Shown piece after piece: positions 1 to 64,000 of a stretch of DNA of 64,000 nt. The notes beneath the pieces were generated by a model that worked only from the letters and a program-made list of their open reading frames with translations, did not search any database and was not told the origin of the DNA. The position numbers were made by a program, and so were the translations under genes. This stretch comes from Lentisphaerae bacterium GWF2_44_16. GTDB taxonomy: Bacteria > Verrucomicrobiota > Lentisphaeria > Victivallales > GWF2-45-14. The stretch lies in NCBI GenBank assembly GCA_001803225.1, contig MHBF01000078.1, forward strand, positions 1 through 64,000. Reading direction: 5' to 3'. Positions within the stretch are counted from its first letter, which is position 1; each line of letters starts with the position of its first letter.

Positions 1-173
1 TGATTATTTTCGCAAATATCAATTTAGTCTCGGATGCACTTTTATTAAAATCATTATTTCAGAACAACTTTTGCGACATTAACTATTTTTGCGACTTAAA
101 ATTAGGACTAAACGCAAGTTTCCTTGCCATTTCTTCTACTTTTTGCCATTCTTTTTTAGATATTTTCATTGTT

Positions 174-413
174 CTATGCAAAGTTCTCACGAAGTTTAGC
201 TGGGTCTAGCTCCTGTGCAGGCGGAAGGGGTTCGAACAAAAATTCAGGTAATAATATAAAGTTCCGGGGATTAGTTCCGGATATCCGACCCCGCTCGTTG
301 ATTTGCAACATGGTTGTCATTAAATAGTTCCGTATTTTATTAAACGTTGATTTGAAATACAAAACATCACTGTCGCACTTGTATTTTGAATTAACGCGTC
401 CACGGGCTGTAAC
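174..413 (-). pseudogene. C-terminal remnant of an unrecognised protein, 3' of tRNA-Ser
   Basis: On the minus strand a frame stays open from just after a TGA (414-416) to a TAG at 174, about 80 codons, with no ATG in the first third. Its composition looks protein-like (motifs RGRVNSKYKC, ERGRISGTNPRN, then a proline-rich end EPLPPAQELD). A TTG at 360 could give a 62-residue product, but no ribosome binding site is visible. A second short reading frame, 169 down to 83 (28 codons, beginning MKISKKEWQK), follows directly. I do not recognise the family. Its place 30 bases past the 3' end of tRNA-Ser, together with the truncated look, suggests a decayed insertion. It could also be a genuine small gene. 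Confidence 0.35.
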
Positions 414-442
414 TCATTGATATAGAACCGGTTAAATAAAAT

Positions 443-531
443 TGGCGGAGGGAGTGGGATTCGAACCCACGGTACCTTGACGGTACTTCGGTTTTCAAGA
501 CCGATGCCTTAAACCACTCAACCATCCCTCC
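443..531 (-). tRNA. tRNA-Ser (anticodon UGA)
   Basis: Class II tRNA read on the minus strand. The acceptor stem GGAGGGA pairs with TCCCTCC, followed by discriminator G and an encoded CCA (443-445). The anticodon loop CTTGAAA gives UGA. There is a long serine-type variable arm and a T arm GTGGG-TTCGAAT-CCCAC. Confidence 0.97.
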
Positions 532-598
532 GCAAAGATAAAAAAGAAGAGTCCATTAAAATTGGCTGGTTTTGCTTTTTTTCAAGAGTATAAGCAAA

Positions 599-2512
599 TT
601 ATTTTACAACTTCAACTTCCTTTTCAATGCCCGTAACCATCAGTGATGCTAATTTCTTAGAAAAATTAAGCGGATCGGGTATGGCGTTGCCTTCCGTCAA
701 TAGAGCCTGGTCATAGAGCATGTCGGCAAACTCGGAAAGTTTCGGGTTCGCGGGATTTTTATCATAGAGTTTCTGAAACGCGTTAATAAGCGGGTGTTCC
801 GGGTTCAGCTCAAGGATGCGCTTTGTCTGGGGCATCTGCTGTTTCATGGCTTTGAAAATCCTTTCCATGTGCGCGCTGGGATCAAATTCATCGCTGACAA
901 GACAGCAGGCGCTTTCCGTAAGGCGTTTGGAGAAACGGACATTTTTGACTTTTTCAGTCAGTTCCTTCTTCAGGAATTCGATAAGGTTTTTATGTTCCTT
1001 GTCAGCCTTTTCCGTTTTTTCTTCGGCTTCTTTCTTAGACTCATCATCAAGTTCGATATCGCCTTTGCCGACAGATTTAAGTTTTTTACCGCTGTATTCG
1101 GGAATACTTTGTACAACCCATTCGTCAATGGGGTCGATCATGAAAATTACGTCATAACCTTTGCTTTTCAGAAATTCCAGATGAGGAGAATTTTCGAGCA
1201 TGGCCCTGCTTTCGCCGGTAACGTAGTATATGTCTTTCTGCAGGGGCGGCATGGCATCGAGATATTCCTTCAATGTAATGAGTTTGCCGTCGGTGTTCTT
1301 CATCGTTTCAAACATCAGGAGTTCAAGGATTTTGTCCTTATTGGCATGGTCGGTGGCGACGCCTTCTTTCAGGACTTTGCCGAATTCCTTATAGAAGGTG
1401 AGGTATTTATCCTTGTCGTTTTCCTGAAGTTTTTTGAGTTCAGCGAGTACTTTTCTGACGATGTTTTTCTGTATTTTGAGTATCTGCGCGTTTTCCTGAA
1501 GTATTTCTCTTGATACGTTGAGGGGAAGGTCACTGGAATCCACAACGCCTTTCAGGAAACGCAGATATTCAGGAATGAGATTGGAGCATTCATCGGATAT
1601 AAAAACCCTTCGGATATAAAGATGGAGGGTTTTCTTTCTCTGGTCGGGCATCATGAAAAGATCAAAAGGGGCCTGAGACGGGAGGAAGAGGAGGGCTTTG
1701 AATTCACTTGTTCCTTCCGCGGAGAAATGGATATTCAGGAGCGGTTCTCCGCCGAAATGGGAAATGTGGGAATAGAAATTCTTATAATCCTCTTCTTTCA
1801 ATTCTTCAGGAGAACGGAGCCAGATGGCTTTCTGAGAATTCAGAATTTCAAGCTCGGTGCTTTCGGAACCATCGCTCTTTTTCTTTTCCGCCGGGGTTTT
1901 AATGGGATATTCGATGAAGTCGGAATATTTTTTTACTATTTCCTTTATTTTCCATGTTTCAAGGTAGGATTTAGCATCGGCTTTCAGGTGCAGGGTTATA
2001 GTTGTGCCCTGTTCTGTTGCGGATGATTTGTCGAGGGTATAATCTTCCTGGCCCTTTGATTCCCATCTTACGGCGGGAGAAGACGGGCCGGCCTTTCTAG
2101 TTACGAGTTCGACTTTGTCCGCGACCATGAAGGCTGAATAAAAGCCGACACCGAACTGGCCGATAAGGTCAGGAAGGTTTTTCATTTCTTTTTCCTGATG
2201 TGCCGCCAGGAAAGCCTTTGTGCCTGATTTCGCGATAGTGCCTATATTGTTTATGACTTCATCCATTGTCATCCCAATGCCGTTATCGGAAATCTGAAGG
2301 GTGCCTTTGTCTTTATCGGGAGTAATTTTTATTTCCCAGTCTGCCGACACGCTCTGATTGGTGAGCGCTTCGAAACGGGCTTTGTCGATAGCGTCTGACG
2401 CGTTTGCAATCAGTTCGCGCAGGAAAATATCCTTATTGGAATAAAGCGAGTGCACCATCAGGTCAAGAAGGTGCTGTACTTCAGTTTTAAATTTTTCGGT
2501 TTTCACTGTCAT
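599..2512 (-). CDS. htpG: Molecular chaperone HtpG (Hsp90 family)
   Basis: Cytosolic ATP-driven chaperone, 637 residues, a normal length for bacterial Hsp90. The N-terminal GHKL ATPase domain is intact: E33 and N37 in LRELIANASD, the DNGIGM motif at 76-81 and the GQFGVGF lid motif at 118-124. The middle domain carries the catalytic-loop arginine in LPLNVSREILQ. A charged linker (EEKTEKADKEHKN) precedes the C-terminal dimerisation domain. The start is supported by an AAGGAG site nine bases upstream of the ATG. It is monocistronic: tRNA-Ser lies downstream and a Ppx-like gene ends 82 bases upstream on the same strand. No CIRCE-like inverted repeat was seen in the short upstream gap. Confidence 0.97.
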   Translation of the reverse strand: MTVKTEKFKTEVQHLLDLMVHSLYSNKDIFLRELIANASDAIDKARFEALTNQSVSADWEIKITPDKDKGTLQISDNGIGMTMDEVINNIGTIAKSGTKAFLAAHQEKEMKNLPDLIGQFGVGFYSAFMVADKVELVTRKAGPSSPAVRWESKGQEDYTLDKSSATEQGTTITLHLKADAKSYLETWKIKEIVKKYSDFIEYPIKTPAEKKKSDGSESTELEILNSQKAIWLRSPEELKEEDYKNFYSHISHFGGEPLLNIHFSAEGTSEFKALLFLPSQAPFDLFMMPDQRKKTLHLYIRRVFISDECSNLIPEYLRFLKGVVDSSDLPLNVSREILQENAQILKIQKNIVRKVLAELKKLQENDKDKYLTFYKEFGKVLKEGVATDHANKDKILELLMFETMKNTDGKLITLKEYLDAMPPLQKDIYYVTGESRAMLENSPHLEFLKSKGYDVIFMIDPIDEWVVQSIPEYSGKKLKSVGKGDIELDDESKKEAEEKTEKADKEHKNLIEFLKKELTEKVKNVRFSKRLTESACCLVSDEFDPSAHMERIFKAMKQQMPQTKRILELNPEHPLINAFQKLYDKNPANPKLSEFADMLYDQALLTEGNAIPDPLNFSKKLASLMVTGIEKEVEVVK

Positions 2513-2594
2513 TGAATTTACTCCTTATTTTTATATAAAAATTTTATTTTTTTTTGAATTTTCCGGCGATGAAACTGCTTTTGAAGAGAGCGTT

Positions 2595-3545
2595 TTATCT
2601 TTCGATAAAGTACTTGATAATCCCCATACGTAAGCCATTCACGGTAATTGTGTATTCATCGAGGTTAAAAGTCTGAAGAGTTGAATGGAGAGAGAGTAAG
2701 CCTGCGGGCATTATTTCAGCTCTGCCGATTTCCATGCCCGGGACATTGATGCGCTCTCCATTTTTCATTTTAAAAAGAGTTTTAAAAACAGACATGGTAT
2801 TTTTAACGTTACTCTTTGTGAAGTTAATCTGTTTGTAATCGTAAACGAATTGTTTTTTAATGATTGCGGCGTAAGTTACCGCGACGCCGCCGCTGACTAT
2901 GACCAGGGGGTTATTTTGCTTGATCCACGCGCTAATCTCAGGGGATACTTTATTGAGTTCCTTTTTTATATGAGAAAGAGCGGGAAGGACGGGATTGGAT
3001 TTCAGAAAACCCTTATTTTGGGAAGCCTGATCGAGGATTTCATTGATACGGAAACAACCTATATCAAAACTGTATGTGCCTTCAATGGATGTTTTGGAGC
3101 CAAAGGCTATTTCAGAACTGCCTTCCTCAATATTTATGAGAAATATCGGCCTGGGGGTATCAATATCGAGAGTCGCGCCTATGAATGAAAATTTAGCCTC
3201 TTCTTTTCCGCTCAATACCTGAGGATATATTTTCAGGGACTGGAAGCATTTCACCAGGAATTTGCTTCTGTTTTCGGCGCTTCTGACAACGCTTGAGGCT
3301 GTTACTATCAGGTTTTGGGCGCCTTCTTTAAGGGCTATTGACTGCATTTCTTTTGCGGCTTTTACAGTGCGTGTTATAGCTTCTTCGAGAAGAACGCCTG
3401 TTTTCAGGAGTTTTTCGCAGAGCTTTGTTATGGCTACGAACTCGTGTATAGGCTCAATTCTGCCATCCTGAAAATACTTGGCAACCAGAAGCAGTACGGC
3501 ATCGGGTCCTATATCGAGTACAGAAATTATTCTTTCTTGTGACAT
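2595..3545 (-). CDS. Ppx/GppA-family phosphatase-like protein
   Basis: A 316-residue protein with the two-lobed ASKHA fold of exopolyphosphatase/pppGpp phosphatase. Recognisable elements are the N-terminal strand-loop (SVLDIGPDAVLLLVA), the family motif VLSGKEEAKFSFIGA, the second nucleotide-loop region (NIEEGSSEIAFG), a VSGGVAV segment and the C-terminal RAEIMPAGLLSL block. It is the short single-module form without an HD domain. The phosphate-binding loops are degenerate: family members usually have a DIGGGSTE-type sequence where this one has IEEGSSE, and DIGSNS where this has DIGPDA. Activity is therefore uncertain and a regulatory role is possible. No clear ribosome binding site precedes the ATG. 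Confidence 0.75.
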   Translation of the reverse strand: MSQERIISVLDIGPDAVLLLVAKYFQDGRIEPIHEFVAITKLCEKLLKTGVLLEEAITRTVKAAKEMQSIALKEGAQNLIVTASSVVRSAENRSKFLVKCFQSLKIYPQVLSGKEEAKFSFIGATLDIDTPRPIFLINIEEGSSEIAFGSKTSIEGTYSFDIGCFRINEILDQASQNKGFLKSNPVLPALSHIKKELNKVSPEISAWIKQNNPLVIVSGGVAVTYAAIIKKQFVYDYKQINFTKSNVKNTMSVFKTLFKMKNGERINVPGMEIGRAEIMPAGLLSLHSTLQTFNLDEYTITVNGLRMGIIKYFIER

Positions 3546-3767
3546 TATATATTAAAATATTGAAATTATTAACGCTTACAAAGGCATAATAAAATAACAT
3601 TTATTAACTTATCATGGAAATGCGAATTTTTAAATGGCGGATATTCATTTTTTTGATTTTATTTTCAGAGAAAATTCTTAGATGAATTTGCAACGCAGGG
3701 CCAATATAAGTAAACCGTAGAAATAACAGGCAACTTTGCGGCCCCTAAGGATAAATTTTTGTTTTTA

Positions 3768-4547
3768 CTAATAGGAATAAAAAGCTTCCATTACCCCGTC
3801 GCTGTATTTGCCGTTTCCAATATGCCCGCCTTTTTTAATAACACATTTCTTTACTTCATCAGAGGCATTTGAAGGACAAACACTGTATACTGAGTATTTT
3901 TCCGACATCATGGCAATATCCGCCTTCTCATCCCCCGCGGTCAATATCTCATTGGCTTTTATGCCTGTCAATCTCATGACTTCCCTGACCGCAAGGCCCT
4001 TATTCAAAAAAGACGGTCTGGCGCTGACGGAGTTTTCAGTCGCAATTATCTCTATCTCGTCATATTTTTCTTTTTCCGACAGAATGAAATCATTTAAAGC
4101 CGCTCCCTGTCCGGCAGGGAGAATTACCTGAAACAAATGACCGTAATGGAAAACTTTTTCAATCGGAAAGGACGTTATTATCTTCTTAAACAGAACGTCC
4201 ATGTATTTTTCTCTGATATATTTTATTTTGTCATCATTTTTTTTGAGATAGTTTTTTAACGGGACAGCATCAGTTTCAGTATCTTCCGCGATTGTCCGTC
4301 CAAATTCTCCCATATAAAATAATGGATGGCTCTTTACCCGGCTTTGCCTTACAAGCTCCCATTGCCCATGAGGGTCCCAGGTCGTATTAATCGCCCAATT
4401 GCAGCCGTTGCAATATAAATCATCAAGAAATTTACAAAACTTGTCGGGGAATCTTACATACGGCACATACCCGCCCAGGGCCGTATTGTCCAGGTCAAAT
4501 ATGAACAGTTTCAATTTACCGTATAATGGATGTCTATTGAATTTCAT
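3768..4547 (-). CDS. HAD-superfamily (Cof-like) phosphatase
   Basis: A 259-residue cytosolic hydrolase of the haloacid dehalogenase superfamily. Motif I is FDLDNTA, with nucleophile D18 and acid/base D20. The late lysine lies in NKGLAV near residue 172 and motif IV is GDEKAD near 198, with a C2-type cap between, as in Cof-type sugar phosphatases. The substrate cannot be read from sequence; a sugar phosphate is likely from context. It is the last gene of a minus-strand run starting at 16 kb, 13 bases after the PLC-like gene, with a weak ribosome binding site, so it probably relies on coupled translation. Confidence 0.8.
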   Translation of the reverse strand: MKFNRHPLYGKLKLFIFDLDNTALGGYVPYVRFPDKFCKFLDDLYCNGCNWAINTTWDPHGQWELVRQSRVKSHPLFYMGEFGRTIAEDTETDAVPLKNYLKKNDDKIKYIREKYMDVLFKKIITSFPIEKVFHYGHLFQVILPAGQGAALNDFILSEKEKYDEIEIIATENSVSARPSFLNKGLAVREVMRLTGIKANEILTAGDEKADIAMMSEKYSVYSVCPSNASDEVKKCVIKKGGHIGNGKYSDGVMEAFYSY

Positions 4548-4560
4548 GAAGTACGTCTTT

Positions 4561-5817
4561 CTATTTTAAGAGATATGGGCAACACCACAACGCATGATTA
4601 TTGTTGGTATTGAACATATCGCAATTTACAAGTTCAGTTATAAGTGAAAGCTCTCTTATTCCGGCAATAGACGCCGTGAAATTACAAACTCCATTGGGTG
4701 GAAGGCATATTTCTTCCTGAACAAGTTTCCCGTCTCCTATGACTTTAAATTTTACTTTGGTTTTGGCGCCGAGCCTGGAATGCATTCCCGCCAACGAACT
4801 TAAAGAATTATATACATGTTCGGGCAGGATATAATCAATTCTGAAAGGGGCACCTGTCGCAATGCCCTTTTTAAATTTTTTCACGGTTCCGTCCATGTTC
4901 AGCGTAAGGCTGTCCCTCCTGAAAATGGCTTTTGAGGTATCACCGTATGTCGCAAAATACCATTTTCTTATGGGTCTGTAAAAATATGGCGCCGGCCCCC
5001 AGCCGCTCCTCCTGACTGGAGTTATATCGGAAAGCGGCACCTTCTCAAGTTTTTTTCTTTCCGCATCCTTTATTTTGGCGTAGACAGTGGAATATACTGA
5101 ATAAATAATGTCCGAGATAATTTGGGCCGGAAGCTTCCCTGATTCTGAAAGTATTTCTTTGCGTTTTTGCTCCTTGTTTCTATAAAACGCATCAAGCACG
5201 GGTATAATCAATGAAACCGAATATTCTATTGCGTCTGAGACTTTCTCAAAAATATTCATTGCCATTTCTTCCGGGTTCAGCCCTAAAAGCGAAGGTTTGT
5301 GTTTTATTCTGAAAGGAACCCAGCCATTCTCAAGTAAAGCATGCGTTACCATACCACGTTTCGAGGGAGGCGGCGGATAGATCATGTTTATAAGCCGCAT
5401 ATCCATGCTGATATCCACGCCTACGGAATGGGCAGGCACACAGGCGTCCTCAATAAAATGAGCAAGCACACCGTAATATTTGGCAAGATCAACGATGCGG
5501 TTTTTTTGAAGACAATCTATCATGACCGAGATATAGTATTCAAATCTTTTTCTCAAGTCAAGCTGGCTTTCATGAATGAACCAGTCAATTCCCGGGGCGT
5601 CTTTCTGGAATTTCCAGAAGTTGAAATTCTCCACGGAAAGCCGTCCGTCCGGCAATCTGACATAGGGTTCAATATCTTTTTCAAGGTATCTGTCTCCGTA
5701 GATGCAATATTCCCTGTAAAAATTTTCAAGCTCCTTTCCCATGTGTTTTTTAATCCACAACGGTAGATTTTCAACGGCTGCCTTGCTTATAAAACTGTGA
5801 CCTTCATCCCCTGGCAT
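4561..5817 (-). CDS. Zinc-dependent phospholipase C / S1-P1 nuclease-fold protein
   Basis: 418 residues. The N-terminal half carries the metal ligand pattern of the alpha-helical zinc-dependent phospholipase C/S1-P1 nuclease fold: H7 in DEGHSFI, D78 and H82 in GIDWFIHES, then H120, D124 and H130 in AHFIEDACVPAH. The C-terminal ~150 residues are beta-rich and unrecognised. No signal peptide is visible although the fold is usually exported, which is odd. The start is supported by CCAGGAG seven bases before the ATG. It lies between UroD-like and HAD genes in the same operon. A lipase, nuclease or a non-enzymatic role are all possible. Confidence 0.6.
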   Translation of the reverse strand: MPGDEGHSFISKAAVENLPLWIKKHMGKELENFYREYCIYGDRYLEKDIEPYVRLPDGRLSVENFNFWKFQKDAPGIDWFIHESQLDLRKRFEYYISVMIDCLQKNRIVDLAKYYGVLAHFIEDACVPAHSVGVDISMDMRLINMIYPPPPSKRGMVTHALLENGWVPFRIKHKPSLLGLNPEEMAMNIFEKVSDAIEYSVSLIIPVLDAFYRNKEQKRKEILSESGKLPAQIISDIIYSVYSTVYAKIKDAERKKLEKVPLSDITPVRRSGWGPAPYFYRPIRKWYFATYGDTSKAIFRRDSLTLNMDGTVKKFKKGIATGAPFRIDYILPEHVYNSLSSLAGMHSRLGAKTKVKFKVIGDGKLVQEEICLPPNGVCNFTASIAGIRELSLITELVNCDMFNTNNNHALWCCPYLLK

Positions 5818-5833
5818 TTTGTACTCCTGGCTA

Positions 5834-6961
5834 TTAATTGAAAGAGTTGATTATTTCCAGTGTTTTCCTGACATAAAACCTGTAATTGTTCAAAGGCGTT
5901 CCATTGGGTACGCGGTGATCGAGGCTGAACATGCAGGCCCCTGTTTTAATCATTGGCGGCAATTTATATTCCAATTCAGATATTATGTCGCTGGTAGTGC
6001 CTGTCAGCGCAAATTTATCTATTCCGCCCATTATGCCGAGGGCTTTTCCAAATTTTTCACGGACTTTCACTATATCCATTCCGGCAGCAGCTTCAAAAGG
6101 CGAAAGTATATTGACACCACCATCTATAAACGATGCTATGACCGTGTTTATGTTTCCATCTGTGTCAACACTGAAAAGGCGCGAACCATTATCTTTCATG
6201 CAGGAAGTTATCCTGTGATAGTACGGTACCAGAAAATCCTTCATAAGTTCCGGTCCTATCAGTGAACCGCTTTTTCCGGCAAGGTCTTCATGAAACATCG
6301 CTTCATCAATCTTAATATGCGGTATTAATTTTTCGAGTATTTTCATGATGGTGTCGCTTATAGTCATCTGTATATCATATATCAGCTCGGGCTGGTCGTA
6401 ATAGGCATAACAAAGTTCTTCCTCCCCGAGAAGTTGCCTGGGTTCGTCAAAGGCGCCGGGAACTGAAAACATTATTACATTTCCTGAAGACAGGTTATGG
6501 ATGGCATCTTCCAGCCAGTTTTTCCTGAAGCGGTCCTCTGTAAACTCATAGTGTTTCTTTATTCTAAGCCAGTCATCCATGTTTTTCACGGGATAAGTCA
6601 TGGGCAGAGGGATTGTCGCGCTGGATTTGCAGAGCTTCATTTTTCTGCCCATCCGGTCGTTGAAAACTATTTCCTCGTCATTTTCATAGATGACTTCCTC
6701 TTCATTTCCTCCATGCCATCCTGCATTTACGTTTATATAATATCTCAGCGGATGACGGAATGTGAAAGCGGAGAGATTGAGTTCCTCCTCTGTTGCCCCC
6801 TGGGCTATCCATTCTTCTGCAAGTCCCGGCATAAGTCCGAAAAACTGGGTGAAAAGAGGCTTTCCACCGCTTTGGAAAGTCATATAATCAAGATATTCTT
6901 CCCGGTTAACGGTTTTAATTCTCTTAACGGATATATATTTTTTAGTAAAATTTACTTTCAT
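5834..6961 (-). CDS. Uroporphyrinogen decarboxylase-like (methyltransferase-type) protein
   Basis: About 375 residues of the UroD/MtaA TIM-barrel family. Features include the HEDLAGKSGSLIGPELMKDFLVPYY segment in two family blocks, the NILSPFEAAAGMD block and the C-terminal DHRVPNGTPLNNYRFYV block. These non-haem UroD relatives are frequent in sugar-use clusters of PVC bacteria, where the substrate is unknown. The start was set at 6961 because a GGCGGGAG site lies just before that ATG and because the longer frame (to 7015) would run into the upstream isomerase gene. It is 16 bases downstream of that isomerase. Confidence 0.8.
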   Translation of the reverse strand: MKVNFTKKYISVKRIKTVNREEYLDYMTFQSGGKPLFTQFFGLMPGLAEEWIAQGATEEELNLSAFTFRHPLRYYINVNAGWHGGNEEEVIYENDEEIVFNDRMGRKMKLCKSSATIPLPMTYPVKNMDDWLRIKKHYEFTEDRFRKNWLEDAIHNLSSGNVIMFSVPGAFDEPRQLLGEEELCYAYYDQPELIYDIQMTISDTIMKILEKLIPHIKIDEAMFHEDLAGKSGSLIGPELMKDFLVPYYHRITSCMKDNGSRLFSVDTDGNINTVIASFIDGGVNILSPFEAAAGMDIVKVREKFGKALGIMGGIDKFALTGTTSDIISELEYKLPPMIKTGACMFSLDHRVPNGTPLNNYRFYVRKTLEIINSFN

Positions 6962-6977
6962 TGTTCTCCCGCCTGTC

Positions 6978-7850
6978 TCAAAACTTTTTTTCCAGAAATT
7001 CTGAAAGGTATTCATGCGCGAATTTTATTTTTTTCTCTCTTATGGGAAGAGGGGCGGACATTGCGCCTTCCTTCGGTATTTCAAGATTAAAACCCCCGTT
7101 ATAGCTGATTTTATCCAGAGCATCTCTTACGGAAAACCAATCTATCCATCCGTCGCCATCATAGGCAAATAGAGGCATCAGGTGCAGGTCAAGATATTTG
7201 CCTTCAAGACTGTCGGATATATGTGTCGCAATAAGTTTATCTCCTGCTTTCATTATGAATCTTGATATGTTCTGATTTGAAACCTGCAGGTGTGATGTGT
7301 CCATGCATATTCCGAAGCGCTCTGAATCCAGTGCGTCCATCAATTCAAGCAACTCTTCGGCGGAATAAAAACAATTACAGTCGGAAGGCATATTTTCCAG
7401 AGCTATTTTAACTCCATATTTCTCCAGCGAATTTATCATGGCTTTATAAAAACATATATTATTCTTCATCAATAACTGATACTGACTGATAGAAGTTTTT
7501 CTGAATTTTCCATTAACCTTTTCAGGACAAATCGGGTGCATCACTATTATTTCTATGCCCAGTTCAGATGCTATTTTTATTTCCTTTTTACAAAGTTCAA
7601 TCTGTTTATCCCAGTCATGCGAGTTTTTTTCAAGGTATGCCCCGAAATACCCGTGAAGCTGGTAAATTTTAATGCCGAGCTTTTCACAAAGCGATTTTAT
7701 TTTGAGGATTTTTCCGGGAGTATTTCCATTCTTCATGAAATGCTTGAGGGAATCAAGCTCGGCGTACTTGAAACCGGCCCCTGCGATTTTTTTCAGTGCT
7801 TCGTCCAAGGGCAAGTCGGCGAAATAGTTTGTCCAGATACTTAAGAACAT
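6978..7850 (-). CDS. Sugar phosphate isomerase/epimerase (AP-endonuclease-2 fold)
   Basis: About 290 residues of the xylose-isomerase-like TIM-barrel family. Typical blocks are YAELDSL, the metal-ligand regions IIVMHPICP, KIALENMPSDC (glutamate), GICMDTSHLQVS (aspartate and histidine), IATHISDS and the C-terminal FNLEIPKEG (glutamate). Such proteins act as isomerases, epimerases, dehydratases or 3-keto-sugar lyases. The start at 7850 is chosen because GAAAGG lies nine bases upstream; the ATG at 7859 sits directly against the same site. It is the second of two adjacent isomerase genes and the two are clearly diverged. Confidence 0.85.
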   Translation of the reverse strand: MFLSIWTNYFADLPLDEALKKIAGAGFKYAELDSLKHFMKNGNTPGKILKIKSLCEKLGIKIYQLHGYFGAYLEKNSHDWDKQIELCKKEIKIASELGIEIIVMHPICPEKVNGKFRKTSISQYQLLMKNNICFYKAMINSLEKYGVKIALENMPSDCNCFYSAEELLELMDALDSERFGICMDTSHLQVSNQNISRFIMKAGDKLIATHISDSLEGKYLDLHLMPLFAYDGDGWIDWFSVRDALDKISYNGGFNLEIPKEGAMSAPLPIREKKIKFAHEYLSEFLEKKF

Positions 7851-7891
7851 TTTCTTCATCCTTTCATTTTTCACGGATACCGATATTTTCT

Positions 7892-8704
7892 TTACTGATT
7901 TATATAATTCATGCAATGGGATTTCAATTTGTATTCATGCCGCTGAACAATATCTGCGGCATCGCGAATGAAAACCAGTCCGTAAGGCCCTTTATACCCC
8001 ATCAAGAAAAGTTTACGGATGATACTGCCATAACCGACACTTCCCTTTTCCCCAATGCCCAGAGGAAGAACACAACGCTCTCCTGTATGTTGAAATTTAT
8101 CCCCGTTTCCTTCCTGGTAATCCTGGATAATAACGTATGATATTTTATTAAAGACAGACTCAATAAATTCCTCGCTTATGTTTTCTTTTTTCAACCATAA
8201 ATGTGAAGGGTCGAAATGGCAGAAAAAATTCGGGTGATCTATTTTTTTCAATGCGTCGACAGTTCCTTCTATTGTCTCCCATTCTGTCCCGATATGATTA
8301 TTCGTCCCGATTTTGATGTTCAGTTGCGCCGCGTCATCAGCGGCTTTTCTTATGAGCCTGATATTATTCCCGGAGACTTTGATTTGCCCGCATTTTATAT
8401 TTGCAGCCATCCTCAGATATTTTTTGTAGATTTCGTAACCTGCTTCATCATTCAATTTCCCTTTTCTGGCGGTAATCATTTCAACCGGAATATTATATTT
8501 TTCAGAAAGCATATTTACTTTGTCTGTGAGAACAGAGCCGCTGTCAAAACATATTTGGGAATCCCGAAGCTCAACTGATTTGAAGCCATTTTCCATGGCA
8601 TACATGAAAAAGTCTTCCAGAGGCAGGGTATTGTCGTCATACGTTCTCTCAAAAATTCTTCCGGAAAGACAGAAGTTCAGTGCTTCAAACGTTAATGATT
8701 TCAT
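7892..8704 (-). CDS. Sugar phosphate isomerase/epimerase (AP-endonuclease-2 fold)
   Basis: 270 residues, xylose-isomerase-like TIM barrel. Blocks visible are GFKSVELRDSQ, IKIGTNNHIG (in place of the usual LENH), FFCHFDPSHLWL (aspartate-histidine metal site) and YVIIQDYQEG. The start at 8704 is fixed by a GGGAGG site eight bases upstream. This gives a 20-base overlap with the preceding Gfo/Idh gene, a sign of translational coupling. The upstream-extended frame has no ribosome binding site. The Gfo/Idh partner suggests a shared keto-sugar pathway. Confidence 0.82.
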   Translation of the reverse strand: MKSLTFEALNFCLSGRIFERTYDDNTLPLEDFFMYAMENGFKSVELRDSQICFDSGSVLTDKVNMLSEKYNIPVEMITARKGKLNDEAGYEIYKKYLRMAANIKCGQIKVSGNNIRLIRKAADDAAQLNIKIGTNNHIGTEWETIEGTVDALKKIDHPNFFCHFDPSHLWLKKENISEEFIESVFNKISYVIIQDYQEGNGDKFQHTGERCVLPLGIGEKGSVGYGSIIRKLFLMGYKGPYGLVFIRDAADIVQRHEYKLKSHCMNYINQ

Positions 8705-9698
8705 CAAGCAGAACCTCCCTTTTTTCCCGGAACGACTTAAAGGCCGCAAGTATTACCGCGACATCCCGCAAGCCGGTTTCTCCCGGATACGGGGAAGGCG
8801 CGTTTGCAATGATGGATTCCGCGAATGACGAATAGAGATTCTGGTATTCACCGCCGGCAAATTTGCTGTCTGCCGGAATTAGCTCCTCATGCCCGTCCGA
8901 ATGTACAAAGTTTATTTCGTCTTTAAGTGTCACATACCCTTTTTCGGTCATAATTCTGCAGAAATTCGGGTTGCTTTTTCCATGGTTATGGTATCCGCAC
9001 ATCATAATTACGCCGCATGCGTTGTTCTTGTATCTTATAAATATGCATGCATCGCCCTCCACCTGGATGTTCATTTTACCGGTATTTGCGCTGACAGAAT
9101 ATTCTTCATCGCCTGCAAGGAGCCTTAAGCGGGAAACCTTGTGCACTCCCACATTTAGCACCATGCCTCCAAATCCTTCAACAGGGTCAAATGCCCAGGG
9201 AGCCCTGGCGCTTGAAAAGTAATTGCGGTAGTTTGTATCAATCATATGGATTGTTTTTCCAAAGCGACGGCGCAGAAACTGATAAGTCAGATTAGTTTCG
9301 TTGAAACCTGAAGATTCGGACACGGCAAGTTTTACATTGTATTTTTTTGCAATGTCGATGATTTTTCTACATGCCGCCACAGAAATTCCCATCGGCTTTT
9401 CAACCAGAAGATGGCTTCCGAGCATCGCGGCCTTTTCAAGTCCCAGGTCATGGTACTTGTATGCAAGACAGTTGACGGTTATGTCCGGTTTTTCAGTTTC
9501 AAGCATTTCATCAAGGGACGTATAGTATCTGATGCCGTATTTTTCGGCAAAATCCTCCCCTTTCTTCTTCTCCACGATTCTGTTCCAGCATGCGCAAAAA
9601 TCAAGAACAGGGTTGTTTCTGATAGCCTCGGCATGTATATGGGCTATCACGCCTGTGCCTATGATTGCCGTCTTAAGTTTCTTGCCTTTAATATGCAT
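8685..9698 (-). CDS. Gfo/Idh/MocA-family NAD(P)-dependent oxidoreductase
   Basis: 337 residues. The N-terminal Rossmann fold has AIIGTGVIAHIHAEAI (GxGxxA variant), the EKP motif is in LLVEKPMGISV near residue 99, and the C-terminal alpha/beta domain has GGMVLNVGVHKVSRLRLLAG, where the GVH histidine is the usual catalytic-site residue. It would oxidise or reduce a sugar or cyclitol. The start ATG is preceded by AAAGG at a long spacing. Its 3' end overlaps the next isomerase gene. The GMVLNVGVHK pattern replaces the more usual GGG-DxGxH, so the dehydrogenase substrate is likely unusual. Confidence 0.88.
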   Translation of the reverse strand: MHIKGKKLKTAIIGTGVIAHIHAEAIRNNPVLDFCACWNRIVEKKKGEDFAEKYGIRYYTSLDEMLETEKPDITVNCLAYKYHDLGLEKAAMLGSHLLVEKPMGISVAACRKIIDIAKKYNVKLAVSESSGFNETNLTYQFLRRRFGKTIHMIDTNYRNYFSSARAPWAFDPVEGFGGMVLNVGVHKVSRLRLLAGDEEYSVSANTGKMNIQVEGDACIFIRYKNNACGVIMMCGYHNHGKSNPNFCRIMTEKGYVTLKDEINFVHSDGHEELIPADSKFAGGEYQNLYSSFAESIIANAPSPYPGETGLRDVAVILAAFKSFREKREVLLDEIINV

Positions 9699-9764
9699 TT
9701 GTTTAAAATACCTTTGTTTAAATCGCTGTGCTTTTTCATTGCCTCTTTCTTTTCAATGGGAAAA

Positions 9765-10412
9765 TTATTTGCGGCAATTTACATTCGGGCTTGAGGAAAA
9801 CTCAGGCTGCAATTGGAGCACGGCAGACAACGCCCCCGCGACAAATGCTGCTTGTGCCATGCGCACAGTTTCCGAAAAGTGAACATGGTCGCAATAAATG
9901 TTTGTACCAAGATTTACGGTAAACCTATAGAGATCGATTCGCGGTGTCTTATTCTCAAGCATCACCTTGTCGGCAATTGCATTATACTGCCGGACATCTT
10001 CCGCAAATCTCCGGTATCTCACTCCTGGAATGTTGTGTATGCTGTCAACGACCGGGGTCGTACGTATCCATATTTGTCCGCTTGAAACCTTGCCTGCGCA
10101 ATTCAATATGTGTTCCAGATTGGACTGGTAATCACCAGGTTCAACCTGTCTTGCTCCCGTCTCCAGATTTGTTTTTATGTCATGAAGCCCGCAGTTGATT
10201 ATGAGCCAGTCCCATTTCAAGCCGGCTTCGGCGCATTCGTCCAGATAGCTCAGAACCATGGAAGAATCGCCTCCATTGTTGTCCCGGACGGGAAGGCGTA
10301 ACCCGATTTCGTCACCTTTCCTCGAATATTCGGCAAAACCATCAAGGTATTGCTGCAAATATTTTCCGTAGTGCAGCGAAATACTGTCCCCTATTAAATG
10401 TATTTTTTGCAT
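9765..10412 (-). CDS. SGNH/GDSL-family hydrolase (probable carbohydrate esterase)
   Basis: 215 residues. Block I is IGDSISLHYG with nucleophile S10. Block III is INCGLHDIK, and the C-terminal catalytic DHVHFSE pair lies near residue 180. No signal peptide is seen, so the enzyme is probably cytoplasmic. SGNH esterases in pectin or xylan clusters remove acetyl or methyl esters, and the neighbouring PcRGLX-like gene makes rhamnogalacturonan acetylesterase-type activity a reasonable guess. An AAGGA site lies five bases before the ATG, and the gene follows the large secreted protein by 24 bases. Confidence 0.83.
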   Translation of the reverse strand: MQKIHLIGDSISLHYGKYLQQYLDGFAEYSRKGDEIGLRLPVRDNNGGDSSMVLSYLDECAEAGLKWDWLIINCGLHDIKTNLETGARQVEPGDYQSNLEHILNCAGKVSSGQIWIRTTPVVDSIHNIPGVRYRRFAEDVRQYNAIADKVMLENKTPRIDLYRFTVNLGTNIYCDHVHFSETVRMAQAAFVAGALSAVLQLQPEFSSSPNVNCRK

Positions 10413-10436
10413 TGTATTCCTTATTAAGCATCAAAC

Positions 10437-13400
10437 TCATTTGCCAAACGCTTCCGGTGAAGCTCCTAAAATGTCCGGTATGCCTTCCAGCGACATTCTG
10501 CTTGTGGTGCTGAACATCGCCCGTTCAAGTTTCCAAATACCGGCTCCTTTTCCTTTCAGTGTGAAAAGTGAGTTGGTATTTGAGGGGGCCCAATATACTT
10601 CGTCGGCGATTTCTCCGGATGGCGAATAAAGTACGGCGCCACCGTATCTGCCGGATTTTCTTGGACCGACTTTCACCTGAAATTCTTTTCCCTCGGGAAC
10701 CTTGAAATAAACAGTGCCGATGTTGGGGAAACCAAGCCGGTTCAGCAGAGTCAGCCTTGGAAGCGAACTGTCCACCAGTATTTCATGGTACAAAGTGTCA
10801 GACATTTTAACGATTACCCTGTATGTTCCGGTTGTCCCGTCCTTTGGTATTTTGTAAGTGTATGTTTTCGAGTAATACTCTTTCAGTTTTTCGTCCAGCA
10901 CAATTTTGCCGTCAGGTGAAATTACGCGGATATGACCAAAATGTTCCGGCGTAAAGCGGGGTTCTTCTGTCCTCATCTTGTTCTCAGTAGAATCCGGATA
11001 TCCCTCCCAGTTGCCAATAACCAGCCCTCTGGCGACACGTCCCATCCTGAAAGCCGCAACCCTCGATACTGATACTGTAAAGTCTCCGTCCTCTGTCTCA
11101 TCAATAAGCGCTTCGCCGGTGGATTTACCGGAGGCTTTCTCCGTAAGAGCGGATATTATCGGGAGGAACGGTTTCGAAAATGGTTCCTTCAGTCCCATGG
11201 ATTTCATGGACTTGAGAAAATGCGGCGCACACCAGAAGGTGGTCGGATCGCAGATGCGGTTTTGCATATAATAATAGAGATATCCAACATATTTTTTCAC
11301 ATATTCGTCCTTTCCCGTAATCTCGTACAGATCAGGAAGCACATCCAGTATCATTACCCTTCCGTCCTCATTGTAAAGGCTGTCCGAAGGGAGCTCTGAA
11401 TTGAGCGGGAAGGACACATTGTCAACCATGTTTTGCCCGGCGATTTTGAAGAGTTCCCGGGCAAGGGGGTCCCTCGTCGTCTCATAGTAATCCCGAATCG
11501 CCTCCAGGCAAACTGCCGGCTGGCCCAGCGTGTTTCCCAGCCTGGCCGTAGAAAAAGCATCACGCCAATAGGAGAAAAAATTCATTATTTTTGCGGAAGC
11601 CCGCAGGTATTCCGGTTTGCTTGAAATCATGTATGCGGAACATAGATTTTTCAGTGGCCATGCGTATTCTCTGGCAAGTACATGATCTTCCTTAAAATAT
11701 TTTGCAATGTGATATACTGTGGCGTCGGCGTGAAGAACCACACAATCACGAAGCCGTTCGTTACCGCTCAAAAGATACAGATATGCCGCCTCTGAATACC
11801 AGTCATGTCCGCCGCCGCCAGTCTGAAGATAAACCAGATTGCGTTCGGCAGTATTATTTTTTCCGGCGTGCTGAGTCGTGTGTGCATAGACTGCTCCCTG
11901 TTCCTTCTCTTTGTCGCGTCCCAGTCCAGGAGCGTGGCATGTGTCTATGTCTGCGTAATGCATGATGGACTGCCTGGCAAGGGAGAGATATTCCTTTTTG
12001 CCGGTTCTGACAAACTGGCGGAAAAGGGCCATTCCCACTGCGGTCTCAAGGTTCATCCACAGATCCGGATTGTCGGAAAAATAATCCCCGAAATCCCTCA
12101 ACCCGTATTGGTCTCCGAAGATTTTCGGCAGCACACTGAAATTTCTTATCCAGTTGTCTTTTGTCTTTTCAAACAGAGGAAACGAAACTTTGTCTTCTGC
12201 ATCCATTTTTCCGAAAACGCCGCTTGAGCAGAGCCACCCGGCGGGAGGCATCAGGAATGGTTCACTCAGAAAATCCAAAACCGTGTCTTTCTCGTCGAAC
12301 CCGAACATGAACTGCTGGGTCTTGGACATTCCATGATAGAAATTGTTTCTGGGTGTTCCATTACGGCAACTTTCTCTGCAACTGAGGTAAACGGCGAAAC
12401 TTTCCCCTGACAATGTTATTTTTTTAGGATTGTTCTGCCAGCATTCGAATATTCCGATGTTTGCCTTCATTAAGTCGTTTTCACTGGACATGAAACCGGA
12501 AAACTTTGTTCCGTTCCCAAGCGTTTCGGCGCCATTGCTGATGGTAAATGGATATTTAACACGCTGGTTCTCATAAATGGCCCCGTCTTGAAACAGCTGA
12601 ATCTCTTTTCCTTTAAAACTTCCTGACTGCGCGCCGTCGACCCCTAGCTGGTAGCGGCTATGCTTGCCGTCCCATGCCCCTTCGATGCTTATGTCCGGCA
12701 TTGGGTTGTCGGTGATGCCGGATTCGTTTACAAATGTAAATGTGCATCGTATGGACTTTGAACCCCGCATGAAATAAAACCGGGATGAAAAACTGTAGCC
12801 CGACTTGTTCCCGTCCAGGGCATAGATGCCGCTTACCTTGATGACACATGACAAAGGCCCGCTTTGTTCGATCTCAACGGTTTTTCCGGATATGGGGAAA
12901 CAGACATCATCTTTATTCCTCAGAACACTTTTGCAGCCTTCAGTTGAAAATACCCCTACTTTTTCGCCTTTTGCGTTGGTGAAACTCAGTTCGTCAAGTA
13001 ATTTTCCGCCGCTCTTGCTGAACTTGGCGGACAGTCCGCCGGCATCAACCAGTATTTTCCCGTCATCCTCGGCGCATATCGGTTTCCGGTCAGCAATTTT
13101 CGACTTGGCATTCTCTCCGTATGCCATGCCATAGGAGACCGCTCCAGTCAGATCGGCTGAAAATTCCAACTGGGCGACCCTGATTGAGCCGTCCGGCCAT
13201 AGTGATAGTATTTTTGTCTGCGCCGGGCATTCTTTCCCATTAGCCAGAACTTGCAGTTTGCCTATTTCGGTCAATACACCTTCAGGGAACGGAACTCCGG
13301 TTTTCATCGGGTAATTCCGGCTTTTCCCTGTTTCCAATGGTGAAAGAGCAAGAGTTCCCGATTTTGCATTGTCAAGAGTTTTTTTATCGCTGAAGACTTT

Positions 13401-14036
13401 TCCTTCAAAAATCATTTTTCTCTGTGCATGCTGGTTCTTGTCGCTTGTTGCACGGATGTTCCGTACCTGTATCTGCCCCTTCCGGTAAAAGCCTGAAGCT
13501 CCAAGGCGGCTGCTCATGGACTGGTTTACTTCAAGAGAGAGCTTTACAATATCAGGCTCGAAAACATTTATTTTCCCTTTTGTATTGCAATACATTTCGC
13601 TGGATGGAACTGTCAATGACTTCCACTGGCCCGTCCAGTTCAATGCCAGGGGCCTGCTGCTCCACACTGACCCATCCCTGCAGGTTGCGTGGAGAAAAAA
13701 CATGTGTCCGGAAGCCTCATTGTTCATGATTTCAAGATGGAAAACCGGATCAGGAATCTTTATTTCAACTGGCAGGTTTGCGGTATTTTTGCTGTTTCTC
13801 TCGCTAAATCCGTATGTTACGCGAGGAAACTGATAATTAAATGTCCAGGAATTGTCCGTATTACGGGTAAATTCGCTTTGGCAGTTTACTGGGGCTTTAA
13901 CACTCCACGGCTTGCTGCCTTCCTCCGCTCCAATTAACATTTCTGAAGGGTTTTCAATGGCAGATGCGGCAGTCAACATAAATATGCAGAGAACACCTGT
14001 GCAGCCCAATAATATAATCCTTACTTTTTTTCGCAT
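10437..14036 (-). CDS. Large secreted PcRGLX/YetA-like protein (putative exo-rhamnogalacturonan lyase)
   Basis: 1199 residues with a signal peptide (hydrophobic stretch 5-25, ending in ASA). After an N-terminal beta-domain, residues around 235-300 carry the PcRGLX/YetA N-terminal pattern: TGVPFPEGVL, a GKLQVLANGKE strand, then LSLWPDGSIRVAQLEF. A central beta-rich part and an (alpha/alpha) barrel follow (roughly 650-1000, with DNPDLWMNLETAVGMALF and GGGGHDWYSEAAYLYLL), then a C-terminal beta-sandwich. Family members are exo-acting rhamnogalacturonan lyases (PL26 type); the exact substrate here is inferred. AAGGGA precedes the ATG. The pseudopilin gene lies 209 bases upstream and the SGNH gene 24 bases downstream. 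Its length is well above the usual family size because of added beta-domains. Confidence 0.72.
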   Translation of the reverse strand: MRKKVRIILLGCTGVLCIFMLTAASAIENPSEMLIGAEEGSKPWSVKAPVNCQSEFTRNTDNSWTFNYQFPRVTYGFSERNSKNTANLPVEIKIPDPVFHLEIMNNEASGHMFFLHATCRDGSVWSSRPLALNWTGQWKSLTVPSSEMYCNTKGKINVFEPDIVKLSLEVNQSMSSRLGASGFYRKGQIQVRNIRATSDKNQHAQRKMIFEGKVFSDKKTLDNAKSGTLALSPLETGKSRNYPMKTGVPFPEGVLTEIGKLQVLANGKECPAQTKILSLWPDGSIRVAQLEFSADLTGAVSYGMAYGENAKSKIADRKPICAEDDGKILVDAGGLSAKFSKSGGKLLDELSFTNAKGEKVGVFSTEGCKSVLRNKDDVCFPISGKTVEIEQSGPLSCVIKVSGIYALDGNKSGYSFSSRFYFMRGSKSIRCTFTFVNESGITDNPMPDISIEGAWDGKHSRYQLGVDGAQSGSFKGKEIQLFQDGAIYENQRVKYPFTISNGAETLGNGTKFSGFMSSENDLMKANIGIFECWQNNPKKITLSGESFAVYLSCRESCRNGTPRNNFYHGMSKTQQFMFGFDEKDTVLDFLSEPFLMPPAGWLCSSGVFGKMDAEDKVSFPLFEKTKDNWIRNFSVLPKIFGDQYGLRDFGDYFSDNPDLWMNLETAVGMALFRQFVRTGKKEYLSLARQSIMHYADIDTCHAPGLGRDKEKEQGAVYAHTTQHAGKNNTAERNLVYLQTGGGGHDWYSEAAYLYLLSGNERLRDCVVLHADATVYHIAKYFKEDHVLAREYAWPLKNLCSAYMISSKPEYLRASAKIMNFFSYWRDAFSTARLGNTLGQPAVCLEAIRDYYETTRDPLARELFKIAGQNMVDNVSFPLNSELPSDSLYNEDGRVMILDVLPDLYEITGKDEYVKKYVGYLYYYMQNRICDPTTFWCAPHFLKSMKSMGLKEPFSKPFLPIISALTEKASGKSTGEALIDETEDGDFTVSVSRVAAFRMGRVARGLVIGNWEGYPDSTENKMRTEEPRFTPEHFGHIRVISPDGKIVLDEKLKEYYSKTYTYKIPKDGTTGTYRVIVKMSDTLYHEILVDSSLPRLTLLNRLGFPNIGTVYFKVPEGKEFQVKVGPRKSGRYGGAVLYSPSGEIADEVYWAPSNTNSLFTLKGKGAGIWKLERAMFSTTSRMSLEGIPDILGASPEAFGK

Positions 14037-14245
14037 TTGCCTATCCCTTCATGCCTTGTTTTGTTCAGAAAACTGGAAGTTTCCCGGATATGTTTATTCA
14101 TTTTTTATAAAATATTTTTTGACCTGAACGTCCGTATATGCGCGTGTGCTCTCCTTTTATAATTGTTTTCAAAACTCTCAAATGCCGAATGCTTATCACC
14201 GTCTTGCCCCTGCAGTTAGTTTTAGTTTTTTCACAATATCGTTCA

Positions 14246-14917
14246 TTATGGCAAAAGCGGGTTTACTTCTCTTGCTGTTACCCCGGTGGGTTTTTTCCTC
14301 CCGGAATGACCATCCATGTAAACCACATTTCCATAGCCATTATGAACATTTCCGAAACGTTCAAGTATATTTGACGTGTTGAAGGGATAGCCGTTATTGC
14401 CGGAATCCATGACCCAAAACGTTGTTGACGGGCGTGGAAAGCAAGCTTGAGTGAATTTCATAGGTACCAGCGCGGTGTAGGGGTCAGCGCAATGGTAATA
14501 AGTCATAGCATAATGACGTGCGCTGTTTGTAATGACGGTCCCGTCATTTCTCAAAAAACTTGGATAATTCCGGGAAGGACATTTAAGAACGCCGCTGTAC
14601 CGCGGGCCCAATTGTATTGTGTTCATGCCAAGGTAGTCCCGTTTAAATAAAGTCAGCTCGCCGCCGTCAAAACCGAGATTGCTGGTCGAATTGCCGTCAG
14701 AAAGCCTGGGTGAATTAGGCGAAGGTATATAACTGTTGAAATCAATTGTATATTCGTTGAACGCCTGTTGCACCTGTCTCAGTCGTGATGTGCAATTTAT
14801 GCTCTTGGCGCTGGCCTTTGCCAGATTAAGGCCCGGCAGCAATATAGAAACAAGCAATGCTATAATCGCTATCACAACGAGGAGTTCGACGAGAGTGAAG
14901 AACAGTTTTATTTTCAT
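14246..14917 (-). CDS. Prepilin-type pseudopilin with H-X9-DG motif
   Basis: 223 residues. A very short leader (MKIKLF) is followed by FTLVELLVVIAI, the type IV prepilin cleavage/methylation motif with glutamate at position 5 of the mature protein and a hydrophobic helix to about residue 30. Next comes the C-term SRLRQVQQAFNEY helix typical of these families. The C-terminus has HNGYGNVVYMDG, an exact H-X9-DG motif. These proteins are expected to be exported and processed by a prepilin peptidase; the function of the soluble domain is unknown. The start ATG overlaps the stop of the upstream GntR gene (ATGA) and is preceded by AGGAG, so the two are co-translated. Confidence 0.9.
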   Translation of the reverse strand: MKIKLFFTLVELLVVIAIIALLVSILLPGLNLAKASAKSINCTSRLRQVQQAFNEYTIDFNSYIPSPNSPRLSDGNSTSNLGFDGGELTLFKRDYLGMNTIQLGPRYSGVLKCPSRNYPSFLRNDGTVITNSARHYAMTYYHCADPYTALVPMKFTQACFPRPSTTFWVMDSGNNGYPFNTSNILERFGNVHNGYGNVVYMDGHSGRKKPTGVTAREVNPLLP

Positions 14918-16011
14918 TTTTTTCTCCTGTCCGCTACGCTGCCTTTATCTGTTATTTTGAACGGCGCTTTTATTTTCAATTGCGTATAAGTGTTTTTTTC
15001 TTTCCTGAGTTCTTCTATCCTTTGGTAAATAGCGTCAAAGAACACAGACAGATCATTTGATCCGCATGTCAGGGTTTTGCCTTCTTTTCCCGAAGTGGAA
15101 AAAACGCTGATGTCTGACGGGACATTCAATCCACGCTGTTTTAAAATATCAAGAATGTCCTCTTGCGGCGTTCCAGCGAGCATTACTGCGTCAAATTCAG
15201 TTCCGGCATTTAAAAGCTTTTCTATTTTTTCACTGTAAAATGCGCTGTGATTCCTGCCTTTCATCCCTGAAGGAAACTCCTCGACAATTATTTTGACGCC
15301 GGCATTCCTTGCCCTTTGCCGGGCCTCATCCAGAAATTCAGCGTTGAAATAATGTTTGAGATTGCCTATAAACATAACTATGCTTTTATGTCCGCTGTTT
15401 ATAAGATGTCCCGTGCAGTTCAACGCAAATGCCCTGTTGTCATCGACAATCTGATTGTATTCAATGTTGCTGAAGTTTTTGACCTTGAAATCGCCTATGA
15501 AGATTACGGGATAAGGCAATTGCAAAAGCTTTTGAACGATTTTTCTGTCGGCAGTTGAACACGCCACCAAGACACATTCAATACCGTGAGTGTCGGATAT
15601 TCTGGAAATCTCCGCGTCCAGCATGGCATCAGATGAAATATCCCTGGGTATTACCCTTGTCAGAAAAGTACAATTGTCCTTCAAATACGGCGGGCATGTT
15701 ATCTTAAAAAGTTCATGGAGATAATGATTGTCAGGATATACGTCATATGCCAGAAAATATATTCCTGTCGCGTTTACCGGATAATGCGTTGACTTTACAT
15801 ATATGCCTCTCCGCCCGTTCCTCTGAATTAAATTCTCCTTTTCCAGAAAATCATATGAAGTCTCGACCACCTGTCTGCTGACGGAAAAATTTTCAGCAAT
15901 CCGCCTTACAGTGTCCAGGCGTGAACCACCGGGAAGTTTTCCGGAAAGTATCCTGTCGCGAAAGAACTTCGCTATCTGAGAAGACTTTGGCGGAGCGGTT
16001 ACAATTTTCAT
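14914..16011 (-). CDS. GntR-family regulator with LacI-type sugar-binding domain
   Basis: About 365 residues. The N-terminal winged helix (residues 1-70) has the GntR pattern SQIAKFFRDRILSGKLPGG and FSVSRQVVETSYDFLEKENLI. The rest resembles the periplasmic-binding/LacI ligand domain (LINSGHKSIVMFIGNL, FDAVMLAGTPQEDIL, ISVFSTSG). This arrangement is known from AraR-like regulators of sugar use. The start at 16011 is supported by AAAGGATG eight bases upstream. It is first gene of the long minus-strand run and shares a 4-base overlap with the pseudopilin, so it probably controls the whole operon and itself. Confidence 0.87.
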   Translation of the reverse strand: MKIVTAPPKSSQIAKFFRDRILSGKLPGGSRLDTVRRIAENFSVSRQVVETSYDFLEKENLIQRNGRRGIYVKSTHYPVNATGIYFLAYDVYPDNHYLHELFKITCPPYLKDNCTFLTRVIPRDISSDAMLDAEISRISDTHGIECVLVACSTADRKIVQKLLQLPYPVIFIGDFKVKNFSNIEYNQIVDDNRAFALNCTGHLINSGHKSIVMFIGNLKHYFNAEFLDEARQRARNAGVKIIVEEFPSGMKGRNHSAFYSEKIEKLLNAGTEFDAVMLAGTPQEDILDILKQRGLNVPSDISVFSTSGKEGKTLTCGSNDLSVFFDAIYQRIEELRKEKNTYTQLKIKAPFKITDKGSVADRRKK

Positions 16012-16033
16012 GTTTTTGACATCCTTTGTAAAT

Positions 16034-16062
16034 ATTATATGACAAAAGATGACAAAGTGCAA
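16034..16062 (-). promoter_or_regulatory. Sigma-70-type promoter with direct-repeat operator for the GntR/PcRGLX operon
   Basis: On the minus strand TTGCAC (16057-16062) and TATAAT (16034-16039) are separated by exactly 17 bases. The spacer contains two copies of TTTGTCA (16050-16056 and 16040-16046), spaced exactly 10 bp, so one face of the helix between -35 and -10 would be covered. The downstream gene encodes a GntR-type regulator, so autoregulation is likely. Confidence 0.6.
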
Positions 16063-16140
16063 GCCTCTTTATGGAAAATAGGCTTTTTTTATTAAATCCA
16101 AGGCCGTTTTGCAAAATGAATAAGCTCTGTAAGGTATATA

Positions 16141-19100
16141 TTATCCCGCTACAGTTCCCGATGTTTTCTTTTTGCGGGCGCAGAATTCACGGAGACGTTC
16201 CATGCATACATAGAACACTGGTGTTACGTAAAGAGTAAGGAGCTGGGAAAATATCAGTCCTCCTACGAGCGTTATGCCGAGGGGCCTTCTGGCCTCGCCG
16301 CCTCCGCCCCATCCGATGGCGACGGGGATACCAGCCATAATGGCGGCGGCAGTTGTCATCATAATCGGTCTGAATCTTATAAGGCACGCCTCTATAATCG
16401 CTTCTTTCGCCGTTTTTCCTTCTTCCTTCTGCGCTTCGATGGCAAAGTCTATCATCATTATGCCGTTTTTCTTTACAATACCTACAAGCATTATTATGCC
16501 GATGTAAGCATAGAGAGAAAGCTCAGTATTGCAGACAAGCAGTGAAAGCAGCGCGCCAAGTCCCGCGAAGGGGAGGGCGGTAAGAATTGTTATCGGATGA
16601 ATGAAGCTTTCATAAAGTATCCCCAGCACAATGTAAATGACGAAAACAGTACAGATAAGAAGCAGCAGCATTCCTTTCATAGAACTTTGGAATGCCTGTG
16701 CCGTTCCCTGGAAAATAGCGCTTATGGAACTCGGCATTTCCGAATTGAATCTTTTTTCAATCGCCGAAACCGCCTGTCCCAGCGACGCGCCCGGTTTCAG
16801 ATTGAATGATATTGTGACTGACGGCAATTGTCCCGAATGGTTTACCGTGAGCGGGCCGGTGGCATATTTTATGTCCGCTATATCTGTAAGGGGCACAAGG
16901 TCTCCTTTCTGGGAGCGCACATATATTGTGGAGAGGGATTCCCTGTCCATCTTGAATTCCGCCTTTAATTCCAGCAGTACACTGTACTGGTCTTCAGCCG
17001 CGTAAATGGTGGAAATCTTACGGGGGCCGAAAGCGCTGTAAAGGGCGTTTTCAATCTGTGCTGCCGTAATATGAAGCATGGAAGCTTTTTCCCTGTTTAT
17101 TTCCAGATTGACCTGTGGATTTGATATTTGCAAATCGCTGTTCACATCTTCAATTTCGGGCATATTGGACATTTCTTTTTCTATTTTTTTTGAAAACTCA
17201 TATAGCGCTGCCGTATCGGAACTTTGAAGAGTGTATTGGTACTGGCCCTTGGTCATTCTGCCGCCGATTTGTATTGACGGCATGTTCTGAATGAAAACCC
17301 GGATGCCCGGAATTTCATAGAATTTTTTGCGCAAGTCCTGCAATATCTGGTCGGCCGAAAGTTTGCGTTCCGAACGCGGTTTCAATCTCATAAACATAAA
17401 ACCGGTATTCCCTGTCGAGCTAAGCCCTCCAACTCCTGCTCTGGACATGAAAGCTTCCACGTCCGGGTTGTTCTGTACCACAGCCGCTGCCGCCTGCTGG
17501 TGTTCTTTCATGGCATCGAAAGAAACGCCTTGCGCGCATTCAGTCTGGGCAAAAAGTGAATTTCTGTCTTCACTCGGCAGAAAACCTTTGGGTATGATAA
17601 CGAAAAGATATCCTGTCAGGATAAGAACAGCCACCAGAAACAGCATTACCGTTACCCAGCGTTGAATTGTCCATCTCAATGTCCAGTCATAAAACTTCAG
17701 ATATCCGGCGAGATGTTTTTTGTCCATGCCCTGGTCTCCCTCCAGTTCATGCACCTGGCTTGCTTTCAGAAAGCGGCTGGCCAGCATCGGTGTCAGGCTC
17801 AGAGAAACAATCCCCGAAACCAGCACTGAAACCGCTATCACAACGCCAAATTCACGGAAAAGACGTCCCACGACACCGCCCATGAAAAGCACAGGAATAA
17901 AAACGGCTGAAAGAGATATCGTCATTGAAAGAATCGTGAACGCTATTTCAGCGGAACCGTCAAGCGCGGCCTGATAAACGGATTTGCCCATTTCGACATG
18001 ACGGAAAATATTTTCAAGCATGACGATAGCGTCATCGACAACAAACCCGATGGAAAGGGTAAGGGCCATGAGAGACAGATTGTCAAGACTGTATCCCAGC
18101 AGGTACATCACAACAAAAGTGCCTATGATAGACATGGGCAGCGTCATGCTGGGAATGACTGTAGCCCTGAAGTTCCGGAGAAAAAGAAATATGACAAATA
18201 CCACCAGAAACAAGGTAAGTACCATAGTAAATTCAACATCGAAAACAGATTCCTTTATAGGTTCAGATCTGTCGAAAATAACCTCAAGCGAAATGGCCGC
18301 GGGCAACTGACTTCGCAGGACAGGGAGAAGTTTTTTGACTTCATCGGCTACTTCAACGGTGTTTGTTCCGGGCTGGCGCTGTACACCGAGGACAATGGCT
18401 GTCTGCTGTTTTTTACTTGTACAGTACCATGCCTGGGCCTTGTCCTCTTCCACGCTGTCGTAAACTTCCGCGATATCCCTCAGACGGATAGGCGCGTTAT
18501 CTCGATATGCCACGATTATCGGCTTGTAACGTTCCGCGTTGAAAAGCTGTCCGTCAGCCTGTATCGTGAAAGACTGATAACGCCCGTTCAGAGCGCCCGT
18601 TGGAAGATTGACGTTCGCGTTCTGAATAGCGGTTTGAACTTCGTCTATCCCGATCTGCCACGATGACATCAGCTTAGGGTCAAGCCTTATCCTTACCGCA
18701 TATTTCATTGAACCGAAAATCTGCACCTGCGCTACTCCTTTCAGGGTAGCCAGCCGCTGTGACATGAGGGTCTGCGCGTAATAATCCAGCTTTGACATGG
18801 GAAGGGTTTCGCTGAAAAGGGCAAGATATATAACAGGCTGGTCCCCTGGATTGACTTTCTTGTAACTCGGCGGGCTCGGCATGTCACTCGGCATCTGTTT
18901 CAGGGTCTGGGAGATTGCAGACTGCACATCCTGGGCAGCAGCGTCTATGCTCTTATCAAGGTTGAACTGTAACGTTATCAGGGTCGTGCCGAGAGCGCTT
19001 GTAGATGTCATCATGTCAAGACCGGAAATAGTGGAAAATTGTTTTTCCAGCGGCGTCGCCACTGCTGTGGCCATGGTTTCAGGGCTGGCCCCCGGAAGTC

Positions 19101-19248
19101 CCGCGGAAACGACTATGACCGGAAAATCGACGTTCGGCAAGTCGCTTACCGGAAGAAGCGGATAAGACATAAGGCCGAATATGATTACCCCGATAGTAAG
19201 CAGGGTCGTCATTACAGGCCTTACTATGAATATTTTGGAAAGGTTCAT
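16141..19248 (-). CDS. RND-family efflux transporter (inner-membrane pump)
   Basis: 1035 residues, normal length for HAE1 pumps of the AcrB/MdtB type. Visible features are TM1 (MTTLLTIGVIIFGLM), the first periplasmic porter domain, TM4 with the proton-relay aspartates (GFVVDDAIVMLEN), a second periplasmic domain and TM10 with the relay lysine (GIVKKNGIMMIDFA). The pump exchanges protons for drugs or toxic compounds, working with the adaptor encoded just upstream and an outer-membrane channel, which is not encoded here. The adaptor gene ends 25 bases upstream on the same strand. Confidence 0.95.
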   Translation of the reverse strand: MNLSKIFIVRPVMTTLLTIGVIIFGLMSYPLLPVSDLPNVDFPVIVVSAGLPGASPETMATAVATPLEKQFSTISGLDMMTSTSALGTTLITLQFNLDKSIDAAAQDVQSAISQTLKQMPSDMPSPPSYKKVNPGDQPVIYLALFSETLPMSKLDYYAQTLMSQRLATLKGVAQVQIFGSMKYAVRIRLDPKLMSSWQIGIDEVQTAIQNANVNLPTGALNGRYQSFTIQADGQLFNAERYKPIIVAYRDNAPIRLRDIAEVYDSVEEDKAQAWYCTSKKQQTAIVLGVQRQPGTNTVEVADEVKKLLPVLRSQLPAAISLEVIFDRSEPIKESVFDVEFTMVLTLFLVVFVIFLFLRNFRATVIPSMTLPMSIIGTFVVMYLLGYSLDNLSLMALTLSIGFVVDDAIVMLENIFRHVEMGKSVYQAALDGSAEIAFTILSMTISLSAVFIPVLFMGGVVGRLFREFGVVIAVSVLVSGIVSLSLTPMLASRFLKASQVHELEGDQGMDKKHLAGYLKFYDWTLRWTIQRWVTVMLFLVAVLILTGYLFVIIPKGFLPSEDRNSLFAQTECAQGVSFDAMKEHQQAAAAVVQNNPDVEAFMSRAGVGGLSSTGNTGFMFMRLKPRSERKLSADQILQDLRKKFYEIPGIRVFIQNMPSIQIGGRMTKGQYQYTLQSSDTAALYEFSKKIEKEMSNMPEIEDVNSDLQISNPQVNLEINREKASMLHITAAQIENALYSAFGPRKISTIYAAEDQYSVLLELKAEFKMDRESLSTIYVRSQKGDLVPLTDIADIKYATGPLTVNHSGQLPSVTISFNLKPGASLGQAVSAIEKRFNSEMPSSISAIFQGTAQAFQSSMKGMLLLLICTVFVIYIVLGILYESFIHPITILTALPFAGLGALLSLLVCNTELSLYAYIGIIMLVGIVKKNGIMMIDFAIEAQKEEGKTAKEAIIEACLIRFRPIMMTTAAAIMAGIPVAIGWGGGGEARRPLGITLVGGLIFSQLLTLYVTPVFYVCMERLREFCARKKKTSGTVAG

Positions 19249-19273
19249 GGCGGGTCAGTATTTCCTTTATCCT

Positions 19274-20434
19274 TTATGGATGATTAAGCTTAAGCACGCT
19301 TTCATCTTTGATCGTCACTTTAGCACCGGGAGACAGCCTGAGGTGCCCATCCGTTACCACTGTATCCCCGGCGTTGATGCCGGATTTTAATATGCTAAGT
19401 TTTCCAACGCTCCGTTCTACTTGTACAGGCTTGACTGCTACTGTTTTATCTGGTTTTACGACAAAAACATAATTTCCGTCCTGTCCCGATTGTACCGCAT
19501 GAGATGGCATTACCAGACATTTTTTTTCAACGGTGAGCGTAAAGAACACATTCACATACTGCCCCGGCCATAGCCGCTCTTCACTGTTATCAAAAGTGGC
19601 TTTGAGCCTTATTGTACCATTGGAAATATTGATATTATTATCCACAAATGAAAGCTCGCCCCGTTCAACAACTTCAGTTCCGGGCACTGAAGCTTCAACC
19701 AGCAATTTTCCCGTTTTCATGTATTTCTGGATAATCGGAAGATAAAATTGCGGCACCGAAAAGGAAACGTATATAGGTTTTATCTGAACAACTTTCAGTA
19801 TATTGGCATCATTGGCTTTTACGATGGTACCTTCATAAATAAGTATGTCTCCGGTACAGCCGTCCACAGGGGATTTTATCGTGCAGTATTCCAAGTCAAG
19901 CTTTGCCTTGTCGACGTTTGCCCTCAACGCTTCGATAGCGGCGCGGAGCGCGTTCGCCTGGGCCTTTATTTTTCTCATCTCGTCCTCAGCCGTCACACTG
20001 CTTTTGAAAAGTTTCTCTTTCAGTTCAGCCTGCCTTATCATGTCATTCCCAAGGTATTCATCCTTTGTCATATTCGCCTGTATTTGTCTCAGCGCGGCTT
20101 CAAACGGACGCGGGTCTATGCTCACAAGCACATCACCTTTTTTTACATGCTGTCCGGGCTTGAAATGAATCTTGCTTATCGGTCCCGTTATCATAGCTTT
20201 CACCTGAACTTCCGAATATGCTTCAACATTTCCGAATGTATTTATCTGAAGAGGCATATCCTGATAGGCCGCAACCGCAACCATTACAGGTATCGGCGGC
20301 AAAACATTTTTAGCGCCTGATTTTTTAGGACATCCGGACAGAAACAGTACCGATGCCAGCAGAAAGAGAATACAGAATAAACCCGTTTTCTCTGCCGGTT
20401 TTGAATAAAAATTTGAAATTACATGTAAAAACAT
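19274..20434 (-). CDS. RND efflux periplasmic adaptor (membrane fusion lipoprotein)
   Basis: About 386 residues. The N-terminus has a hydrophobic stretch ending in the lipobox LSGC, so it is probably lipid-anchored to the inner membrane. The usual adaptor order follows: beta-barrel start (PPIPVMVAVA), lipoyl half-motif (GPISKIHFKPGQHVKKGDVLVSID), a coiled-coil hairpin, the second lipoyl half (LEYCTIKSPVDGCTGDI), beta-barrel and membrane-proximal domain. ATG at 20434 is preferred over the GTG nine bases upstream because AGGTGA acts as the ribosome binding site. First gene of the two-gene efflux operon. Confidence 0.93.
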   Translation of the reverse strand: MFLHVISNFYSKPAEKTGLFCILFLLASVLFLSGCPKKSGAKNVLPPIPVMVAVAAYQDMPLQINTFGNVEAYSEVQVKAMITGPISKIHFKPGQHVKKGDVLVSIDPRPFEAALRQIQANMTKDEYLGNDMIRQAELKEKLFKSSVTAEDEMRKIKAQANALRAAIEALRANVDKAKLDLEYCTIKSPVDGCTGDILIYEGTIVKANDANILKVVQIKPIYVSFSVPQFYLPIIQKYMKTGKLLVEASVPGTEVVERGELSFVDNNINISNGTIRLKATFDNSEERLWPGQYVNVFFTLTVEKKCLVMPSHAVQSGQDGNYVFVVKPDKTVAVKPVQVERSVGKLSILKSGINAGDTVVTDGHLRLSPGAKVTIKDESVLKLNHP

Positions 20435-20451
20435 TTTTTTCACCTGAAAGA

Positions 20452-20505
20452 ATAAAAAAATACCGAAGCGGCTTTATAAAAGGATTTCATCCCTTTCTCA
20501 AAGCC
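20452..20505 (-). promoter_or_regulatory. Hairpin plus T-run in the leader of the efflux operon (possible attenuator)
   Basis: On the minus strand GGCTTT (20505-20500) pairs with AAAGCC (20475-20470), with an inner AAGG(G)AT/ATCCTT stem between. A seven-base T run follows at 20460-20454, directly before the adaptor's ribosome binding site. The gap between stem and T run (about nine bases) is longer than in a standard terminator, so function is uncertain. Confidence 0.35.
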
Positions 20506-20677
20506 TTTTAAGCTACTTTCTCCTGACTTGTTTTCAAGAGGGAAAAGCTGATTATTCTTATATATATCTTCAAACATAAAACCTCAGCCGGTTAAGGACG
20601 GCTGTTAGAAATATTGGGGCCGGCGGCTTTCTTTTCGGGCAAAATACAATATATTAAGATACAAATGGAGCTGGAAA

Positions 20678-21499
20678 ATGCAGAAATTTTCACTGGGTAA
20701 AAATAAAACAATAAAAGTCCGGTCTCTTTTCATCGCTGAACATATTGATATCAGAGCGATGGAAATAACAGGGCACATCGCCTCTTCTCCCCTTACTCTC
20801 AAACTTGGAGAAAACGGCTGTGTGATACTTTTCCGTTACGGGGCCCTTGTTTTTTTCAATACGGACCCCATAGACGAGATGAAATGCCTTACAGGTTTGA
20901 AGCCGCTCCTGGAAGAACCCTTCGCTTCGCCGAAGGTCGAGGAAGTTGAAATCACCGTATCGGACGAATCTGACGAAGGAGTGAGGGCCGACACTATTTT
21001 TATTAAAGATTTTTCCATTGAAAGGCTTCAGCTCATAGCCGAAATACTTTCAAAAACAGTGGTGCTGGAATATTACGAAACAAGTGTTTCCCGGAGTTTT
21101 GATTCCATTGAACCCATTGCTATAGGACTGAAAGAGACAGGCCGTTGCGGACACGAGGCAAAAGACCTCCTTAGGCACATAGGCGAATCCCTTCTGAGCA
21201 TGCACAAAATGATAGGCCGCGTTCAGATAAGCGAAAAGCCCGATGTCCTCTGGGAGCATCCTAAACTTGAACGTCTTTACGTGCGCCTTCAGGAGGAATA
21301 TGAACTCAGGGAACGGCATCTCGCCGTAGATCAGAAGCTTGAGCTGATATCCAGAACTGCCGAAACAGTTCTCGACTTGCTTGAGCATAAGCACAGCAGT
21401 CGTCTGGAATGGTATATTATAATACTCATCGTCTTTGAGATTATCCTGTCTCTCTATGATATGTTCCTGCATCCGGTGATAATGAAGATGCTTTACTGA
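20678..21499 (+). CDS. RMD1/YagE-family (DUF155) protein
   Basis: 273 residues. The central block FRYGALVFFN, the acidic strand, FIKDFSIERLQLIAEILSKTVVLEYYE, then SLLSMHKMIGRV and a C-terminal coiled region with HSSRLEWYIIILIVFEIILSLYDMF match the RMD1/Sif2/YagE family. The C-terminal hydrophobic stretch is likely a membrane anchor. Fungal and mitochondrial members support organelle function; the bacterial role is unknown. The ATG is preceded by GGAGCTGG. It is divergent from the efflux operon and 23 bases upstream of a methyltransferase gene on the same strand. Confidence 0.8.
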   Translation: MQKFSLGKNKTIKVRSLFIAEHIDIRAMEITGHIASSPLTLKLGENGCVILFRYGALVFFNTDPIDEMKCLTGLKPLLEEPFASPKVEEVEITVSDESDEGVRADTIFIKDFSIERLQLIAEILSKTVVLEYYETSVSRSFDSIEPIAIGLKETGRCGHEAKDLLRHIGESLLSMHKMIGRVQISEKPDVLWEHPKLERLYVRLQEEYELRERHLAVDQKLELISRTAETVLDLLEHKHSSRLEWYIIILIVFEIILSLYDMFLHPVIMKMLY

Positions 21500-21522
21500 C
21501 AAAAAAGTAAAAAGAGGTAAAA

Positions 21523-22365
21523 ATGAAAGAAGCAGAGGCCAAACTGCTGGATTTGAAGGAAAAATTTGAAAAGTATTACGGGTTTCAGGATGTTGATATT
21601 TTCGGGAACACGGTTTTAAAGGACATGCTTTATCCGACCTTGCCGGTCAGGGAATATGATAATTTTTTCAAGTGGTGTAATATAATACAGCTCCTTCTGG
21701 TCAATAAATTTGTCAACATAAAAGGTTACAGAATACTTGATGCTGGATGCGGCAACGGGCAGGATTTGAGAAAATTCATTGAACTTGGCGCGAAATCTTC
21801 AAACTGCTATGGGATTGATTTCGCCGAAAACGCGATTGATTTCGCAAGAGAGAATTCACCATCCGGCGTAACTTATAAGGCCGCCAATTTTGACGAAACT
21901 GGATTTGAAGATGATTTTTTTGATATAGTCGTTTCGTTCAATACGATAGTGAACTTTAAGGACGATGAGTATCTCAAAAAGATTAATGATGAATTCAGGC
22001 GGATTATTAAAGGCAACGGAATGCTCCTGCTGATTTGCGCGATAAGCGCGGACGCTCAGAATAAAGAAGGTTTCATAAAGATCCCCGTCAGAATTTTCAC
22101 ACTTGATGAAGTGCAAAGACTTTTTCCTGATTTCACGCTGAGGAATGTCCTTAACGGAAGCGCCAATATCCCGATGCCTTCCGGAGGCACGATAAATGCC
22201 GGAAGCAACACGATAGATTTAAAAGCTTTCAGCAACCTTTACAGCAGTCTTCACGGCAACAATGATTACAGGGCGTTTTATGTTGAAGGCGCCGTAAAGC
22301 ATTTGTGTTCCGGTCTCGGCATTATGGACAGCTCCGCCAAATTAATGGCTTTTTCCGCAAAGTGA
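21523..22365 (+). CDS. Class I SAM-dependent methyltransferase
   Basis: 280 residues. The Rossmann-type SAM-binding motif I is ILDAGCGNGQDL near residue 75, post-I acidic residue in CYGIDFAENAI, then motif II region DDFFDIVVSFNTIVNF and a C-terminal beta-part. The substrate is not identifiable; Methyltransf_11/25-type enzymes act on small molecules or lipids. AGAGG lies six bases before the ATG. It is probably co-transcribed with the RMD1-like gene. It ends 11 bases before the convergent end of the 1098-residue secreted protein, with no terminator visible between. Confidence 0.82.
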   Translation: MKEAEAKLLDLKEKFEKYYGFQDVDIFGNTVLKDMLYPTLPVREYDNFFKWCNIIQLLLVNKFVNIKGYRILDAGCGNGQDLRKFIELGAKSSNCYGIDFAENAIDFARENSPSGVTYKAANFDETGFEDDFFDIVVSFNTIVNFKDDEYLKKINDEFRRIIKGNGMLLLICAISADAQNKEGFIKIPVRIFTLDEVQRLFPDFTLRNVLNGSANIPMPSGGTINAGSNTIDLKAFSNLYSSLHGNNDYRAFYVEGAVKHLCSGLGIMDSSAKLMAFSAK

Positions 22366-22376
22366 AAAATCAAGCC

Positions 22377-25300
22377 TTATTCAGACCATAATTTTTCATA
22401 GTTTATTTTGCCGTGCCAATCCAGAGCGGCCCTTATGTCGCTGAGTTTCTTCGTCCATTCCAGAGGGAATTTCCAACGGGCGCTTTGAATTTCCTGAAAT
22501 GTTTTTGGGTATTTATTGGTCATATATAAAAACATGTCGATACTTATCGGTTCAGCGACTGAAGAATTGTAAGGAATTTCAAAATATTTCGGATCAAAAA
22601 AGTCGTCCGTTGCATTGGACCATATATCTTTGTATGGACGCATGATTTCCGGCAACGGGGTCATTACAAAAGAACCGTAAGCGTTTAAGTCTGCATATCC
22701 CTTGATTATATTCTGAGAAAAACCCGCAAACTCGTTGAATTCCACATAATGGATATTGCGGCTTCTCTCAACAAATTCCATTTCGTTGCTTTCAGTATGA
22801 GAGGCGGGCCATGGACGATTTTGTCTTAAATATTTATTGGCATTCAGGGCTGCCTGCATTCCGACTAATTGCATTACGGAAAAATAGGCGGCTTTGTCTC
22901 TTAAAACACGGTCTCCCATAATCTGCGCCATTCGTGCCATGGCTGACGCGCCTGCATGTATTATGCCGCTTTCCTGCAAACCGTTTCCAACTCTGATACC
23001 GCTGAATGTGTCCCATGAAATGCAGACCGCCCAGTCATGGCTGTTGGGAATCAGATTGAAAAACATGTTTATCTTTTCCCAATTGTTCTTTATGAAATCA
23101 TCCTGTTTAAACGCATATGCATAGTGCCATGCGGTGTACAATCTCAGAGACTCCCAGCATACTGAATCTATCGCGTGCTCGTTTTGGTTCGGTGTGTATG
23201 ATGAAAGCTTCTTTCCCGACATCGGGCTGGTCAGCGTGAAAGTAAGACCATTCTTTTGTACTATTGGCAGGAGTTTTGATTGAAAAGAGGGTTCCGGTTT
23301 TCCTTCGAGAAAGAGATATTTTTCCATTTCATCTTTCAGCATCTTGAAAACCTTTTCTTTCAATTCCGGCGTCAGGTACTGCATCCCCAGAATGATGTTG
23401 GATATCTCCGGTTCCGCGTTTCCCGGTACGTATTTCTCATGATAAATCATCCATTCCCACGGGTGTACGGAAAGCTTTTTCAGATTCTTGCTGTAGATTT
23501 CTTTCAGTTCCTTTCGTAGAGGAAGAGTTTCCGGCTGAGTGCCGTGTATGATGCTCCTGGCTTCATTGCTGAAATGCAACATTTTTTCAATTGATATCAG
23601 AGCACTTTCCTTGTTTAATATCGCGGTGTACGGGCCGTGCAAAGTCGCCATCTCAAGGTCTGTGATTTTGTCGTTTACTGTAATTGGGATATTGCCTGAA
23701 GATGACGCAAGGGGCAGGGCAGGGGGAAGCGGCGCTATTTTCAGGGGAACTGTATTCCATTCGTTGTTTATTGTCTGATACTCGAACTGATCCTTCAGTA
23801 TTACTCTGTCATTCGGATAATCTATACTGAAACTGCGTTTGACTTCAACGGGAGAGGACATCAGTACTTTTGACCAGAAGGAACATCTTTCCGTTATAGC
23901 TTCAGGTATTTTTTTGCTCCACGACTCTGTTTCAGATGGAGGCAGGAGCTTTACTCCGAAAAGCGGCATGCCGGATAAATTGCCTGCCTCCTTGTTGAAT
24001 GTGAATGTCAGCGCGTTATCATTTATGCTTATGCTCTGCGTTTTTTTCTCCAGTGCGAAAAGCCACGGCATATCGAATTCGCTCCAATTCTCAGAGCCGT
24101 TGAACCAGGTCAGTATCCAGTTTGAAGACATATCGGAACCATCTATGGCATCTCCTTTTTTGATAACTTTGAGATTATTTTTTTTATCCATATAAGCGAT
24201 ATGAGAGGGTAAGCCTATCTTCCATTGAGAAATATTTTGAAAGATATTAATCGAATTAGCGTCAGTGCGTAAGTTCCATGCCGGAGAAAGACTGCTTATT
24301 CTAAATTCCAGTTTTTTCCCGTCTTCGAAACTATAAGTCCATGTTCTTCCCGACCATGAGCTCCGGGTAACTTCGGCAGAAACTTTCTTGCTTTTCCCGA
24401 TTGAAATGTGTCCCAGCATCCAGGCATCATTGAAACCGTCATATTCCCTGCCTTTTGCCGCGAGGTAATAGTCTGGTTTGTGAAGGACTTTCGGCGATGG
24501 CCTTACATTATTAATAAAGACCAGCGGCGAGGGTTCAATGTCCGCGCAAAAAACTGAAAAGGTCAATGAACCTCTTGCGTCAGGCACTGACATTGAATTT
24601 TTCAAAACATCATCTTTGGTGACGCGCGGACCGAAAGTCCCGACAGAATCTTTTATTTCTTGTATGTTTTTAGCGGGTAATGTGAGTTTTTCATCAGTTG
24701 GAACGGTGTATTTGTCTGCCGCTGCGATGGTGAACGGTATTTTCTGTTCTGAGAGTATACTGTCAGCAGTTTTTAATATCAAATCACAAAAGTATTTACC
24801 TTCTTTTTCCGCTTTCAATTCGACAGGTTTGAATTCCGTCCATCGCAATGATTGCAGCTGGCATGACAGTTTTTGGGATTGTAATATTTTTCCGTCCGCC
24901 GAAAACATTTTTACTTCCAGAGAGGCCGGAATATTGTTTTTATCAGAAGGCATGTATGCGAATTCAGGAGCTACTGCTATATATTGGCCGGGCTGATATC
25001 TGTTAAGGTGGGTATTGTTTGTTATAAGACTGGCAAGCGAATTTCCCCCTTTGATTTTAAGTTGGAAACCGCTGATGACTTTGTTTTCAACAATATATAT
25101 TTTCGGAATCCCTGAATACATTCCTCCCGCGTATCCTGTGTGTATCCTGACTGCAATCAGATTTTCCTTTCCTGCCTTGAACGGGGATTTGTCTGAAGGC
25201 ACATAGTATTTGCGTGCTACCCAGCTGCTGCCGGGGATAGGCTGTGCCGGAGGGCAGGTACCGTACGAACCCAACAACACGCCGTTGACATATACCTCGT

Positions 25301-25664
25301 CAAAATTTGAAATATAACCAAGATTTATTATTAAACCTTTTGACGCAAAATTTTCAGGAAGAACAAAATGATTTCTATACCAGCAGAAACCTGATTTGAA
25401 GCCTTGAGTGAAAATAGAGGAATTTATTTTCACGGGTTTCCATTTTGAATCATCATAGTCATTTTTTGCGTATTTTAAATTATCTCCCTCTTTTATTTTC
25501 CACCCGTCAACGGGCAGTTGAAGGGAAATCCCCTCCTTGTATTTTGCCGTCATCTTTTCCATCTGTGAAACCGGACGGCTTTCGTTTTGGGCATAGCTTC
25601 CCATTTGCATTGCCGCGCCCAGAAACAGTACGGATAATAACTCTATTCGCCTGAAGAAAAACAT
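22377..25664 (-). CDS. Large secreted protein with GH2-like jelly-roll domain (putative glycoside hydrolase)
   Basis: About 1095 residues with a signal peptide (LLSVLFLGAAMQMGSYA). Residues ~50-190 match a galactose-binding/GH2 sugar-binding jelly roll: WYRNHFVLPENF, INLGYISNFDEVYVNGVLLG, ENLIAVRIH. A long beta-rich middle (330-700) and an alpha-helical C-terminal region (about 790-1090, with SVCWESLRLYTAWHYAYAF) follow, suggesting an (alpha/alpha) barrel. No catalytic motif can be named, so the activity is inferred from neighbours and fold. ATG at 25664 is chosen because AAGGAG precedes it; an upstream GTG overlaps that site. Third gene of the FAD oxidoreductase-pseudopilin operon. Confidence 0.55.
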   Translation of the reverse strand: MFFFRRIELLSVLFLGAAMQMGSYAQNESRPVSQMEKMTAKYKEGISLQLPVDGWKIKEGDNLKYAKNDYDDSKWKPVKINSSIFTQGFKSGFCWYRNHFVLPENFASKGLIINLGYISNFDEVYVNGVLLGSYGTCPPAQPIPGSSWVARKYYVPSDKSPFKAGKENLIAVRIHTGYAGGMYSGIPKIYIVENKVISGFQLKIKGGNSLASLITNNTHLNRYQPGQYIAVAPEFAYMPSDKNNIPASLEVKMFSADGKILQSQKLSCQLQSLRWTEFKPVELKAEKEGKYFCDLILKTADSILSEQKIPFTIAAADKYTVPTDEKLTLPAKNIQEIKDSVGTFGPRVTKDDVLKNSMSVPDARGSLTFSVFCADIEPSPLVFINNVRPSPKVLHKPDYYLAAKGREYDGFNDAWMLGHISIGKSKKVSAEVTRSSWSGRTWTYSFEDGKKLEFRISSLSPAWNLRTDANSINIFQNISQWKIGLPSHIAYMDKKNNLKVIKKGDAIDGSDMSSNWILTWFNGSENWSEFDMPWLFALEKKTQSISINDNALTFTFNKEAGNLSGMPLFGVKLLPPSETESWSKKIPEAITERCSFWSKVLMSSPVEVKRSFSIDYPNDRVILKDQFEYQTINNEWNTVPLKIAPLPPALPLASSSGNIPITVNDKITDLEMATLHGPYTAILNKESALISIEKMLHFSNEARSIIHGTQPETLPLRKELKEIYSKNLKKLSVHPWEWMIYHEKYVPGNAEPEISNIILGMQYLTPELKEKVFKMLKDEMEKYLFLEGKPEPSFQSKLLPIVQKNGLTFTLTSPMSGKKLSSYTPNQNEHAIDSVCWESLRLYTAWHYAYAFKQDDFIKNNWEKINMFFNLIPNSHDWAVCISWDTFSGIRVGNGLQESGIIHAGASAMARMAQIMGDRVLRDKAAYFSVMQLVGMQAALNANKYLRQNRPWPASHTESNEMEFVERSRNIHYVEFNEFAGFSQNIIKGYADLNAYGSFVMTPLPEIMRPYKDIWSNATDDFFDPKYFEIPYNSSVAEPISIDMFLYMTNKYPKTFQEIQSARWKFPLEWTKKLSDIRAALDWHGKINYEKLWSE

Positions 25665-25682
25665 TTTGCCCACTCCTTATAA

Positions 25683-26357
25683 TTAATTGTTTGGTATTAT
25701 CATGCTGTTGTTAATGTCTTTGAATTTAACGATTGCCACGTGTCCGTCACCAAAGAGACAGTTTGCCGCTGAATTGTGATGAAAGCCCATGCGGTCATCT
25801 TCTATTAGCGGGTAGGGGCTACCGGTCGCGCAGGCAAAGGCCCGATATACGGAAATTATTGAAGAATCACCATACGATATTATGGCGCTTGGAGTCTGTA
25901 TCATATTAATTTTCTTCTGTACGAAGCCTGCCCATGACAATACCGGATGGAGATTTGCGTTTGCGCTGTAATCAAAATAAGAATTGCTCCCCTGCCACGT
26001 ATTCAGGGGGCAGTTAAGGACATTCCGGTTGTTCCATTTAATAAATTCGCTGTAGGACTGTTTGTTCGTTACCAGTATATCAGAAATCACTCCGGTATAG
26101 CTTAATACATTTATATTGGCGCTGTTGGTGGATGCGGAAAGCCATCCGTCATAATCATTGATGTAGGTATTGAGCGCCAATCCTATCTGTTTGAGATTGT
26201 TTTTGCATACCATTGATTTGGTAAGATTTCTTGCCTGCTGGAGCGCGGGAAGGAGCATCGCGGCCAGTATAGCTATGATTGAAATCACTATCAGGAGCTC
26301 GATGAGAGTAAAGTGCAATAAGTTCCTGAAAATCTTCTTATCATGTTTTCTCTTCAC
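25683..26357 (-). CDS. Prepilin-type pseudopilin with H-X9-DG motif (GTG start)
   Basis: About 224 residues. A charged leader of some 16 residues is followed by [21 protein letters not shown], the prepilin motif with glutamate 5 and a long hydrophobic helix, then the [23 protein letters not shown] helix. The C-terminus has [12 protein letters not shown], an exact H-X9-DG motif. A GTG at 26357 is chosen because AAAAAAGGAG lies five bases upstream; the frame continues upstream to an ATG at 26450, but that overlaps the FAD oxidoreductase gene by 74 bases without a ribosome binding site. It is followed after nine bases by the 1095-residue secreted protein. Confidence 0.88.
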
Positions 26358-26376
26358 TTGTGCTCCTTTTTTAGTT

Positions 26377-27687
26377 TCAATCCTGAAAATTCGGCAGATA
26401 TGCTCCAAGCTCCTTAAGTTTCTTCTGCAAAAGCTTTGTGTCAATGTCATGTGCCGTTTTTTTGCCGTTTGTTTGCGCGAGTATTGACGCGGCGGTTCCG
26501 GCGGCCTGTCCGGTAATGAAGCAGCCGGGCATGACCCTTATGGAGCTCTGCATATAACGGTCCGTGCTTATGCAGCGCCCGGCGACAAGGGCATTGTCCA
26601 GGTCTTTTGGCACCAACGCCCTGTAGGGGATGCCGTAATTTTCGCCCTGTTTATGGCGGAACCCTGTAATTTCCTCACGGAAATGCTGGTATGAGGCAAT
26701 GTCATTTTTATTGGGATGAATATCGACGGGATACGAGAATCTGCCTATCTCGTCATCAAAGGAGGCGCGTTTTTTAAAGTCGTCAAGGGTCATCTCATAA
26801 TCTCCTTTTATGCGGCGTGTTTCGCGGATGCCGAGCAGAGAACCGCTTGAGACCAGTGTCATATTTTCATATCCTTTAAGGTATTCCTTGTAATACCGTT
26901 CAAATTCAGGCAGGATTTTTCGTCCCCTTAGGAGTCCTTTTGTGATGGATTCATCATCCGTGCCATCCAAATCATACACATGTCCAATGTTCGCACCGGC
27001 GACACCGTGCCCGAAAGACGCCATCCCCGGAACATGCCTGTCGGGAATAGAGAAAACTCCGTCCGCAAAAGCCTTTTCAAGCATTTTGTGATGATCGGCG
27101 GAGCGGTTTTTCCAGTCAACATTGCACCATAGACTGCAAAGAGTCCCTGGCATCAATGTGGCGTCCGCATCTCCTTTTTCAAAAGCTGCCCCGGCCATCG
27201 CCGCAAGGTCTCCGTCTCCGGTACAATCTATGAACACTTTTGCCTTTACTGCGAAAATCCCGTTTTTCGAATTGCATATTGCAAGAGAAATATTTTTTTC
27301 GTCTCTCTGGACATCTATCAGTTGGGTATGAAAATTAAATAAAACCCCTGCTGCCGTTATGAGCTCATCATAAACCCTTTTCAGCAGTTCCGCGTTTATG
27401 GCCGGAGTCTTTCCCAGTTCATATCCCATTTTGTCAAAAATTTCTTTTCCGATGCCCCCGGCAAGAAAATTGATGCCGTCGGTGAAATTGCAGAACCACG
27501 GCACCAACCCGGCTGTTCCCATGCCGCCGAAACAGGAATGTCCCTCCGCCAGAAAAACACTGCCCCCCTGTCTTGCCGCCGCGATTGCCGCCGCCGCTCC
27601 GGCTGGGCCTCCGCCCGCTATAAATACATCTGTCTCATATCTGAGAGGAATTTCGCGGCTGAATGATATCTTTCTTGCTGTGTTCAT
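26377..27687 (-). CDS. FAD-dependent oxidoreductase (FAD_oxidored family)
   Basis: About 436 residues. The N-terminal dinucleotide-binding motif is [20 protein letters not shown], followed by [12 protein letters not shown], the second FAD block [16 protein letters not shown] and the C-terminal [17 protein letters not shown] and [16 protein letters not shown] segments. This family is common in PVC carbohydrate clusters and often acts on unknown, possibly exported, substrates. No signal peptide is seen here. The start at 27687 is preferred since the longer frame's extra 25 residues are lysine-rich and unlike the family. First gene of the cassette; promoter at 27722-27749. Confidence 0.85.
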
Positions 27688-27721
27688 TTTTTTAATCCAT
27701 TTCTGTTGTTCTTTGTTTATA

Positions 27722-27749
27722 ATTATACTTGATTTTTTTTTAATGACAA
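27722..27749 (-). promoter_or_regulatory. Sigma-70-type promoter for the FAD oxidoreductase cassette
   Basis: On the minus strand TTGTCA (27749-27744), a 16-base A-rich spacer and TATAAT (27727-27722). It faces away from the divergent PocR-AraC gene starting at 27785, so the regulator probably acts in this 97-base gap. Confidence 0.55.
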
Positions 27750-27784
27750 TGTACTTTTTCACTATTGTTATGTATTAATCTATT

Positions 27785-28648
27785 ATGAATGAACTTATAA
27801 AACTTATTGAGGCGTTTGAACGCCGTTGCGGATTTAAAATATCCGTTCATGATTATTCGGGCAGGCTGTGGAGCTATTTGCAGATGAAGAGGCAGCGGCA
27901 CGACAGCGGATATTGCGATTGTATCAAAGAAAAATACGGGATTGATAAATGTCTGTTTTTTGAAAAACGCAGAGTGCTGCTGGTATTGGCGCGTTACCCT
28001 GATGGCTTCTTTAAAATCTGTCATGGCGGAATAATAGAATATGCCGCGCCCATTATTAAGGATGCCTCTATTCTCGGTACCATGTTCATTGGTTTTTTCC
28101 GTCTGAAAGATGTTTCCTTAATTCCTGACGCGATTGTGTGCAGATCTGAATGCTGTGATTTTGCGCCGGAACTCAATAATAAATTATATAAGGGAATCCA
28201 GTGTATCGACAAAAATGATTTCAAAGATATAGCTGAAATCGCCAAAACTCTGAAGTTCAGAATCGAGGCGCAGCTGGCGACGGAAGAAAAAATTTTCATT
28301 TCACACGAAGAAAAGACTAAATGGGAAATTGACAGATACATCGGGCAGAATTTCCAGAAAGATATAAGTATTCAGCATCTCGCCAAGCATCTGTGCCTTT
28401 CTGTTTCACGCACCGGACAGCTTGTCAGGAAGCTTTTTAACATGACTTATCCCGAACTGCTCAACAGAAACAGGATAGATAACGCAAAAATCCTTTTATC
28501 TTCAACTTCCCTTTCCATAAGCGAAACCGCGTACAGATGCGGCTTTTCGGATGCGGCTTATTTTCACAGGATTTTCAAAAAACTGGAAAAAATAAACCCC
28601 GGAGAATATAAAATCCGGAACAATAAGATTAAAAATATGTTTACGTAG
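27785..28648 (+). CDS. AraC-family regulator with PocR-type sensory domain
   Basis: 287 residues. The N-terminal ~140 residues match the PocR ligand-binding domain (a PAS-like fold): FKISVHDYSGRLW, CIKEKYGIDKCLFFEK, FKICHGGIIEYAAPI. The C-terminal AraC helix-turn-helix pair covers about 188-287: ISIQHLAKHLCLSVSRTGQL and ISETAYRCGFSDAAYFHRIFKK. PocR domains sense small metabolites such as diols or hydrocarbon derivatives. It is transcribed divergently from the FAD oxidoreductase-pseudopilin-secreted protein operon and is its likely activator. It ends four bases from the convergent epimerase gene. Confidence 0.88.
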   Translation: MNELIKLIEAFERRCGFKISVHDYSGRLWSYLQMKRQRHDSGYCDCIKEKYGIDKCLFFEKRRVLLVLARYPDGFFKICHGGIIEYAAPIIKDASILGTMFIGFFRLKDVSLIPDAIVCRSECCDFAPELNNKLYKGIQCIDKNDFKDIAEIAKTLKFRIEAQLATEEKIFISHEEKTKWEIDRYIGQNFQKDISIQHLAKHLCLSVSRTGQLVRKLFNMTYPELLNRNRIDNAKILLSSTSLSISETAYRCGFSDAAYFHRIFKKLEKINPGEYKIRNNKIKNMFT

Positions 28649-28652
28649 GAAA

Positions 28653-29690
28653 TCAGCCGAGCGCGTTTTTTTCCAATTCCGTCAGAGCGTCTTCACGGCT
28701 TATGAGTTTTTCTCCGTTAGCGTTCAAAAAGGCCTCAAGTTTTTTATGGCTGAAATCAAGGTTTTTCGAGACGGAATAAAGACCGTAAAGAGAGGGTTCC
28801 CAAAGAGGTCTTTCCATTCTGAGCAGATTTGAAAGGGCGCTGCTTGAGGCTGCTAAAGCCCAGCCGGGAGGAAAGGGGAGATTGAGCGCTCTGATATTTT
28901 TCTTTTCAGGAAGAAATGTGTCGATAAGAATGCGGTAATATTCCTCAATACTGGTTTTCTCTTTATCTATAATATTAAGGGCTTCTCCGTTCAGCGTATC
29001 TGTTTCCGCTGAAAAATACACGGCCTTGGAGAGATTACGGACATAAGCTAGCGGCCAGCGGTTCCGGCCTTTCCATTTGCCGAAATTAACTATGAATGGA
29101 GATGTTTTCAGAAAGGACAGTATCCTTGGCATTATTGTATTGTCACCCGGTCCCCAGACTGCCGCGGGACGGATAATCACGTATTTTGAGGGGGGTAGTT
29201 TTTCCGAAATATATTTTTCCGAAAGTATTTTATAATGAGGATAGGGGTTGGCGAGGTTATTTGAGAATTCGGTTTTTTCATCGGCATCCTGAAAGTCTTT
29301 CATTCCATAGACGTCAGTTGTCGATATATATATAAGTTTGTCGATGGAAAGCCCGGAGACGAGGTTGACTGTGTTTTGGACGCTTTCGAAATTCAGTTTT
29401 CTGAAAAGACTGTCGGACCCGATGTCGGCGGCGCGTCCGGCGCAGTGCAGTATGCAGTCTATTTTTTTTGTTTCATGGTATTCAGTCAGCGCCGCCTGGA
29501 GATGTTCGCCGTCACAGACTGAAACTTTCAGCGTGTCAAAGGCGGGGCAGGTCGAAAGTCTGTTGAAATTCGGGGGGTAGTTCTTATTTATCAGGGCTGT
29601 TACGTTCCAGCCTCTTTCGATAAACTCATGAACGCAGGCACTGCCGATAAAACCGGAAGCGCCAGTAATCAGAATTCTCTTTGAGGCCAT
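28653..29690 (-). CDS. NAD-dependent epimerase/dehydratase (possible ceramide reductase, CerR-like)
   Basis: 345 residues of the extended short-chain dehydrogenase family. NAD-binding glycines are in ITGASGFIGSA (6-16), the catalytic tyrosine-lysine in YPHYKILSEKY, and serine/threonine in YISTTDVYG. The C-terminal lid region is longer than in sugar epimerases. It is eight bases downstream of an alpha-oxoamine synthase gene on the same strand. In Caulobacter, serine palmitoyltransferase and the epimerase-like reductase CerR are both needed for ceramide synthesis, so this pair could do the same. A sugar epimerase role is the alternative. Confidence 0.7.
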   Translation of the reverse strand: MASKRILITGASGFIGSACVHEFIERGWNVTALINKNYPPNFNRLSTCPAFDTLKVSVCDGEHLQAALTEYHETKKIDCILHCAGRAADIGSDSLFRKLNFESVQNTVNLVSGLSIDKLIYISTTDVYGMKDFQDADEKTEFSNNLANPYPHYKILSEKYISEKLPPSKYVIIRPAAVWGPGDNTIMPRILSFLKTSPFIVNFGKWKGRNRWPLAYVRNLSKAVYFSAETDTLNGEALNIIDKEKTSIEEYYRILIDTFLPEKKNIRALNLPFPPGWALAASSSALSNLLRMERPLWEPSLYGLYSVSKNLDFSHKKLEAFLNANGEKLISREDALTELEKNALG

Positions 29691-29698
29691 AGGATTTA

Positions 29699-30967
29699 TC
29701 AGATGATTTTATATTTTTTCCCTATGTCGATAAGGGAGCTTATGACAAAATCCAAGTCTTCTTTAGTATGCTGGGACATGATGCTCATCCTGAACCTGCA
29801 TCTCTTTTTAGCCACTGCCGGGAATGCCACATAATTTATGAAAATGCCTTTGTGGTGAAGTTCCCTGGACATGCTTTTGAGCTTATCTTCATCGCCGATG
29901 ATTATCGGAATAATAGCGGACTGGACATCGCCGACCTTAAAGCCGGCTTCCTTCAGCGCGCCCACTGTATATTTTATATTATTCCAGAGAGCAGTCCGGA
30001 AGGAACTGTCAGTTTCAAGTATTTTAAATATTTCAATAAGGCCCGCTATGACGGGAACAGGTATTGAGGTGGAAAAGAAGTAGGACCTTGCGTAAAAGCG
30101 CAGGTAGTCTATAAGCGCCTTGGAGCCGACGGCGTATCCGCCGATGCCCCCGGTTATCTTGCTCAATGTGCCGATTGTCACATCAATTTTGCCTTCAAGC
30201 CCGAACTGTTCCGCCGTGCCTCGCCCGTGTGCTCCCAATACGCCAAGTGAATGGGCTTCGTCAACCATGACTTTGGCCCCGTATGCCTGGCAAAGTTCAT
30301 AGATTTTATCAAGTTTCGCCATGTCCCCGTCCATGGAAAAGACGCCGTCAGTTATGACGAGGGTGCCATGACTCTCATTTTTTGCCGCTTTCAGGAGTTT
30401 TTCAAGGTGGTTCATGTTTCCATGAGCGAAAGTTTTTATATTGGCCCCGCACATGCGGCATCCGTCGAAAATAGAAGCGTGATTGAACATGTCATTGATG
30501 ACGGTGTCTTTTTCTCTGGTAAGGCCGGTGATTACGCCGACGTTGGCGGAGTATCCTGTCGGGAAGAGTATGGCGTCGTCGCATTTGTAGAACGCGGCTA
30601 TGCGTCTCTCAAGTTCAATATGCAGATCAGTAGTGCCGGAGAGGAGGGAAACTGAACCTGTGCCGTAGCCGTATTTGCGGGTTGCCTCTATGGCTGCCTC
30701 AACGACTTTAGGATGTGTTGTCAGGCCAAAATACGAATTTGAGCCGACCATTATCATGTCTTTGGGCTTTTCAGTGTAAGGGTCCTGTATTACCGCATGG
30801 GCCCCGCTGGCGCCAAGAAGCACTCTGCGGAAAAGAAGGCATTTTTCGTTCTCTTCCTTTTCTACCATTTCCTGAAAGTAATAGAGCTTCTGAAAAAGGT
30901 CAGAGCTTGCTGTGTCATAACAGTCCAGCCACGTTTTTCCATTCTTATCCAAATCTTCGTTCCCCAT
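29699..30967 (-). CDS. Alpha-oxoamine synthase, probably serine palmitoyltransferase-like
   Basis: About 422 residues; PLP-dependent fold I enzyme of the BioF/KBL/SPT family. Family blocks: NSYFGLTTHPKV, GTGSVSLLSGT, the cofactor-stacking HASIFDGC, DEAHSLGVLGAHGRG with the PLP aspartate and histidine, and the PLP lysine in IGTLSKITGG. The GLEGKIDVTIGT segment resembles SPT more than BioF or KBL by eye, but I could not align it. SPT joins serine with an acyl-CoA or acyl-ACP to start sphingolipid synthesis. The start at 30967 is supported by AAGGGA nine bases upstream. The next gene is an NAD-dependent reductase/epimerase. Confidence 0.75.
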   Translation of the reverse strand: MGNEDLDKNGKTWLDCYDTASSDLFQKLYYFQEMVEKEENEKCLLFRRVLLGASGAHAVIQDPYTEKPKDMIMVGSNSYFGLTTHPKVVEAAIEATRKYGYGTGSVSLLSGTTDLHIELERRIAAFYKCDDAILFPTGYSANVGVITGLTREKDTVINDMFNHASIFDGCRMCGANIKTFAHGNMNHLEKLLKAAKNESHGTLVITDGVFSMDGDMAKLDKIYELCQAYGAKVMVDEAHSLGVLGAHGRGTAEQFGLEGKIDVTIGTLSKITGGIGGYAVGSKALIDYLRFYARSYFFSTSIPVPVIAGLIEIFKILETDSSFRTALWNNIKYTVGALKEAGFKVGDVQSAIIPIIIGDEDKLKSMSRELHHKGIFINYVAFPAVAKKRCRFRMSIMSQHTKEDLDFVISSLIDIGKKYKII

Positions 30968-31229
30968 AGCAAAAATTCCCTTGAAAATGAGTTGCAGCTT
31001 AAGCTGCCTTAATTTACAGTTATAAAATAGCAAAGAAACCCGAAATCCGCCGGACAATCAATCAACGGGTCATATTTCACGGTCGGTAAAAATATAACAG
31101 GACTCAGGCCGCGCTAAAAACTAACATATACTTGAAATTTTTCAAAGGATATTAAAGGATATTATGAAAATTAACTGTTAAAGAGAAAAATTCACAAGTG
31201 GAAAGTCCGGACTTCATATAATTGCCAGC

Positions 31230-31883
31230 TTATTTTTCACCGAAAACTATCGTTATATTGTCTTCCATTCCTATTACGGTCAGCTCATCGCCTTTTTCCA
31301 GTTTTATTGAGGGGTCCCATATTATCCTGGCTTCTTCGTTGTTCTTTTTTATCAATATTGCCGATATTTTATATTTATGTCTCAAGTCAAGTTCCTGAAG
31401 GGTTTTCCCGTACATGCGCGAGGGTATGGAAACTGTGGCCAGGAAGCCGTTGTCAAAGGGAACTATTTCCATGATGTTCGGCGCTGTTATTTTTTTTGCG
31501 AGAAGTTCCGCGAACTCTTTTTCAGGCTCTATTACCTCATCGGCCCCTACGCTTGTAAGAATCTGTTTCTGAATGGCCGAATTGACTTTTGCCATTATTT
31601 TTTTGGTTTTCGCGTTTTTAAGGTGTGTTGTGCAGATGATAAGGCTTTCCAGATCGTTTCCCATGGTAAGAATCACGAGATCAAATTTTGAAACGCTTAA
31701 TTCACTTATGACGTCTTCATCGGTAACGTCCGCGACTATCGCCTCTGTTACGTCGTCTTTTATTTTTTCCACAATTCTGGCGTCATTGTCAACAGCCAGT
31801 ACGTTATTGCCTTGTTTGTAAAGCTGTATGGCTATGGCTTCTCCAAACGCGCCGATTCCGAAAACCGCAATGTCTTTTTTCAT
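31230..31883 (-). CDS. ktrA: Potassium uptake regulatory subunit (KtrA/TrkA, RCK protein)
   Basis: About 217 residues, the length of KtrA. The N-terminal RCK domain has the Rossmann motif IAVFGIGAFGEAIA, the ribose-binding acidic residue in LAVDNDARIV and the VADVTDEDVI and LTMGNDLESL strands. A TrkA-C domain with IPSRMYGKTLQELDL and ELTVIG ends it. It binds ATP/ADP or NADH at the membrane and gates KtrB. ATG at 31883 is preferred over the GTG at 31892 because AGGGTGA forms the ribosome binding site, partly inside the end of ktrB, so the two are coupled. Confidence 0.9.
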   Translation of the reverse strand: MKKDIAVFGIGAFGEAIAIQLYKQGNNVLAVDNDARIVEKIKDDVTEAIVADVTDEDVISELSVSKFDLVILTMGNDLESLIICTTHLKNAKTKKIMAKVNSAIQKQILTSVGADEVIEPEKEFAELLAKKITAPNIMEIVPFDNGFLATVSIPSRMYGKTLQELDLRHKYKISAILIKKNNEEARIIWDPSIKLEKGDELTVIGMEDNITIVFGEK

Positions 31884-31888
31884 GATTG

Positions 31889-33181
31889 TCACCCTAATAT
31901 GAGATTTTCCTGTGGATAAGATATCTTACTTTGTTTTTCCATTGAGATCAGAAATATAATTAAAGAAAAAGGTCCCACTCTTCCCACAAACATGCATGCG
32001 GAGAGAATGAGCTTTCCCCAGAAACCGGCTTTTGCCGTATAACCGTCCGAGAGCCCGACCGTGGACAGTGCCGAAACCACTTCAAATAAGACCATCTGTA
32101 ATTGTCCGTTTTCTATCACAAGTATCAGCATCGTGCTTAAAAAAGCTACAAAAAGGTATAAGGTTATTATGGCGTAAGCCTTGAGAATATCGCTTTCCTG
32201 TACCTGCCTTTTGAACAGATATACCCTGTTGTTTCCCTTGAATATATTCCGTACCGCGATGAATGCCAGCGCCGCGGTGGTGGTTTTCACGCCTCCGCCT
32301 GTTGAACCGGGAGACGCGCCGATAATCATAAGCACGATCAATACCAGAATAGAAGCCGAATGCAGTCCGCATATATCCACGCTGTTATAACCTGCTGTCC
32401 TGGCTGTTACGGATTGAAAATACGCGTCCAGCCAGCTCATGCCGTTCCATTCGATGGCTTTCATCAGAAACATGCCTGTCAGGATGAGTATGGCTGTTAC
32501 GGCTATTACTGTTTTTGTATGTGCCTTGACTGTGCCGCCGAGCCTCCAGTGCTGGTAAATGTCATATACCACATAATATCCTATGCCGCCTAGTATTATA
32601 AGCAGGGATATTACGACTTTTATATACCAGTTTGCCTGCATGAAACTGTTGTCGTAAATGGAGAAACCGGCGTTGCAGAATGCCGACACCGAATGAAAAA
32701 AAGCGTAATAAAAGGATTTGAGGATACCGTACCCGCAACTTATGTGAAATGCCGGCATCATGAGAAGGGCCCCGGTAATTTCGACCGCAAAAGTATAAAC
32801 AACTGTCACATATATGACCTTTTCGAGTTCGCGCAGTGAAAAAATGCTGCTTACCTTGGAGACGAGCAGTGTATTTTCCATCCTCATTTCACCGCTTACG
32901 AAAAGCACCATTACAGTGGTGATGGTCATAAGTCCCAGCCCTCCGCACTGTATCAGCAGAAGTATGAGAAGCTGTCCCAAGGAGCTGAATTCCGAAGTAT
33001 TGACCACGGTCAGCCCTGTAACGCATACCGCTGACGAGGACATAAACAGCGCGTCAATCCACGCAAGGCCTTTTTCCGGCGAGAACAGATGGCTTTTCAT
33101 CAAACATGCCCCGCACAGAATAAGTGCCGCGAACGATGACACAAAATACAGATTGCTTTTCTTTAAAATACTTATCTTCAT
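31889..33181 (-). CDS. ktrB: Potassium-translocating subunit (KtrB/TrkH family)
   Basis: 430 residues with about ten hydrophobic segments and four pore-type repeats. Selectivity-filter signatures are visible: SAVCVTGLT, SAFCNAGFS, ARTAGYN and STVGLSDG, the four-fold glycine motif of SKT channels. It takes up potassium, usually coupled to sodium in Ktr systems. The upstream gene is far away and unrelated, so this starts the two-gene ktr operon. The usual first residues of the family are intact. Confidence 0.93.
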   Translation of the reverse strand: MKISILKKSNLYFVSSFAALILCGACLMKSHLFSPEKGLAWIDALFMSSSAVCVTGLTVVNTSEFSSLGQLLILLLIQCGGLGLMTITTVMVLFVSGEMRMENTLLVSKVSSIFSLRELEKVIYVTVVYTFAVEITGALLMMPAFHISCGYGILKSFYYAFFHSVSAFCNAGFSIYDNSFMQANWYIKVVISLLIILGGIGYYVVYDIYQHWRLGGTVKAHTKTVIAVTAILILTGMFLMKAIEWNGMSWLDAYFQSVTARTAGYNSVDICGLHSASILVLIVLMIIGASPGSTGGGVKTTTAALAFIAVRNIFKGNNRVYLFKRQVQESDILKAYAIITLYLFVAFLSTMLILVIENGQLQMVLFEVVSALSTVGLSDGYTAKAGFWGKLILSACMFVGRVGPFSLIIFLISMEKQSKISYPQENLILG

Positions 33182-33351
33182 AATAAATAGAATATTCCGG
33201 GTATAACAAAATCAGATAATATACACCTTTGCTTATCAATATGCTCCTTTTTGAATTGTTTAATCTCAAATTTTTATCCTTTTTTATGTTTTCCGATTTG
33301 AATACTCGGATTTTTCCAGTATTTTTGCTACTTCAATTCTGATCGGCCCAT

Positions 33352-33436
33352 GGTGGGGTTCCCGAGTGGCCAAAGGGGGCAGACTGTAAATCTGCTGACT
33401 TCGTCTTCGGTGGTTCGAATCCACCCCCCACCACCA
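33352..33436 (+). tRNA. tRNA-Tyr (anticodon GUA)
   Basis: Class II tRNA with acceptor GGTGGGG/CCCCACC, discriminator A and encoded CCA (33434-33436). The anticodon loop CTGTAAA gives GUA. A long variable arm and T arm GTGGTTCGAATCCAC are visible. Confidence 0.97.
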
Positions 33437-33517
33437 TCTTTTTGTAGAAATTCCAAAGCCTCAAACTCTGTGAATATAAAAATTCCTTAAAAAGAAATTT
33501 TGAGAAAGGAAAGAGTT

Positions 33518-33880
33518 ATGAACATATCCCTTATAAAAAATGACCGGAAACTTGAAAAAGCTATCTCGAACCTCAAATCATTGATGGGGAAAAGTTCTGA
33601 ACCCAGCGGGGAAATGGCGGATAAAATAAAACTCCTTGCGCTTGTAATTGAGGATTATGAAAAAATACATTACCCAATAGCATCCCCGTCCCCGGTGGAC
33701 GCGATTAAGTTTCGTATGGAACAAATGGATTTGAGTGTAAAAGAGTTGGAGCCTTGTATCGGGAAAAGTAACAGGGTTTACGAAGTGCTTGCCGGGAAGC
33801 GGAAACTTTCGATAAATATGATTCGCAAATTAAGCAGGGCATTAAAAATCCCTGCCGATATTCTAATAGGGACCGTTTAG
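33518..33880 (+). CDS. HigA-type antitoxin / XRE-like regulator, without toxin partner
   Basis: 120 residues. The N-terminal ~70 residues are helical (KLEKAISNLKSLMGKS, ALVIEDYEKIHYP) and the C-terminal 55 form an XRE-like helix-turn-helix (VKELEPCIGKSNRVYEVLAGKRKLSINMIRKLSRALKIPADIL). This matches antitoxins of the HigA2 type, which normally follow a RelE-fold toxin. No toxin gene is visible in the 80 bases between this gene and tRNA-Tyr, nor downstream. The start is set by GGAAAGAG before ATG 33518; a more distal frame start at 33500 overlaps that site. It may be a solitary regulator or the surviving half of a decayed module. Confidence 0.7.
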   Translation: MNISLIKNDRKLEKAISNLKSLMGKSSEPSGEMADKIKLLALVIEDYEKIHYPIASPSPVDAIKFRMEQMDLSVKELEPCIGKSNRVYEVLAGKRKLSINMIRKLSRALKIPADILIGTV

Positions 33881-33928
33881 GGGGAGAAGCTCTTATAGTA
33901 TTATTTCAGCAATAAGCTCTTCCTCCCC
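33881..33928. terminator. Imperfect inverted repeat between convergent genes
   Basis: Arms GGGGAGAAGCTCTTAT and ATAAGCTCTTCCTCCCC form an imperfect stem just after the HigA-like stop codon and 15 bases before the convergent isomerase end. No T run follows, so Rho-independent function is doubtful. Confidence 0.3.
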
Positions 33929-33942
33929 TCTGATACGGGCGA

Positions 33943-34701
33943 TTACTTATTGCCGATGGCGAATTTGTTTTTGGTCAGGTAACTGTAACTTTCTTCAACG
34001 GCTTTGAAAATGTCTGTGGCGCAGGAGTCGAATTCTACCACCATCCAGCGGAGGGAACTTTTATCGACGGCGTCAACTATGGATTTGAAATTCATTTTGC
34101 CGGAACCTACCGCAACATTGGCTTCGCCCTGGACGAAACTGCCGTCTTTTATGTGCAGAAGTATTACGCGTTTGCCGAAATATTTCAGCTCATTCGCGAC
34201 ATTCACCGTACCGAAATTTGTCGCCCAGTAAGTGTCTATCTCAAAAAAGACTTTCGGGCACATTTCTGCAACGTAATGATGGTTGATTTTCCCGTTCAGG
34301 GTCTCGAATTCCCAGGCGTGGTTGTGGAGAAAAAGTTTTTTTCCGGCTTTTTCAAGTTTTTCCTGAATGGCATTGATGGTGTCGGTTGTTTTTTTGACGG
34401 CATCCATATCCTTGAAGTTATCCCTGCCGAAACCGGCGGCGGCGATGTCCAAACCAAACAGGTCAAGTGTTTTTACGACTTCATCAATATTTTCCAAGCT
34501 TGCCCAAGGCGTATGGCTTGAAGAAATTTCCAGTCCGTAACTGTTTACGAGTTTTTTGTATTCTTCGGCGCTCATGCCATAAAATCCCGCAGGTTCGATG
34601 GCTTTATAACCGATGTCGGCGAGTCTCTTTAATACGTTCTTAAGATCCTTTTTAGCTTCATCCCTGAGTGTCCACATCTGTATCGAAATAGGTTTCATCA
34701 T
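33943..34701 (-). CDS. Sugar phosphate isomerase/epimerase (AP-endonuclease-2 fold)
   Basis: 252 residues of the xylose-isomerase-like TIM-barrel family. Blocks are IQMWTLRDEAKKDL, YKAIEPAGFYGM, the metal ligands in KKLFLHNHAWEF (histidine), VFFEIDTYWATNF (aspartate), LLHIKDGSF (histidine) and MVVEFDSCA (glutamate). Short members with this LHNHxxEF signature are typical partners of Gfo/Idh dehydrogenases. AAGGAT precedes two adjacent ATGs, so the exact start (34701 or 34698) is uncertain. It follows the Gfo/Idh gene by 40 bases on the same strand. Confidence 0.88.
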   Translation of the reverse strand: MMKPISIQMWTLRDEAKKDLKNVLKRLADIGYKAIEPAGFYGMSAEEYKKLVNSYGLEISSSHTPWASLENIDEVVKTLDLFGLDIAAAGFGRDNFKDMDAVKKTTDTINAIQEKLEKAGKKLFLHNHAWEFETLNGKINHHYVAEMCPKVFFEIDTYWATNFGTVNVANELKYFGKRVILLHIKDGSFVQGEANVAVGSGKMNFKSIVDAVDKSSLRWMVVEFDSCATDIFKAVEESYSYLTKNKFAIGNK

Positions 34702-34741
34702 CTTATCCTTTATTATTATAATTTTTTAAATTCCACTCTGA

Positions 34742-35842
34742 TTAGTCAAGCATTCCCTCGGGAAGTCCTGTCGGAAGCGGAGCGGGCTGTGCGCATTTGC
34801 TCTTTATCGTTACGTGTTTTCCGGTTTTCGAAGCTTCCTCAAAGGAAAGCATAACTTCGAGGACATGCAGGGCGAGTTCGCCGCAGCACCTGTGAGGGCG
34901 TTTCTGCTCTATCCCGCAAACCATATCGGCAAGCCCTATTCCTCTCATATTCGTATCGTAACTGTGAGAGAGCGGAACTTCCTTCCATTCCGTATCTTTC
35001 ATTTTTCTGAGCCTTACGGGGCCGCCGAAAGTATTGGGGTCGGGAACGGCCAGCGTACCTTCTGTGCCGTATATCTCAATGGGATTATGTCCGTGTCCGC
35101 ATTTGATGTCAAAGCTTACGGTAACCGTTATTATGGCGCCGTTCTGCATTTCGAGAACGCCTGCGTAATGTGTCGGTACGTCAACCGGAAGTTTTGCGCC
35201 GAAGTGGTCAGGATGCGTATCCAGTCTTTCTTTCCATGCCATAGTTGTCATGGCGCAGACTTTTTTTACGGGGCCGAGAAGGTTTACGAGGGCAGTCATA
35301 TAATAGGGGCCCAGGTCGAGCATGGGGCCGCCGCCCTTCTGGTAAAAGAAAGCGGGATTCGGATGCCAGCCTTCAGGGCCTTTGCCGAGAAAAGAGACTA
35401 TTCCCGAAACAGGACGCCCTATCCAGCCGTCATCAATAAGCTTCCTGCAAGTCTGTCCGCCCGCGCCCATGAAGGTATCCGGAGCGCAGCCTATACGGAG
35501 GTTCTTTTTCTTTGCGAGTTCTACAACCTTGCGGCCTTCATCAAGAGTGATGCCGAGGGGTTTTTCGCTGTGGACATGTTTTCCGGCGTTGAGTATTTTG
35601 CGGTCGACTTCGGCGTGTACCGCGGGTATCGTCAGATTTATTACCGCCTCTATGCTTTTGTCCGCGAGGAGTCCGTCAACGCTCATTGCCTTAACGCTGT
35701 ATTCTTCCGCCTTGGCTTTTGCGGCTTCTTCCTTTATATCGGCGCAGGCGATAATTTCAGACATCCTGAATGTTTTCATGGCGTTGAAATACGCTTTGCT
35801 GATGTTTCCGCAGCCGATTACTCCGACTTTCATCTTCTTCAT
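34742..35842 (-). CDS. Gfo/Idh/MocA-family oxidoreductase
   Basis: 366 residues. The Rossmann motif VGVIGCGNISKAY is at 6-18, the EKP motif in HVHSEKPLGITLDEG near 96, and a C-terminal substrate domain has GGGPMLDLGPYYMTALVNLLG, where the histidine found in many homologues is replaced by tyrosine (GPYY). This GGGPxLDxGPYYxT signature marks a subfamily common in glycan clusters. AAGGA precedes the ATG. The isomerase follows it in the operon and an AraC regulator is divergent. A keto-sugar route is inferred. Confidence 0.88.
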   Translation of the reverse strand: MKKMKVGVIGCGNISKAYFNAMKTFRMSEIIACADIKEEAAKAKAEEYSVKAMSVDGLLADKSIEAVINLTIPAVHAEVDRKILNAGKHVHSEKPLGITLDEGRKVVELAKKKNLRIGCAPDTFMGAGGQTCRKLIDDGWIGRPVSGIVSFLGKGPEGWHPNPAFFYQKGGGPMLDLGPYYMTALVNLLGPVKKVCAMTTMAWKERLDTHPDHFGAKLPVDVPTHYAGVLEMQNGAIITVTVSFDIKCGHGHNPIEIYGTEGTLAVPDPNTFGGPVRLRKMKDTEWKEVPLSHSYDTNMRGIGLADMVCGIEQKRPHRCCGELALHVLEVMLSFEEASKTGKHVTIKSKCAQPAPLPTGLPEGMLD

Positions 35843-36020
35843 ACGCTTCCTTTTTTTTATTTTTGCCTCTTTATGCCATCGGGCGCATAAAGGCGGCTTT
35901 ACTTTTAAATATTAACAATAACTACTAGGATTGAAAATATTTTATAACAGAATATATTAAAAGCCAATTGACCGAAACTATTATTTATTGATTTAATTTA
36001 TTTCCCGGGGAAAATTCACA

Positions 36021-36812
36021 ATGCCGGAAATTCAACTTGAAAGAATAGGATATTTCAAAGCGCCGTATCACAGTAATATCAGGCCGAATATGATAAGTCC
36101 CGGATACGAGTACATAGAACTCCTGGCGGACGGGGAGGTTTATTTCGACAGCGGGAATGGAAAGAAACCCCACGGCTGCGGGTATATTTTCTGGCATATA
36201 CCGGGAGATTATACCGTCCATGATAACAATGCCGGATTTCCATATCAATGCCTCTGTGTTCTCTTCAAAACGGGGAACAATGGAAAAGACAGGCATGTTC
36301 CGCGGTGTTCTTTCTGGGATGACGAAACTGAACTGAAGAGTTTTTCCGATACGATGCTTAAGGCTTTTCACGGGGGATCTTGCGATATAGGGCTTCTGGG
36401 GAACTATGCCTTTTACCGTCTGAAATGGGAGGCGCTTCGCCGGCAGGATGAAAACTCAAGAAAAAATGAGTATCCTCTGCCATTGAAAAAAGCCATTGAG
36501 TACATGGACAGCAATTTCATGGAAAACATCAGCGTGGAAGAGATTGCCGGGTATGCGGGGATAAGCGTTTCACATCTTTTTCTGCTTTTCCGTAAACACC
36601 TGAAAGAAAGCCCTCACAGCTATCTGAATTCGTTGAGAATTGCCGAGGCAAAGCAGATGCTTGTCAAGAGTTCTGAAAACATAAAAGAGATCTCATACAA
36701 ATGCAGTTTTCAGAATCTGGAAAGCTTCTACAGGTTCTTCAAAAGACGCACAGGCGTAAGCCCCGGCGAATACCGCAGAAAATTCTCTACAGAAAACTAT
36801 TTCAGCCTGTAA
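36021..36812 (+). CDS. AraC-family transcriptional regulator
   Basis: 263 residues. The N-terminal ~150 residues are a cupin-like sensor (PGYEYIELLADGEVYFDSGN, GYIFWHIPGDYTV). The two C-terminal helix-turn-helix motifs are ISVEEIAGYAGISVSHLFLLFRK and IKEISYKCSFQNLESFYRFFKRRTGVSPGEYR, normal length. It is divergent from the Gfo/Idh-isomerase operon, with a 178-base gap between, and is the likely regulator of that operon. GGGGAAA lies about nine bases before the ATG. Its 3' end overlaps the convergent HAD gene by 11 bases. Confidence 0.9.
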   Translation: MPEIQLERIGYFKAPYHSNIRPNMISPGYEYIELLADGEVYFDSGNGKKPHGCGYIFWHIPGDYTVHDNNAGFPYQCLCVLFKTGNNGKDRHVPRCSFWDDETELKSFSDTMLKAFHGGSCDIGLLGNYAFYRLKWEALRRQDENSRKNEYPLPLKKAIEYMDSNFMENISVEEIAGYAGISVSHLFLLFRKHLKESPHSYLNSLRIAEAKQMLVKSSENIKEISYKCSFQNLESFYRFFKRRTGVSPGEYRRKFSTENYFSL

Positions 36813-37632
36813 GCTCCTCCGCAAGGATGTTTCTCTGTGTTTCGACAACTTTTCTGATTGGCTGAAGAAGCTGTTTTATCGGGATTTCCGCAATTGACGG
36901 TACGATGAAATCCGGCGAAAACGCGTATTTTTTCAAGTCTTCGGTTTTAGTGCTTCCCGTCAGCACAAGCACTGTCCTGTAGCCCATCTGTATGCCGCCG
37001 AGTATGTCTGTTGACATCGTATCTCCTATCATTACGGTGGCAGCCGATTCCATGCCTATTTCCTTTCGCGCTTCCCTCATCATCACCGGACTGGGTTTGC
37101 CGACGCTGAACGCTTCTATCCCTGTGGCTTTTTCTATCATGGACACAATCGCGCCGCAGCCGGGACGTATGCCTTTCGGGGTAGGGCAGTTCACGTCAGG
37201 GTTTGTCGATATGAGTTTTGCGCCTTTCATTATCATGTGAACGGCGCTCTCTATTATCTGGAAGTTGAATGTGGTGCCTTCGCCCACCACTACATAATCG
37301 GGGTCATGGTCAACTATTGAATAGCCGTTTGTGTGAAGCGCATGCAGGAGCCCTCCTTCGCCAACGACAAAAGCCGTTCCATGCGGTTTTTGCTTCGCCA
37401 GAAAACGCGCTGTCGCCATGGCGCAGGTGAATACGTGTTTTTCTTCAATCGGCATCCCCATTCTCTTCAGTTTTGTCGCTGTGTCGCGACGGGTTTTTCT
37501 GCTGTTGTTTGTGAGAAAAAGGAACGGGATATTGTTACTGATAAGATAATTTATGAAATTAATCGCTCCCGGTATAAGATCGTTTTCCTTGTAAATGACG
37601 CCATCCATGTCTATCAGAAATCCTATTTTCAT
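36802..37632 (-). CDS. HAD-IIA family phosphatase (NagD-like)
   Basis: 276 residues. Motif I is LIDMDGV with nucleophile D8 and D10, motif II serine/threonine is in FLTNNSRKT near 41-48, the late lysine in FSVGKPSP, and motif IV is MIGDTMSTDI. A C2-type cap contains the NPDVNCPTPKGI region, typical for NagD and 4-nitrophenyl-phosphatase relatives. It dephosphorylates nucleotides or sugar phosphates in the cytoplasm. AAGGAAG is six bases before the ATG. It is monocistronic. Confidence 0.92.
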   Translation of the reverse strand: MKIGFLIDMDGVIYKENDLIPGAINFINYLISNNIPFLFLTNNSRKTRRDTATKLKRMGMPIEEKHVFTCAMATARFLAKQKPHGTAFVVGEGGLLHALHTNGYSIVDHDPDYVVVGEGTTFNFQIIESAVHMIMKGAKLISTNPDVNCPTPKGIRPGCGAIVSMIEKATGIEAFSVGKPSPVMMREARKEIGMESAATVMIGDTMSTDILGGIQMGYRTVLVLTGSTKTEDLKKYAFSPDFIVPSIAEIPIKQLLQPIRKVVETQRNILAEELTG

Positions 37633-37938
37633 CGAGCTTCCTTAAATTTGAGTAAACCGTTAAAAGGGTTACGTATTTGTTTTTATATAAAATAACCCTT
37701 TGCCGTATTATCATTTTTCATGCCATAAAATCAGAAAAGAGAATAGCTGCTGATAAATTTGAGCCGTATGTCTTTTGTTGTTAATGCCTTGTGCTTTTTA
37801 TATTTTTGTCGGAAAATCTTACAATCTTGAAATCAGTAAAGATTAAATATCAGTATTGTAACTTAATTTAGATATTAATACAAAATTGTAACAAGCGGGG
37901 CAGTAGTAGTTTTCTGTTGAAGTCTGCATGGAGAGACT
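37633..37938. other. 306-base gene-free stretch with one 9-bp inverted repeat
   Basis: No reading frame of note. AAAGGGTTA (37663-37671) and TAACCCTTT (37693-37701) are perfect inverted arms with a 21-base AT-rich loop, 31 bases upstream of the NagD-like start codon. It could be an operator or a leader hairpin. The rest is AT-rich and shows nothing else. Confidence 0.4.
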
Positions 37939-38367
37939 CTACTTTCTTGAAGGCGATGCGGGCTGAAGTTTGACAGGGGGCGCTTGGGATTTTTTTTGCT
38001 GTTGTGCTTGATGCTGCATCATCATTTGCTGTTTGCTGGCGGGAGTATGATATTTTATCACGATGCCTCTTATTCTGGTGAGATAAACTGAGCCGAACGG
38101 GGTCCAGTATGTGGTATCTGATATTTCCGTATCAATAAGTCCGTCGCCGCCTTTGCTTTTGACGGCTTTCTGAAAGGCGTTGTCAAACCTGCTCAATGTG
38201 AAAATGGGAATTGCCCAGAAAACGGAGAAGCCCCATGCGCTGCCCTGTGCGTAATCGATAATCTGATAGGGTTTGGGATTTGCCGCCACTTTGGTCGGGC
38301 CAGTTGTGCAGCCGGCAAGTAACGCGCATGTGAGGAAGCAGGCAAAACATAAAGATAAATTTTTCAT
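37939..38367 (-). CDS. Small putative lipoprotein with glutamine/methionine-rich tail
   Basis: 142 residues. The signal peptide ends in the lipobox CALLAGCTT, so it is probably lipid-anchored. The middle has a small folded region (IIDYAQGSAWGFSVFWAIPIFTLSRFDNAFQKAVKSKGGDGLIDTEISDTTYW) resembling the TRL-like/DUF4156-type lipoproteins. The last 40 residues are low-complexity, rich in Q and M (KQQMMMQHQAQQQ). The start at 38367 is set by AAAAGGGATATT before the ATG. It is 13 bases downstream of the EFR1-type gene. Function unknown. Confidence 0.7.
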   Translation of the reverse strand: MKNLSLCFACFLTCALLAGCTTGPTKVAANPKPYQIIDYAQGSAWGFSVFWAIPIFTLSRFDNAFQKAVKSKGGDGLIDTEISDTTYWTPFGSVYLTRIRGIVIKYHTPASKQQMMMQHQAQQQKKSQAPPVKLQPASPSRK

Positions 38368-38380
38368 TATAATATCCCTT

Positions 38381-39172
38381 TTATTCTTCGGACATAAATA
38401 AATCTTCAACTTTAACATTGGGATGGTGATATCTTTTCCGGTTTACTGGGGTTCTGCCAATCTGTACCGCTTCATGCGGACACCATTGCAGGCAGGCAAA
38501 GCACTGTTCGCAGTTTTTCAGCCACACCGGAGGCTTGCTGGGGCTGATTTTTATATTTCTTACAGGACAGACTTTTACGCATATCCCGCAGCTTGTGCAT
38601 TTCTTTTCGTCCACCCAGAATTTTTTGTCAAGTTCCGGGAATTTGGGCATGGAGGCTTTATTGATAAACGAAGTAAGCCAGTCAATCAGGAAATTGCCGC
38701 CTTCTATTTTGCATTTTTTGCCTTCTTTTATGAAGGGGGCGAAAGCTTTTATTTTCAGTTCTGCCTTCTCGAATATTTTCTGCTGTTTTTCTTTTGATAC
38801 GGCCCCGTACATGGGGATATAGTTGCCGGGCATGGTAACGGCGAAACCGGCAGAGAGTGAGAGTTCGTTTTCTTTCAGGATTTCATCAATCTGCTTGAGG
38901 GCGGGGCCGGGGAAACCGCCGGAAGTGCATACCGCGAAAATATATTTCCCCTCTGCCTTGAGTTTGCGTACGAATTTCACGACAATTCTGGGCGCGCCCA
39001 TCGCGTAAACGGGGAAAATAATTCCTATCTTATCGGCGGATGAAAAATCTATTTCGGAGTTTATCACTTTCGGTATTGAAATCAATTCGGTATCGCCGAG
39101 TTCCCGCGCCAGCGCCTTCGCGACCTGCAATGAATTCCCGGTACCGGTAAAATAGAATATCTTATTCGGCAT
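38381..39172 (-). CDS. EFR1-family flavodoxin/ferredoxin fusion protein
   Basis: 263 residues. The N-terminal half is a flavodoxin fold with the FMN loop FTGTGNSLQVAKAL (8-21) and the second loop CTSGGFPGPAL. The C-terminal third holds two [4Fe-4S] motifs, CTSCGICVKVCP and CEQCFACLQWCP. It is a cytosolic electron carrier of anaerobes; the partner is unknown. The start at 39172 is fixed by GGAGAGG six bases before the ATG. Its presence supports an anaerobic lifestyle. Confidence 0.9.
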   Translation of the reverse strand: MPNKIFYFTGTGNSLQVAKALARELGDTELISIPKVINSEIDFSSADKIGIIFPVYAMGAPRIVVKFVRKLKAEGKYIFAVCTSGGFPGPALKQIDEILKENELSLSAGFAVTMPGNYIPMYGAVSKEKQQKIFEKAELKIKAFAPFIKEGKKCKIEGGNFLIDWLTSFINKASMPKFPELDKKFWVDEKKCTSCGICVKVCPVRNIKISPSKPPVWLKNCEQCFACLQWCPHEAVQIGRTPVNRKRYHHPNVKVEDLFMSEE

Positions 39173-39369
39173 AAGAAGCCTCTCCATATTGTCAGATATA
39201 ATCTACCTGATAAACGTTACTAATTCCAGTCCCCGGCTGATAAAATCCGGAATTTGAACGAGCGGGTGAAAATGCCTTCCACTTGAAACTTATTATATGA
39301 AGTTTATTTCTATAACAGATGATATTAAGTACATTTTATAAAAATTAATATAAAAATATTGGAAGTCTA

Positions 39370-39398
39370 TTGACATGATAATAAAAACATAATATAAT
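39370..39398 (+). promoter_or_regulatory. Consensus sigma-70 promoter for the GntR cassette
   Basis: TTGACA (39370-39375), exactly 17 bases, then TATAAT (39393-39398); both hexamers are perfect. The transcript would start near 39405, about 20 bases before the GntR start codon at 39427. Confidence 0.8.
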
Positions 39399-39426
39399 AT
39401 CTATGAAATAAGACGGATGGTGAATT

Positions 39427-40557
39427 ATGCGGGAATGTGGAAAATCATTGAAATTGTACGATAAGGTAAAAGATACCTTAAAGGAGCAGATTGTATCCGG
39501 GATATACAAGCCGTCCGAATTGCTGCCGTGTTCGGAAGAACTCTCCGCAAAATACAAGGTCAGCCTGATAACAATCCGCAGGGCGCTGACGGAACTTCAA
39601 AGCGAAGGATTGATATTACTGCACCAGGGAAGAAGAGCGGAAATTGCGGATACGGCAAAAGGCAGAGCTAAAGTTTTTTTTAAAACACGTCCTAAAACAA
39701 ATATATTCGTAATACTTGCTCCTTCCCGGGCAAAGGCGCTTTCCGACAATTCAATAACTTCACAATCAGCGCCCTGGACTTATACCATATTTTCAGGCGT
39801 ACAATCTGAACTGATGAATGCCGACGTTTCGTTCAGTCTTATCCGGCTGGAGTCGCCAATGGAAATACCGGAGGTACTGAAAAACAATTCCTCCTGTTAT
39901 GACGGCGTAATTATTTTTGCCGCGAATCTGGGAAAAACGGCGGGTGAACTGATACCCCAGATAAAAAAGCCATACTGCCTGATTAGCGGACAGACCGAGT
40001 TTAATTCGGTCTGTCCTGATTATTATAATGGAAGCAGCCGGGTGGCTGAATATTTTCTGAACCATAATATGGAGAATTTTCTATTTCTGAAAACTTCCCT
40101 GAGTGGTGTTTCGCTTCAGAAAATGCGCGGGTTTCAAGAAGGATTATTGTTCAATGGGGTCAGTCCGGACAGAATACATATAGTACATGCTGAGAATATT
40201 GATGCGGAGAATTCTGAAAAAGCCGTTCTGAATTTTCTGAACGCAAAAAGCAATATTCCGCCTATGGGAATTTTCACGGCTGGAGATTATATGGCGGCGG
40301 GAGCAGCCAACGCGTGTAAAAAGAAAGGCTTGAAGCTTATTCAGGATTATATGGTTATCGCCAGTACGGGACTTAAGGAGGCAGAGAGCTTTTCTCCTAA
40401 ACTTTCCGTACTGGCAGACCCGATGTTTGAAACGGGGAGAGAAGCTTCAAAAATGGTATTGGATATGATAAAAAATAAATCCATGCGCGAGCCGTCTGTA
40501 ATATTGTCGATGGAATTCGTTCACCGGGAGACGACAATATTGTCGAACAACGTATAA
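39427..40557 (+). CDS. GntR-family regulator with LacI-type sugar-binding domain
   Basis: 376 residues. A winged helix is at about 8-75: LYDKVKDTLKEQIVSGIYKPSE, SAKYKVSLITIRRALTELQSEGLI. The remainder resembles the LacI periplasmic-binding fold (NIFVILAPSRAKA, GVIIFAANLGKTAGEL, YYNGSSRVAEYFL, FTAGDYMAAGAANACKKKGL). GGATGG lies about six bases before the ATG. It heads the third regulator-pseudopilin-secreted-protein cassette. A perfect 14-bp palindrome lies inside its last codons and a cloverleaf element two bases after its stop, so downstream expression could be controlled locally. Confidence 0.9.
   Translation: MRECGKSLKLYDKVKDTLKEQIVSGIYKPSELLPCSEELSAKYKVSLITIRRALTELQSEGLILLHQGRRAEIADTAKGRAKVFFKTRPKTNIFVILAPSRAKALSDNSITSQSAPWTYTIFSGVQSELMNADVSFSLIRLESPMEIPEVLKNNSSCYDGVIIFAANLGKTAGELIPQIKKPYCLISGQTEFNSVCPDYYNGSSRVAEYFLNHNMENFLFLKTSLSGVSLQKMRGFQEGLLFNGVSPDRIHIVHAENIDAENSEKAVLNFLNAKSNIPPMGIFTAGDYMAAGAANACKKKGLKLIQDYMVIASTGLKEAESFSPKLSVLADPMFETGREASKMVLDMIKNKSMREPSVILSMEFVHRETTILSNNV
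40532..40545. promoter_or_regulatory. Perfect 14-bp palindrome, possible operator
   Basis: CGACAAT followed by ATTGTCG, inside the 3' end of the GntR gene and upstream of the pseudopilin operon. A half-copy, ATTGTCGA, is at 40503-40510. GntR dimers bind such palindromes, so it may be the operator of this cassette. Confidence 0.35.
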
Positions 40558-40559
40558 TT

Positions 40560-40623
40560 GGAGGGTTGCGCTTCGTCGCAACCGCTACTATTCGCTGGCG
40601 GATTTGACGAAGCAAATCCCTCC
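40560..40623. repeat. 64-nt perfectly tiled cloverleaf element with complementary loops
   Basis: The sequence tiles without any unpaired junction bases. The outer stem is GGAGGG (40560-40565)/CCCTCC (40618-40623). Arm 1 is TTGCG-loop CTTCGT-CGCAA (40566-40581). Arm 2 is CCGC-12-base loop-GCGG (40582-40601). Arm 3 is ATTTG-loop ACGAAG-CAAAT (40602-40617). The loops of arms 1 and 3 are exact reverse complements, while their stems are unrelated, so loop-loop pairing is likely. It could be a REP-like mobile palindrome or an RNA regulator. It starts two bases after the GntR stop codon and ends 69 bases before the pseudopilin start. Confidence 0.75.
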
Positions 40624-40692
40624 ATGATAAGGATGTATTAATGAGACTGAATGAATTGCTGGGAGAATGTACAAGTTAAGAAAGAATACTGG

Positions 40693-41385
40693 ATGAAAAA
40701 AAGACAGAATTTGTGGAGATTTACGTTATTGGAGTTGCTGATAGTCATATCAATTATCATGATATTGGCTTCTCTTCTCCTGCCTGCGCTTAAAAATTCG
40801 AAGGATACCGCAAAATCCATTCTATGCGCCGGGAAGCTTAAACAGATTGGCCTGGCCGAAAATTCTTATGCCGGGGATTTCAACGGTTGGCGCGCGACGC
40901 CTCCAGCTCTTAAAGGGCCATGCGGTACTTGCGGAACTGCAAATAAAGGCATAAATACTTTCGGAGGATATAACGCCTCACAAACATCTTCTATTCCTCG
41001 TGTACTTATTTCCAATCAATACCTCCCTGGAAAGTTAGACGCATCTTCCCAGACGTCTTTCAAATGCCCCGGCAATGATTTCTGGTGGCTTCATGAAACG
41101 CTTACGGACAGTATAAGTGCCGGAAAACATCTCTCATATCAGTATTTTTTCATTCACGAAGGCTGTACTAATTATTCCAGCCAATATCAGAGAAACATAC
41201 TATTTAACAGCCTTCCGGGAAACATAATATGGAGCGACTATGGGCCGTACAGGTCAAACCCGGTGATTAATCACCCTAACGGGGATTTCAATGCTTTGGC
41301 CGTTGATGGCAGGGTGAAGAGATTTAAAGTAATTAATCTGAGTGATGGAAACTGGACCTCAAGATATGATGTAATTGATAAATAA
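40693..41385 (+). CDS. Prepilin-type pseudopilin with H-X10-DG motif
   Basis: About 230 residues. The leader MKKRQNLWR precedes [21 protein letters not shown] with glutamate 5 and the hydrophobic helix, then SILCAGKLKQIGLAENSYAGDF. The C-terminus has HPNGDFNALAVDG, which is H-X10-DG rather than the exact H-X9-DG seen in the other two pseudopilins here. Start ATG 40693 has only a weak AAGAAAG site; a more upstream ATG at 40651 is possible but gives a long leader. The gene is 34 bases upstream of the secreted 438-residue protein. Exported and peptidase-processed by family analogy. Confidence 0.87.
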   Translation: MKKRQNLWRFTLLELLIVISIIMILASLLLPALKNSKDTAKSILCAGKLKQIGLAENSYAGDFNGWRATPPALKGPCGTCGTANKGINTFGGYNASQTSSIPRVLISNQYLPGKLDASSQTSFKCPGNDFWWLHETLTDSISAGKHLSYQYFFIHEGCTNYSSQYQRNILFNSLPGNIIWSDYGPYRSNPVINHPNGDFNALAVDGRVKRFKVINLSDGNWTSRYDVIDK

Positions 41386-41419
41386 AAAAGAAAAGAATTA
41401 TTGTTAAAGGAGATTACGA

Positions 41420-42736
41420 ATGAATAAAGGGCGTATCAGAATTTCAATTTTTCTGTCAGCTGTGACATCTCTGATTTTAGGAATTCATGCGGCATCTGTT
41501 GAAAGTACAGAAGATATAAGCAACGGTGTTTTCACCGTAAAGGCGAAAAAGTCTCTGGAGGTAGTGGAAGGCGGGACTGTATTTATAGAAAAGGATATGT
41601 CAAATTCTTTCGATTCATTCGAGATTGCCGAAGAGTTGATCACCAGTAACAATGCCGAAGTTCCGGCAATCAATGTGATTTACAAGAACGGTAAAGATTT
41701 GCAATTCCGCAAAGAAACGGCCCTTCACGAAGACGGTATTCTGGAACTCACCATGAGAGTGCGTTTTTTTCCTGTTACCGATAGTCTCGTGAAAAGAGCA
41801 TTCACTTATTCCTTTCTTGTTCCGGCCAAAATATTGGATGGGATGGAATTTAAAGCGGTTGTAGGCAGGATACATGGTAAATTGAAACGGATGGAAGGAC
41901 GATTCGGTCCGGCTAACGGCAAAATATCACAATGCAGATATATTGTTTTTGAAGGAGAAAAAAACAGTTTTACGTTTGATTTCAATCCTGCGGGACCATT
42001 TTCGGGTGTAGATTTTCCGAGGTACGGAAACCCTGTCGGATACTGGGATATAGTACGTGAGGGAAAATACGTTAAATTTTCATTTTCAGGAAATGTCGAA
42101 TACTATGGAACAGTAATCGCGGGAAAAGTTTTCATTTACAAGGGGATTCATGATTTTGAACAAAAACATGCTCAATATGACGAGTATGATTGTGGACAAG
42201 GCGGAACAGCGCATAAATTTACATTTGGAACTTTTGAGGATATAAAGACGTTCGAAAAAGCTGACTGCGGAGAATATTCACCCGCGAAAAAATGGGGATG
42301 GGAAAAAACAGCAGGTCTGAAAACGGTACAATCCAAACAAACTGACATAACCAGTAATTGCGTTGCGTCTTCAAGTGAAGTATCCAACAATTTTATTGTT
42401 GATGTCCAGCCGGGTGTTTATCTGCTTACTGTCAGGTGTGGGCACAATACTCAGAAAACGGGACCTTTTAGTATCTCCGTCAATGGACAAATCGCGGCTG
42501 AAAATATTGAAATTCCCGTGGGTGAAACAAAAACCCTGGATTTTGTCGAGTATCTCAGAGCGCCGGGAAAACAAATTAAAATAGGATTTTCAGGAGAAAA
42601 TACGTGGGCTGTACGGTGCATCATGCTGCAGGCAATCGTGTTTCAGAATGAAGATTTTTCCATTGACCGTAAGTTATGGGTAACAGATAAACTTTTCTCG
42701 CCTGAATTAGAATATAAAAATAAGGAAAACAAATAA
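41420..42736 (+). CDS. Secreted protein with C-terminal carbohydrate-binding-like domain
   Basis: 438 residues with a signal peptide (SIFLSAVTSLILGIHAAS). The N-terminal 280 residues are beta-rich and not recognised. Residues ~285-425 look like a malectin- or CBM-like jelly roll: FIVDVQPGVYLLTVRCG, FSISVNGQIAAENIEIPVGETK and KIGFSGENTWAVRCIMLQAI. TAAAGGAG precedes the ATG. Its stop shares the A of the next gene's ATG (TAATG), so it is translationally coupled to the GHL6-like protein and probably acts with it outside the cytoplasm. Confidence 0.6.
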   Translation: MNKGRIRISIFLSAVTSLILGIHAASVESTEDISNGVFTVKAKKSLEVVEGGTVFIEKDMSNSFDSFEIAEELITSNNAEVPAINVIYKNGKDLQFRKETALHEDGILELTMRVRFFPVTDSLVKRAFTYSFLVPAKILDGMEFKAVVGRIHGKLKRMEGRFGPANGKISQCRYIVFEGEKNSFTFDFNPAGPFSGVDFPRYGNPVGYWDIVREGKYVKFSFSGNVEYYGTVIAGKVFIYKGIHDFEQKHAQYDEYDCGQGGTAHKFTFGTFEDIKTFEKADCGEYSPAKKWGWEKTAGLKTVQSKQTDITSNCVASSSEVSNNFIVDVQPGVYLLTVRCGHNTQKTGPFSISVNGQIAAENIEIPVGETKTLDFVEYLRAPGKQIKIGFSGENTWAVRCIMLQAIVFQNEDFSIDRKLWVTDKLFSPELEYKNKENK

Positions 42737-44961
42737 TGCGAAAAATAAAATTATCAGGAAAACTCCTCTGTCTTGTATCGGTAATATTGACACTAGGTGG
42801 CCTGACTGTAAATATTCAAGCTTCAGAAAAAATTCTCCCTGCAATCTCCCGAACGGAAGTTTTATTGCCCTCTGATAGCGATGAATTAGCATGGCGTTAT
42901 AACGTGAAAATGGCGGCTTTCACAGGCGGATGTTCATGTTTTGTATATGAACTGAATACCCCGGAACTCATCAAATGGCGTATCGCGGAAATGAAAAAAG
43001 AAGGACTGAATACGATTATGCTCAATGGTCTTCATATGCATCTTTGTCTATTGGAGCGTTGGTCGGAAATAGTGGAATATGTAAAAACGTTAACACTTCT
43101 CGCGCATGAGAATGGTATGAAAGTTATTTTTCATCATGATGTTCCTATTGTTCACAATAACGGGACCGGCTTGAACTATGTTATTGAACATATAGATTGG
43201 CTGCAAAGAGATATCCAGTATGACCGTCCGGCTTTCAACCGTTTCTGTTTCAATAACCCTGAATTCAGAAAATCTTATTTTGACAGAGTTGAAGATCTTG
43301 TGAGGAAAACTGATATTGACGGCGTAAAGCTTGATGAGGTAACTTTCATAGACAAAGAATACTGCGGGTGCAGATATTGCCGTGAACGTTTTACAATGGA
43401 AACAGGACTAATTCTCCCTACGGAAAACAATTCATCCGTACTCTTTAATCAGAAAAATCCCATCTGGATTGCCTGGCTGAACTGGCGCAAGCGTTCCGTG
43501 GGCGACTGGTGGGTTGACATGAGAAAAAGATTCAACATTGTGAAACCTGATTTCTGTATAATGATATACTCCACACATTACGGCTTCACTAGCAACTGGG
43601 CCACAAACAATTTGGGTTTTGATCTCTTGCAATCGGCACGTGGGTGTGATTTTCTCGGAACTGAAATTATGACACGCAACGTTTATGACAGTTACCGGGC
43701 CGTTTATGCTTATCGTAAAGCCAAGGCTGGGCTTGGCGATTTTTATGGCTCGCCCGTATATGGACTTGTCTATCATTTAAATGATCCTGTTTACGCTTAT
43801 TTCGGATGGGCCATGAACCATATGAATCGTCAGACAACCTTGATGAGTACCATAGTAGGAGAAAAGTCTTCCCACTATTTAGACTGGAATGAAAAGATGA
43901 ATTGCCGATATGCAAAACCGATGTCTGATATAGCCATAGTTTTTTCTGGCAACGCTAGAGATTTCGGCGGGATTTTGCCATATATGCCTGATGTTTTCGG
44001 CACTTCTCAATGCCTCTCTGACGCGCATATACAGCATGATATTATTATGCAGGGGGACTTGCTGAACGGCTTAAAACTTTCTCAATATAAATTGCTCATG
44101 CTTACCTGTCTTGGCAATATGAGCGAAAAAGAAGTTCAGGCAGTCCGCCAATATGTCGCCATGGGCGGTACTCTCTTTGTATCCGGGCATACGTCATTGT
44201 TGAATGAAAGCGGTTTTGAGCAGCCTGATTTCCAGCTTGCGGACGTAATGGGTGTGGATGCGCTGAAAGGACGACTGTACAAAGCTCCAACGACTATCCT
44301 CATGAATGCCGACGGCAAAACCTTAACCATTCCATATTCTGCCGTCAAGGTGAAATTGCGCAAGGACGCAAAAATAATTGCCGAAATAATAAATAAAGAA
44401 CAGAAACCAATCGTTCCTGCTATTGTGTCTAATACCTATGGCAAAGGACAATGTCTTTATAGTGCGCTTCCACTGGGAATTCTCAATAATCAACCTGAAT
44501 ATAGATATGGCAAAAAAATGGAGTTTGAAAAAAATCAGGCCGTTTGTGATTTTTATATGTCCCTTGTTAAAGACATAACTCATGACAATCTGGATTTCAA
44601 AGGAATTGATATCCCTGAGAAAGTTCTGGTCAATGTGTGCAAGCAGAACGTCAAAGACAAAAAAGAAGTACTGGTTCACCTCCTCAACGCAACAGGAACA
44701 GGCGTAAAAAAAGGAGACATTATTCCCGGAAAATCGGATTGGAAAAAGAGAGGCAATCCTTTTCCGCCGCTTGAGAGAGATATTGTTTTCGATATCCGCC
44801 CCGGAGGAAATGTTTCAAGCGCCGTAATCGTATCCCCTGACTATAAGGGTGAGCGTCCGGTTAAACTGGAAAAACTTGACAACGGATATCTGAAAGTAAC
44901 TGTAAAAAAAGAAGATCTACAGGCATATTCGATTGTATATCTGGAACTCTTAAACAACTGA
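42736..44961 (+). CDS. Secreted GHL6-like glycoside-hydrolase-related protein
   Basis: 741 residues with a signal peptide (LLCLVSVILTLGGLTVNIQAS). Residues ~50-400 resemble the hypothetical glycosyl hydrolase 6 TIM barrel: RIAEMKKEGLNTIMLN, GMKVIFHHDVPIVHNNG, DIDGVKLDEVTFID (candidate acidic residues), then DWWVDMRKRFNIVKPDFCIM. Residues ~400-610 match a beta-galactosidase trimerisation-like fold (MSDIAIVFSGNARDF, YKLLMLTCLGNMSEKEVQAVRQYVAMGGTLFVSGHTSLL). Catalysis is not proven. It overlaps the 438-residue protein gene by one base and ends the cassette. Confidence 0.65.
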   Translation: MRKIKLSGKLLCLVSVILTLGGLTVNIQASEKILPAISRTEVLLPSDSDELAWRYNVKMAAFTGGCSCFVYELNTPELIKWRIAEMKKEGLNTIMLNGLHMHLCLLERWSEIVEYVKTLTLLAHENGMKVIFHHDVPIVHNNGTGLNYVIEHIDWLQRDIQYDRPAFNRFCFNNPEFRKSYFDRVEDLVRKTDIDGVKLDEVTFIDKEYCGCRYCRERFTMETGLILPTENNSSVLFNQKNPIWIAWLNWRKRSVGDWWVDMRKRFNIVKPDFCIMIYSTHYGFTSNWATNNLGFDLLQSARGCDFLGTEIMTRNVYDSYRAVYAYRKAKAGLGDFYGSPVYGLVYHLNDPVYAYFGWAMNHMNRQTTLMSTIVGEKSSHYLDWNEKMNCRYAKPMSDIAIVFSGNARDFGGILPYMPDVFGTSQCLSDAHIQHDIIMQGDLLNGLKLSQYKLLMLTCLGNMSEKEVQAVRQYVAMGGTLFVSGHTSLLNESGFEQPDFQLADVMGVDALKGRLYKAPTTILMNADGKTLTIPYSAVKVKLRKDAKIIAEIINKEQKPIVPAIVSNTYGKGQCLYSALPLGILNNQPEYRYGKKMEFEKNQAVCDFYMSLVKDITHDNLDFKGIDIPEKVLVNVCKQNVKDKKEVLVHLLNATGTGVKKGDIIPGKSDWKKRGNPFPPLERDIVFDIRPGGNVSSAVIVSPDYKGERPVKLEKLDNGYLKVTVKKEDLQAYSIVYLELLNN

Positions 44962-45015
44962 AAGTTTACGTTTCAAAGCATAAAAAGCATAAAACACCTT
45001 GCGTTTTTTTCTCTC

Positions 45016-45044
45016 TATTGACAAGAAGTTTGAATTGTATTATA
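45016..45044 (+). promoter_or_regulatory. Consensus sigma-70 promoter with a long leader
   Basis: TTGACA (45016-45021), exactly 17 bases, then TATAAT (45039-45044). The next gene starts at 45205, so the transcript would carry a leader of about 150 bases. The leader holds a small frame, 45071-45163 (30 codons, beginning MTCGIGRWRA), without a clear ribosome binding site. Confidence 0.75.
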
Positions 45045-45204
45045 ATTAGCTTGTACCATTGGTGCTTTTTATGACTTGCGGTATAGGACGATGGCGGGCT
45101 TCCATTATATGTGCAAGGCATCTGTCTGATAATAAAAAATATTTTAATGGATGCAAGGTTTAAAAGAATTTTGTGTAAATAATAAATAACAGGAAAAGTA
45201 GAAA

Positions 45205-46206
45205 ATGAAATTGGATGAATTTACAGATGCCAGGCCTTATCAGATTATGTGCCTTATATGCCGTTTGGGCAGACGGGGGAGGGCGGCATATTATTTTGAA
45301 GGAAGACTGGACGGCATTCAACGAAAGATAAGGCAGAACCGGGATTGTCCCGTATGTTTGAGATGCAATGTCGAGTCCACATTTAAGTTTCAGAATCCCG
45401 GACATAAATATGACACGCCGGAAGGCAAATTATTTAATATCAGACGGGATTTGACTATACTGCAGAAACTCGGCCTTTTGCCCGGCTCTATAATTCCGGC
45501 GGCGGATTTGATAAAACGTTTTGTCCGGGACGGCATCAGCAGTACTGATGGCGTTTGCGGTTTCGGAAACAACGCAATTGGCTGTAAATTTGCCAAATCA
45601 GGAAATTATGAGCGCGGTATAAAGATTTGCTATGATTCCCTTATACAGATACGCTCTGAAGACGAACTGGCGGAATGCAAAACACACACCGCAAAGAAAC
45701 TTTATAGCAGAAAACGCCTGGATATAAGACCGCATCATTTGATGTGTATTGGCTGTGTTGCCGGAGACAAAAAAACGGAAGACTTCAAGTATCTCAAGGA
45801 AGATCATCTTTTTGAAGTTCTTGAAATTTGCAGAAATAATCCCGAAACTCCGATAAAGCTTATTTCGGGCCCCTGCATGATTTGCGCTCCATGCCCCGGA
45901 TATTTCCCTGATACCGGATTTTGTTCCCAGAATTTCTGCATGGGACTGCGCGATCAGAAAAAAGATATTGATGTATTGGTTTCCCTTGGGCTGAATTATG
46001 GTGATGTGCTTCCGGCATATAAACTCTTTGATTTGCTGTTTGAAAAAATTTCTTCAACCGCTCAGATATGCGGCTTCGGAAACGCCATTAAAACGGGCCC
46101 CGCATGGTCGATATGCGGAGGAGAGAATAAGCTTGACGGGAGCTTGGAATTTAAAAAAGCGAGGAAGGCCGGACTGGGGATTAAAGGCGTCAAACGGCGC
46201 AAATGA
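45205..46206 (+). CDS. Tandem-duplicated cysteine-rich protein, DUF1284-like
   Basis: 333 residues in two homologous halves. Half 1 has RPYQIMC-x2-C (C16, C19), CPVC-x2-C, VCGFGN and IGC. Half 2, starting near residue 175, has RPHHLMC-x2-C (C181, C184), CMIC-x2-C, ICGFGN and ICGG. The RPHHLxC opening and CxxC-x2-C pattern resemble DUF1284, usually a ~100-150-residue, single-copy iron-sulfur-type domain of anaerobes. The duplication with retained cysteines suggests two metal sites. AGGAAAAG precedes the ATG. It has its own promoter at 45016 and no operon partner. Confidence 0.65.
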   Translation: MKLDEFTDARPYQIMCLICRLGRRGRAAYYFEGRLDGIQRKIRQNRDCPVCLRCNVESTFKFQNPGHKYDTPEGKLFNIRRDLTILQKLGLLPGSIIPAADLIKRFVRDGISSTDGVCGFGNNAIGCKFAKSGNYERGIKICYDSLIQIRSEDELAECKTHTAKKLYSRKRLDIRPHHLMCIGCVAGDKKTEDFKYLKEDHLFEVLEICRNNPETPIKLISGPCMICAPCPGYFPDTGFCSQNFCMGLRDQKKDIDVLVSLGLNYGDVLPAYKLFDLLFEKISSTAQICGFGNAIKTGPAWSICGGENKLDGSLEFKKARKAGLGIKGVKRRK

Positions 46207-46284
46207 TAAAACTTGTTTTATAACGGTATCCGGTATATAATAAGCGGAAATTGAGGGTGTTGGCTATAAAAAGGTATGCCGCTT

Positions 46285-47337
46285 ATGAAATACTTTCTCT
46301 TCTTGTTTCTTTTCGTTCCGGCATTTGTGCCGTCTCCTATTGCCGGGCAGGACGTTACCGCTGAAAAAAACAGTTCCGGGACGATTGTCATCAAGCGCGT
46401 GCCGGAAAAGGAAAAACACTACAAGCTCATACCTTTAAATACTATGGATTTTCAGACGGTTGAAAACTTATGCCGTCCCATGATGTCGGAGGGTGCTATT
46501 CTTACCTACGAAAAACATCGCAATGCCATACTCGTTTACGATACGAAAGAAGTCATAGACAAAATCACAAAGCTCCTTAATGACACAGACCAGGAGGCTG
46601 TCAATATAAGGATAGACATTGATTTCATGAATTCAGGCGGCGGAAGCGGGACAGAAATAAGGATTGACAGAAACTACGGAGGGAAGGGGGGCAAGAACCC
46701 TCAGCCATTGATAGTCATGAAGGATGGAAAAGTTCAGAAACCGCAGGAAATAAAAATAAAGAAATTCGGCGTTACCAATGACAGAAGCTCGGACAATACC
46801 TCACAGTTTCTCATGACGAGAAGCGGTTTTCCCGCGAGTTTGTGGGTGGGGAAGACAATCGTTGACCCGTCGTGGCTGGAAAATCTCAAGTACATGCTTC
46901 GCCCTACCATTATCGCTCAGTCCGGCGGAGGGGTTTTTATAGCGCCGGGAACAACGCCTGATTTCAAATGGGCAAATGTCGGCGCTTCCATGAAAGTCCT
47001 GCCTGTTTACAAAGATAACGGCACTATTGATGTCGAGATATATCCCGAAGTGAGCTACATTGACGGCAAGGGCAAAAACAAGGCCGTGAAAGTCGAACAG
47101 CTTGCTACCAAAGTCAATGTCGCCGACGGACAGCGCATATATATCGGAGGCGTCATTTCTTCAAAGAAGGAAGAGTACATCAATGTTTTCGGCCCTGAAT
47201 TTTTCAAGAGTTCAAGCAGAGGAAATGCCCTTGATATGTATCTTACCGCGACGGCCTTGAAGCCGAGCGGTAAAAAAGTTAAATCCCCCGCGGCATCCAC
47301 TGACTACGTAGATCCCATGAGAGTTTTCAGAAGATAA
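46285..47337 (+). CDS. Short secretin-like exported protein
   Basis: About 350 residues with a signal peptide (YFLFLFLFVPAFVPSPIAG). Residues 45-110 show an N1/NolW-like repeat: YKLIPLNTMDFQTVENLCRPMM, ILVYDTKEVIDKITKLLNDTD. The C-terminal 150 residues have secretin-barrel-like strands (PTIIAQSGGGVFIAPGTTPDF, GASMKVLPVYKDNGTIDVEIYPEVS, VADGQRIYIGGVIS). A full secretin is 600-700 residues and has several N domains; this lacks most of them. ATG at 46285 is chosen because AAAAAGG lies nine bases upstream. Terminator at 47359. A pseudopilus-linked role is possible but unproven. Confidence 0.65.
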   Translation: MKYFLFLFLFVPAFVPSPIAGQDVTAEKNSSGTIVIKRVPEKEKHYKLIPLNTMDFQTVENLCRPMMSEGAILTYEKHRNAILVYDTKEVIDKITKLLNDTDQEAVNIRIDIDFMNSGGGSGTEIRIDRNYGGKGGKNPQPLIVMKDGKVQKPQEIKIKKFGVTNDRSSDNTSQFLMTRSGFPASLWVGKTIVDPSWLENLKYMLRPTIIAQSGGGVFIAPGTTPDFKWANVGASMKVLPVYKDNGTIDVEIYPEVSYIDGKGKNKAVKVEQLATKVNVADGQRIYIGGVISSKKEEYINVFGPEFFKSSSRGNALDMYLTATALKPSGKKVKSPAASTDYVDPMRVFRR

Positions 47338-47358
47338 TTTTATCTCGCGGCTGTTTTG

Positions 47359-47400
47359 CAGAGGAGTTTTATTTTGTGTTTTCTCCTCTGGATTTTCTTT
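47359..47400 (+). terminator. Rho-independent terminator after the secretin-like gene
   Basis: CAGAGGAG (47359-47366) pairs with CTCCTCTG (47383-47390), followed by ATTTTCTTTATTTT, 22 bases after the stop codon. Confidence 0.75.
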
Positions 47401-47515
47401 ATTTTAGCGTAAGGGTTCAGCTTTATAAAGCTCCGCATTTCATCCAGATTCTCAAATGTCTGCGTCATGTACATTTTTCTGCCCTTTATTTTTGCTGTTT
47501 GTTACAAAAATAAAT

Positions 47516-47545
47516 GATACGGGCGCCCTCGCGGACGCCCGCATC
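47516..47545 (-). terminator. GC-rich hairpin terminator of the mraZ operon
   Basis: On the minus strand GATGCGGGCG (47545-47536) pairs with CGCCCGTATC (47525-47516), a 10-bp stem with one G-T pair and a 10-base loop, then ATTTATTTTT. It is 50 bases after the stop codon of the FtsL-like gene. Confidence 0.7.
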
Positions 47546-47594
47546 ATCAGGAAAGGAAGGGTTTTGAGGGAAATTTTATTTTTATTTTCATAAA

Positions 47595-47879
47595 TTAATA
47601 ACTTATTCCTGCTTTGAGTTCTATGGTGCTGGCCCTCAGAAAAATCTGGGGGTTTGCCTTTGCGTAGACGGCCCACTCTTTTTTATGTTCGAGCGGCAAT
47701 TCATCAGACATGGAACTCACAATTTCAAGCCATTTGTCTTTCTCAAGTTTCTTGTTCAGATTTCTCTCCTTGAGTTCGCTTCTTATCTGTCCGGCGCCCA
47801 GAAGCAGAAGCGAAAGCGCTATTAAAAGAATACAGAAGAAAAAGCGGTTTTTTCTATCATTTGGAATTAAAGCTCCCAT
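47595..47879 (-). CDS. Small membrane protein with FtsL-like topology, downstream of mraZ
   Basis: 94 residues: a short charged N-terminus (NDRKNR), one membrane helix at about 13-30 (FFFCILLIALSLLLLGAG), then a charged helix (IRSELKERNLNKKLEKDKWLEIV) that could form a coiled coil. This is the layout of FtsL, and the mraZ neighbour fits. However, rsmH, which normally sits between mraZ and ftsL, is absent. AAGGAGG is seven bases before the ATG. It lies 16 bases downstream of mraZ. Naming it FtsL rests on topology and place only. Confidence 0.55.
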   Translation of the reverse strand: MGALIPNDRKNRFFFCILLIALSLLLLGAGQIRSELKERNLNKKLEKDKWLEIVSSMSDELPLEHKKEWAVYAKANPQIFLRASTIELKAGISY

Positions 47880-47895
47880 GACATATCCTCCTTTT

Positions 47896-48393
47896 TTATC
47901 TCTGGTTTTCTTTGTTCAAATCGTTATTCATAAGGTCCGCCGCCATTTCACGTTCGCCTTTTTCCCTGAAATGGTTGTTGACCTTGACTAATTCTTCTGC
48001 CCATTTTTCGGCGTTCCATATTTCCACGCCGATTTCTATACCTACGATTACGGCGTCAACGCCTGCCATCAGTCCCGCGTGTTCTCTGTATGCCTGTGGC
48101 AGGGTCAGGCGTCCCTGTGCCGATATTTTTTCGGACTGGCTCAATGAACCGAAATGCCTTAACGCCTGCCTGAAAACAAAACTTGTCGCCGCGCGTTCTG
48201 CCGGTTTTGCTTCACTGCTCCGCATCTGCAGGTATATCGTTTCCGGGTAAACAGCAATTGCTCCTTCCGGCAGGCATCGCAGTACTATTTCTTCCGAGCC
48301 ATGCTCTGCGAAATCTGAGAGATAACGCGGACTCAGCTTAACTCGTCCGTTGGCATCAACCACACATTTATCTTGTCCGCAGAACGCCAGCAT
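47896..48393 (-). CDS. mraZ: Transcriptional regulator MraZ
   Basis: 165 residues with two SpoVT/AbrB-like halves. Half 1 is KCVVDANGRVKLSPRYLSDF (family motif DxKGRxxLP, here DANGRVKLSP) and half 2 is KISAQGRLTLPQAYREHAGL. MraZ is a ring-forming DNA-binding repressor of the division-wall cluster in many bacteria. The protein is longer than the usual ~150 residues because of an extra C-terminal tail. TGGAGC precedes the ATG and also forms the last operator box. It is followed by the FtsL-like gene, not by rsmH. Confidence 0.93.
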   Translation of the reverse strand: MLAFCGQDKCVVDANGRVKLSPRYLSDFAEHGSEEIVLRCLPEGAIAVYPETIYLQMRSSEAKPAERAATSFVFRQALRHFGSLSQSEKISAQGRLTLPQAYREHAGLMAGVDAVIVGIEIGVEIWNAEKWAEELVKVNNHFREKGEREMAADLMNNDLNKENQR

Positions 48394-48400
48394 TTTTGCT

Positions 48401-48451
48401 CCATTTTGTTCCAGACTGTTCCACTTTATACCATTTTATTCCATTAGTCAA
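48401..48451 (-). promoter_or_regulatory. MraZ operator: five boxes at exact 10-bp spacing, with promoter
   Basis: On the minus strand TGG occurs at 48443-48441, 48433-48431, 48423-48421, 48413-48411 and 48403-48401, exactly every 10 bp, in blocks such as TGGAATAAAA, TGGTATAAAG and TGGAACAAAA. Known MraZ operators are TGG-type repeats spaced 10 bp. A TTGACT -35-like hexamer lies at 48451-48446, just upstream of the first box, with TATAAA downstream inside the array, so MraZ binding would block RNA polymerase. Two to four boxes are the usual number; five is high. Confidence 0.75.
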
Positions 48452-48588
48452 GCCTTTTTTATCTTTATTTTTAGAAAAATTTTACAAAAAGATAGAATCG
48501 GGGCGAAAAGATGGAAAGAATAAATGGATACCGAAAGACTGGAATGGAAAAGGGAATAAATTGAAATGCGGTAACTGTGAACGGTTTT

Positions 48589-49572
48589 TTATATCAGTCG
48601 GTTTGATCGATAGAATTCGATTGTTTTTACTATGCCTTCTTCCGGCGTTGTGTTGAGCGAAACTCCGAGGTCCAGCGTTATTTTTTCAGAACTGTATATC
48701 AGGTCCTCAGTGAAAAAACTGAGATATTCATTTCCGAAAGGAGAGGGAAAACCAAAGGACGGGAAAATATTTTCGATTAATTTGGCGGCGTAAAGCGCCG
48801 GAAAAGACGGGAGCGGGACTATATCGGGTTTTGTGCCCAGGCATTCGGACACTTGTTTTACCATTTTTCCGAGCGTCAGCGATGAATTGCTGCCGGCGAC
48901 TATGTATTCCTGGTCGATGGCGAGGGGATGGTCAATTGCCGCTGTAATAGCATTGACAAGGTCTTCGACGTAAACCAGGGGGATGTGATTTTCTCCGCTG
49001 CCTATCATGAATATTTTTGATGACTTGATAGTCCGGAAGAAATGCAGAAATTTTTTATCGCCCGGCCCGTAGACGCTAACCGGCCTCAGAATTACAAGGT
49101 CCATGTCATAATCTTCCGCGATTTTTTTCAATATGTTTTCACAGGTTATTTTATGATTCTCATAAACATTTGAGCCTTTGGATTTCGATGGAGTTTCTTC
49201 TGTGATAATTCCGCCGTTGCGCTGATATAAGGAGGCCGCGCTTACATATATGACCCTGCTTATTCCATAGTCAGCGGCCTTCAATATGAGATTTTCCGTG
49301 GCATTCACGTTAACCTGTTCCGCCTCCTTGTGGCCGGAGGCCGCGCTGTCTGACGCGAAGGCAAGGTGAATAAGGCATCCGCAGTTCTCAAAGAGTTCAG
49401 AGAGAACGACGGGGCTTCTCAAATCCCCTTTGACATATCGGATATCCGGAGCTTCCGGCAAATCGGGGCAGCCGGTCCTTATCAGGGCACTGACCGGTTT
49501 TTTTTCAGAAGCAAGGCGTTTCAGAAGGGCCCTGCCTATGAAGCCCCCCGACCCTGTAACACATATAGCCAT
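48589..49572 (-). CDS. NAD-dependent epimerase/dehydratase
   Basis: 327 residues, extended SDR family. The NAD motif is VTGSGGFIGRALLKRL (5-20), the catalytic tyrosine-lysine is in YENHKITCENIL with serine in YVSAASLYQRNGG, and RPVSVYGPGDKKFLHFF follows. It resembles the reductase/epimerase at 28.7 kb in overall layout (same lid, IPLVYVEDLVNAI) but is clearly a separate gene. The substrate is unknown; candidates are a nucleotide sugar or a long-chain 3-keto compound. GGGAG precedes the ATG. It ends 138 bases upstream of the mraZ operator on the same strand. Confidence 0.78.
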   Translation of the reverse strand: MAICVTGSGGFIGRALLKRLASEKKPVSALIRTGCPDLPEAPDIRYVKGDLRSPVVLSELFENCGCLIHLAFASDSAASGHKEAEQVNVNATENLILKAADYGISRVIYVSAASLYQRNGGIITEETPSKSKGSNVYENHKITCENILKKIAEDYDMDLVILRPVSVYGPGDKKFLHFFRTIKSSKIFMIGSGENHIPLVYVEDLVNAITAAIDHPLAIDQEYIVAGSNSSLTLGKMVKQVSECLGTKPDIVPLPSFPALYAAKLIENIFPSFGFPSPFGNEYLSFFTEDLIYSSEKITLDLGVSLNTTPEEGIVKTIEFYRSNRLI

Positions 49573-49723
49573 CTCGCTCTCCCGTTGAATAGCATCACCT
49601 TAACTAATTCCTTTGTCCGGAAAAATCAAGTATTTTCTCGGATTTTAATTATTATGAAAAAACAAGACTCTCATTGAAAAGCGAATTTTTCCCGCTTATT
49701 TTCATTCATAAAGGGAGATATTC

Positions 49724-50182
49724 ATGGACGAAAACGGAAAAGCGATGGATAAGGCGATGAGACTGCTTTCATCTCGGGCGCACAGCCGCAGAGAATTGGG
49801 GCGGAAGCTTTATCAGAGGGGTTTTTCTTCCGGCACAATATCTTTTGTGATAGCCGAATGTGAAAGGCTGGGGTTTCTGAATGATGAAGACTTTGCATCC
49901 GATTATGCCGAAGAACTCAGAAATAAAGGTTACGGTGCGGGAAAAGTCAGGAACTCTCTTGCTCAAAAAGGGATTGACCGCGGCATCATCGATGAAGAAA
50001 TTGCCGGAACGGAAAAGGATGACGAGTATTCGCGCGCGGAAACCGCCCTTGAAAAAAAACTCAGGACTCTGAAAAACGAAAAAGACATCAGAAAAAGAAA
50101 AGAAAAAGCTTACCGCTTTCTGATTTCGAGAGGTTTTTCCGGCGAGATAGTATCGGAACTTTTGAGAAAAGAAACTATATAA
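49724..50182 (+). CDS. recX: Regulatory protein RecX
   Basis: 152 residues, the usual length. Three tandem three-helix repeats are visible: AMRLLSSRAHSRRELGRKLYQRGF, CERLGFLNDEDFASDYAEELRNKGYG, then KGIDRGIIDEEI and AYRFLISRGFSGEIVSELL. RecX binds RecA filaments and limits recombination and SOS induction. AAGGGAG lies seven bases before the ATG. recA is not adjacent; the gene ends 8 bases inside the convergent IclR gene. Confidence 0.93.
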   Translation: MDENGKAMDKAMRLLSSRAHSRRELGRKLYQRGFSSGTISFVIAECERLGFLNDEDFASDYAEELRNKGYGAGKVRNSLAQKGIDRGIIDEEIAGTEKDDEYSRAETALEKKLRTLKNEKDIRKRKEKAYRFLISRGFSGEIVSELLRKETI

Positions 50183-50894
50183 GAGAAATGATGTAACTCA
50201 TTTTCTCGCTTATCCTGTCCAATGCGGCCTTTATTTCCTTGTTGTGGGACTCCGTATATCTGTTTGAGGGAATGCATATTCCCAGGGCCGCCGCGATAGT
50301 GTTGTCCGGCCCGAAGACCGGGACGGCGAAGGCGTAGGCTTGTCTGTCGGCAACCTCATGCGATGTGAATTTTTCCCGTCTTATTGCCTTCAGTTCTCGC
50401 TTCAGTACTTCGAGAGATGCTCCTGAAAGTTCCTTTTTCAATATTTCGTTTATTGTTTTTTCGTCCTGAAATGCCAGCAGAATTTTGCCGGAGGCGCTTT
50501 TCAGAAGAGTCAGGTTGTTAAAAACGTCTGTGTTTATGATGACGCTCTGATTGTAAACGGCTTTTGCTATCAGGATTGCTTGCCCGTTGTGAAGCACTGT
50601 AACTGTTCCGGATTCCCGGGTTTCACTTGCAAGTTCATTGGCGTGTTCCTCCGCTATTGAAAGCAGAGAACTTTTCTGTGCTCTTGAATAAGCGAGCGAC
50701 TGAAACTTTTCACTCAGGGCGTATTGGCTGTCGCCTCTTTTTTCAACGTAGCCGAGATCTACAAGTGTTTTGAGAATATTACAGAGGGTCGCTTTGTTCA
50801 GTCCTTTTGCCTCGGCGAGTTCCCTCAGTCTCAGCGTTTCTTCCTTTGAAAGCATCTCGATGATCCCGAAGACCCTCTCTATTACCTGTATCAT
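50175..50894 (-). CDS. IclR-family transcriptional regulator
   Basis: 239 residues. An N-terminal winged helix (about 5-65: VIERVFGIIEMLSKEETLRLRELAEAKGLNKATLCNILKTLVDLGYVEKRG) is followed by the effector-binding domain with TVTVLHNGQAILIAK, LLKSASGKILLAF, and AYAFAVPVFGPDNTIAAALGICIPS. It probably senses an aromatic or sugar-acid metabolite. No operon partner: it is divergent from the GNAT gene and overlaps recX at its end. The GNAT gene may be the regulated target. Confidence 0.9.
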   Translation of the reverse strand: MIQVIERVFGIIEMLSKEETLRLRELAEAKGLNKATLCNILKTLVDLGYVEKRGDSQYALSEKFQSLAYSRAQKSSLLSIAEEHANELASETRESGTVTVLHNGQAILIAKAVYNQSVIINTDVFNNLTLLKSASGKILLAFQDEKTINEILKKELSGASLEVLKRELKAIRREKFTSHEVADRQAYAFAVPVFGPDNTIAAALGICIPSNRYTESHNKEIKAALDRISEKMSYIISLI

Positions 50895-50996
50895 AAATAA
50901 TATTCCAATTCTTCATTTTATATGGATAAACACCTTTTATATTATAATATGAAAACCGTTTTTGGCAATAGTTTTTTTATAAAAGAGGTTACTAAG

Positions 50997-51482
50997 ATGA
51001 TTGAAGTGAGAAAATTCAGGGATGAGGATGCGGAACAGGTCGCGAAGATTATGTTCAAAGCCTTTAAAACTTTTCTTGGAGACAGAATTAAAGAAGAAGA
51101 TTTCAATGCCGAAGATTACAGAAAAACATCGAATGTGAAAAGTGCGCGTTCGGAAACAATTTCCTTTGTGGCTGTCGATGGCGAAAGAGTTGTCGGATAT
51201 CTGAAAGTTGTCGCAGGAGCAAACGGTCTTGGCTCACTGGACGTCATAGGTGTTGAGCCGGAATATTTTTCTAAAGGAATCGGCCCAATGCTTTTTGCCG
51301 AAGCTGACAAGTTCTGGAAGGAAAAGAATATGCGCAAGATATCGACATGCGTTTCGGCGCATAACAAAAAAGCCCTCATGTATTACATTAAAAATGACTT
51401 TATTCCCGAAGGATACAGGCGCGACCACTTTTTTGAAGGCGTGGATGAAATAATCCTCGGCCGCTTCATGAAGAAAAGTTGA
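50997..51482 (+). CDS. GNAT-family N-acetyltransferase
   Basis: 161 residues. The acetyl-CoA-binding motif is GVEPEYFSKGIGPMLFAEAD (V-x-P-x-x-x-x-x-G-I/x-G variant), with a preceding beta-strand LGSLDVIG and the later helix NKKALMYYIKNDF. The substrate is unknown. The start is set at 50997 by AGAGG eight bases upstream; an upstream extension of 25 residues lacks any ribosome binding site. It is divergent from the IclR gene and may be its target. Confidence 0.88.
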   Translation: MIEVRKFRDEDAEQVAKIMFKAFKTFLGDRIKEEDFNAEDYRKTSNVKSARSETISFVAVDGERVVGYLKVVAGANGLGSLDVIGVEPEYFSKGIGPMLFAEADKFWKEKNMRKISTCVSAHNKKALMYYIKNDFIPEGYRRDHFFEGVDEIILGRFMKKS

Positions 51483-51535
51483 TGAGATTGAATTGAGCGC
51501 TCTATGATATTATCGTATCTGCGAGGAATGATAAT

Positions 51536-52342
51536 ATGAAGACTGACTATTTTTCAGGTTTGGATTTTGTGGGCTGGGGCGGCAGAGGCAATGCCGTTGC
51601 CTGGACTACGCGAAATATTGCCGATTATTATACCCTGCAGTATGCTCATTCCGGTCACATGCACCTTGCCGTTGACGATGACGGAAATCTGAAAAAATAT
51701 GAGGCCCCTTTTGTCTGGCTCATGTACAAGGGACGCTATTTTAGATTCGGAAATCAGGACGGGGCCCCCTGGGGGCATTACTATGTCGCTTTCAAGGGGG
51801 CGAGAATGAAACGCTTTCTGGAGAGCGGCTTGTACAAAATAAAAAAAGAAGGGCCGACTCTAATATCCGTCCGCAATCCTGACGCTTTTCTGGAAAAAAT
51901 GCTTTTCCTGTTTGAGTGTCTTGATGCCTCTCCTCAGAAAACACAGGAGGCTGTTCATGCCCTTGAAGGTCTCTTTCTGATGCTTTATACACAGGATGAC
52001 AGAACTGATGAAGTTTCATGCCATGAAAAAGGCTTCTGGGCATTGTCTGAAAATATACGGAATAATCCCGCGCGTGAATGGGATTTCAGAAAAGAAGCGG
52101 AAAGACTCAATATTTCGTATTCGCATTTCCGCATGACGTTCAGGAAGATATTCGAATGTCCGCCTCAGCAGTTTCTGATTGAATGCAGACTGAAAAAAGC
52201 GGAAAACCTCATCAGAAATACATCAAAAACACTTCAGAAGATAGCCGATGAAACAGGCATATATAATGTCTATTACCTTAACCGCCTTTTCACCCGCCAA
52301 TACCACATAGCGCCAGGCCGCTACCGCAAAGAATTCTGCTGA
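51536..52342 (+). CDS. AraC-family transcriptional regulator
   Basis: 268 residues. The N-terminal ~160 residues form a cupin-type sugar sensor (YTLQYAHSGHMHLAVDDDGN, GHYYVAFKGARMKRFL). The C-terminal double helix-turn-helix is WDFRKEAERLNISYSHFRMTFRK and LQKIADETGIYNVYYLNRLFTRQYHIAPGRYRKEF. GAGGAATG precedes the ATG. It is followed in the same direction by two isomerase genes and a Gfo/Idh gene, with a separate promoter at 52383-52411, so it is the likely regulator of that group. Confidence 0.9.
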   Translation: MKTDYFSGLDFVGWGGRGNAVAWTTRNIADYYTLQYAHSGHMHLAVDDDGNLKKYEAPFVWLMYKGRYFRFGNQDGAPWGHYYVAFKGARMKRFLESGLYKIKKEGPTLISVRNPDAFLEKMLFLFECLDASPQKTQEAVHALEGLFLMLYTQDDRTDEVSCHEKGFWALSENIRNNPAREWDFRKEAERLNISYSHFRMTFRKIFECPPQQFLIECRLKKAENLIRNTSKTLQKIADETGIYNVYYLNRLFTRQYHIAPGRYRKEFC

Positions 52343-52382
52343 TTGATAATCATTTTGTGTAAAAATATTGTCAAATTCTGCA

Positions 52383-52411
52383 TTTTCACGGGCTTCTGGG
52401 TAGTGTATAAT
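52383..52411 (+). promoter_or_regulatory. Promoter of the isomerase-isomerase-Gfo/Idh operon
   Basis: TTTTCA (52383-52388), 17 bases, then a perfect TATAAT (52406-52411). The weak -35 fits activation by the upstream AraC protein. Confidence 0.55.
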
Positions 52412-52463
52412 ATCCTTTATGTTTTTATTTGGCTTTAATCAAATAATATAAAAGGTGGCTTTG

Positions 52464-53219
52464 ATGAAAATCGGTGTTGCGGATTACGGGATGAACGTGT
52501 GGTACGGCGGATGCTATGATTTGGAGCTGAGACTGAAAGCTCTCAAGGAGATTGGTTATAACGGAATTGAGCGTCTTGACGGGGCCGTAAGCGCGGACGA
52601 TGCCATGCACAAGGCCGCGATATTTAGAAAGCTTGGAATGGATTTCGCCACATGCCGCGGCCCAAATAACGAGGCATGCATACAGTGGACTGCCGCCTTG
52701 GGAAAAGAGTATATCTGGATTGCCGTTCCCGCTACCGGCGAAAGAAATATGGATAAGTACTGCCGTCAGGCAAACGCCCTTGCCGAAGCTTGCGCGGCAT
52801 GGAATGTCAAGGCCGTCGTTCACAATCATCTGGGGCAGACGGTGGAGAAACAATCAGAGCTTGAGACTTTCCTGAAAAACTGCCCTGACTGCGGCCTTCT
52901 TCTTGATACCGGGCATCTTGCCGCCGCCGGAGGTGATTGTCTCCAGATAGTGGAAAAGTATTTCGACAGGATTGTGTCAGTGCATGTCAAGGATTATCTC
53001 CTCTTGAAGCCGGAAGCCGGACTTGACAATTTCAGGGAGCGCGGGCGTTTCTGTGAACTTGGCGCGGGAAATATAAATCTTGATAATGGCGCAATCATGA
53101 AACTTCTTGCGAAAAAAGGTTATAACGGCTGGTTCCTTGTAGAGCATGATACACATTTGCAGGAGCCGTTGAAAGATCTTGCAATCAGTCGCGAATATAT
53201 AAGAAAAACAGGTTTCTGA
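52464..53219 (+). CDS. Sugar phosphate isomerase/epimerase (AP-endonuclease-2 fold)
   Basis: 251 residues of the xylose-isomerase-like TIM-barrel family. Blocks are YNGIERLDG, KAVVHNHLGQ (metal histidine), CGLLLDTGHLAAAGG (aspartate-histidine), SVHVKDYLL and GWFLVEHDTH (glutamate). The ATG at 52464 is preferred over the GTG nine bases upstream because AAAAGGTGG is the ribosome binding site. It is 26 bases upstream of the next isomerase gene; the two are diverged paralogues. Substrate unknown, probably a keto-sugar. Confidence 0.88.
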   Translation: MKIGVADYGMNVWYGGCYDLELRLKALKEIGYNGIERLDGAVSADDAMHKAAIFRKLGMDFATCRGPNNEACIQWTAALGKEYIWIAVPATGERNMDKYCRQANALAEACAAWNVKAVVHNHLGQTVEKQSELETFLKNCPDCGLLLDTGHLAAAGGDCLQIVEKYFDRIVSVHVKDYLLLKPEAGLDNFRERGRFCELGAGNINLDNGAIMKLLAKKGYNGWFLVEHDTHLQEPLKDLAISREYIRKTGF

Positions 53220-53245
53220 AATAAACAAAAATTAAAAGGAGAAAA

Positions 53246-54049
53246 ATGAAATACTCATTCATGACGTTTTCGTGTCCTGAATTGTCCCTTGATGAAATCC
53301 TCGCGTACGCGAAGAAAACAGGTTATGACGGAATTGAAATCAGGACGGCTTCAAAGCATAAACACGGCGTTGAAACGGATATAGACAACGCTGCCAGAAA
53401 AGAAGTAAAGGAAAAGGCTGAAAAAGCGGGCATTGCTATTTCATGTATTGCTTCCTCGTGCCGTTTTGCTGATCCCGCTACGAGAGATGAAAATGTGAAA
53501 ATAGCTCTGGAGCATATTAAGCTGGCCGGAGATATCGGATGCAAGCGGATAAGGGTTTTCGGCGGCACTCTGCCTGAAGGAATGGAACGTGAAGACGCGA
53601 TAAACGGAGTAACCGGGGCATTGAAAAAACTTACCGATGCCGCTCAGAAAGCCGGAGTGATTGTATGTTTTGAGACTCATGATTCATGGTGCGATCCGGC
53701 ACATGTGGTCGCGGTATTGGAAAAGGTAAATCACCCGTTCATAGCCGCCAACTGGGATATTATGCACCCTGTCAGGACTGCCGGGAAAACAATGGAAGAA
53801 GCCTTTAAAGTTTTGAAAGCATGGATAAAGCATACGCATATACATGACGGTCTTGGTCATAAAGATGGCGGAGGCATGAAACCCATAGGGCAGGGGATTG
53901 TTGATCATAAAAAAGCCCTTGAACTTCTCCGCAGTATCAGATTTGACGGTTTCCTGAGTGGTGAATGGATTAACTGGGAACCCTACGAAATACATCTTCC
54001 CAGAGAATTGGCGACGCTTAAGAAAATCGAAAAAGAAATCAGCAAGTAA
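53246..54049 (+). CDS. Sugar phosphate isomerase/epimerase (AP-endonuclease-2 fold)
   Basis: 267 residues, xylose-isomerase-like TIM barrel. Blocks: YDGIEIRTASKHKHGVE, CKRIRVFGGTL, VCFETHDSWCDPAHV (glutamate-histidine), AANWDIMHPVRTAG (aspartate-histidine), KHTHIHDGLG and LSGEWINWEP (glutamate). This subgroup, with ETHDxW and the CxxH region, is typical of sugar isomerase partners of Gfo/Idh dehydrogenases. AAAAGGAG lies six bases before the ATG. It is 14 bases upstream of the Gfo/Idh gene. Confidence 0.9.
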   Translation: MKYSFMTFSCPELSLDEILAYAKKTGYDGIEIRTASKHKHGVETDIDNAARKEVKEKAEKAGIAISCIASSCRFADPATRDENVKIALEHIKLAGDIGCKRIRVFGGTLPEGMEREDAINGVTGALKKLTDAAQKAGVIVCFETHDSWCDPAHVVAVLEKVNHPFIAANWDIMHPVRTAGKTMEEAFKVLKAWIKHTHIHDGLGHKDGGGMKPIGQGIVDHKKALELLRSIRFDGFLSGEWINWEPYEIHLPRELATLKKIEKEISK

Positions 54050-54063
54050 AGGAATATTTTTAA

Positions 54064-55137
54064 ATGAAAAAACTTAATCTTGGAATTGTGGGATGCGGGG
54101 TAATTGGCAGCGTGCACGCGAAATGCGCCGCGGCTTCTGAAAAAATACGTCTTGTCGCGGTCGCGGACCTTGATAAGTCAAAGGCTGAAAAAGTCGCTAC
54201 GGAACATAAGGCGGAAAAGTTTTATGACAATCCTGAAAAACTCTTCAAGGATAAAGAAATTGATGCTGTTGTTATGGCCCTGCCTACAGGGGTGAGAGGC
54301 AAAACCGCTCTCTCGGCGTTGAAGCATGGAAAGCATACTTTGCTGGAAAAGCCCGCTGCCATGAATATGGCCGAACTTAAGAAAATAGCGAAGGCCGCTG
54401 ACGGTCTGCTTTGCGCATCATGTTCCGGGCGTTTCAGGACAACCGAGTCATCACGTTTCATCACAAAATTTATAGCGGACGGTAATCTCGGAAATATCCG
54501 CCATGTAAGATGCCGCTGTGTGAGTCCCGCCGGGGAACTGCCTAAAAATGCGCCTCCGCCATGGAGAGTGAATAAGGCCATGAACGGCGGCGGTTTCCTT
54601 GTAAACTGGGGCGTATATGACATGGATTATCTGCTTGGCATTACCGGGTGGACGCTCCACCCTGAAACCGTTCTTGCCAGAACATGGGAAATACCTCCTC
54701 CGTTCAGCAAATATGTTGCCGCTGGTTCGGACGCGGAAGAACATGTCGCCGCCATGATACTTTGTTCAAACGGCGCGCTCTTTTCCATTGAAAGGGCTGA
54801 ACGCGTTACCACATCCCTCGAAAACACCTGGGAAATTATCGGATCAAAAGGCTCTCTTCACATCCAGATGCTCAATGTGAAGGATAAAAAAATCATATTC
54901 CACAAAGCAGACCCTGAAAAAGGCGTTTCCGATGAGCTTATATGGGAGAGTGACGAGTCTCAGTGTTCGCACCATGCCGGGATACTTGAAGATTTTGCCG
55001 TTGCGATACTCGAAAACAAAAAACCGCTTACCGGACTTCCTGAAGCCATGCAACTCCAGGAATTCATCGACTCAATTTACGAGTCCGCCGAAAAAGGTAA
55101 AGCCGTTTCGCGTAAAACCAGCAAAGTATGCGCCTAA
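54064..55137 (+). CDS. Gfo/Idh/MocA-family oxidoreductase
   Basis: 357 residues. The Rossmann motif is GIVGCGVIGSVHAKCAA (6-22), followed by VAVADLDKSKA, EKPAAMNMAELKKIA (EKP near 97) and the C-terminal domain with GGGFLVNWGVYDMDYLLGITGW. The usual DxGxH is changed to NWGVYD here, so the family histidine is replaced by tyrosine-aspartate; a non-standard substrate is likely. AAAGGA lies before the ATG. It closes the two-isomerase operon and is followed by a strong terminator at 55151. Confidence 0.88.
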   Translation: MKKLNLGIVGCGVIGSVHAKCAAASEKIRLVAVADLDKSKAEKVATEHKAEKFYDNPEKLFKDKEIDAVVMALPTGVRGKTALSALKHGKHTLLEKPAAMNMAELKKIAKAADGLLCASCSGRFRTTESSRFITKFIADGNLGNIRHVRCRCVSPAGELPKNAPPPWRVNKAMNGGGFLVNWGVYDMDYLLGITGWTLHPETVLARTWEIPPPFSKYVAAGSDAEEHVAAMILCSNGALFSIERAERVTTSLENTWEIIGSKGSLHIQMLNVKDKKIIFHKADPEKGVSDELIWESDESQCSHHAGILEDFAVAILENKKPLTGLPEAMQLQEFIDSIYESAEKGKAVSRKTSKVCA

Positions 55138-55150
55138 AACCAATTGATTT

Positions 55151-55193
55151 TACGGCTTGAAAATCCAATGTGTTTTTCAAGCCGTATTTTTTT
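55151..55193 (+). terminator. Strong Rho-independent terminator of the isomerase-Gfo/Idh operon
   Basis: TACGGCTTGAAAA (55151-55163) pairs with TTTTTCAAGCCGTA (55173-55186), a 13-bp stem, followed by a T run (55187-55193), 13 bases after the stop codon. Confidence 0.92.
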
Positions 55194-55339
55194 ATGTATC
55201 CTTATTCCGATAATTCTTTTCTCTTTGAAACAATTTTTTCATATAAGCCTTCTTGGGGATTCTTGGGATTCTTCTGAAAAGAGGGGGGTGCGTTTACTTT
55301 TTCAATTTTCACAGAAAATAAATGATTCGTAAATAAGTT

Positions 55340-55367
55340 TTGTCTAAATGAATTGTTCGGTTATAGT
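55340..55367 (+). promoter_or_regulatory. Possible promoter for the hydrolase gene
   Basis: TTGTCT (55340-55345), 16 bases, TATAGT (55362-55367), 33 bases before the start codon at 55401. Confidence 0.4.
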
Positions 55368-55400
55368 ATTCACCTGTGAAAATTTATAAGGGTGAATATT

Positions 55401-56183
55401 ATGAATAATGACAAGATGGTTGAGCTGGAAGTTGCTTCCACTGTTGACGGGTCGAAGGAGAAAAATATTTTTTATATGCCGGAGGGCGGGAAAAATATTC
55501 CGCTGCTGGTAGGGCTTCATACATGGAGTTGTGACCGTTTCAATCAGGTGGACAGGATGCTTCCTTTCTGTATTGAGAGAAACTGGGCGCTGCTTCTTCC
55601 TGAATTTCGCGGGCCGAACCTTTCACGCAATCCCAGAGCGAAAGAAGCCTGCGCGTCGAAACTCGCCAAACAGGATATTGTTGATGCTGTCAATTACGTC
55701 AAGAAGAGCTTTTCGGTCGACACCAATAAAATATTGTTGCTCGGCGCCAGCGGCGGCGGACACATGGCCCTCATGATGGCGGCATATTCTCCTGATATAT
55801 GGAAAGCTGTCAGTTCATGGGTCCCTGTTACGGACATTGCCATATGGCATGGTCATAATCCCGGTTACAGAGAACATGCCGAGGCATGTTGCGGCGGTGT
55901 GCCAGGCGCGTCTCCGGAGGTTGACAGAGAGTACCGCGAACGTTCCCCGGCTTTTCTTGCTGATAAGCTGACGGGCGTCAATCTTTCAGTCCATCACGGA
56001 CGTTTTGATAAAAGTGTTTCATATCGCGAAACATGGAAACTCGCTCAGGAGATAGAGGCACTTAAACCGGAACATTTCTTTTTTGAGCTTTTTGACGGAG
56101 GTCATGAACTTCGCTATGATGTCGCATTCAAGTGGCTTGATACCCAAATCGTACGTGAAAAGGAAATAAGCGTAACAGGCTGA
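55401..56183 (+). CDS. Alpha/beta hydrolase, S9-peptidase-like
   Basis: 260 residues. The nucleophile elbow is LLGASGGGHMALMMAAY (GxSxG, S123 approximately), the acid is in LSVHHGRFDKSVSY and the histidine in LFDGGHELRYDV. The core matches prolyl-oligopeptidase/acetyl-esterase domains without the propeller. It is probably an esterase or peptidase of the cytosol, with no signal peptide. The ATG at 55401 is preferred over GTG at 55392, since AAGGGTG is the ribosome binding site. The creD gene starts 78 bases downstream in the same direction. Confidence 0.85.
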   Translation: MNNDKMVELEVASTVDGSKEKNIFYMPEGGKNIPLLVGLHTWSCDRFNQVDRMLPFCIERNWALLLPEFRGPNLSRNPRAKEACASKLAKQDIVDAVNYVKKSFSVDTNKILLLGASGGGHMALMMAAYSPDIWKAVSSWVPVTDIAIWHGHNPGYREHAEACCGGVPGASPEVDREYRERSPAFLADKLTGVNLSVHHGRFDKSVSYRETWKLAQEIEALKPEHFFFELFDGGHELRYDVAFKWLDTQIVREKEISVTG

Positions 56184-56261
56184 AATCCTGATTCTCTGGA
56201 CGTCGGCATAGGATTGAAATCTCTATACATCGGAAAATAAATAAACAAGAAGGTGGATTTT

Positions 56262-57623
56262 ATGAATAACCTCGGCGAGAATTTTAAAGGTGTATTGAAT
56301 TTTATGCTGAAAAGATCAGTTGCCGTTAAAATTATTTTAATAGGTTTTCTGATATTTATCCTTCAGATTCCGACGTATCAGATAATCAATCTTATCAATG
56401 AACGGCAGAGCATGAAAGTTAAGGCCGTTGAAGAAATATGTTCAAAATGGGGCAAGTCACAAACGTTAACCGGGCCTTTTCTCGTTGTTCCGTTTCAGGA
56501 AAGGGTGCTGGAAGGCAAAGAACAGCGCGAGAGAATAGTTAAACACTGGATAACGATACTTCCAGAGACTCTCTCAGTAAACGGAAATATGCAGCCGGAA
56601 ATTCGGAAGCGCGGTATTTATCAGGCCGTGCTTTTCAGCGGCAAGTTTACGTTGACTGGAACTTTTATTTTGCCCGAGACTTCCGAAATTTCAGGACTTA
56701 AGCCGCAGGCTGAAATTCTCTGGAACAACGCAATTATTGTTTTCGGCGTAAGCGATATAATCGGACTGAAGGAAAATATTCTGAAGATAGACGGTTCCGC
56801 AATCCGTACAATTCCCGGAATGCCGGGGGGACTGATTGCGAATATCGGATTTCATGTCCCATATTCCTTGAAATCCAGACTGCCGTCCGGCACTTCCGTG
56901 AGCAATGTAAAAATCCCCTTCTGCATGGAATTAGGCATAAATGGCAGTAGTGATATAAATTTCTATCCGCTCGGACGTGAAACAACCGTTTCTACAGCTT
57001 CTTCCTGGAACAGTCCCAGTTTTTGCGGAAAATTTCTGCCTAATTCCAGAGAAATTACGGATAAAGGTTTTAAGGCTGAGTGGAAGATTTCAGATATGAA
57101 CAGGAATTATCCTCAAGTCTGGATTGACGGCGAAAGCAAAATTAATGATTCATCCTTCGGCGTGGGATTCTATGTTACCGCAAATATTTATCAGCAGAGT
57201 TTCAGGGCCGCAAAGTATGCCGTTCTTTTTATAGTATTTACCATGCTGGCCTTTCTTTTTGCGGAATCTTTTGCCAAAACGTGGATGCATCCGATACAGT
57301 ATTTTCTTGTCGGTCTTGCGATTGTGATGTTCTATTCACTGCTTCTGTCTTTTGCGGAGCATATCTCATTTGCGCAGGCATATTTATTTGCCGCGCTTGC
57401 GGTGGTTCTGCTTGTCAGCGCTTATTGCGGCCTGATTTTCAGGCTTGGAAAAATGGCGGTATCTGTAGGCGCGGCTATGACGCTTGCTTATGCTCTCCTC
57501 TATCTCGTGCTTCAAATGGAAGATTACGCGCTTTTGGCTGGAAGCATCTGCTTCTTTGTGCTTCTTGCCGTCCTGATGTTTTTCACTCGCGGGATAAACA
57601 GGAAAAGCGATGATACAAACTGA
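56262..57623 (+). CDS. creD: Inner-membrane protein CreD
   Basis: 453 residues. A first membrane helix (VKIILIGFLIFILQIPTYQI, about 22-42) is followed by a large periplasmic beta-domain (WGKSQTLTGPFLVVP is the CreD family motif; VSDIIGLKENI) and five to six C-terminal membrane helices from about residue 320 to 445. The function of CreD is unknown; it is linked to envelope stress and to the CreBC system in enterobacteria, but no creBC is present here. AAGGTGG lies five bases before the ATG; an upstream GTG is inside that site. Confidence 0.92.
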   Translation: MNNLGENFKGVLNFMLKRSVAVKIILIGFLIFILQIPTYQIINLINERQSMKVKAVEEICSKWGKSQTLTGPFLVVPFQERVLEGKEQRERIVKHWITILPETLSVNGNMQPEIRKRGIYQAVLFSGKFTLTGTFILPETSEISGLKPQAEILWNNAIIVFGVSDIIGLKENILKIDGSAIRTIPGMPGGLIANIGFHVPYSLKSRLPSGTSVSNVKIPFCMELGINGSSDINFYPLGRETTVSTASSWNSPSFCGKFLPNSREITDKGFKAEWKISDMNRNYPQVWIDGESKINDSSFGVGFYVTANIYQQSFRAAKYAVLFIVFTMLAFLFAESFAKTWMHPIQYFLVGLAIVMFYSLLLSFAEHISFAQAYLFAALAVVLLVSAYCGLIFRLGKMAVSVGAAMTLAYALLYLVLQMEDYALLAGSICFFVLLAVLMFFTRGINRKSDDTN

Positions 57624-57778
57624 TCGCCCTATCCGAATATTTGATCCTGGGTTTTGGCGGACAGTTGACGGAGGATGCGAGGAGGAAAATTTTGTTTTGA
57701 AAATTGAATTTTGACTGATATTCAGATGTTTTACTGTTCAAAAATCTAATCAGGGCAAAAATCAGCCTTGATTTGTCT

Positions 57779-57981
57779 TCATTGACAATATGATTTTAAC
57801 TCATCTTCGACAGTTGCGATTGCATTAGTCAGTAAATCTTGCATCACGGTCATGCTGAAATGTTTTGCCATCAAAGTCGGTTTTATATTCCGGATTACCC
57901 TTCATCAAGCGAAAAACAGGGTAATAAACTATATTGTGCTTTTTGAAGTTCCTGGCAATTGTGATTTTGAAGCGGAATGAG
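57779..57981 (-). pseudogene. Frameshifted gene remnant directly against tRNA-Thr
   Basis: On the minus strand the sequence reads as protein from the end of tRNA-Thr in one frame (FRFKITIARNF, VYYPVFRLMKGNPEYK, ending at TAA 57825-57827), then shifts to a second frame, ATG 57853 to TGA 57779, reading MTVMQDLLTNAIATVEDELK. The two parts join well across the shift (FDGKTF then MTVMQDLL), so one frameshift within a once-continuous gene is the simplest reading. The family is not recognised. The rest of the 358-base gap between creD and tRNA-Thr (57624-57778) holds nothing I can name. Confidence 0.5.
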
Positions 57982-58056
57982 TGGAGCCAGCTGTCGGAAT
58001 CGAACCGACGACCGACGGTTTACAAAACCGTAGCTCTACCGCTGAGCTAAGCTGGC
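57982..58056 (-). tRNA. tRNA-Thr (anticodon UGU)
   Basis: Acceptor GCCAGCT/AGCTGGC, discriminator T and encoded CCA (57984-57982). Anticodon loop TTTGTAA gives UGU. D arm AGCTCAGCGGTAGAGCT and T arm GTCGG-TTCGATT-CCGAC are regular. Confidence 0.97.
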
Positions 58057-58172
58057 ATATAAATTCAATGAGTGCTAAAAATACTGCAACAATTCCAAAA
58101 AGCAATAAGAAATCTGTAAAAAATCATCCCGTAAGTATTAAAAAAATTCCCAAGGTCACAGAGAGGGATTTC

Positions 58173-59165
58173 TTATCTGTCTTTTTTCACGGGTTCGGTA
58201 ATTTCCGGATGCTCATTATACCATCTGATGAAAGCGGGAATACCTTTTTCTATACTGGTAACCGGCTCGAAGCCGAGTTTTTTTCTGGCTTTTTCTATGT
58301 CGGCTAAACTGCCGGGCACATCACCTACCTGCATAGGCATCATTTCTTTTTCAGCTGGAATTCCCAGCTCTTTCTCTATAATCGCAATCATGTCCATCAG
58401 CTGTTCGCTCCGGTGATTGCCGAGATTTATTATCTCTGTTTTATCAAGGCCGTCCGTCAAAATTGCAGAGCATATTCCATTGACAATATCATCAATGAAA
58501 GTAAAATCCCTTTTCATATTGCCGTGGTTGAAAACTTTAATTTTTTTCCCGGATTTTATGTTTTCTACAAAGAGCCACAGCGCGGCATCAGGTCTGCCCC
58601 AAGGGCCGTACGCGTTGAAGAACCTGAGACCAATAGTCTGAAAGCCATAAAGGTTTGTATAAGAATGGGCCATCAGTTCGTTTGCCCTTTTAGTTGCGGC
58701 ATAAAGGCTGAGAGGGTCGTTGACGCTGTCAGATTCGGAAAAAGGCAGTTTAGTATTTCCCCCATAGACGCTGGAGCTTGACGCATATACAAGCCTTGGG
58801 ACATTGTGATGTCGAACCATTTCCAGAATATTGAGGAAAGCCAGTACATTGCTTCTCTCATAAGCATGCGGATTTGTGAGTGAATAGCGCACTCCAGCCT
58901 GGGCGGCCAGATTGCATACGCGCGTAATTTTATTTTCCTTGAAAACTTTTTCAAGCCTCTCAAGGTCGCAAAGGTCCAAACGGTACTCCTTAAAAGCCGG
59001 AAAGCCCTTGAGGATTTTGGAACGTCCCTCTTTTACCACAGGATGGTAATAGTCATTGAAATTGTCAATGCCTATTACTTCATGTCCTCTGTCAAGAAGC
59101 TCCTTCGAGAGATGAAACCCTATAAATCCACCGCTGCCGGTAACTGCAATTGTCTGATTATCCAT
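58173..59165 (-). CDS. UDP-glucuronate 4-epimerase-like NAD-dependent epimerase
   Basis: 330 residues, extended SDR. NAD motif VTGSGGFIGFHLSKELL, adenine-side acidic residue in GIDNFNDYYHP (the DxFNxxYxP signature of UDP-glucuronate epimerases), catalytic YAATKRANELM with tyrosine and lysine, and serine in YASSSSVYGG. It probably makes UDP-galacturonate or a related sugar for surface polysaccharide. It lies 13 bases downstream of a UDP-sugar dehydrogenase gene, which would supply the uronate. The ribosome binding site is weak, so coupling is likely. Confidence 0.88.
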   Translation of the reverse strand: MDNQTIAVTGSGGFIGFHLSKELLDRGHEVIGIDNFNDYYHPVVKEGRSKILKGFPAFKEYRLDLCDLERLEKVFKENKITRVCNLAAQAGVRYSLTNPHAYERSNVLAFLNILEMVRHHNVPRLVYASSSSVYGGNTKLPFSESDSVNDPLSLYAATKRANELMAHSYTNLYGFQTIGLRFFNAYGPWGRPDAALWLFVENIKSGKKIKVFNHGNMKRDFTFIDDIVNGICSAILTDGLDKTEIINLGNHRSEQLMDMIAIIEKELGIPAEKEMMPMQVGDVPGSLADIEKARKKLGFEPVTSIEKGIPAFIRWYNEHPEITEPVKKDR

Positions 59166-59178
59166 TATAAATTTTCTG

Positions 59179-60486
59179 TTAAGCTTTTACCACGTTAGGT
59201 CCTGCCGGGACGGCATTCCTTGTGTCAATAATAAGTTTGGCTTTTTTCGCTATCATTTTATAGTCAACGCAATCATGGTCTGTCGCAATCAGGACCATAT
59301 CATATTTTCCAACGTTTGTTATCGGGATACTTTTTCTGCCCTGATATTCAGGGTATTCGCGAATTCTTGGCACTTTCGGACAATAGGGGTCTGAGTAATC
59401 CACTTTTGCGCCCTTTTCCTCCAAGAGTCTCCAGAGTTTGAAAGTGGGGCTTTCGCGGAGGTCGTCAACGTTTTTCTTGTAGGCAAGCCCAATGAGGAGT
59501 ATTTTGCTGTTTTTCGCCACTATCCCCCTGTCGTTCAGGGCCTCCATACTGCGGCTGATTACATAGTAAGGCATCTGCGTGTTGATTTCGCCCGCAAGCT
59601 CAATGAAGCGTGTCGGAGAATCATATTCGCGCGCCTTCCACGTGAGATAAAACGGATCTATGGGGATACAGTGTCCGCCCAGGCCGGGGCCGGGATAAAA
59701 TGGCATATAACCGAAAGGTTTGGTTTTTGCGGCGTTGACGACTTCCCATATGTCAATGCCCATTTTTTCAAAAACAATCTTAAGTTCATTGACAAGTGCT
59801 ATGTTTACGCATCGAAATATGTTTTCAACGAGTTTAGTGGCTTCAGCTGTGGCCGCGCTGGATACCGGCACGGTTTTGCAGATGATTGTGTCGTAAAGAG
59901 CTTGCGCGAGCTGAAGGCTGGCTTTGTTGTAACCGCCGACTACTTTCGGGATTGTGGATGTTGAAAAATTCTTGTTGTTGGGGTCTTCTCTTTCAGGGGA
60001 ATATGCCAGATAAAAATCAACTCCGGCTTTCAGTTTGGTTTTCCCTTCCAGAATAGGCTTCAATACCTCATCTGTCGTGCCGGGATAGGTTGTTGATTCA
60101 AGTGAAAAGAGCTGTCCTTTTCTAACATACGGAGCAAGTGCCTCCGCGGTTGAAACAATATAGCTCATATCAGGTTCGCGGTGATGGGTCAGAGGGGTGG
60201 GAACGCATATGATTATGGCGTCACATTTGGAGCTCGTGGAAAAATCGGTTGTCGCGTCAAAAAGGCCGGTCGCGTTGATTTCCCTGATCCTTTCCACATC
60301 AATATGCTTTATATATGAAACCGACTTTTTAAGGTCTTTCACTTTTTGGCTGTCTATGTCAAGGCCCAGTGTGTTGAAGCCGGCTTTCACAAACTCAATA
60401 GCCAGCGGCAGGCCAACATAACCAAGACCGACAATTCCCACCTTGGCTTTTCTTTTTTCGATTTTCTTTATAAAGTCAGAAGTCAT
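59179..60486 (-). CDS. Nucleotide-sugar (UDP-glucose/UDP-GlcNAc-type) 6-dehydrogenase
   Basis: 435 residues. N-terminal Rossmann motif VGIVGLGYVGLPLAIEF and GLDIDSQKV, then the SLESTTYPGTTDEV block, KLVENIFRCVNIALVNEL, the catalytic-region FYPGPGLGGHCIPIDPFYL (here GGHCI with the active cysteine), and a C-terminal Rossmann domain (LLIGLAYKKNVDDLRESP). It oxidises a UDP-sugar to the uronate. The FYPGPGLGGHCIPIDP signature is that of UDP-GlcNAc/ManNAc-type dehydrogenases (WecC/WbpA), but the epimerase partner suits UDP-glucuronate. ATG at 60486 is set by TTGGAGT eight bases upstream. Confidence 0.9.
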   Translation of the reverse strand: MTSDFIKKIEKRKAKVGIVGLGYVGLPLAIEFVKAGFNTLGLDIDSQKVKDLKKSVSYIKHIDVERIREINATGLFDATTDFSTSSKCDAIIICVPTPLTHHREPDMSYIVSTAEALAPYVRKGQLFSLESTTYPGTTDEVLKPILEGKTKLKAGVDFYLAYSPEREDPNNKNFSTSTIPKVVGGYNKASLQLAQALYDTIICKTVPVSSAATAEATKLVENIFRCVNIALVNELKIVFEKMGIDIWEVVNAAKTKPFGYMPFYPGPGLGGHCIPIDPFYLTWKAREYDSPTRFIELAGEINTQMPYYVISRSMEALNDRGIVAKNSKILLIGLAYKKNVDDLRESPTFKLWRLLEEKGAKVDYSDPYCPKVPRIREYPEYQGRKSIPITNVGKYDMVLIATDHDCVDYKMIAKKAKLIIDTRNAVPAGPNVVKA

Positions 60487-60632
60487 AGAAAAATACTCCA
60501 ATATGTTTTTTTATAAATTATTCCTGAAAATTAAAAAACGCATTCTGAATCTAAATCCCCAATCGCTTTTTTCAAATTGGCTTTCACCCTGCAAAAACTA
60601 TATTTTAAAAAATCTTATTCCGGACTTGAATT

Positions 60633-60953
60633 TCAGTCTGCCGCGGCCTGGCATATCGCTTCCCATCCCTCAAAGTTCCATTTAAACGGAAAACTCGCGC
60701 ACTGTTCCGGCTTAACCGGGTTTATAACGCATTCTCCCGTAGTGTCTGAAAGAAATATACAGCTGCCGTTATCTTTTTCTCTTAGTGACAACGAACGCCT
60801 GTCTGAGGTCAGAAAAGTGTATTTTTCGTTGAATTCACGGCTGTTCATTTTCAGATACTCCGCAATTTTATCTGTTTCAGATTCACTGACGCGGACGTAT
60901 CCCGGGACTTTGCAGCAGTTCCCGCATTTCCTGCATAGAAAACCGTCTTTCAT
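60633..60953 (-). CDS. YkgJ-family cysteine cluster protein
   Basis: 106 residues. The cluster motif is CRKCGNCCKVPGYVRVSESE at about 7-26; the second part is CIFLSDTTGECVINPVKPEQCASFPFKW. These CxxCxxCC proteins bind zinc or iron; a role in metal or flagellar protein modification has been suggested for some. The start is set at 60953 because the region just upstream (60973-61002) is a Rho-independent terminator of the preceding gene; the longer frame would translate through the hairpin. GGGATTTGAA precedes the ATG. Confidence 0.82.
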   Translation of the reverse strand: MKDGFLCRKCGNCCKVPGYVRVSESETDKIAEYLKMNSREFNEKYTFLTSDRRSLSLREKDNGSCIFLSDTTGECVINPVKPEQCASFPFKWNFEGWEAICQAAAD

Positions 60954-60972
60954 TTCAAATCCCGTGTTTAAT

Positions 60973-61002
60973 AAAAAAAGGCATTCCTTTTTAGGGAATG
61001 CC
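60973..61002 (-). terminator. Rho-independent terminator of the secreted-protein gene
   Basis: On the minus strand GGCATTCC (61002-60995), a seven-base loop, GGAATGCC (60987-60980), then a T run to 60973. It lies 22 bases after the stop codon at 61024. Confidence 0.9.
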
Positions 61003-61023
61003 ATCATTGTTTGTAAATGTTAT

Positions 61024-61584
61024 TTACTCAAGCTCTTCAGAGGTGAAATCATCGCCCTTGAGGTCGATGAAGAAGAAGCCTGTTAGCAAGTCAGCTATTT
61101 CAACGGGATGAAGCCCGAAGCCGAATTCCACGATGCCCAAGCCTAGATCAAAACTCAAATCCCAATAATCTCTTGACCCCGTATAAAAACTGTAGATAGG
61201 ATCGGAAAGTGAAGGCACACCTGAACTCTTATACCAATATTCTTTAACGGAACCAGTTACTTCAGTTCTCTCTGTATCTTCTGAGGCTATGCACATAAAA
61301 GCAGTGTCTGAGCCTCTTTCAAGTGCCGCGCCATATTGACGGTTGTAACCTTTTATGATTTTGGCGGTTGTTTCTGTTCCGGCCCCAAGCTGCATTACCC
61401 TTGTAGCTCTCATATTCAAACGCACGTTCGGGCCAAAACCAGCCGACATGGTCATTATGTCTGTAATATCCACTATTCTATTAGGAATGTAAAGAATGAT
61501 TTTATCCAACACAGATGCATTGCTTGTGATGCCGGAGGCCAGCACGAACACTGACATTAACGCTATAACTGCCGTTTTTTTCAT
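61024..61584 (-). CDS. Secreted protein of unknown function
   Basis: 186 residues with a signal peptide (MKKTAVIALMSVFVLASGITSNAS). The mature part has segments LDKIILYIPNRIVDITDIMTMSAGF, VRLNMRATRVMQLGAGTE and GLGIVEFGFGLHPVEIADLLTGFFFIDLKGDDFTSEE, a pattern I recall from exported proteins annotated as hypothetical in Verrucomicrobia and Kiritimatiellae; I cannot name the family. Start ATG 61584 is fixed by GAAAGGG seven bases upstream. A weak promoter at 61656-61684 and a terminator make it a single-gene unit. Confidence 0.65.
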   Translation of the reverse strand: MKKTAVIALMSVFVLASGITSNASVLDKIILYIPNRIVDITDIMTMSAGFGPNVRLNMRATRVMQLGAGTETTAKIIKGYNRQYGAALERGSDTAFMCIASEDTERTEVTGSVKEYWYKSSGVPSLSDPIYSFYTGSRDYWDLSFDLGLGIVEFGFGLHPVEIADLLTGFFFIDLKGDDFTSEELE

Positions 61585-61655
61585 AACTTTGCGCCCTTTC
61601 TCTGATGAAGTCATAAAGCCGAAATTTTTTACACAAAACACTTAGAAAATCATAT

Positions 61656-61684
61656 AATCTAACAGAAAAACATTCTCTATGCAA
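61656..61684 (-). promoter_or_regulatory. Possible promoter of the secreted-protein gene
   Basis: On the minus strand TTGCAT (61684-61679), 17 bases, TAGATT (61661-61656), about 70 bases before the start codon. Confidence 0.4.
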
Positions 61685-61804
61685 ATGCCAATAAGTTTTT
61701 TTTAGACAAATAACTCTGAATTAAAATAAAAGAAAGTTGATTTGCTTTTTTTCATAATTTCCGCTTGAAAAAAAAAACTTATGACACAAGTTATAAGATC
61801 TTTT

Positions 61805-61883
61805 CGGGATGTAGCGCAGTCTGGTTTAGCGCGTCAGACTGGGGGTCTGAAGGTCGAGAGTTCGAATCTCTCCATCCCGACCA
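61805..61883 (+). tRNA. tRNA-Pro (anticodon GGG)
   Basis: Acceptor CGGGATG/CATCCCG, discriminator A and encoded CCA (61881-61883). Anticodon loop CTGGGGG gives GGG. The D arm and T arm GAGAG-TTCGAAT-CTCTC are regular. Confidence 0.97.
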
Positions 61884-61900
61884 TTTCTTTTTTCCCGCGC

Positions 61901-61923
61901 CTCCAGAGAACGCCTTGTAAACC
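61901..61923 (+). repeat. Copy A of a 23-bp inverted-repeat pair (mate at 63954-63976)
   Basis: CTCCAGAGAACGCC followed by TTGTAAACC. The mate at 63954-63976 reads CTCCAGAGAACGCC then CTGCAAACC on the minus strand: 21 of 23 identical. In the mate it lies within the integrase-like fragment. The pair brackets the dehydrogenase gene and mobile-element debris. Confidence 0.45.
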
Positions 61924-62173
61924 ACTTAAAAGCCCTGTTTTTCCGGTCTTTGCTCTCCGTTTCAACGTGACCAGTCACGGATATAAAAATTCTGCGTAAA
62001 TGATTAACCATCAACCTATTAATCCTCAGTGACCGAAAAATAGCGTTTTTGGTAACGGTGCGTGTTTTAATGAATTTGGTGTCAAAAAACACGAAAAGGA
62101 TTTAAGCCTGCGTAAGTTCCTCCAGTTTTTTAACTTTTTTTAACTGAAGAAATTTTATCACGCTTCAAAGCCA

Positions 62174-62211
62174 CTGTAAACGTGTCCTCATCGGAGGCTT
62201 ACAGTTTTTTT
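62174..62211 (+). terminator. Terminator-like hairpin without an upstream gene
   Basis: CTGTAA (62174-62179) pairs with TTACAG (62199-62204), with an inner CCTC-ATCG-GAGG hairpin, followed by a seven-base T run. No protein gene lies upstream for 290 bases; the only transcript source seen is tRNA-Pro. Confidence 0.55.
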
Positions 62212-62363
62212 ACATTTTTCATGCTCTGGTGCGACAGAAATTATCATTCAGATAATCAGATTTTTAAAATTACATGTTTTTAAAGAGAAAAGGAACTTAT
62301 CCCCAATACTGTTCACTTAATGAAATTGTGCTATATCCCCATCTCATTTTTAAAAGCCAATTT

Positions 62364-63452
62364 TTATTTTTCATCACGGGGGAAACAACTTAACTTATTT
62401 TCCGTTTTCTTGGGACATGGAGATTCGCTGCAGTGATAGCAAATCTCATTTTTCAGGGCATTGCCGGAATAGTAGTCGGCAACATTCTGTAAAGTTGTCG
62501 CCGCAATATTATTGAGGGCCTCTTCTGTAAAGAATCCCTGATGCGATGTAATAATCACATTACTGAAAGAAGTAAGCCGCGCCAGCAGATCGTCAACCAT
62601 TATTTCATCGGATTTGTCCTCGAAAAAGTACTCGCTTTCCTCCTCATAAACATCCAGTCCGGCCGCTTTGATTTTTTCGTTTTTCAATCCTTCCACGAGG
62701 GCGGCGGTATCGACCAGTTGCCCTCGGCTGGTATTGATCAGGATCACTCCGGGTTTCATCTGGCTGATGGCATCCGCATCAATCATGTGAAAATTGTCTT
62801 TGGTCAGCGGACAATGGATGGAGATTATGTCCGAGCGGCGGTAGAGTTCTTTGAGTTCAATATATTCCACACCGCAACGCGATGCAAATGCGGAATCCGG
62901 ATAGCGGTCAAAGGCAAGTAGCTTCATGCCGAATCCGCGGAGGATTTCACACATTACCTTTCCAATCCTGCCGGTACCGATAACCCCGGCGGTTTTTCCA
63001 TGCATATCAAATCCCATCAGCCCGGCGATGCTGAAATTATGGTCGCGGACACGATTATATGCTTTATGGACTTTGCGGTTCAGCGCTAAAATGAGGGCGG
63101 CGGCGTGTTCTGCCACAGCATACGGAGAATATTCCGGGACTCTCAGCACATGCACCTTTTTAAAGGCGGCCTTCAAATCCACATTGTTATACCCGGCGCA
63201 TCGCATCACAATCAAACGGGTGCCGTTTTCATATATCTTATCAATGACTTCCGACGAAATATCGTCATTGACGAAGAGGCAGAGAGTATTATATCCCTTC
63301 GCCAACTGTGCTGTATCAGCGGACAGTTTTACGGGGAAATACTTGATTTCGTACCCGTAATTTTTATTTTCCCGGTCAAAGAACTCCCTGTCATAAGTCT
63401 TTGCATCGAAAAAGGCAATTTTGATTTCAGATTTTTTTATAGTTCCAGTCAT
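62364..63452 (-). CDS. ldhA: D-lactate dehydrogenase-like 2-hydroxyacid dehydrogenase
   Basis: 362 residues. Family blocks: RCAGYNNVDL, YSPYAVAEHAAALILALNRK, the NAD motif GVIGTGRIGKVM, INTSRGQLVDTAALVEGL (substrate arginine), the glutamate in LDVYEEE and the catalytic histidine in ITSHQGFFTEEAL. These are the hallmarks of NAD-dependent D-lactate dehydrogenases of anaerobes. The C-terminal 25 residues are unusual, with CYHCSESPC and further lysines. The start at 63452 is set by AAGGAG eight bases upstream; it overlaps the stop of the small fragment gene (ATGA). Confidence 0.9.
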   Translation of the reverse strand: MTGTIKKSEIKIAFFDAKTYDREFFDRENKNYGYEIKYFPVKLSADTAQLAKGYNTLCLFVNDDISSEVIDKIYENGTRLIVMRCAGYNNVDLKAAFKKVHVLRVPEYSPYAVAEHAAALILALNRKVHKAYNRVRDHNFSIAGLMGFDMHGKTAGVIGTGRIGKVMCEILRGFGMKLLAFDRYPDSAFASRCGVEYIELKELYRRSDIISIHCPLTKDNFHMIDADAISQMKPGVILINTSRGQLVDTAALVEGLKNEKIKAAGLDVYEEESEYFFEDKSDEIMVDDLLARLTSFSNVIITSHQGFFTEEALNNIAATTLQNVADYYSGNALKNEICYHCSESPCPKKTENKLSCFPRDEK

Positions 63453-63613
63453 GGTAAAATCTCCTTCCCCCTCTGAAAATTTATATTCCATAAAAGATTG
63501 CTAATGAATGCAAGGAAAAATGCAAGTTTCCAACCTTTATCAGTCATAAATTCAGAGATATTGCCATTTTTATCCAGTAAATGGGTTATATCTGTAATAT
63601 GAGTTCGTGACAT
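63449..63613 (-). pseudogene. N-terminal fragment of a small mobile-element-associated protein
   Basis: 54 residues after GGAGAGGAT before ATG 63613. The first 35 residues (SRTHITDITHLLDKNGNIS, then a helix KLAFFLAFI) resemble a small family that I recall beside transposases, with HITDITHFLDE and a cysteine-rich C-terminus. Here the C-terminus is replaced by unrelated residues (NINFQRGKEILP), and the stop overlaps the ldhA start by four bases (ATGA). So it is either a truncated remnant or a short leader that couples translation into ldhA. Confidence 0.45.
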
Positions 63614-63844
63614 ATCCTCTCCAGTTCTTTCAAAATTTACCATATACATTCATTTCCATTTAGGCAAGGCAAAAGAGGAAATTCGAGGATGAAATAGCCG
63701 TGTCATCCAAAGTGAGTGCAGAAAAGGTTGATGGTTTTTTTATATTATCCCCGGCCTTTTGGAATTGTACTCTTCATGACTCAGCATCTTGTGAGATACC
63801 AGCTTTACTCCGTGCAATGTCCGTGTGAAAGCAGGAAAAACTGC

Positions 63845-64000
63845 TTAAACATTTAAAATATACAAACTCGTACTACAATGTGCTTGTATTGAATTCAAAA
63901 ACTGTACATGTCCGAGCTCGTCAGATTGCTTTAAGTGAATTATGGTATCTCCAGGTTTGCAGGGCGTTCTCTGGAGGAGCATAGAATCTGTTAAACCCTT
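63845..64000 (-). CDS. Partial integrase/transposase C-terminal end, running off the window
   Basis: A frame stays open from the window edge to TAA 63845, 51 codons, with no stop. It reads like the last part of a DDE-type integrase-transposase: PCKPGDTIIHLKQSDELGHVQFLN, where the family typically has a beta-strand with D-E-x-G-x-V-x-F/L. Codons 9-16 (LQRTPCKP) hold copy B of the 23-bp repeat. The start and body lie outside the window, so the family (IS481/integrase-like) is only a guess. Confidence 0.4.
   Translation of the reverse strand, partial: KGLTDSMLLQRTPCKPGDTIIHLKQSDELGHVQFLNSIQAHCSTSLYILNV
63954..63976 (-). repeat. Copy B of a 23-bp inverted-repeat pair (mate at 61901-61923)
   Basis: On the minus strand CTCCAGAGAACGCC then CTGCAAACC, 21 of 23 identical with copy A. 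It lies inside the integrase-like fragment. Confidence 0.45.

Follow-up and report, generated by a model that had tools for sequence, protein, structure and literature searches.

What does a pilin-like protein do in a locus that otherwise encodes a sugar-responsive regulator and large secreted proteins, and does it belong to the enzyme beside it? The question is raised by three gene groups in the window analysed here (the whole stretch of 64,000 nucleotides from Lentisphaerae bacterium GWF2_44_16). A preliminary description had read these groups as cassettes of regulator, pseudopilin and secreted protein, each with a private pseudopilin paired to a dedicated enzyme. Profile searches and motif inspection confirmed its genes and gene order with minor corrections, and its interpretation is, overall, partly supported.

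Cassette 1 lies on the reverse strand. Its regulator (14914..16062) joins a GntR winged helix to a LacI-type sugar-binding domain (Pfam GntR, 1.7e-11; Peripla_BP_3, 4.6e-7), and the stop codon of this gene shares a 4-nt overlap (ATGA) with the start of the accessory pseudopilin gene (14246..14917, 223 aa, H-X9-DG), with AGGAG upstream. The pilin has sub-threshold matches to GspG/ComGC N-termini and carries the motif HNGYGNVVYMDG (X9); it is the only window pilin with a match to TIGR02596 (Verru_Chthon cassette proteins), whose score of 24.2 bits is below the cut-off of 70. The large secreted protein that follows (10437..14036, 1199 aa) is PcRGLX-like, with a hydrophobic signal-type N-terminus (PcRGLX_2nd, 1.8e-9; PcRGLX_1st, 9.8e-6; no match in a PDB sequence search), and a GDSL/SGNH hydrolase gene on the same strand (9765..10412; Lipase_GDSL_2, 1.6e-8) extends the operon.

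In cassette 2 the regulator, of the PocR-AraC type (27785..28648, forward strand; HTH_18, 5.8e-18; PocR, 1.9e-9), is divergent from three reverse-strand genes, which encode an FAD-dependent oxidoreductase (26377..27762; FAD_oxidored, 7e-98), the accessory pseudopilin (25683..26357; SBP_bac_10/DUF1559, 2.3e-6; TIGR02532) and a large secreted protein (22377..25673). The annotated pilin ORF spans 25683-26450, and its overlap with the oxidoreductase gene needs a far-upstream ATG; a GTG at 26357, behind AAGGAG and just past the oxidoreductase stop, is the better start, so that of the two cassettes in which the pilin had been thought translationally tied to a neighbour, only cassette 1 has a genuine pilin overlap. 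The pilin motif spacing is again X9, and an AlphaFold model (pLDDT 80.7) predicts a small head and, at the N-terminus, a single long helix. The large protein, previously given as a 1095-residue jelly-roll protein, is about 1098 aa long; the signs of a GH2-type N-terminal jelly roll in it are a weak BetaGal_ABD2 match (5.9e-4, below cut-off) and matches of residues 54-137 to GH2 sugar-binding domains in the PDB (1.2e-5).

Cassette 3 runs along the forward strand, from a regulator with GntR and LacI-type domains (39427..40557; GntR, 4.4e-16; Peripla_BP_3, 1.3e-14) to a pseudopilin of H-X10-DG type (40651..41385), whose motif is HPNGDFNALAVDG (X10) and whose head is 61% identical to that of the pilin at L016:155-859. 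Two secreted proteins follow, one of 438 aa with a galactose-binding-like domain (41420..42736; AGA-YXIM_GBD, 5.9e-6, just under cut-off) and one of 741 aa (42736..44961) that is GH42/GHL10-like (Glyco_hydro_42M, 1.1e-8; GHL10, 6.5e-7) and not GHL6-like as had been proposed.

All three window pilins thus carry an H-X9-DG-type motif near the C-terminus. Of the three, the pilin of cassette 2 alone exceeds the PF07596 cut-off (28.3 bits against 23.3); the other two, for which no match was reported, fall below it, yet align in the same family. Across the 82 pilins aligned, the three window pilins among them, nine columns are invariant. These columns include F47 and E51 of the processing motif, which precedes a hydrophobic helix, as well as two paired cysteines and, in H-X9-DG, the histidine; T48 and L49 are conserved in at least 90% of sequences, and the heads are highly variable around the retained core. 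Against the GspG profile TIGR01710 the window pilins reach only 26-32 bits, below the cut-off of 88.85. A single complete type II secretion (T2SS) operon is present in the genome, with GspF, GspE, GspD and its own GspG and H/I/J/K-like genes, and the true GspG (L160:12430-12891; T2SSG, 8e-35) lies inside it; the cassette pilins are encoded elsewhere, which bears out the earlier view that they stand apart from the shared secretion piston. One prepilin peptidase was detected in the genome.

In the genome at large this architecture is common, and the three window cassettes are unexceptional examples of it. Sampled stretches totalling about 1.38 Mb of the 5.16-Mb genome contained 85 DUF1559/H-X9-DG-type pseudopilins (counted with a relaxed pattern, a stricter first one having missed 12 members), a density that suggests some 130-230 in the whole genome and makes three in 64 kb a normal number. 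Within two genes downstream, 61/85 pseudopilins are followed by a gene for a secreted protein of 380 aa or more, compared with 37/328 control genes of similar size; a GntR, LacI or AraC regulator lies upstream of 52/85 (controls, 42/328), and both occur together at 42 of the 85 (controls, 8/328). Pilin-to-enzyme gaps are mostly below 60 nt and so operon-like. The downstream families are glycan-active (DUF4838, CBM9, GH42, PcRGLX, GHL10, GH2, GH20, GH123) and the upstream ones include GntR, LacI and sugar-binding domains; that regulator and enzyme families change while the pilin and the gene order stay constant, first noted in the window, is a strong pattern across the sampled genome. Upstream of the window regulators we found short inverted repeats and no convincing operator palindromes. 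In a reading of the gene list, about 10 of the 69 first large downstream genes lack a signal peptide and look cytoplasmic or mis-paired.

The distribution of regulator-to-pilin gaps peaks at a 4-nt overlap, which is also operon-like. So tight a coupling would suit a pilin that is anchored in the membrane, binds solutes or acts as a sensor, and relays glycan information to the adjoining regulator. The Pfam name SBP_bac_10 and the solute-binding family of the literature (PMC2754498) agree with such a role. We nonetheless hold it to be improbable: the regulators, of the GntR/LacI kind, are soluble and have sugar-binding domains of their own, regulator similarity and pilin similarity show no more than a marginal correlation (r = 0.07, p = 0.055), and the conserved prepilin motif points towards pilus assembly.

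Beyond this genome the association is uneven. In a second genus, sampled at 21 loci, the downstream link to secreted proteins recurs (22/28 pilins, controls 8/52) and the upstream link to regulators is weaker (p = 0.09); regulator-pilin adjacency is also weaker in Oligosphaera and in another family (1/10 and 2/10 loci). Some relatives carry hundreds of pilin copies. Such numbers, together with the patchy link to particular enzymes, would suit a passenger, that is, a small module duplicated and shuffled from operon to operon, without a particular function at any one locus. Against this stand the strongly ordered position of the pilin in the operon, the invariance of the nine columns in 82 copies, and the expression of one such pilin with an alginate operon in Verruconatronum alginivorum (PMC13274419); mere carriage seems to us a poor explanation.

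If the pilin does have a role, is it one shared with a single enzyme? The very strong adjacency of pilin and enzyme genes invites the model of the preliminary description, in which every pilin serves as the dedicated adaptor of one adjoining enzyme, and one cassette is indeed conserved across genera as an orthologous unit (identities of 55% for the regulator, 78% for the enzyme and 69% for the pilin). Among paralogous cassettes, however, co-divergence of pilin and enzyme is nearly absent: Mantel r was 0.04 when only the first large downstream gene was compared (-0.03 for regulator and enzyme), and 0.09 when every large codirectional gene up to three genes away was included. Several pairs have a neighbour in common that lies farther off, so that the first test put the link too low; by the wider test the pilin-enzyme link is weak but real. 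Similar pilins from different loci have a homologous large neighbour in 5 of 17 pairs, against a background of 3.5%, which favours an adaptor. In the other direction, enzymes 39-52% identical usually adjoin unrelated pilins, and a similar pilin head was kept in only one of 31 different-locus cassette pairs with clearly homologous large neighbours (pairs not all independent), that one being the true cross-genus orthologue. Elsewhere in Lentisphaeria, just 4 of 27 readable loci for PcRGLX enzymes have a pilin gene immediately upstream (an alignment of six sequences being too divergent for the scan, three closer ones were used). One private pilin per enzyme is thus mostly unsupported, and strict pairing with the adjoining enzyme has little probability.

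Coherence of another kind appears within operons, where pilins are alike in 6/25 pairs, compared with 0.4% for other loci. At L138 and L106 pilins of the same operon closely resemble each other although they precede non-homologous enzymes. This likeness could stem from simple tandem duplication. Since one-to-one enzyme pairing is absent while coupling is partial and same-operon pilins are alike, the pilin looks, from these sequence comparisons, locus-specific rather than enzyme-specific. The same likeness, and the strong variation of the heads around a kept core, would also fit pilins that could build separate fibres instead of serving the T2SS: thin surface fibres whose heads bind the polysaccharide of the locus, in the manner of the surface glycan-binding protein of a polysaccharide utilisation locus, with no part in enzyme export. 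For gut bacteria that degrade fibre, type IV pilin-like structures have been named as a means of adhesion (PMC4704652). Foldseek searches of the PDB with the whole pilin and the head alone gave no significant match, though, and the head showed no recognisable carbohydrate-binding fold; we regard such fibres as possible but rather unlikely.

The reading that we favour, at somewhat less than even confidence, is that of an inducible, locus-specific accessory pseudopilin serving a shared secretion machine. We infer that it is induced and processed, that it enters the platform and that it recruits or presents there, as follows. Each cassette would be an inducible glycan-utilisation unit, whose operon a sugar-sensing regulator (mostly of GntR or LacI type, sometimes AraC) would control, yielding large Sec-exported glycan-active proteins and one accessory DUF1559/H-X9-DG pseudopilin. 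The pilin would probably be cleaved by the only prepilin peptidase detected and inserted into the inner membrane, and might then join or cap the pilus of one platform common to all loci, for type II secretion (or type IV pili). There it would tune the machine for the induced locus, and the likeliest means would be to recruit or present that locus's secreted proteins or glycan. More tentatively, Lentisphaeria may own one secretion or pilus platform and more than 100 interchangeable pseudopilins, one per inducible glycan operon, that re-tool the machine for each polysaccharide.

For years the expanded DUF1559 family of PVC bacteria has been on record with no function assigned to it. With its pilins tied by gene order, in this lineage, to sugar regulators and glycan enzymes, and the real T2SS pseudopilins encoded once, that question becomes directly testable. 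The architecture also offers a genomic handle on secreted glycan enzymes that are still uncharacterised; here, many have no family beyond a weak domain match.

The families DUF1559/SBP_bac_10 (PF07596) and H-X9-DG (TIGR04294) of PVC bacteria share with the cassette pilins the N-terminal prepilin motif, the C-terminal H-X9-DG and the expansion. Published accounts give 68 copies, two of them essential, for Planctopirus limnophila (PMC10632474) and 74 for Rhodopirellula baltica (PMC2754498), and in the portions available no linkage of the genes with those for regulators and secreted glycan enzymes is described. Nor was the regulator-pilin-enzyme architecture described for H-X9-DG or Lentisphaerae pseudopilins in the literature searched, which covered subscription journals thinly. 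GspG/H/I/J/K have N-terminal processing and the helix region in common with the cassette pilins, but the latter are longer, fall far under the GspG cut-off, have a different head and lie outside the T2SS operon. A related case is that of V. alginivorum (Opitutales), where a pulG-like pseudopilin (pgaptmp_000050), with 67 paralogues in a genome that has a separate T2SS, belongs to an alginate-induced operon (PMC13274419, 2026). In the cassettes too a pseudopilin adjoins secreted glycan enzymes in one operon. That study, which concerns one operon and single-replicate proteomes in another group, without a genome-wide regulator-pilin-enzyme rule or a pairing test, is a partial precedent. The polysaccharide utilisation loci of Bacteroidota likewise combine a sugar-responsive regulator, secreted glycan enzymes and an accessory surface or envelope protein family, but in the cassettes, unlike those loci, the accessory slot is filled by a pilin-like protein.

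Gene calls and domain and motif searches agree with the preliminary description in placing three cassettes in the window, at 10437-16062 (minus strand), 22377-28648 and 39427-44961 (plus strand). Each of their pilins (DUF1559/H-X9-DG-type pseudopilins) combines a long hydrophobic helix with the prepilin motif and H-X9/10-DG, and both GntR proteins (cassettes 1 and 3) contain a LacI-type sugar-binding domain. Translational tying of the pilin to a neighbour, proposed for two cassettes, holds for cassette 1, where the pilin genuinely overlaps the regulator, but not for cassette 2, where the most likely pilin start is the GTG at 26357, preceded by AAGGAG, so that the pilin would not overlap the oxidoreductase gene. 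The 741-aa protein of cassette 3, previously called GHL6-like, instead matches GHL10 and a GH42 trimerisation-like domain; the 1098-aa protein of cassette 2 shows only a weak N-terminal jelly roll of the GH2 type. A hairpin-like element (GGAGGGTTGCGCTTCGTCGCAA ... GACGAAGCAAATCCCTCC; 40560-40626) separates the cassette 3 regulator from its pilin and, as its pattern has eight matches in six sampled stretches of this genome, looks like a dispersed REP-type repeat. A short way downstream of cassette 3 lies a 353-aa secretin-domain protein (46276-47337; Secretin 3.3e-11), far shorter than full GspD, and between it and the cassette is encoded a protein of 333 aa that includes a DUF1284-like region (45205-46206).

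Pilins are abundant throughout this genome (5.16 Mb in 209 contigs): PF07596 alone gives 62 matches, and a profile built from 82 pilins gives 230 first-look candidates. Stretches sampled without selection held 12 pilins in 0.47 Mb (about 25 per Mb, or 132 per genome), so that the window, with three in 64 kb, has the density expected. The family is present in all 198 genomes of the class (198/198), with about 100 copies in G001, the other genome in the window genome's taxonomic family (a match to Lentisphaerae bacterium GWF2_45_14). Relatives carry tandem runs of about five pilins (G026:C98 5454-11670; G038:C1 1444945-1449026), unlike the window genome, which mostly has one per operon.

The regulator-pilin-enzyme architecture is real and genome-wide, beyond chance. 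The main comparison (1.38 Mb) set 85 pilins against 328 other genes coding for 150-330 aa. Among the next two codirectional genes downstream, a secreted protein of 380 aa or more was encoded for 61/85 pilins versus 37/328 background genes (odds ratio 20, p 1e-27). A regulator of the GntR/LacI/AraC type lay no more than two genes upstream in 52/85 versus 42/328 cases (odds ratio 11, p 1e-18), and the two features occurred together in 42/85 versus 8/328 (odds ratio 39). As the background was drawn from those same stretches, and most of the stretches were picked for containing a pilin match, this contrast is, if anything, conservative. Codirectional regulators directly precede pilins 31 times, against 6.9 +/- 2.4 under label permutation, and spacing is operon-like. 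By a simple hydrophobicity rule rather than SignalP, 53/69 first large genes downstream of pilins have a signal-peptide-like start, versus 74/298 other large genes. The Pfam families found upstream comprise GntR, LacI and sugar-binding domains, those downstream DUF4838, CBM9, GH42M, PcRGLX, GHL10, GH2, GH20 and GH123, and some cassettes repeat pilin-enzyme modules within one operon. A second genus gives 22/28 versus 8/52 for the secreted protein, 15/28 versus 17/52 for the regulator (p 0.09) and 12/28 versus 3/52 for both. Three genomes from further away also show the pattern, though more sparsely: a GntR/LacI regulator directly precedes a pilin or pilin pair in about 7/30 short loci (G069 has four, G195 two and G038, a match to Oligosphaera ethanolica DSM 24202, the fewest with one), a lower bound given flanks of just 1.5 kb. 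Strict gene order characterises the window genome's family together with some relatives but does not extend to the class as a whole.

The central claim that each enzyme has a private pilin is mostly not borne out, and a one-pilin-one-enzyme adaptor is unlikely. With the first large neighbour, enzyme similarity is barely correlated with that of pilin heads (Mantel r = 0.04, p 0.025) or regulators (r = -0.03), and unrelated pilins often lie beside enzymes 39-52% identical over about 1000 residues. When every large codirectional neighbour up to three genes away was taken, the pilin correlation was r = 0.088 (p 0.001), and 5/17 similar-pilin pairs from different loci shared a homologous large neighbour versus 3.5% expected; conversely, only 1/31 strongly homologous neighbour pairs had a similar pilin, a cross-genus orthologue (pairs are partly non-independent, tandem pilins sharing neighbours). 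That one cassette is kept between genera (regulator 55%, enzyme 78%, pilin 69%) would suit an adaptor, but in the second genus its operon has two pilins, with heads about 65% alike, before two non-homologous enzymes. PcRGLX enzymes have a pilin upstream in 5/5 readable cases in the window genome, but directly upstream in only 4/27 readable loci outside it. Same-operon pilins are alike in 6/25 pairs versus 0.4% elsewhere, which tandem duplication could explain. Combined, these tests indicate that the pilin tracks its locus rather than the family of the enzyme. So weak an association with enzyme type is an outcome earlier named as telling against the cassettes, yet order is conserved. In an orthologous cassette from two genera (sampled stretches L138:11291-17177 and L079:7969-13185), a pilin and PcRGLX enzyme of one genome are absent from the other, and an SGNH-like hydrolase in one occupies the other's pilin position.

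The window genome has one complete type II secretion system (T2SS) operon, on contig 84, encoding GspF, GspE, GspD, a GspK-like protein (HHH_3), GspJ/I/H-like proteins and a true GspG (T2SSG 8e-35). As this operon has its own pseudopilin set, the cassette pilins are additional to the piston rather than its normal subunits, as confirmed by their GspG scores of 26-32 bits against a cut-off of 88.85. There is one prepilin peptidase match, and additional secretins and ATPases were found, some of which probably belong to type IV pili. A MinD/ParA-like ATPase (AAA_31 6.6e-20; L160:5571-6335, a sampled stretch) lies within this T2SS operon, between GspE and GspD.

The cassette 2 pilin is predicted to fold into a long helix at the N-terminus and a small mixed head (pLDDT 80.7). 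In the PDB, its sequence similarity to type IV pilins and GspG is confined to the N-terminal part, and the head modelled alone (pLDDT 76.1) had no significant PDB relative. Two cysteines and H...N...DGH are conserved in the heads and are probably structural. The mechanism we consider best is that of an accessory pseudopilin which is induced with, and specific to, its locus and serves a shared platform; it may either aid export or display a glycan-binding fibre.

No description of a genome-wide regulator-pilin-enzyme rule was found in the literature searched. DUF1559 expansion itself is known in Planctomycetes, with 68 copies in P. limnophila, two of them essential (PMC10632474), and 74 in R. 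baltica (PMC2754498). In V. alginivorum, an alginate-induced operon includes a pulG-like pseudopilin with 67 paralogues, and the T2SS is the proposed exporter of alginate lyases (PMC13274419).

Follow-up and report, generated by a model that had tools for sequence, protein, structure and literature searches.

The 64-base element and its genes

The element under study occupies positions 40560-40623 of the window (the whole stretch of DNA that was analysed, 64 kb), and both its sequence and its coordinates are exactly as first described. It lies between the stop codon of a GntR regulator gene and the start of a pseudopilin-like gene, where the sequence-only reading had placed it, and begins 2 bases past the regulator stop. 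The features of the region are as follows.

39427..40557, + strand: regulator gene, GntR N-terminal domain and LacI-type sugar-binding domain (Pfam GntR 4.4e-16, Peripla_BP_3 1.3e-14); upstream context
40549..40559, + strand: AACGTATAATT, element-derived; what is left of the main subfamily's conserved spacer; holds the gntR stop TAA (40555-40557)
40560..40583, + strand: REP unit of the GC-rich stem type; foot GGAG 40560-40563, stem GGTTGCG/CGCAACC 40564-40570 / 40577-40583, loop CTTCGT 40571-40576; this 24-mer recurs many times in the genome
40584..40599, no strand: 16-bp spacer GCTACTATTCGCTGGC between the two units; with the flanking CC/GG it makes the middle cloverleaf arm
40600..40623, - strand: inverted REP unit of the AT-rich stem type; read on the - strand, foot GGAG 40623-40620, stem GGATTTG/CAAATCC, loop CTTCGT 40612-40607; this 24-mer recurs many times in the genome
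40693..41385, + strand: pseudopilin-like gene (weak NCBIfam GspG 6.4e-6, ComGC 3e-5); downstream context

The likely start of the pseudopilin-like gene (MKKRQNLWRFTLLELL), picked by its prepilin motif, is at 40693 and not at 40651. Three pseudopilin-like N-termini of one type occur in the window, at 14903 (-), 26316 (-) and 40717 (+), and such genes seem frequent in this genome. On the upstream side, the AACGTATAATT just before the element aligns with the conserved spacer of the main subfamily of copies. With up to one mismatch this 11-mer has 17 matches in 214 kb of DNA, and in about ten cases a GC-type unit follows immediately on its 3' side. Since the gntR stop TAA lies inside it, element-derived sequence probably furnishes the end of the gene. 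The Peripla_BP_3 domain of the product is complete by residue 370 of 376, and therefore the protein is not truncated.

The 64-mer had been described as a perfectly tiled cloverleaf, and every position claimed for it pairs: the outer stem GGAGGG/CCCTCC has 6 bp, the arms have 5, 4 and 5 bp, and there are zero linker bases. The loops CTTCGT (40571-40576) and ACGAAG (40607-40612) are indeed exact reverse complements, with unrelated arm stems. Folded as RNA, the 64-mer reaches -34.1 kcal/mol, against a mean of -17.1 for dinucleotide shuffles (z = -5.85), and none of 200 shuffles was as good. Two alternative folds, cloverleaf and rod, had also been proposed. Both are good, but the RNA optimum is the rod at -34.1 kcal/mol, much stabler than the cloverleaf (-19.0) or a pair of independent 7-bp REP hairpins (-18.7). 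Under DNA parameters these three folds have -16.1, -13.0 and -12.1, respectively.

Each unit comprises 24 bp in all, with a GGAG foot, a 7-bp stem beginning with GG and a CTTCGT loop. The loops are complementary and the stems unrelated because inverted units keep one foot and one loop while the stem varies with compensation. In the same way, the 6-bp outer stem of the cloverleaf exists because both units carry GGAG-GG, and the two arm stems differ because each unit has a stem of a different class. Two inverted REP units describe the 64-mer better than a unique switch does.

Copies in the genome and compensation in their stems

The window holds one copy only. In the 5.16-Mb assembly, a BLAST-type search with the region gave 60 matches, and the exact pattern GGAGGGN5CTTCGTN5CC, which imposes no stem pairing, gave 61 copies, with 0 for the reversed-pattern control. 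When the loop variants CKTYGT were allowed, 82 units were found (reversed control, 0), most of them with fully complementary stems. The sequence-only reading had held that many intergenic copies would point to a mobile element, and the distribution of these units supports that reading: 60 of 81 lie outside ORFs of at least 120 aa, compared with 19% of random positions, and the former count is a lower bound because the ORF calls were mechanical and over-extend starts. Units are found with every orientation of the neighbouring genes; 13 have a divergent setting and 8 a convergent one.

The foot is GGAG, with at least 95% conservation per position in this genome, and not the canonical REP foot GT[AG]G. 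GT precedes GGAG in 47 of 81 units here and is otherwise common just in a few relatives. A foot GTGG rather than GGAG was considered and rejected, for relatives keep GGAG without the GT.

The units form 35 close pairs, 34 of which are inverted: 31 have the feet inside, 3 have them outside and 1 is tandem. The window copy belongs to the feet-outside minority. Of the 31 feet-inside pairs, 30 join an AT-rich stem (GGATTTG or GGTTTTG) to a GC-rich one (GGTTGCG, GGCGGCG, GGCGCCG or GGCGGTG), and 17 have their units offset by 52-55 bp. The spacer GCTACTATTCGCTGGC of the window copy is absent as a spacer from all other pairs listed in the genome.

Many copies share more than the two units, namely a conserved spacer ending in AACGTATAATYGT and conserved outer flanks. 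There is a composite subfamily of about 130-150 bp round the REP pair, found on contigs C6, C64, C74 (29205), C114 and C126 (11354), whose inverted-repeat ends GTAATCGGTCA / TGACCGATTAC give nested palindromes folding as one long structure. Several REP units have a second hairpin repeat, GGGCGCGAAGCGCCATTATGAATCCCGCTTCGCGGGCCTCC, next to them (C72, ~14800; C76, ~25440; also C1 and C91). Composite BIMEs with conserved flanks are known. The resemblance of several copies beyond their REP units, together with the ends of this one subfamily, would also suit a MITE of a conventional DDE or other IS. The doublet would then form the centre of an element of ~130-150 bp that carries terminal inverted repeats of its own and is mobilised by a transposase with no relation to RAYTs. 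However, conservation across subfamilies and genera is confined to the foot, hairpin and loop; many copies consist of one unit, or of a pair with a different spacer, and lack such ends; and units bracket RAYT genes in relatives (below). We consider such an origin very unlikely, and the MITE and REP views can in any case coexist.

For the analysis of stem compensation we assembled by hand 53 distinct 24-mers from printed pattern matches, where pairing was not required and unpaired ones were kept. In this set 92.2% of the stem cells pair, compared with 69.0% after shuffling, and the covariation score is 0.612 versus 0.167, with none of 500 shuffles as high. Partner-sliding controls destroy the covariation (0.17 or less), and double-sided changes were found in five of the seven stem pairs. 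The covariation that the sequence-only reading had asked about in relatives is thus present across the units of this genome and its relatives.

These data also bear on the proposal that the element is a cis-acting RNA switch, a kissing-loop cloverleaf specific to the gntR-pseudopilin junction that alternates between cloverleaf and rod. The exactly complementary loops, the two good folds and a position between two co-directional genes would all agree with it. Yet about 80 units sit at unrelated sites in all gene orientations, and the complementarity of the loops arises automatically from the construction of an inverted pair. As RNA the rod is 15 kcal/mol stabler than the cloverleaf, and an Rfam scan of 40300-40900 gave no match up to E=1. 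One copy per regulator-pseudopilin junction had been named as the sign of cis-regulation, and a pseudopilin-like start within 150 bp was found at only 3 of the 46 sites examined. We also considered a regulator-pseudopilin link on these 3 sites, where about 0.65 were expected from the window density, and set it aside as too weak. Regulation at the gntR-pseudopilin junction is unsupported, and the chance that the element is such a switch is almost negligible.

Units and RAYT transposases in relatives

A search of 137 genomes of the same order found units that keep this foot and loop but have other self-complementary stems: 4 in G002, 13 in G004 and 8 in G005, with controls near 0. Further genomes, found via named records, carry 18 units (RUG11196), 13 (Lentisphaerae MAG34), 13 (Pontiellaceae B12227), 56 (Verrucomicrobiales Ww561) and 60 (an Opitutaceae MAG), with controls about 0; those of MAG34 include TTTTG and TTGCG stems, as in the window genome. 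These common stem variants, with a gene content rich in pseudopilins, suggest that the window genome belongs to Lentisphaerota. The foot GGAG is present in the relatives, which had been selected for GAG. The anatomy recurs in other genera and phyla; besides further genera of this order, it is present in genomes of Verrucomicrobiales, Opitutaceae and Pontiellaceae. Actinobacterial matches of the two-unit pattern were rejected: the two checked (L063, L066) contain no proper units by unit scan and look like chance or terminators. An empty-site comparison through the gntR locus found no close ortholog in the five relatives searched, the best match being 29% identical.

Among 31 Y1-transposase loci of these genomes, six (L080, L081, L088, L090, L091 and L096) have units on both sides of the RAYT gene, and the 31 loci together contain 48 units versus 0-2 after shuffling. 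In a maximum-likelihood tree of 30 proteins, exactly those six flanked RAYTs fall into one clade with support 100/99, and none of 500 label shuffles was as clustered. All six match NCBIfam REP_Tyr_transpos, and the sole PDB match of their profile is the E. coli TnpA_REP structure 4er8 (E 3e-10). Dozens of mostly intergenic copies, covarying stems and RAYTs bracketed in relatives together bear out the suggestion, made from the sequence alone, of a REP-type mobile palindrome.

A search with this profile recovered further members of the clade, of which four (L119, L120, L121 and L143) have GGAG-foot hairpins on both sides and other loops, namely CTCCGT, CTTGT (5 nt) and CGCCG or CGCTG. At L122 and L123, where the RAYT gene is interrupted by a stop codon, the same scan found no flanking hairpins. 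What stays constant in the lineage is thus the foot and the first stem pairs, with loops specific to sublineages, and the other-loop hairpins round these four RAYTs suggest that loop and transposase co-evolve. In Lentisphaerae MAG34, the REP-flanked clade is represented only by a C-terminal RAYT fragment of 26 aa at a contig edge (L148:1-80; G138, C263), a reminder that repeat-flanked genes assemble poorly.

In the window genome, a search with the RAYT-clade profile found no member in the 91%-complete assembly, and the best match (35 bits) is a gene of another group on contig C106. This gene (L040:106-834), the only RAYT-like one in the genome, scores 77.9 bits against REP_Tyr_transpos (cut-off 80) and has no bracketing unit. 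Its surroundings, the inverted repeat GGTGTCATTCATGATT / AATCATGAATGACACC with longer similar flanks, resemble those of an independent transposon more than those of a REPtron. We set it aside as an unsupported candidate for the cognate enzyme because it has no adjoining units, has its own inverted repeat and is far from the REP-flanked clade. An IS200/IS605-type TnpA (L039:2-397 on C140; NCBIfam transpos_IS200, 144.5 bits) runs into a contig edge. Since a clade RAYT is missing from the assembly, either the family is an orphan or the gene escaped assembly, and the transposase link therefore rests on the relatives.

This absence, the position of the copies between genes and the very stable RNA hairpin that the rod would make also agree with REP-like hairpins that are retained because they serve the host (in mRNA 3'-end stabilisation, in attenuation of transcription or as supercoiling sites) and are not mobile at present. 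We think this unlikely as the explanation of the family, for near-identical copies with common spacers at unrelated sites imply copying, and no clear preference for the 3' ends of genes was measured; a host function and past mobility are not mutually exclusive.

Interpretation as a REP doublet

On this evidence the element is a REP doublet of the BIME/REPIN type, made of two inverted units of a dispersed REP family with GGAG feet and CTTCGT loops, to which we give a probability of roughly 93%. Anatomy, copy number, covariation, extragenic bias and the bracketed RAYTs of the relatives are all observed. The hairpin family was almost certainly spread by a REP-associated transposase. The steps of recognition, cleavage and mobilisation are drawn by analogy with the TnpA_REP literature on single-stranded foot and hairpin recognition, adjacent cleavage and spread (PMC8266576, PMC6006769). 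Each unit, when single-stranded, would form a short hairpin next to the GGAG foot. A tyrosine transposase of the REP-associated type (HUH, Y1) would recognise foot and loop and cut near the hairpin, and the unit or doublet would be copied or moved, mostly into intergenic DNA. The stem, read largely as shape, would be free to drift as long as changes are compensated, whereas foot and loop would remain constant. E. coli TnpA_REP is reported to cleave at the dinucleotide CT (PMC8266576), and GGAG keeps the A3-G4 that the guide model uses for choosing it. Of 81 units, 33 carry CT at +3 beyond the hairpin, compared with 1-4 at other positions; this fits TnpA_REP cleavage, but it is partly inherited with the conserved flank and is not independent evidence.

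The family shares with E. coli REP/BIME and TnpA_REP its short intergenic palindromes, a conserved 5'-foot tetranucleotide, inverted pairs of two stem types (cf. Y and Z), a transposase gene bracketed by copies, here in relatives, and a RAYT profile that matches 4er8. In alignments the associated RAYTs keep the guide-contact residues W94, Q95 and R104, whose roles are described in PMC6006769, whereas E100 is changed to D and H101 to T or R. The E. coli foot is GTAG and the foot here is GGAG, the stem here is a perfect 7 bp without a bulge and the loop is fixed at 6 nt; a RAYT of the associated clade was not found in this genome. The group 3 / subclass 2.5 REPtrons of Stenotrophomonas, Marinomonas and Pseudomonas (PMC8266576, PMC6006769) also have a short perfect palindrome. 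Loop positions were important in assays of group 3, and the changes E100 to D and H101 to R reported for subclass 2.5 (PMC8266576, PMC6006769) are also seen in the associated RAYTs. Their foot, however, is GT[AG]G, while here it is GGAG with loops CTTCGT, CTCCGT, CTTGT or CGCCG according to species. The REPINs of Pseudomonas fluorescens SBW25 (PMC3116915) are likewise inverted feet-outside doublets with a long hairpin or a less stable clover form, and cloverleaf versus rod folds were proposed for them in 2011 (PMC3116915, legend of Figure S11), the two folds that the sequence-only reading recognised; they differ in that the doublets of the present genome are mostly feet-inside (31 versus 3).

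REP doublets, compensated stems, feet-out and feet-in dimers, REP stop codons and the clover-versus-hairpin alternative are already known. In PMC3733652, REP families tagged GTAG and CGTC are described, with stems that vary, HH/TT dimers and stop codons supplied by REPs, as well as a REP family with foot GTGG in Opitutus terrae (Verrucomicrobia). Its text mentions no GGAG-foot family, and the O. terrae families may overlap with the present one. As far as these papers show, the GGAG foot, the loop nearly fixed across several families and the associated RAYT clade are new, with this possible overlap.

The window copy is probably an immobile relic, because its feet are TTGGAG and ATGGAG where GTGGAG is common, it has an atypical spacer, and a RAYT from the associated clade does not show up in the assembly. 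If it has an effect today, this would be what any stable intergenic REP hairpin exerts. More tentatively, at somewhat less than even odds, we propose a REP/RAYT lineage in Lentisphaerota, Verrucomicrobiota and relatives; its transposase may read the GGAG foot and a lineage-specific loop (CTTCGT, CTCCGT, CTTGT or CGCCG) and ignore the stem sequence, so that foot and loop would co-evolve with the transposase while stems are free. The window genome would keep the family without the transposase.

The interest of these results resides in the family and not in the window copy. They extend REP/RAYT systems to bacteria for which we found no description of such a form, with a foot outside the GT[AG]G rule and a clear division between a fixed foot and loop and a free stem. 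The natural variants resemble a selection experiment on transposase recognition, for which matching RAYTs with different loops are identified. For annotation, the family accounts for a great many hairpins between genes which might otherwise be taken for switches.
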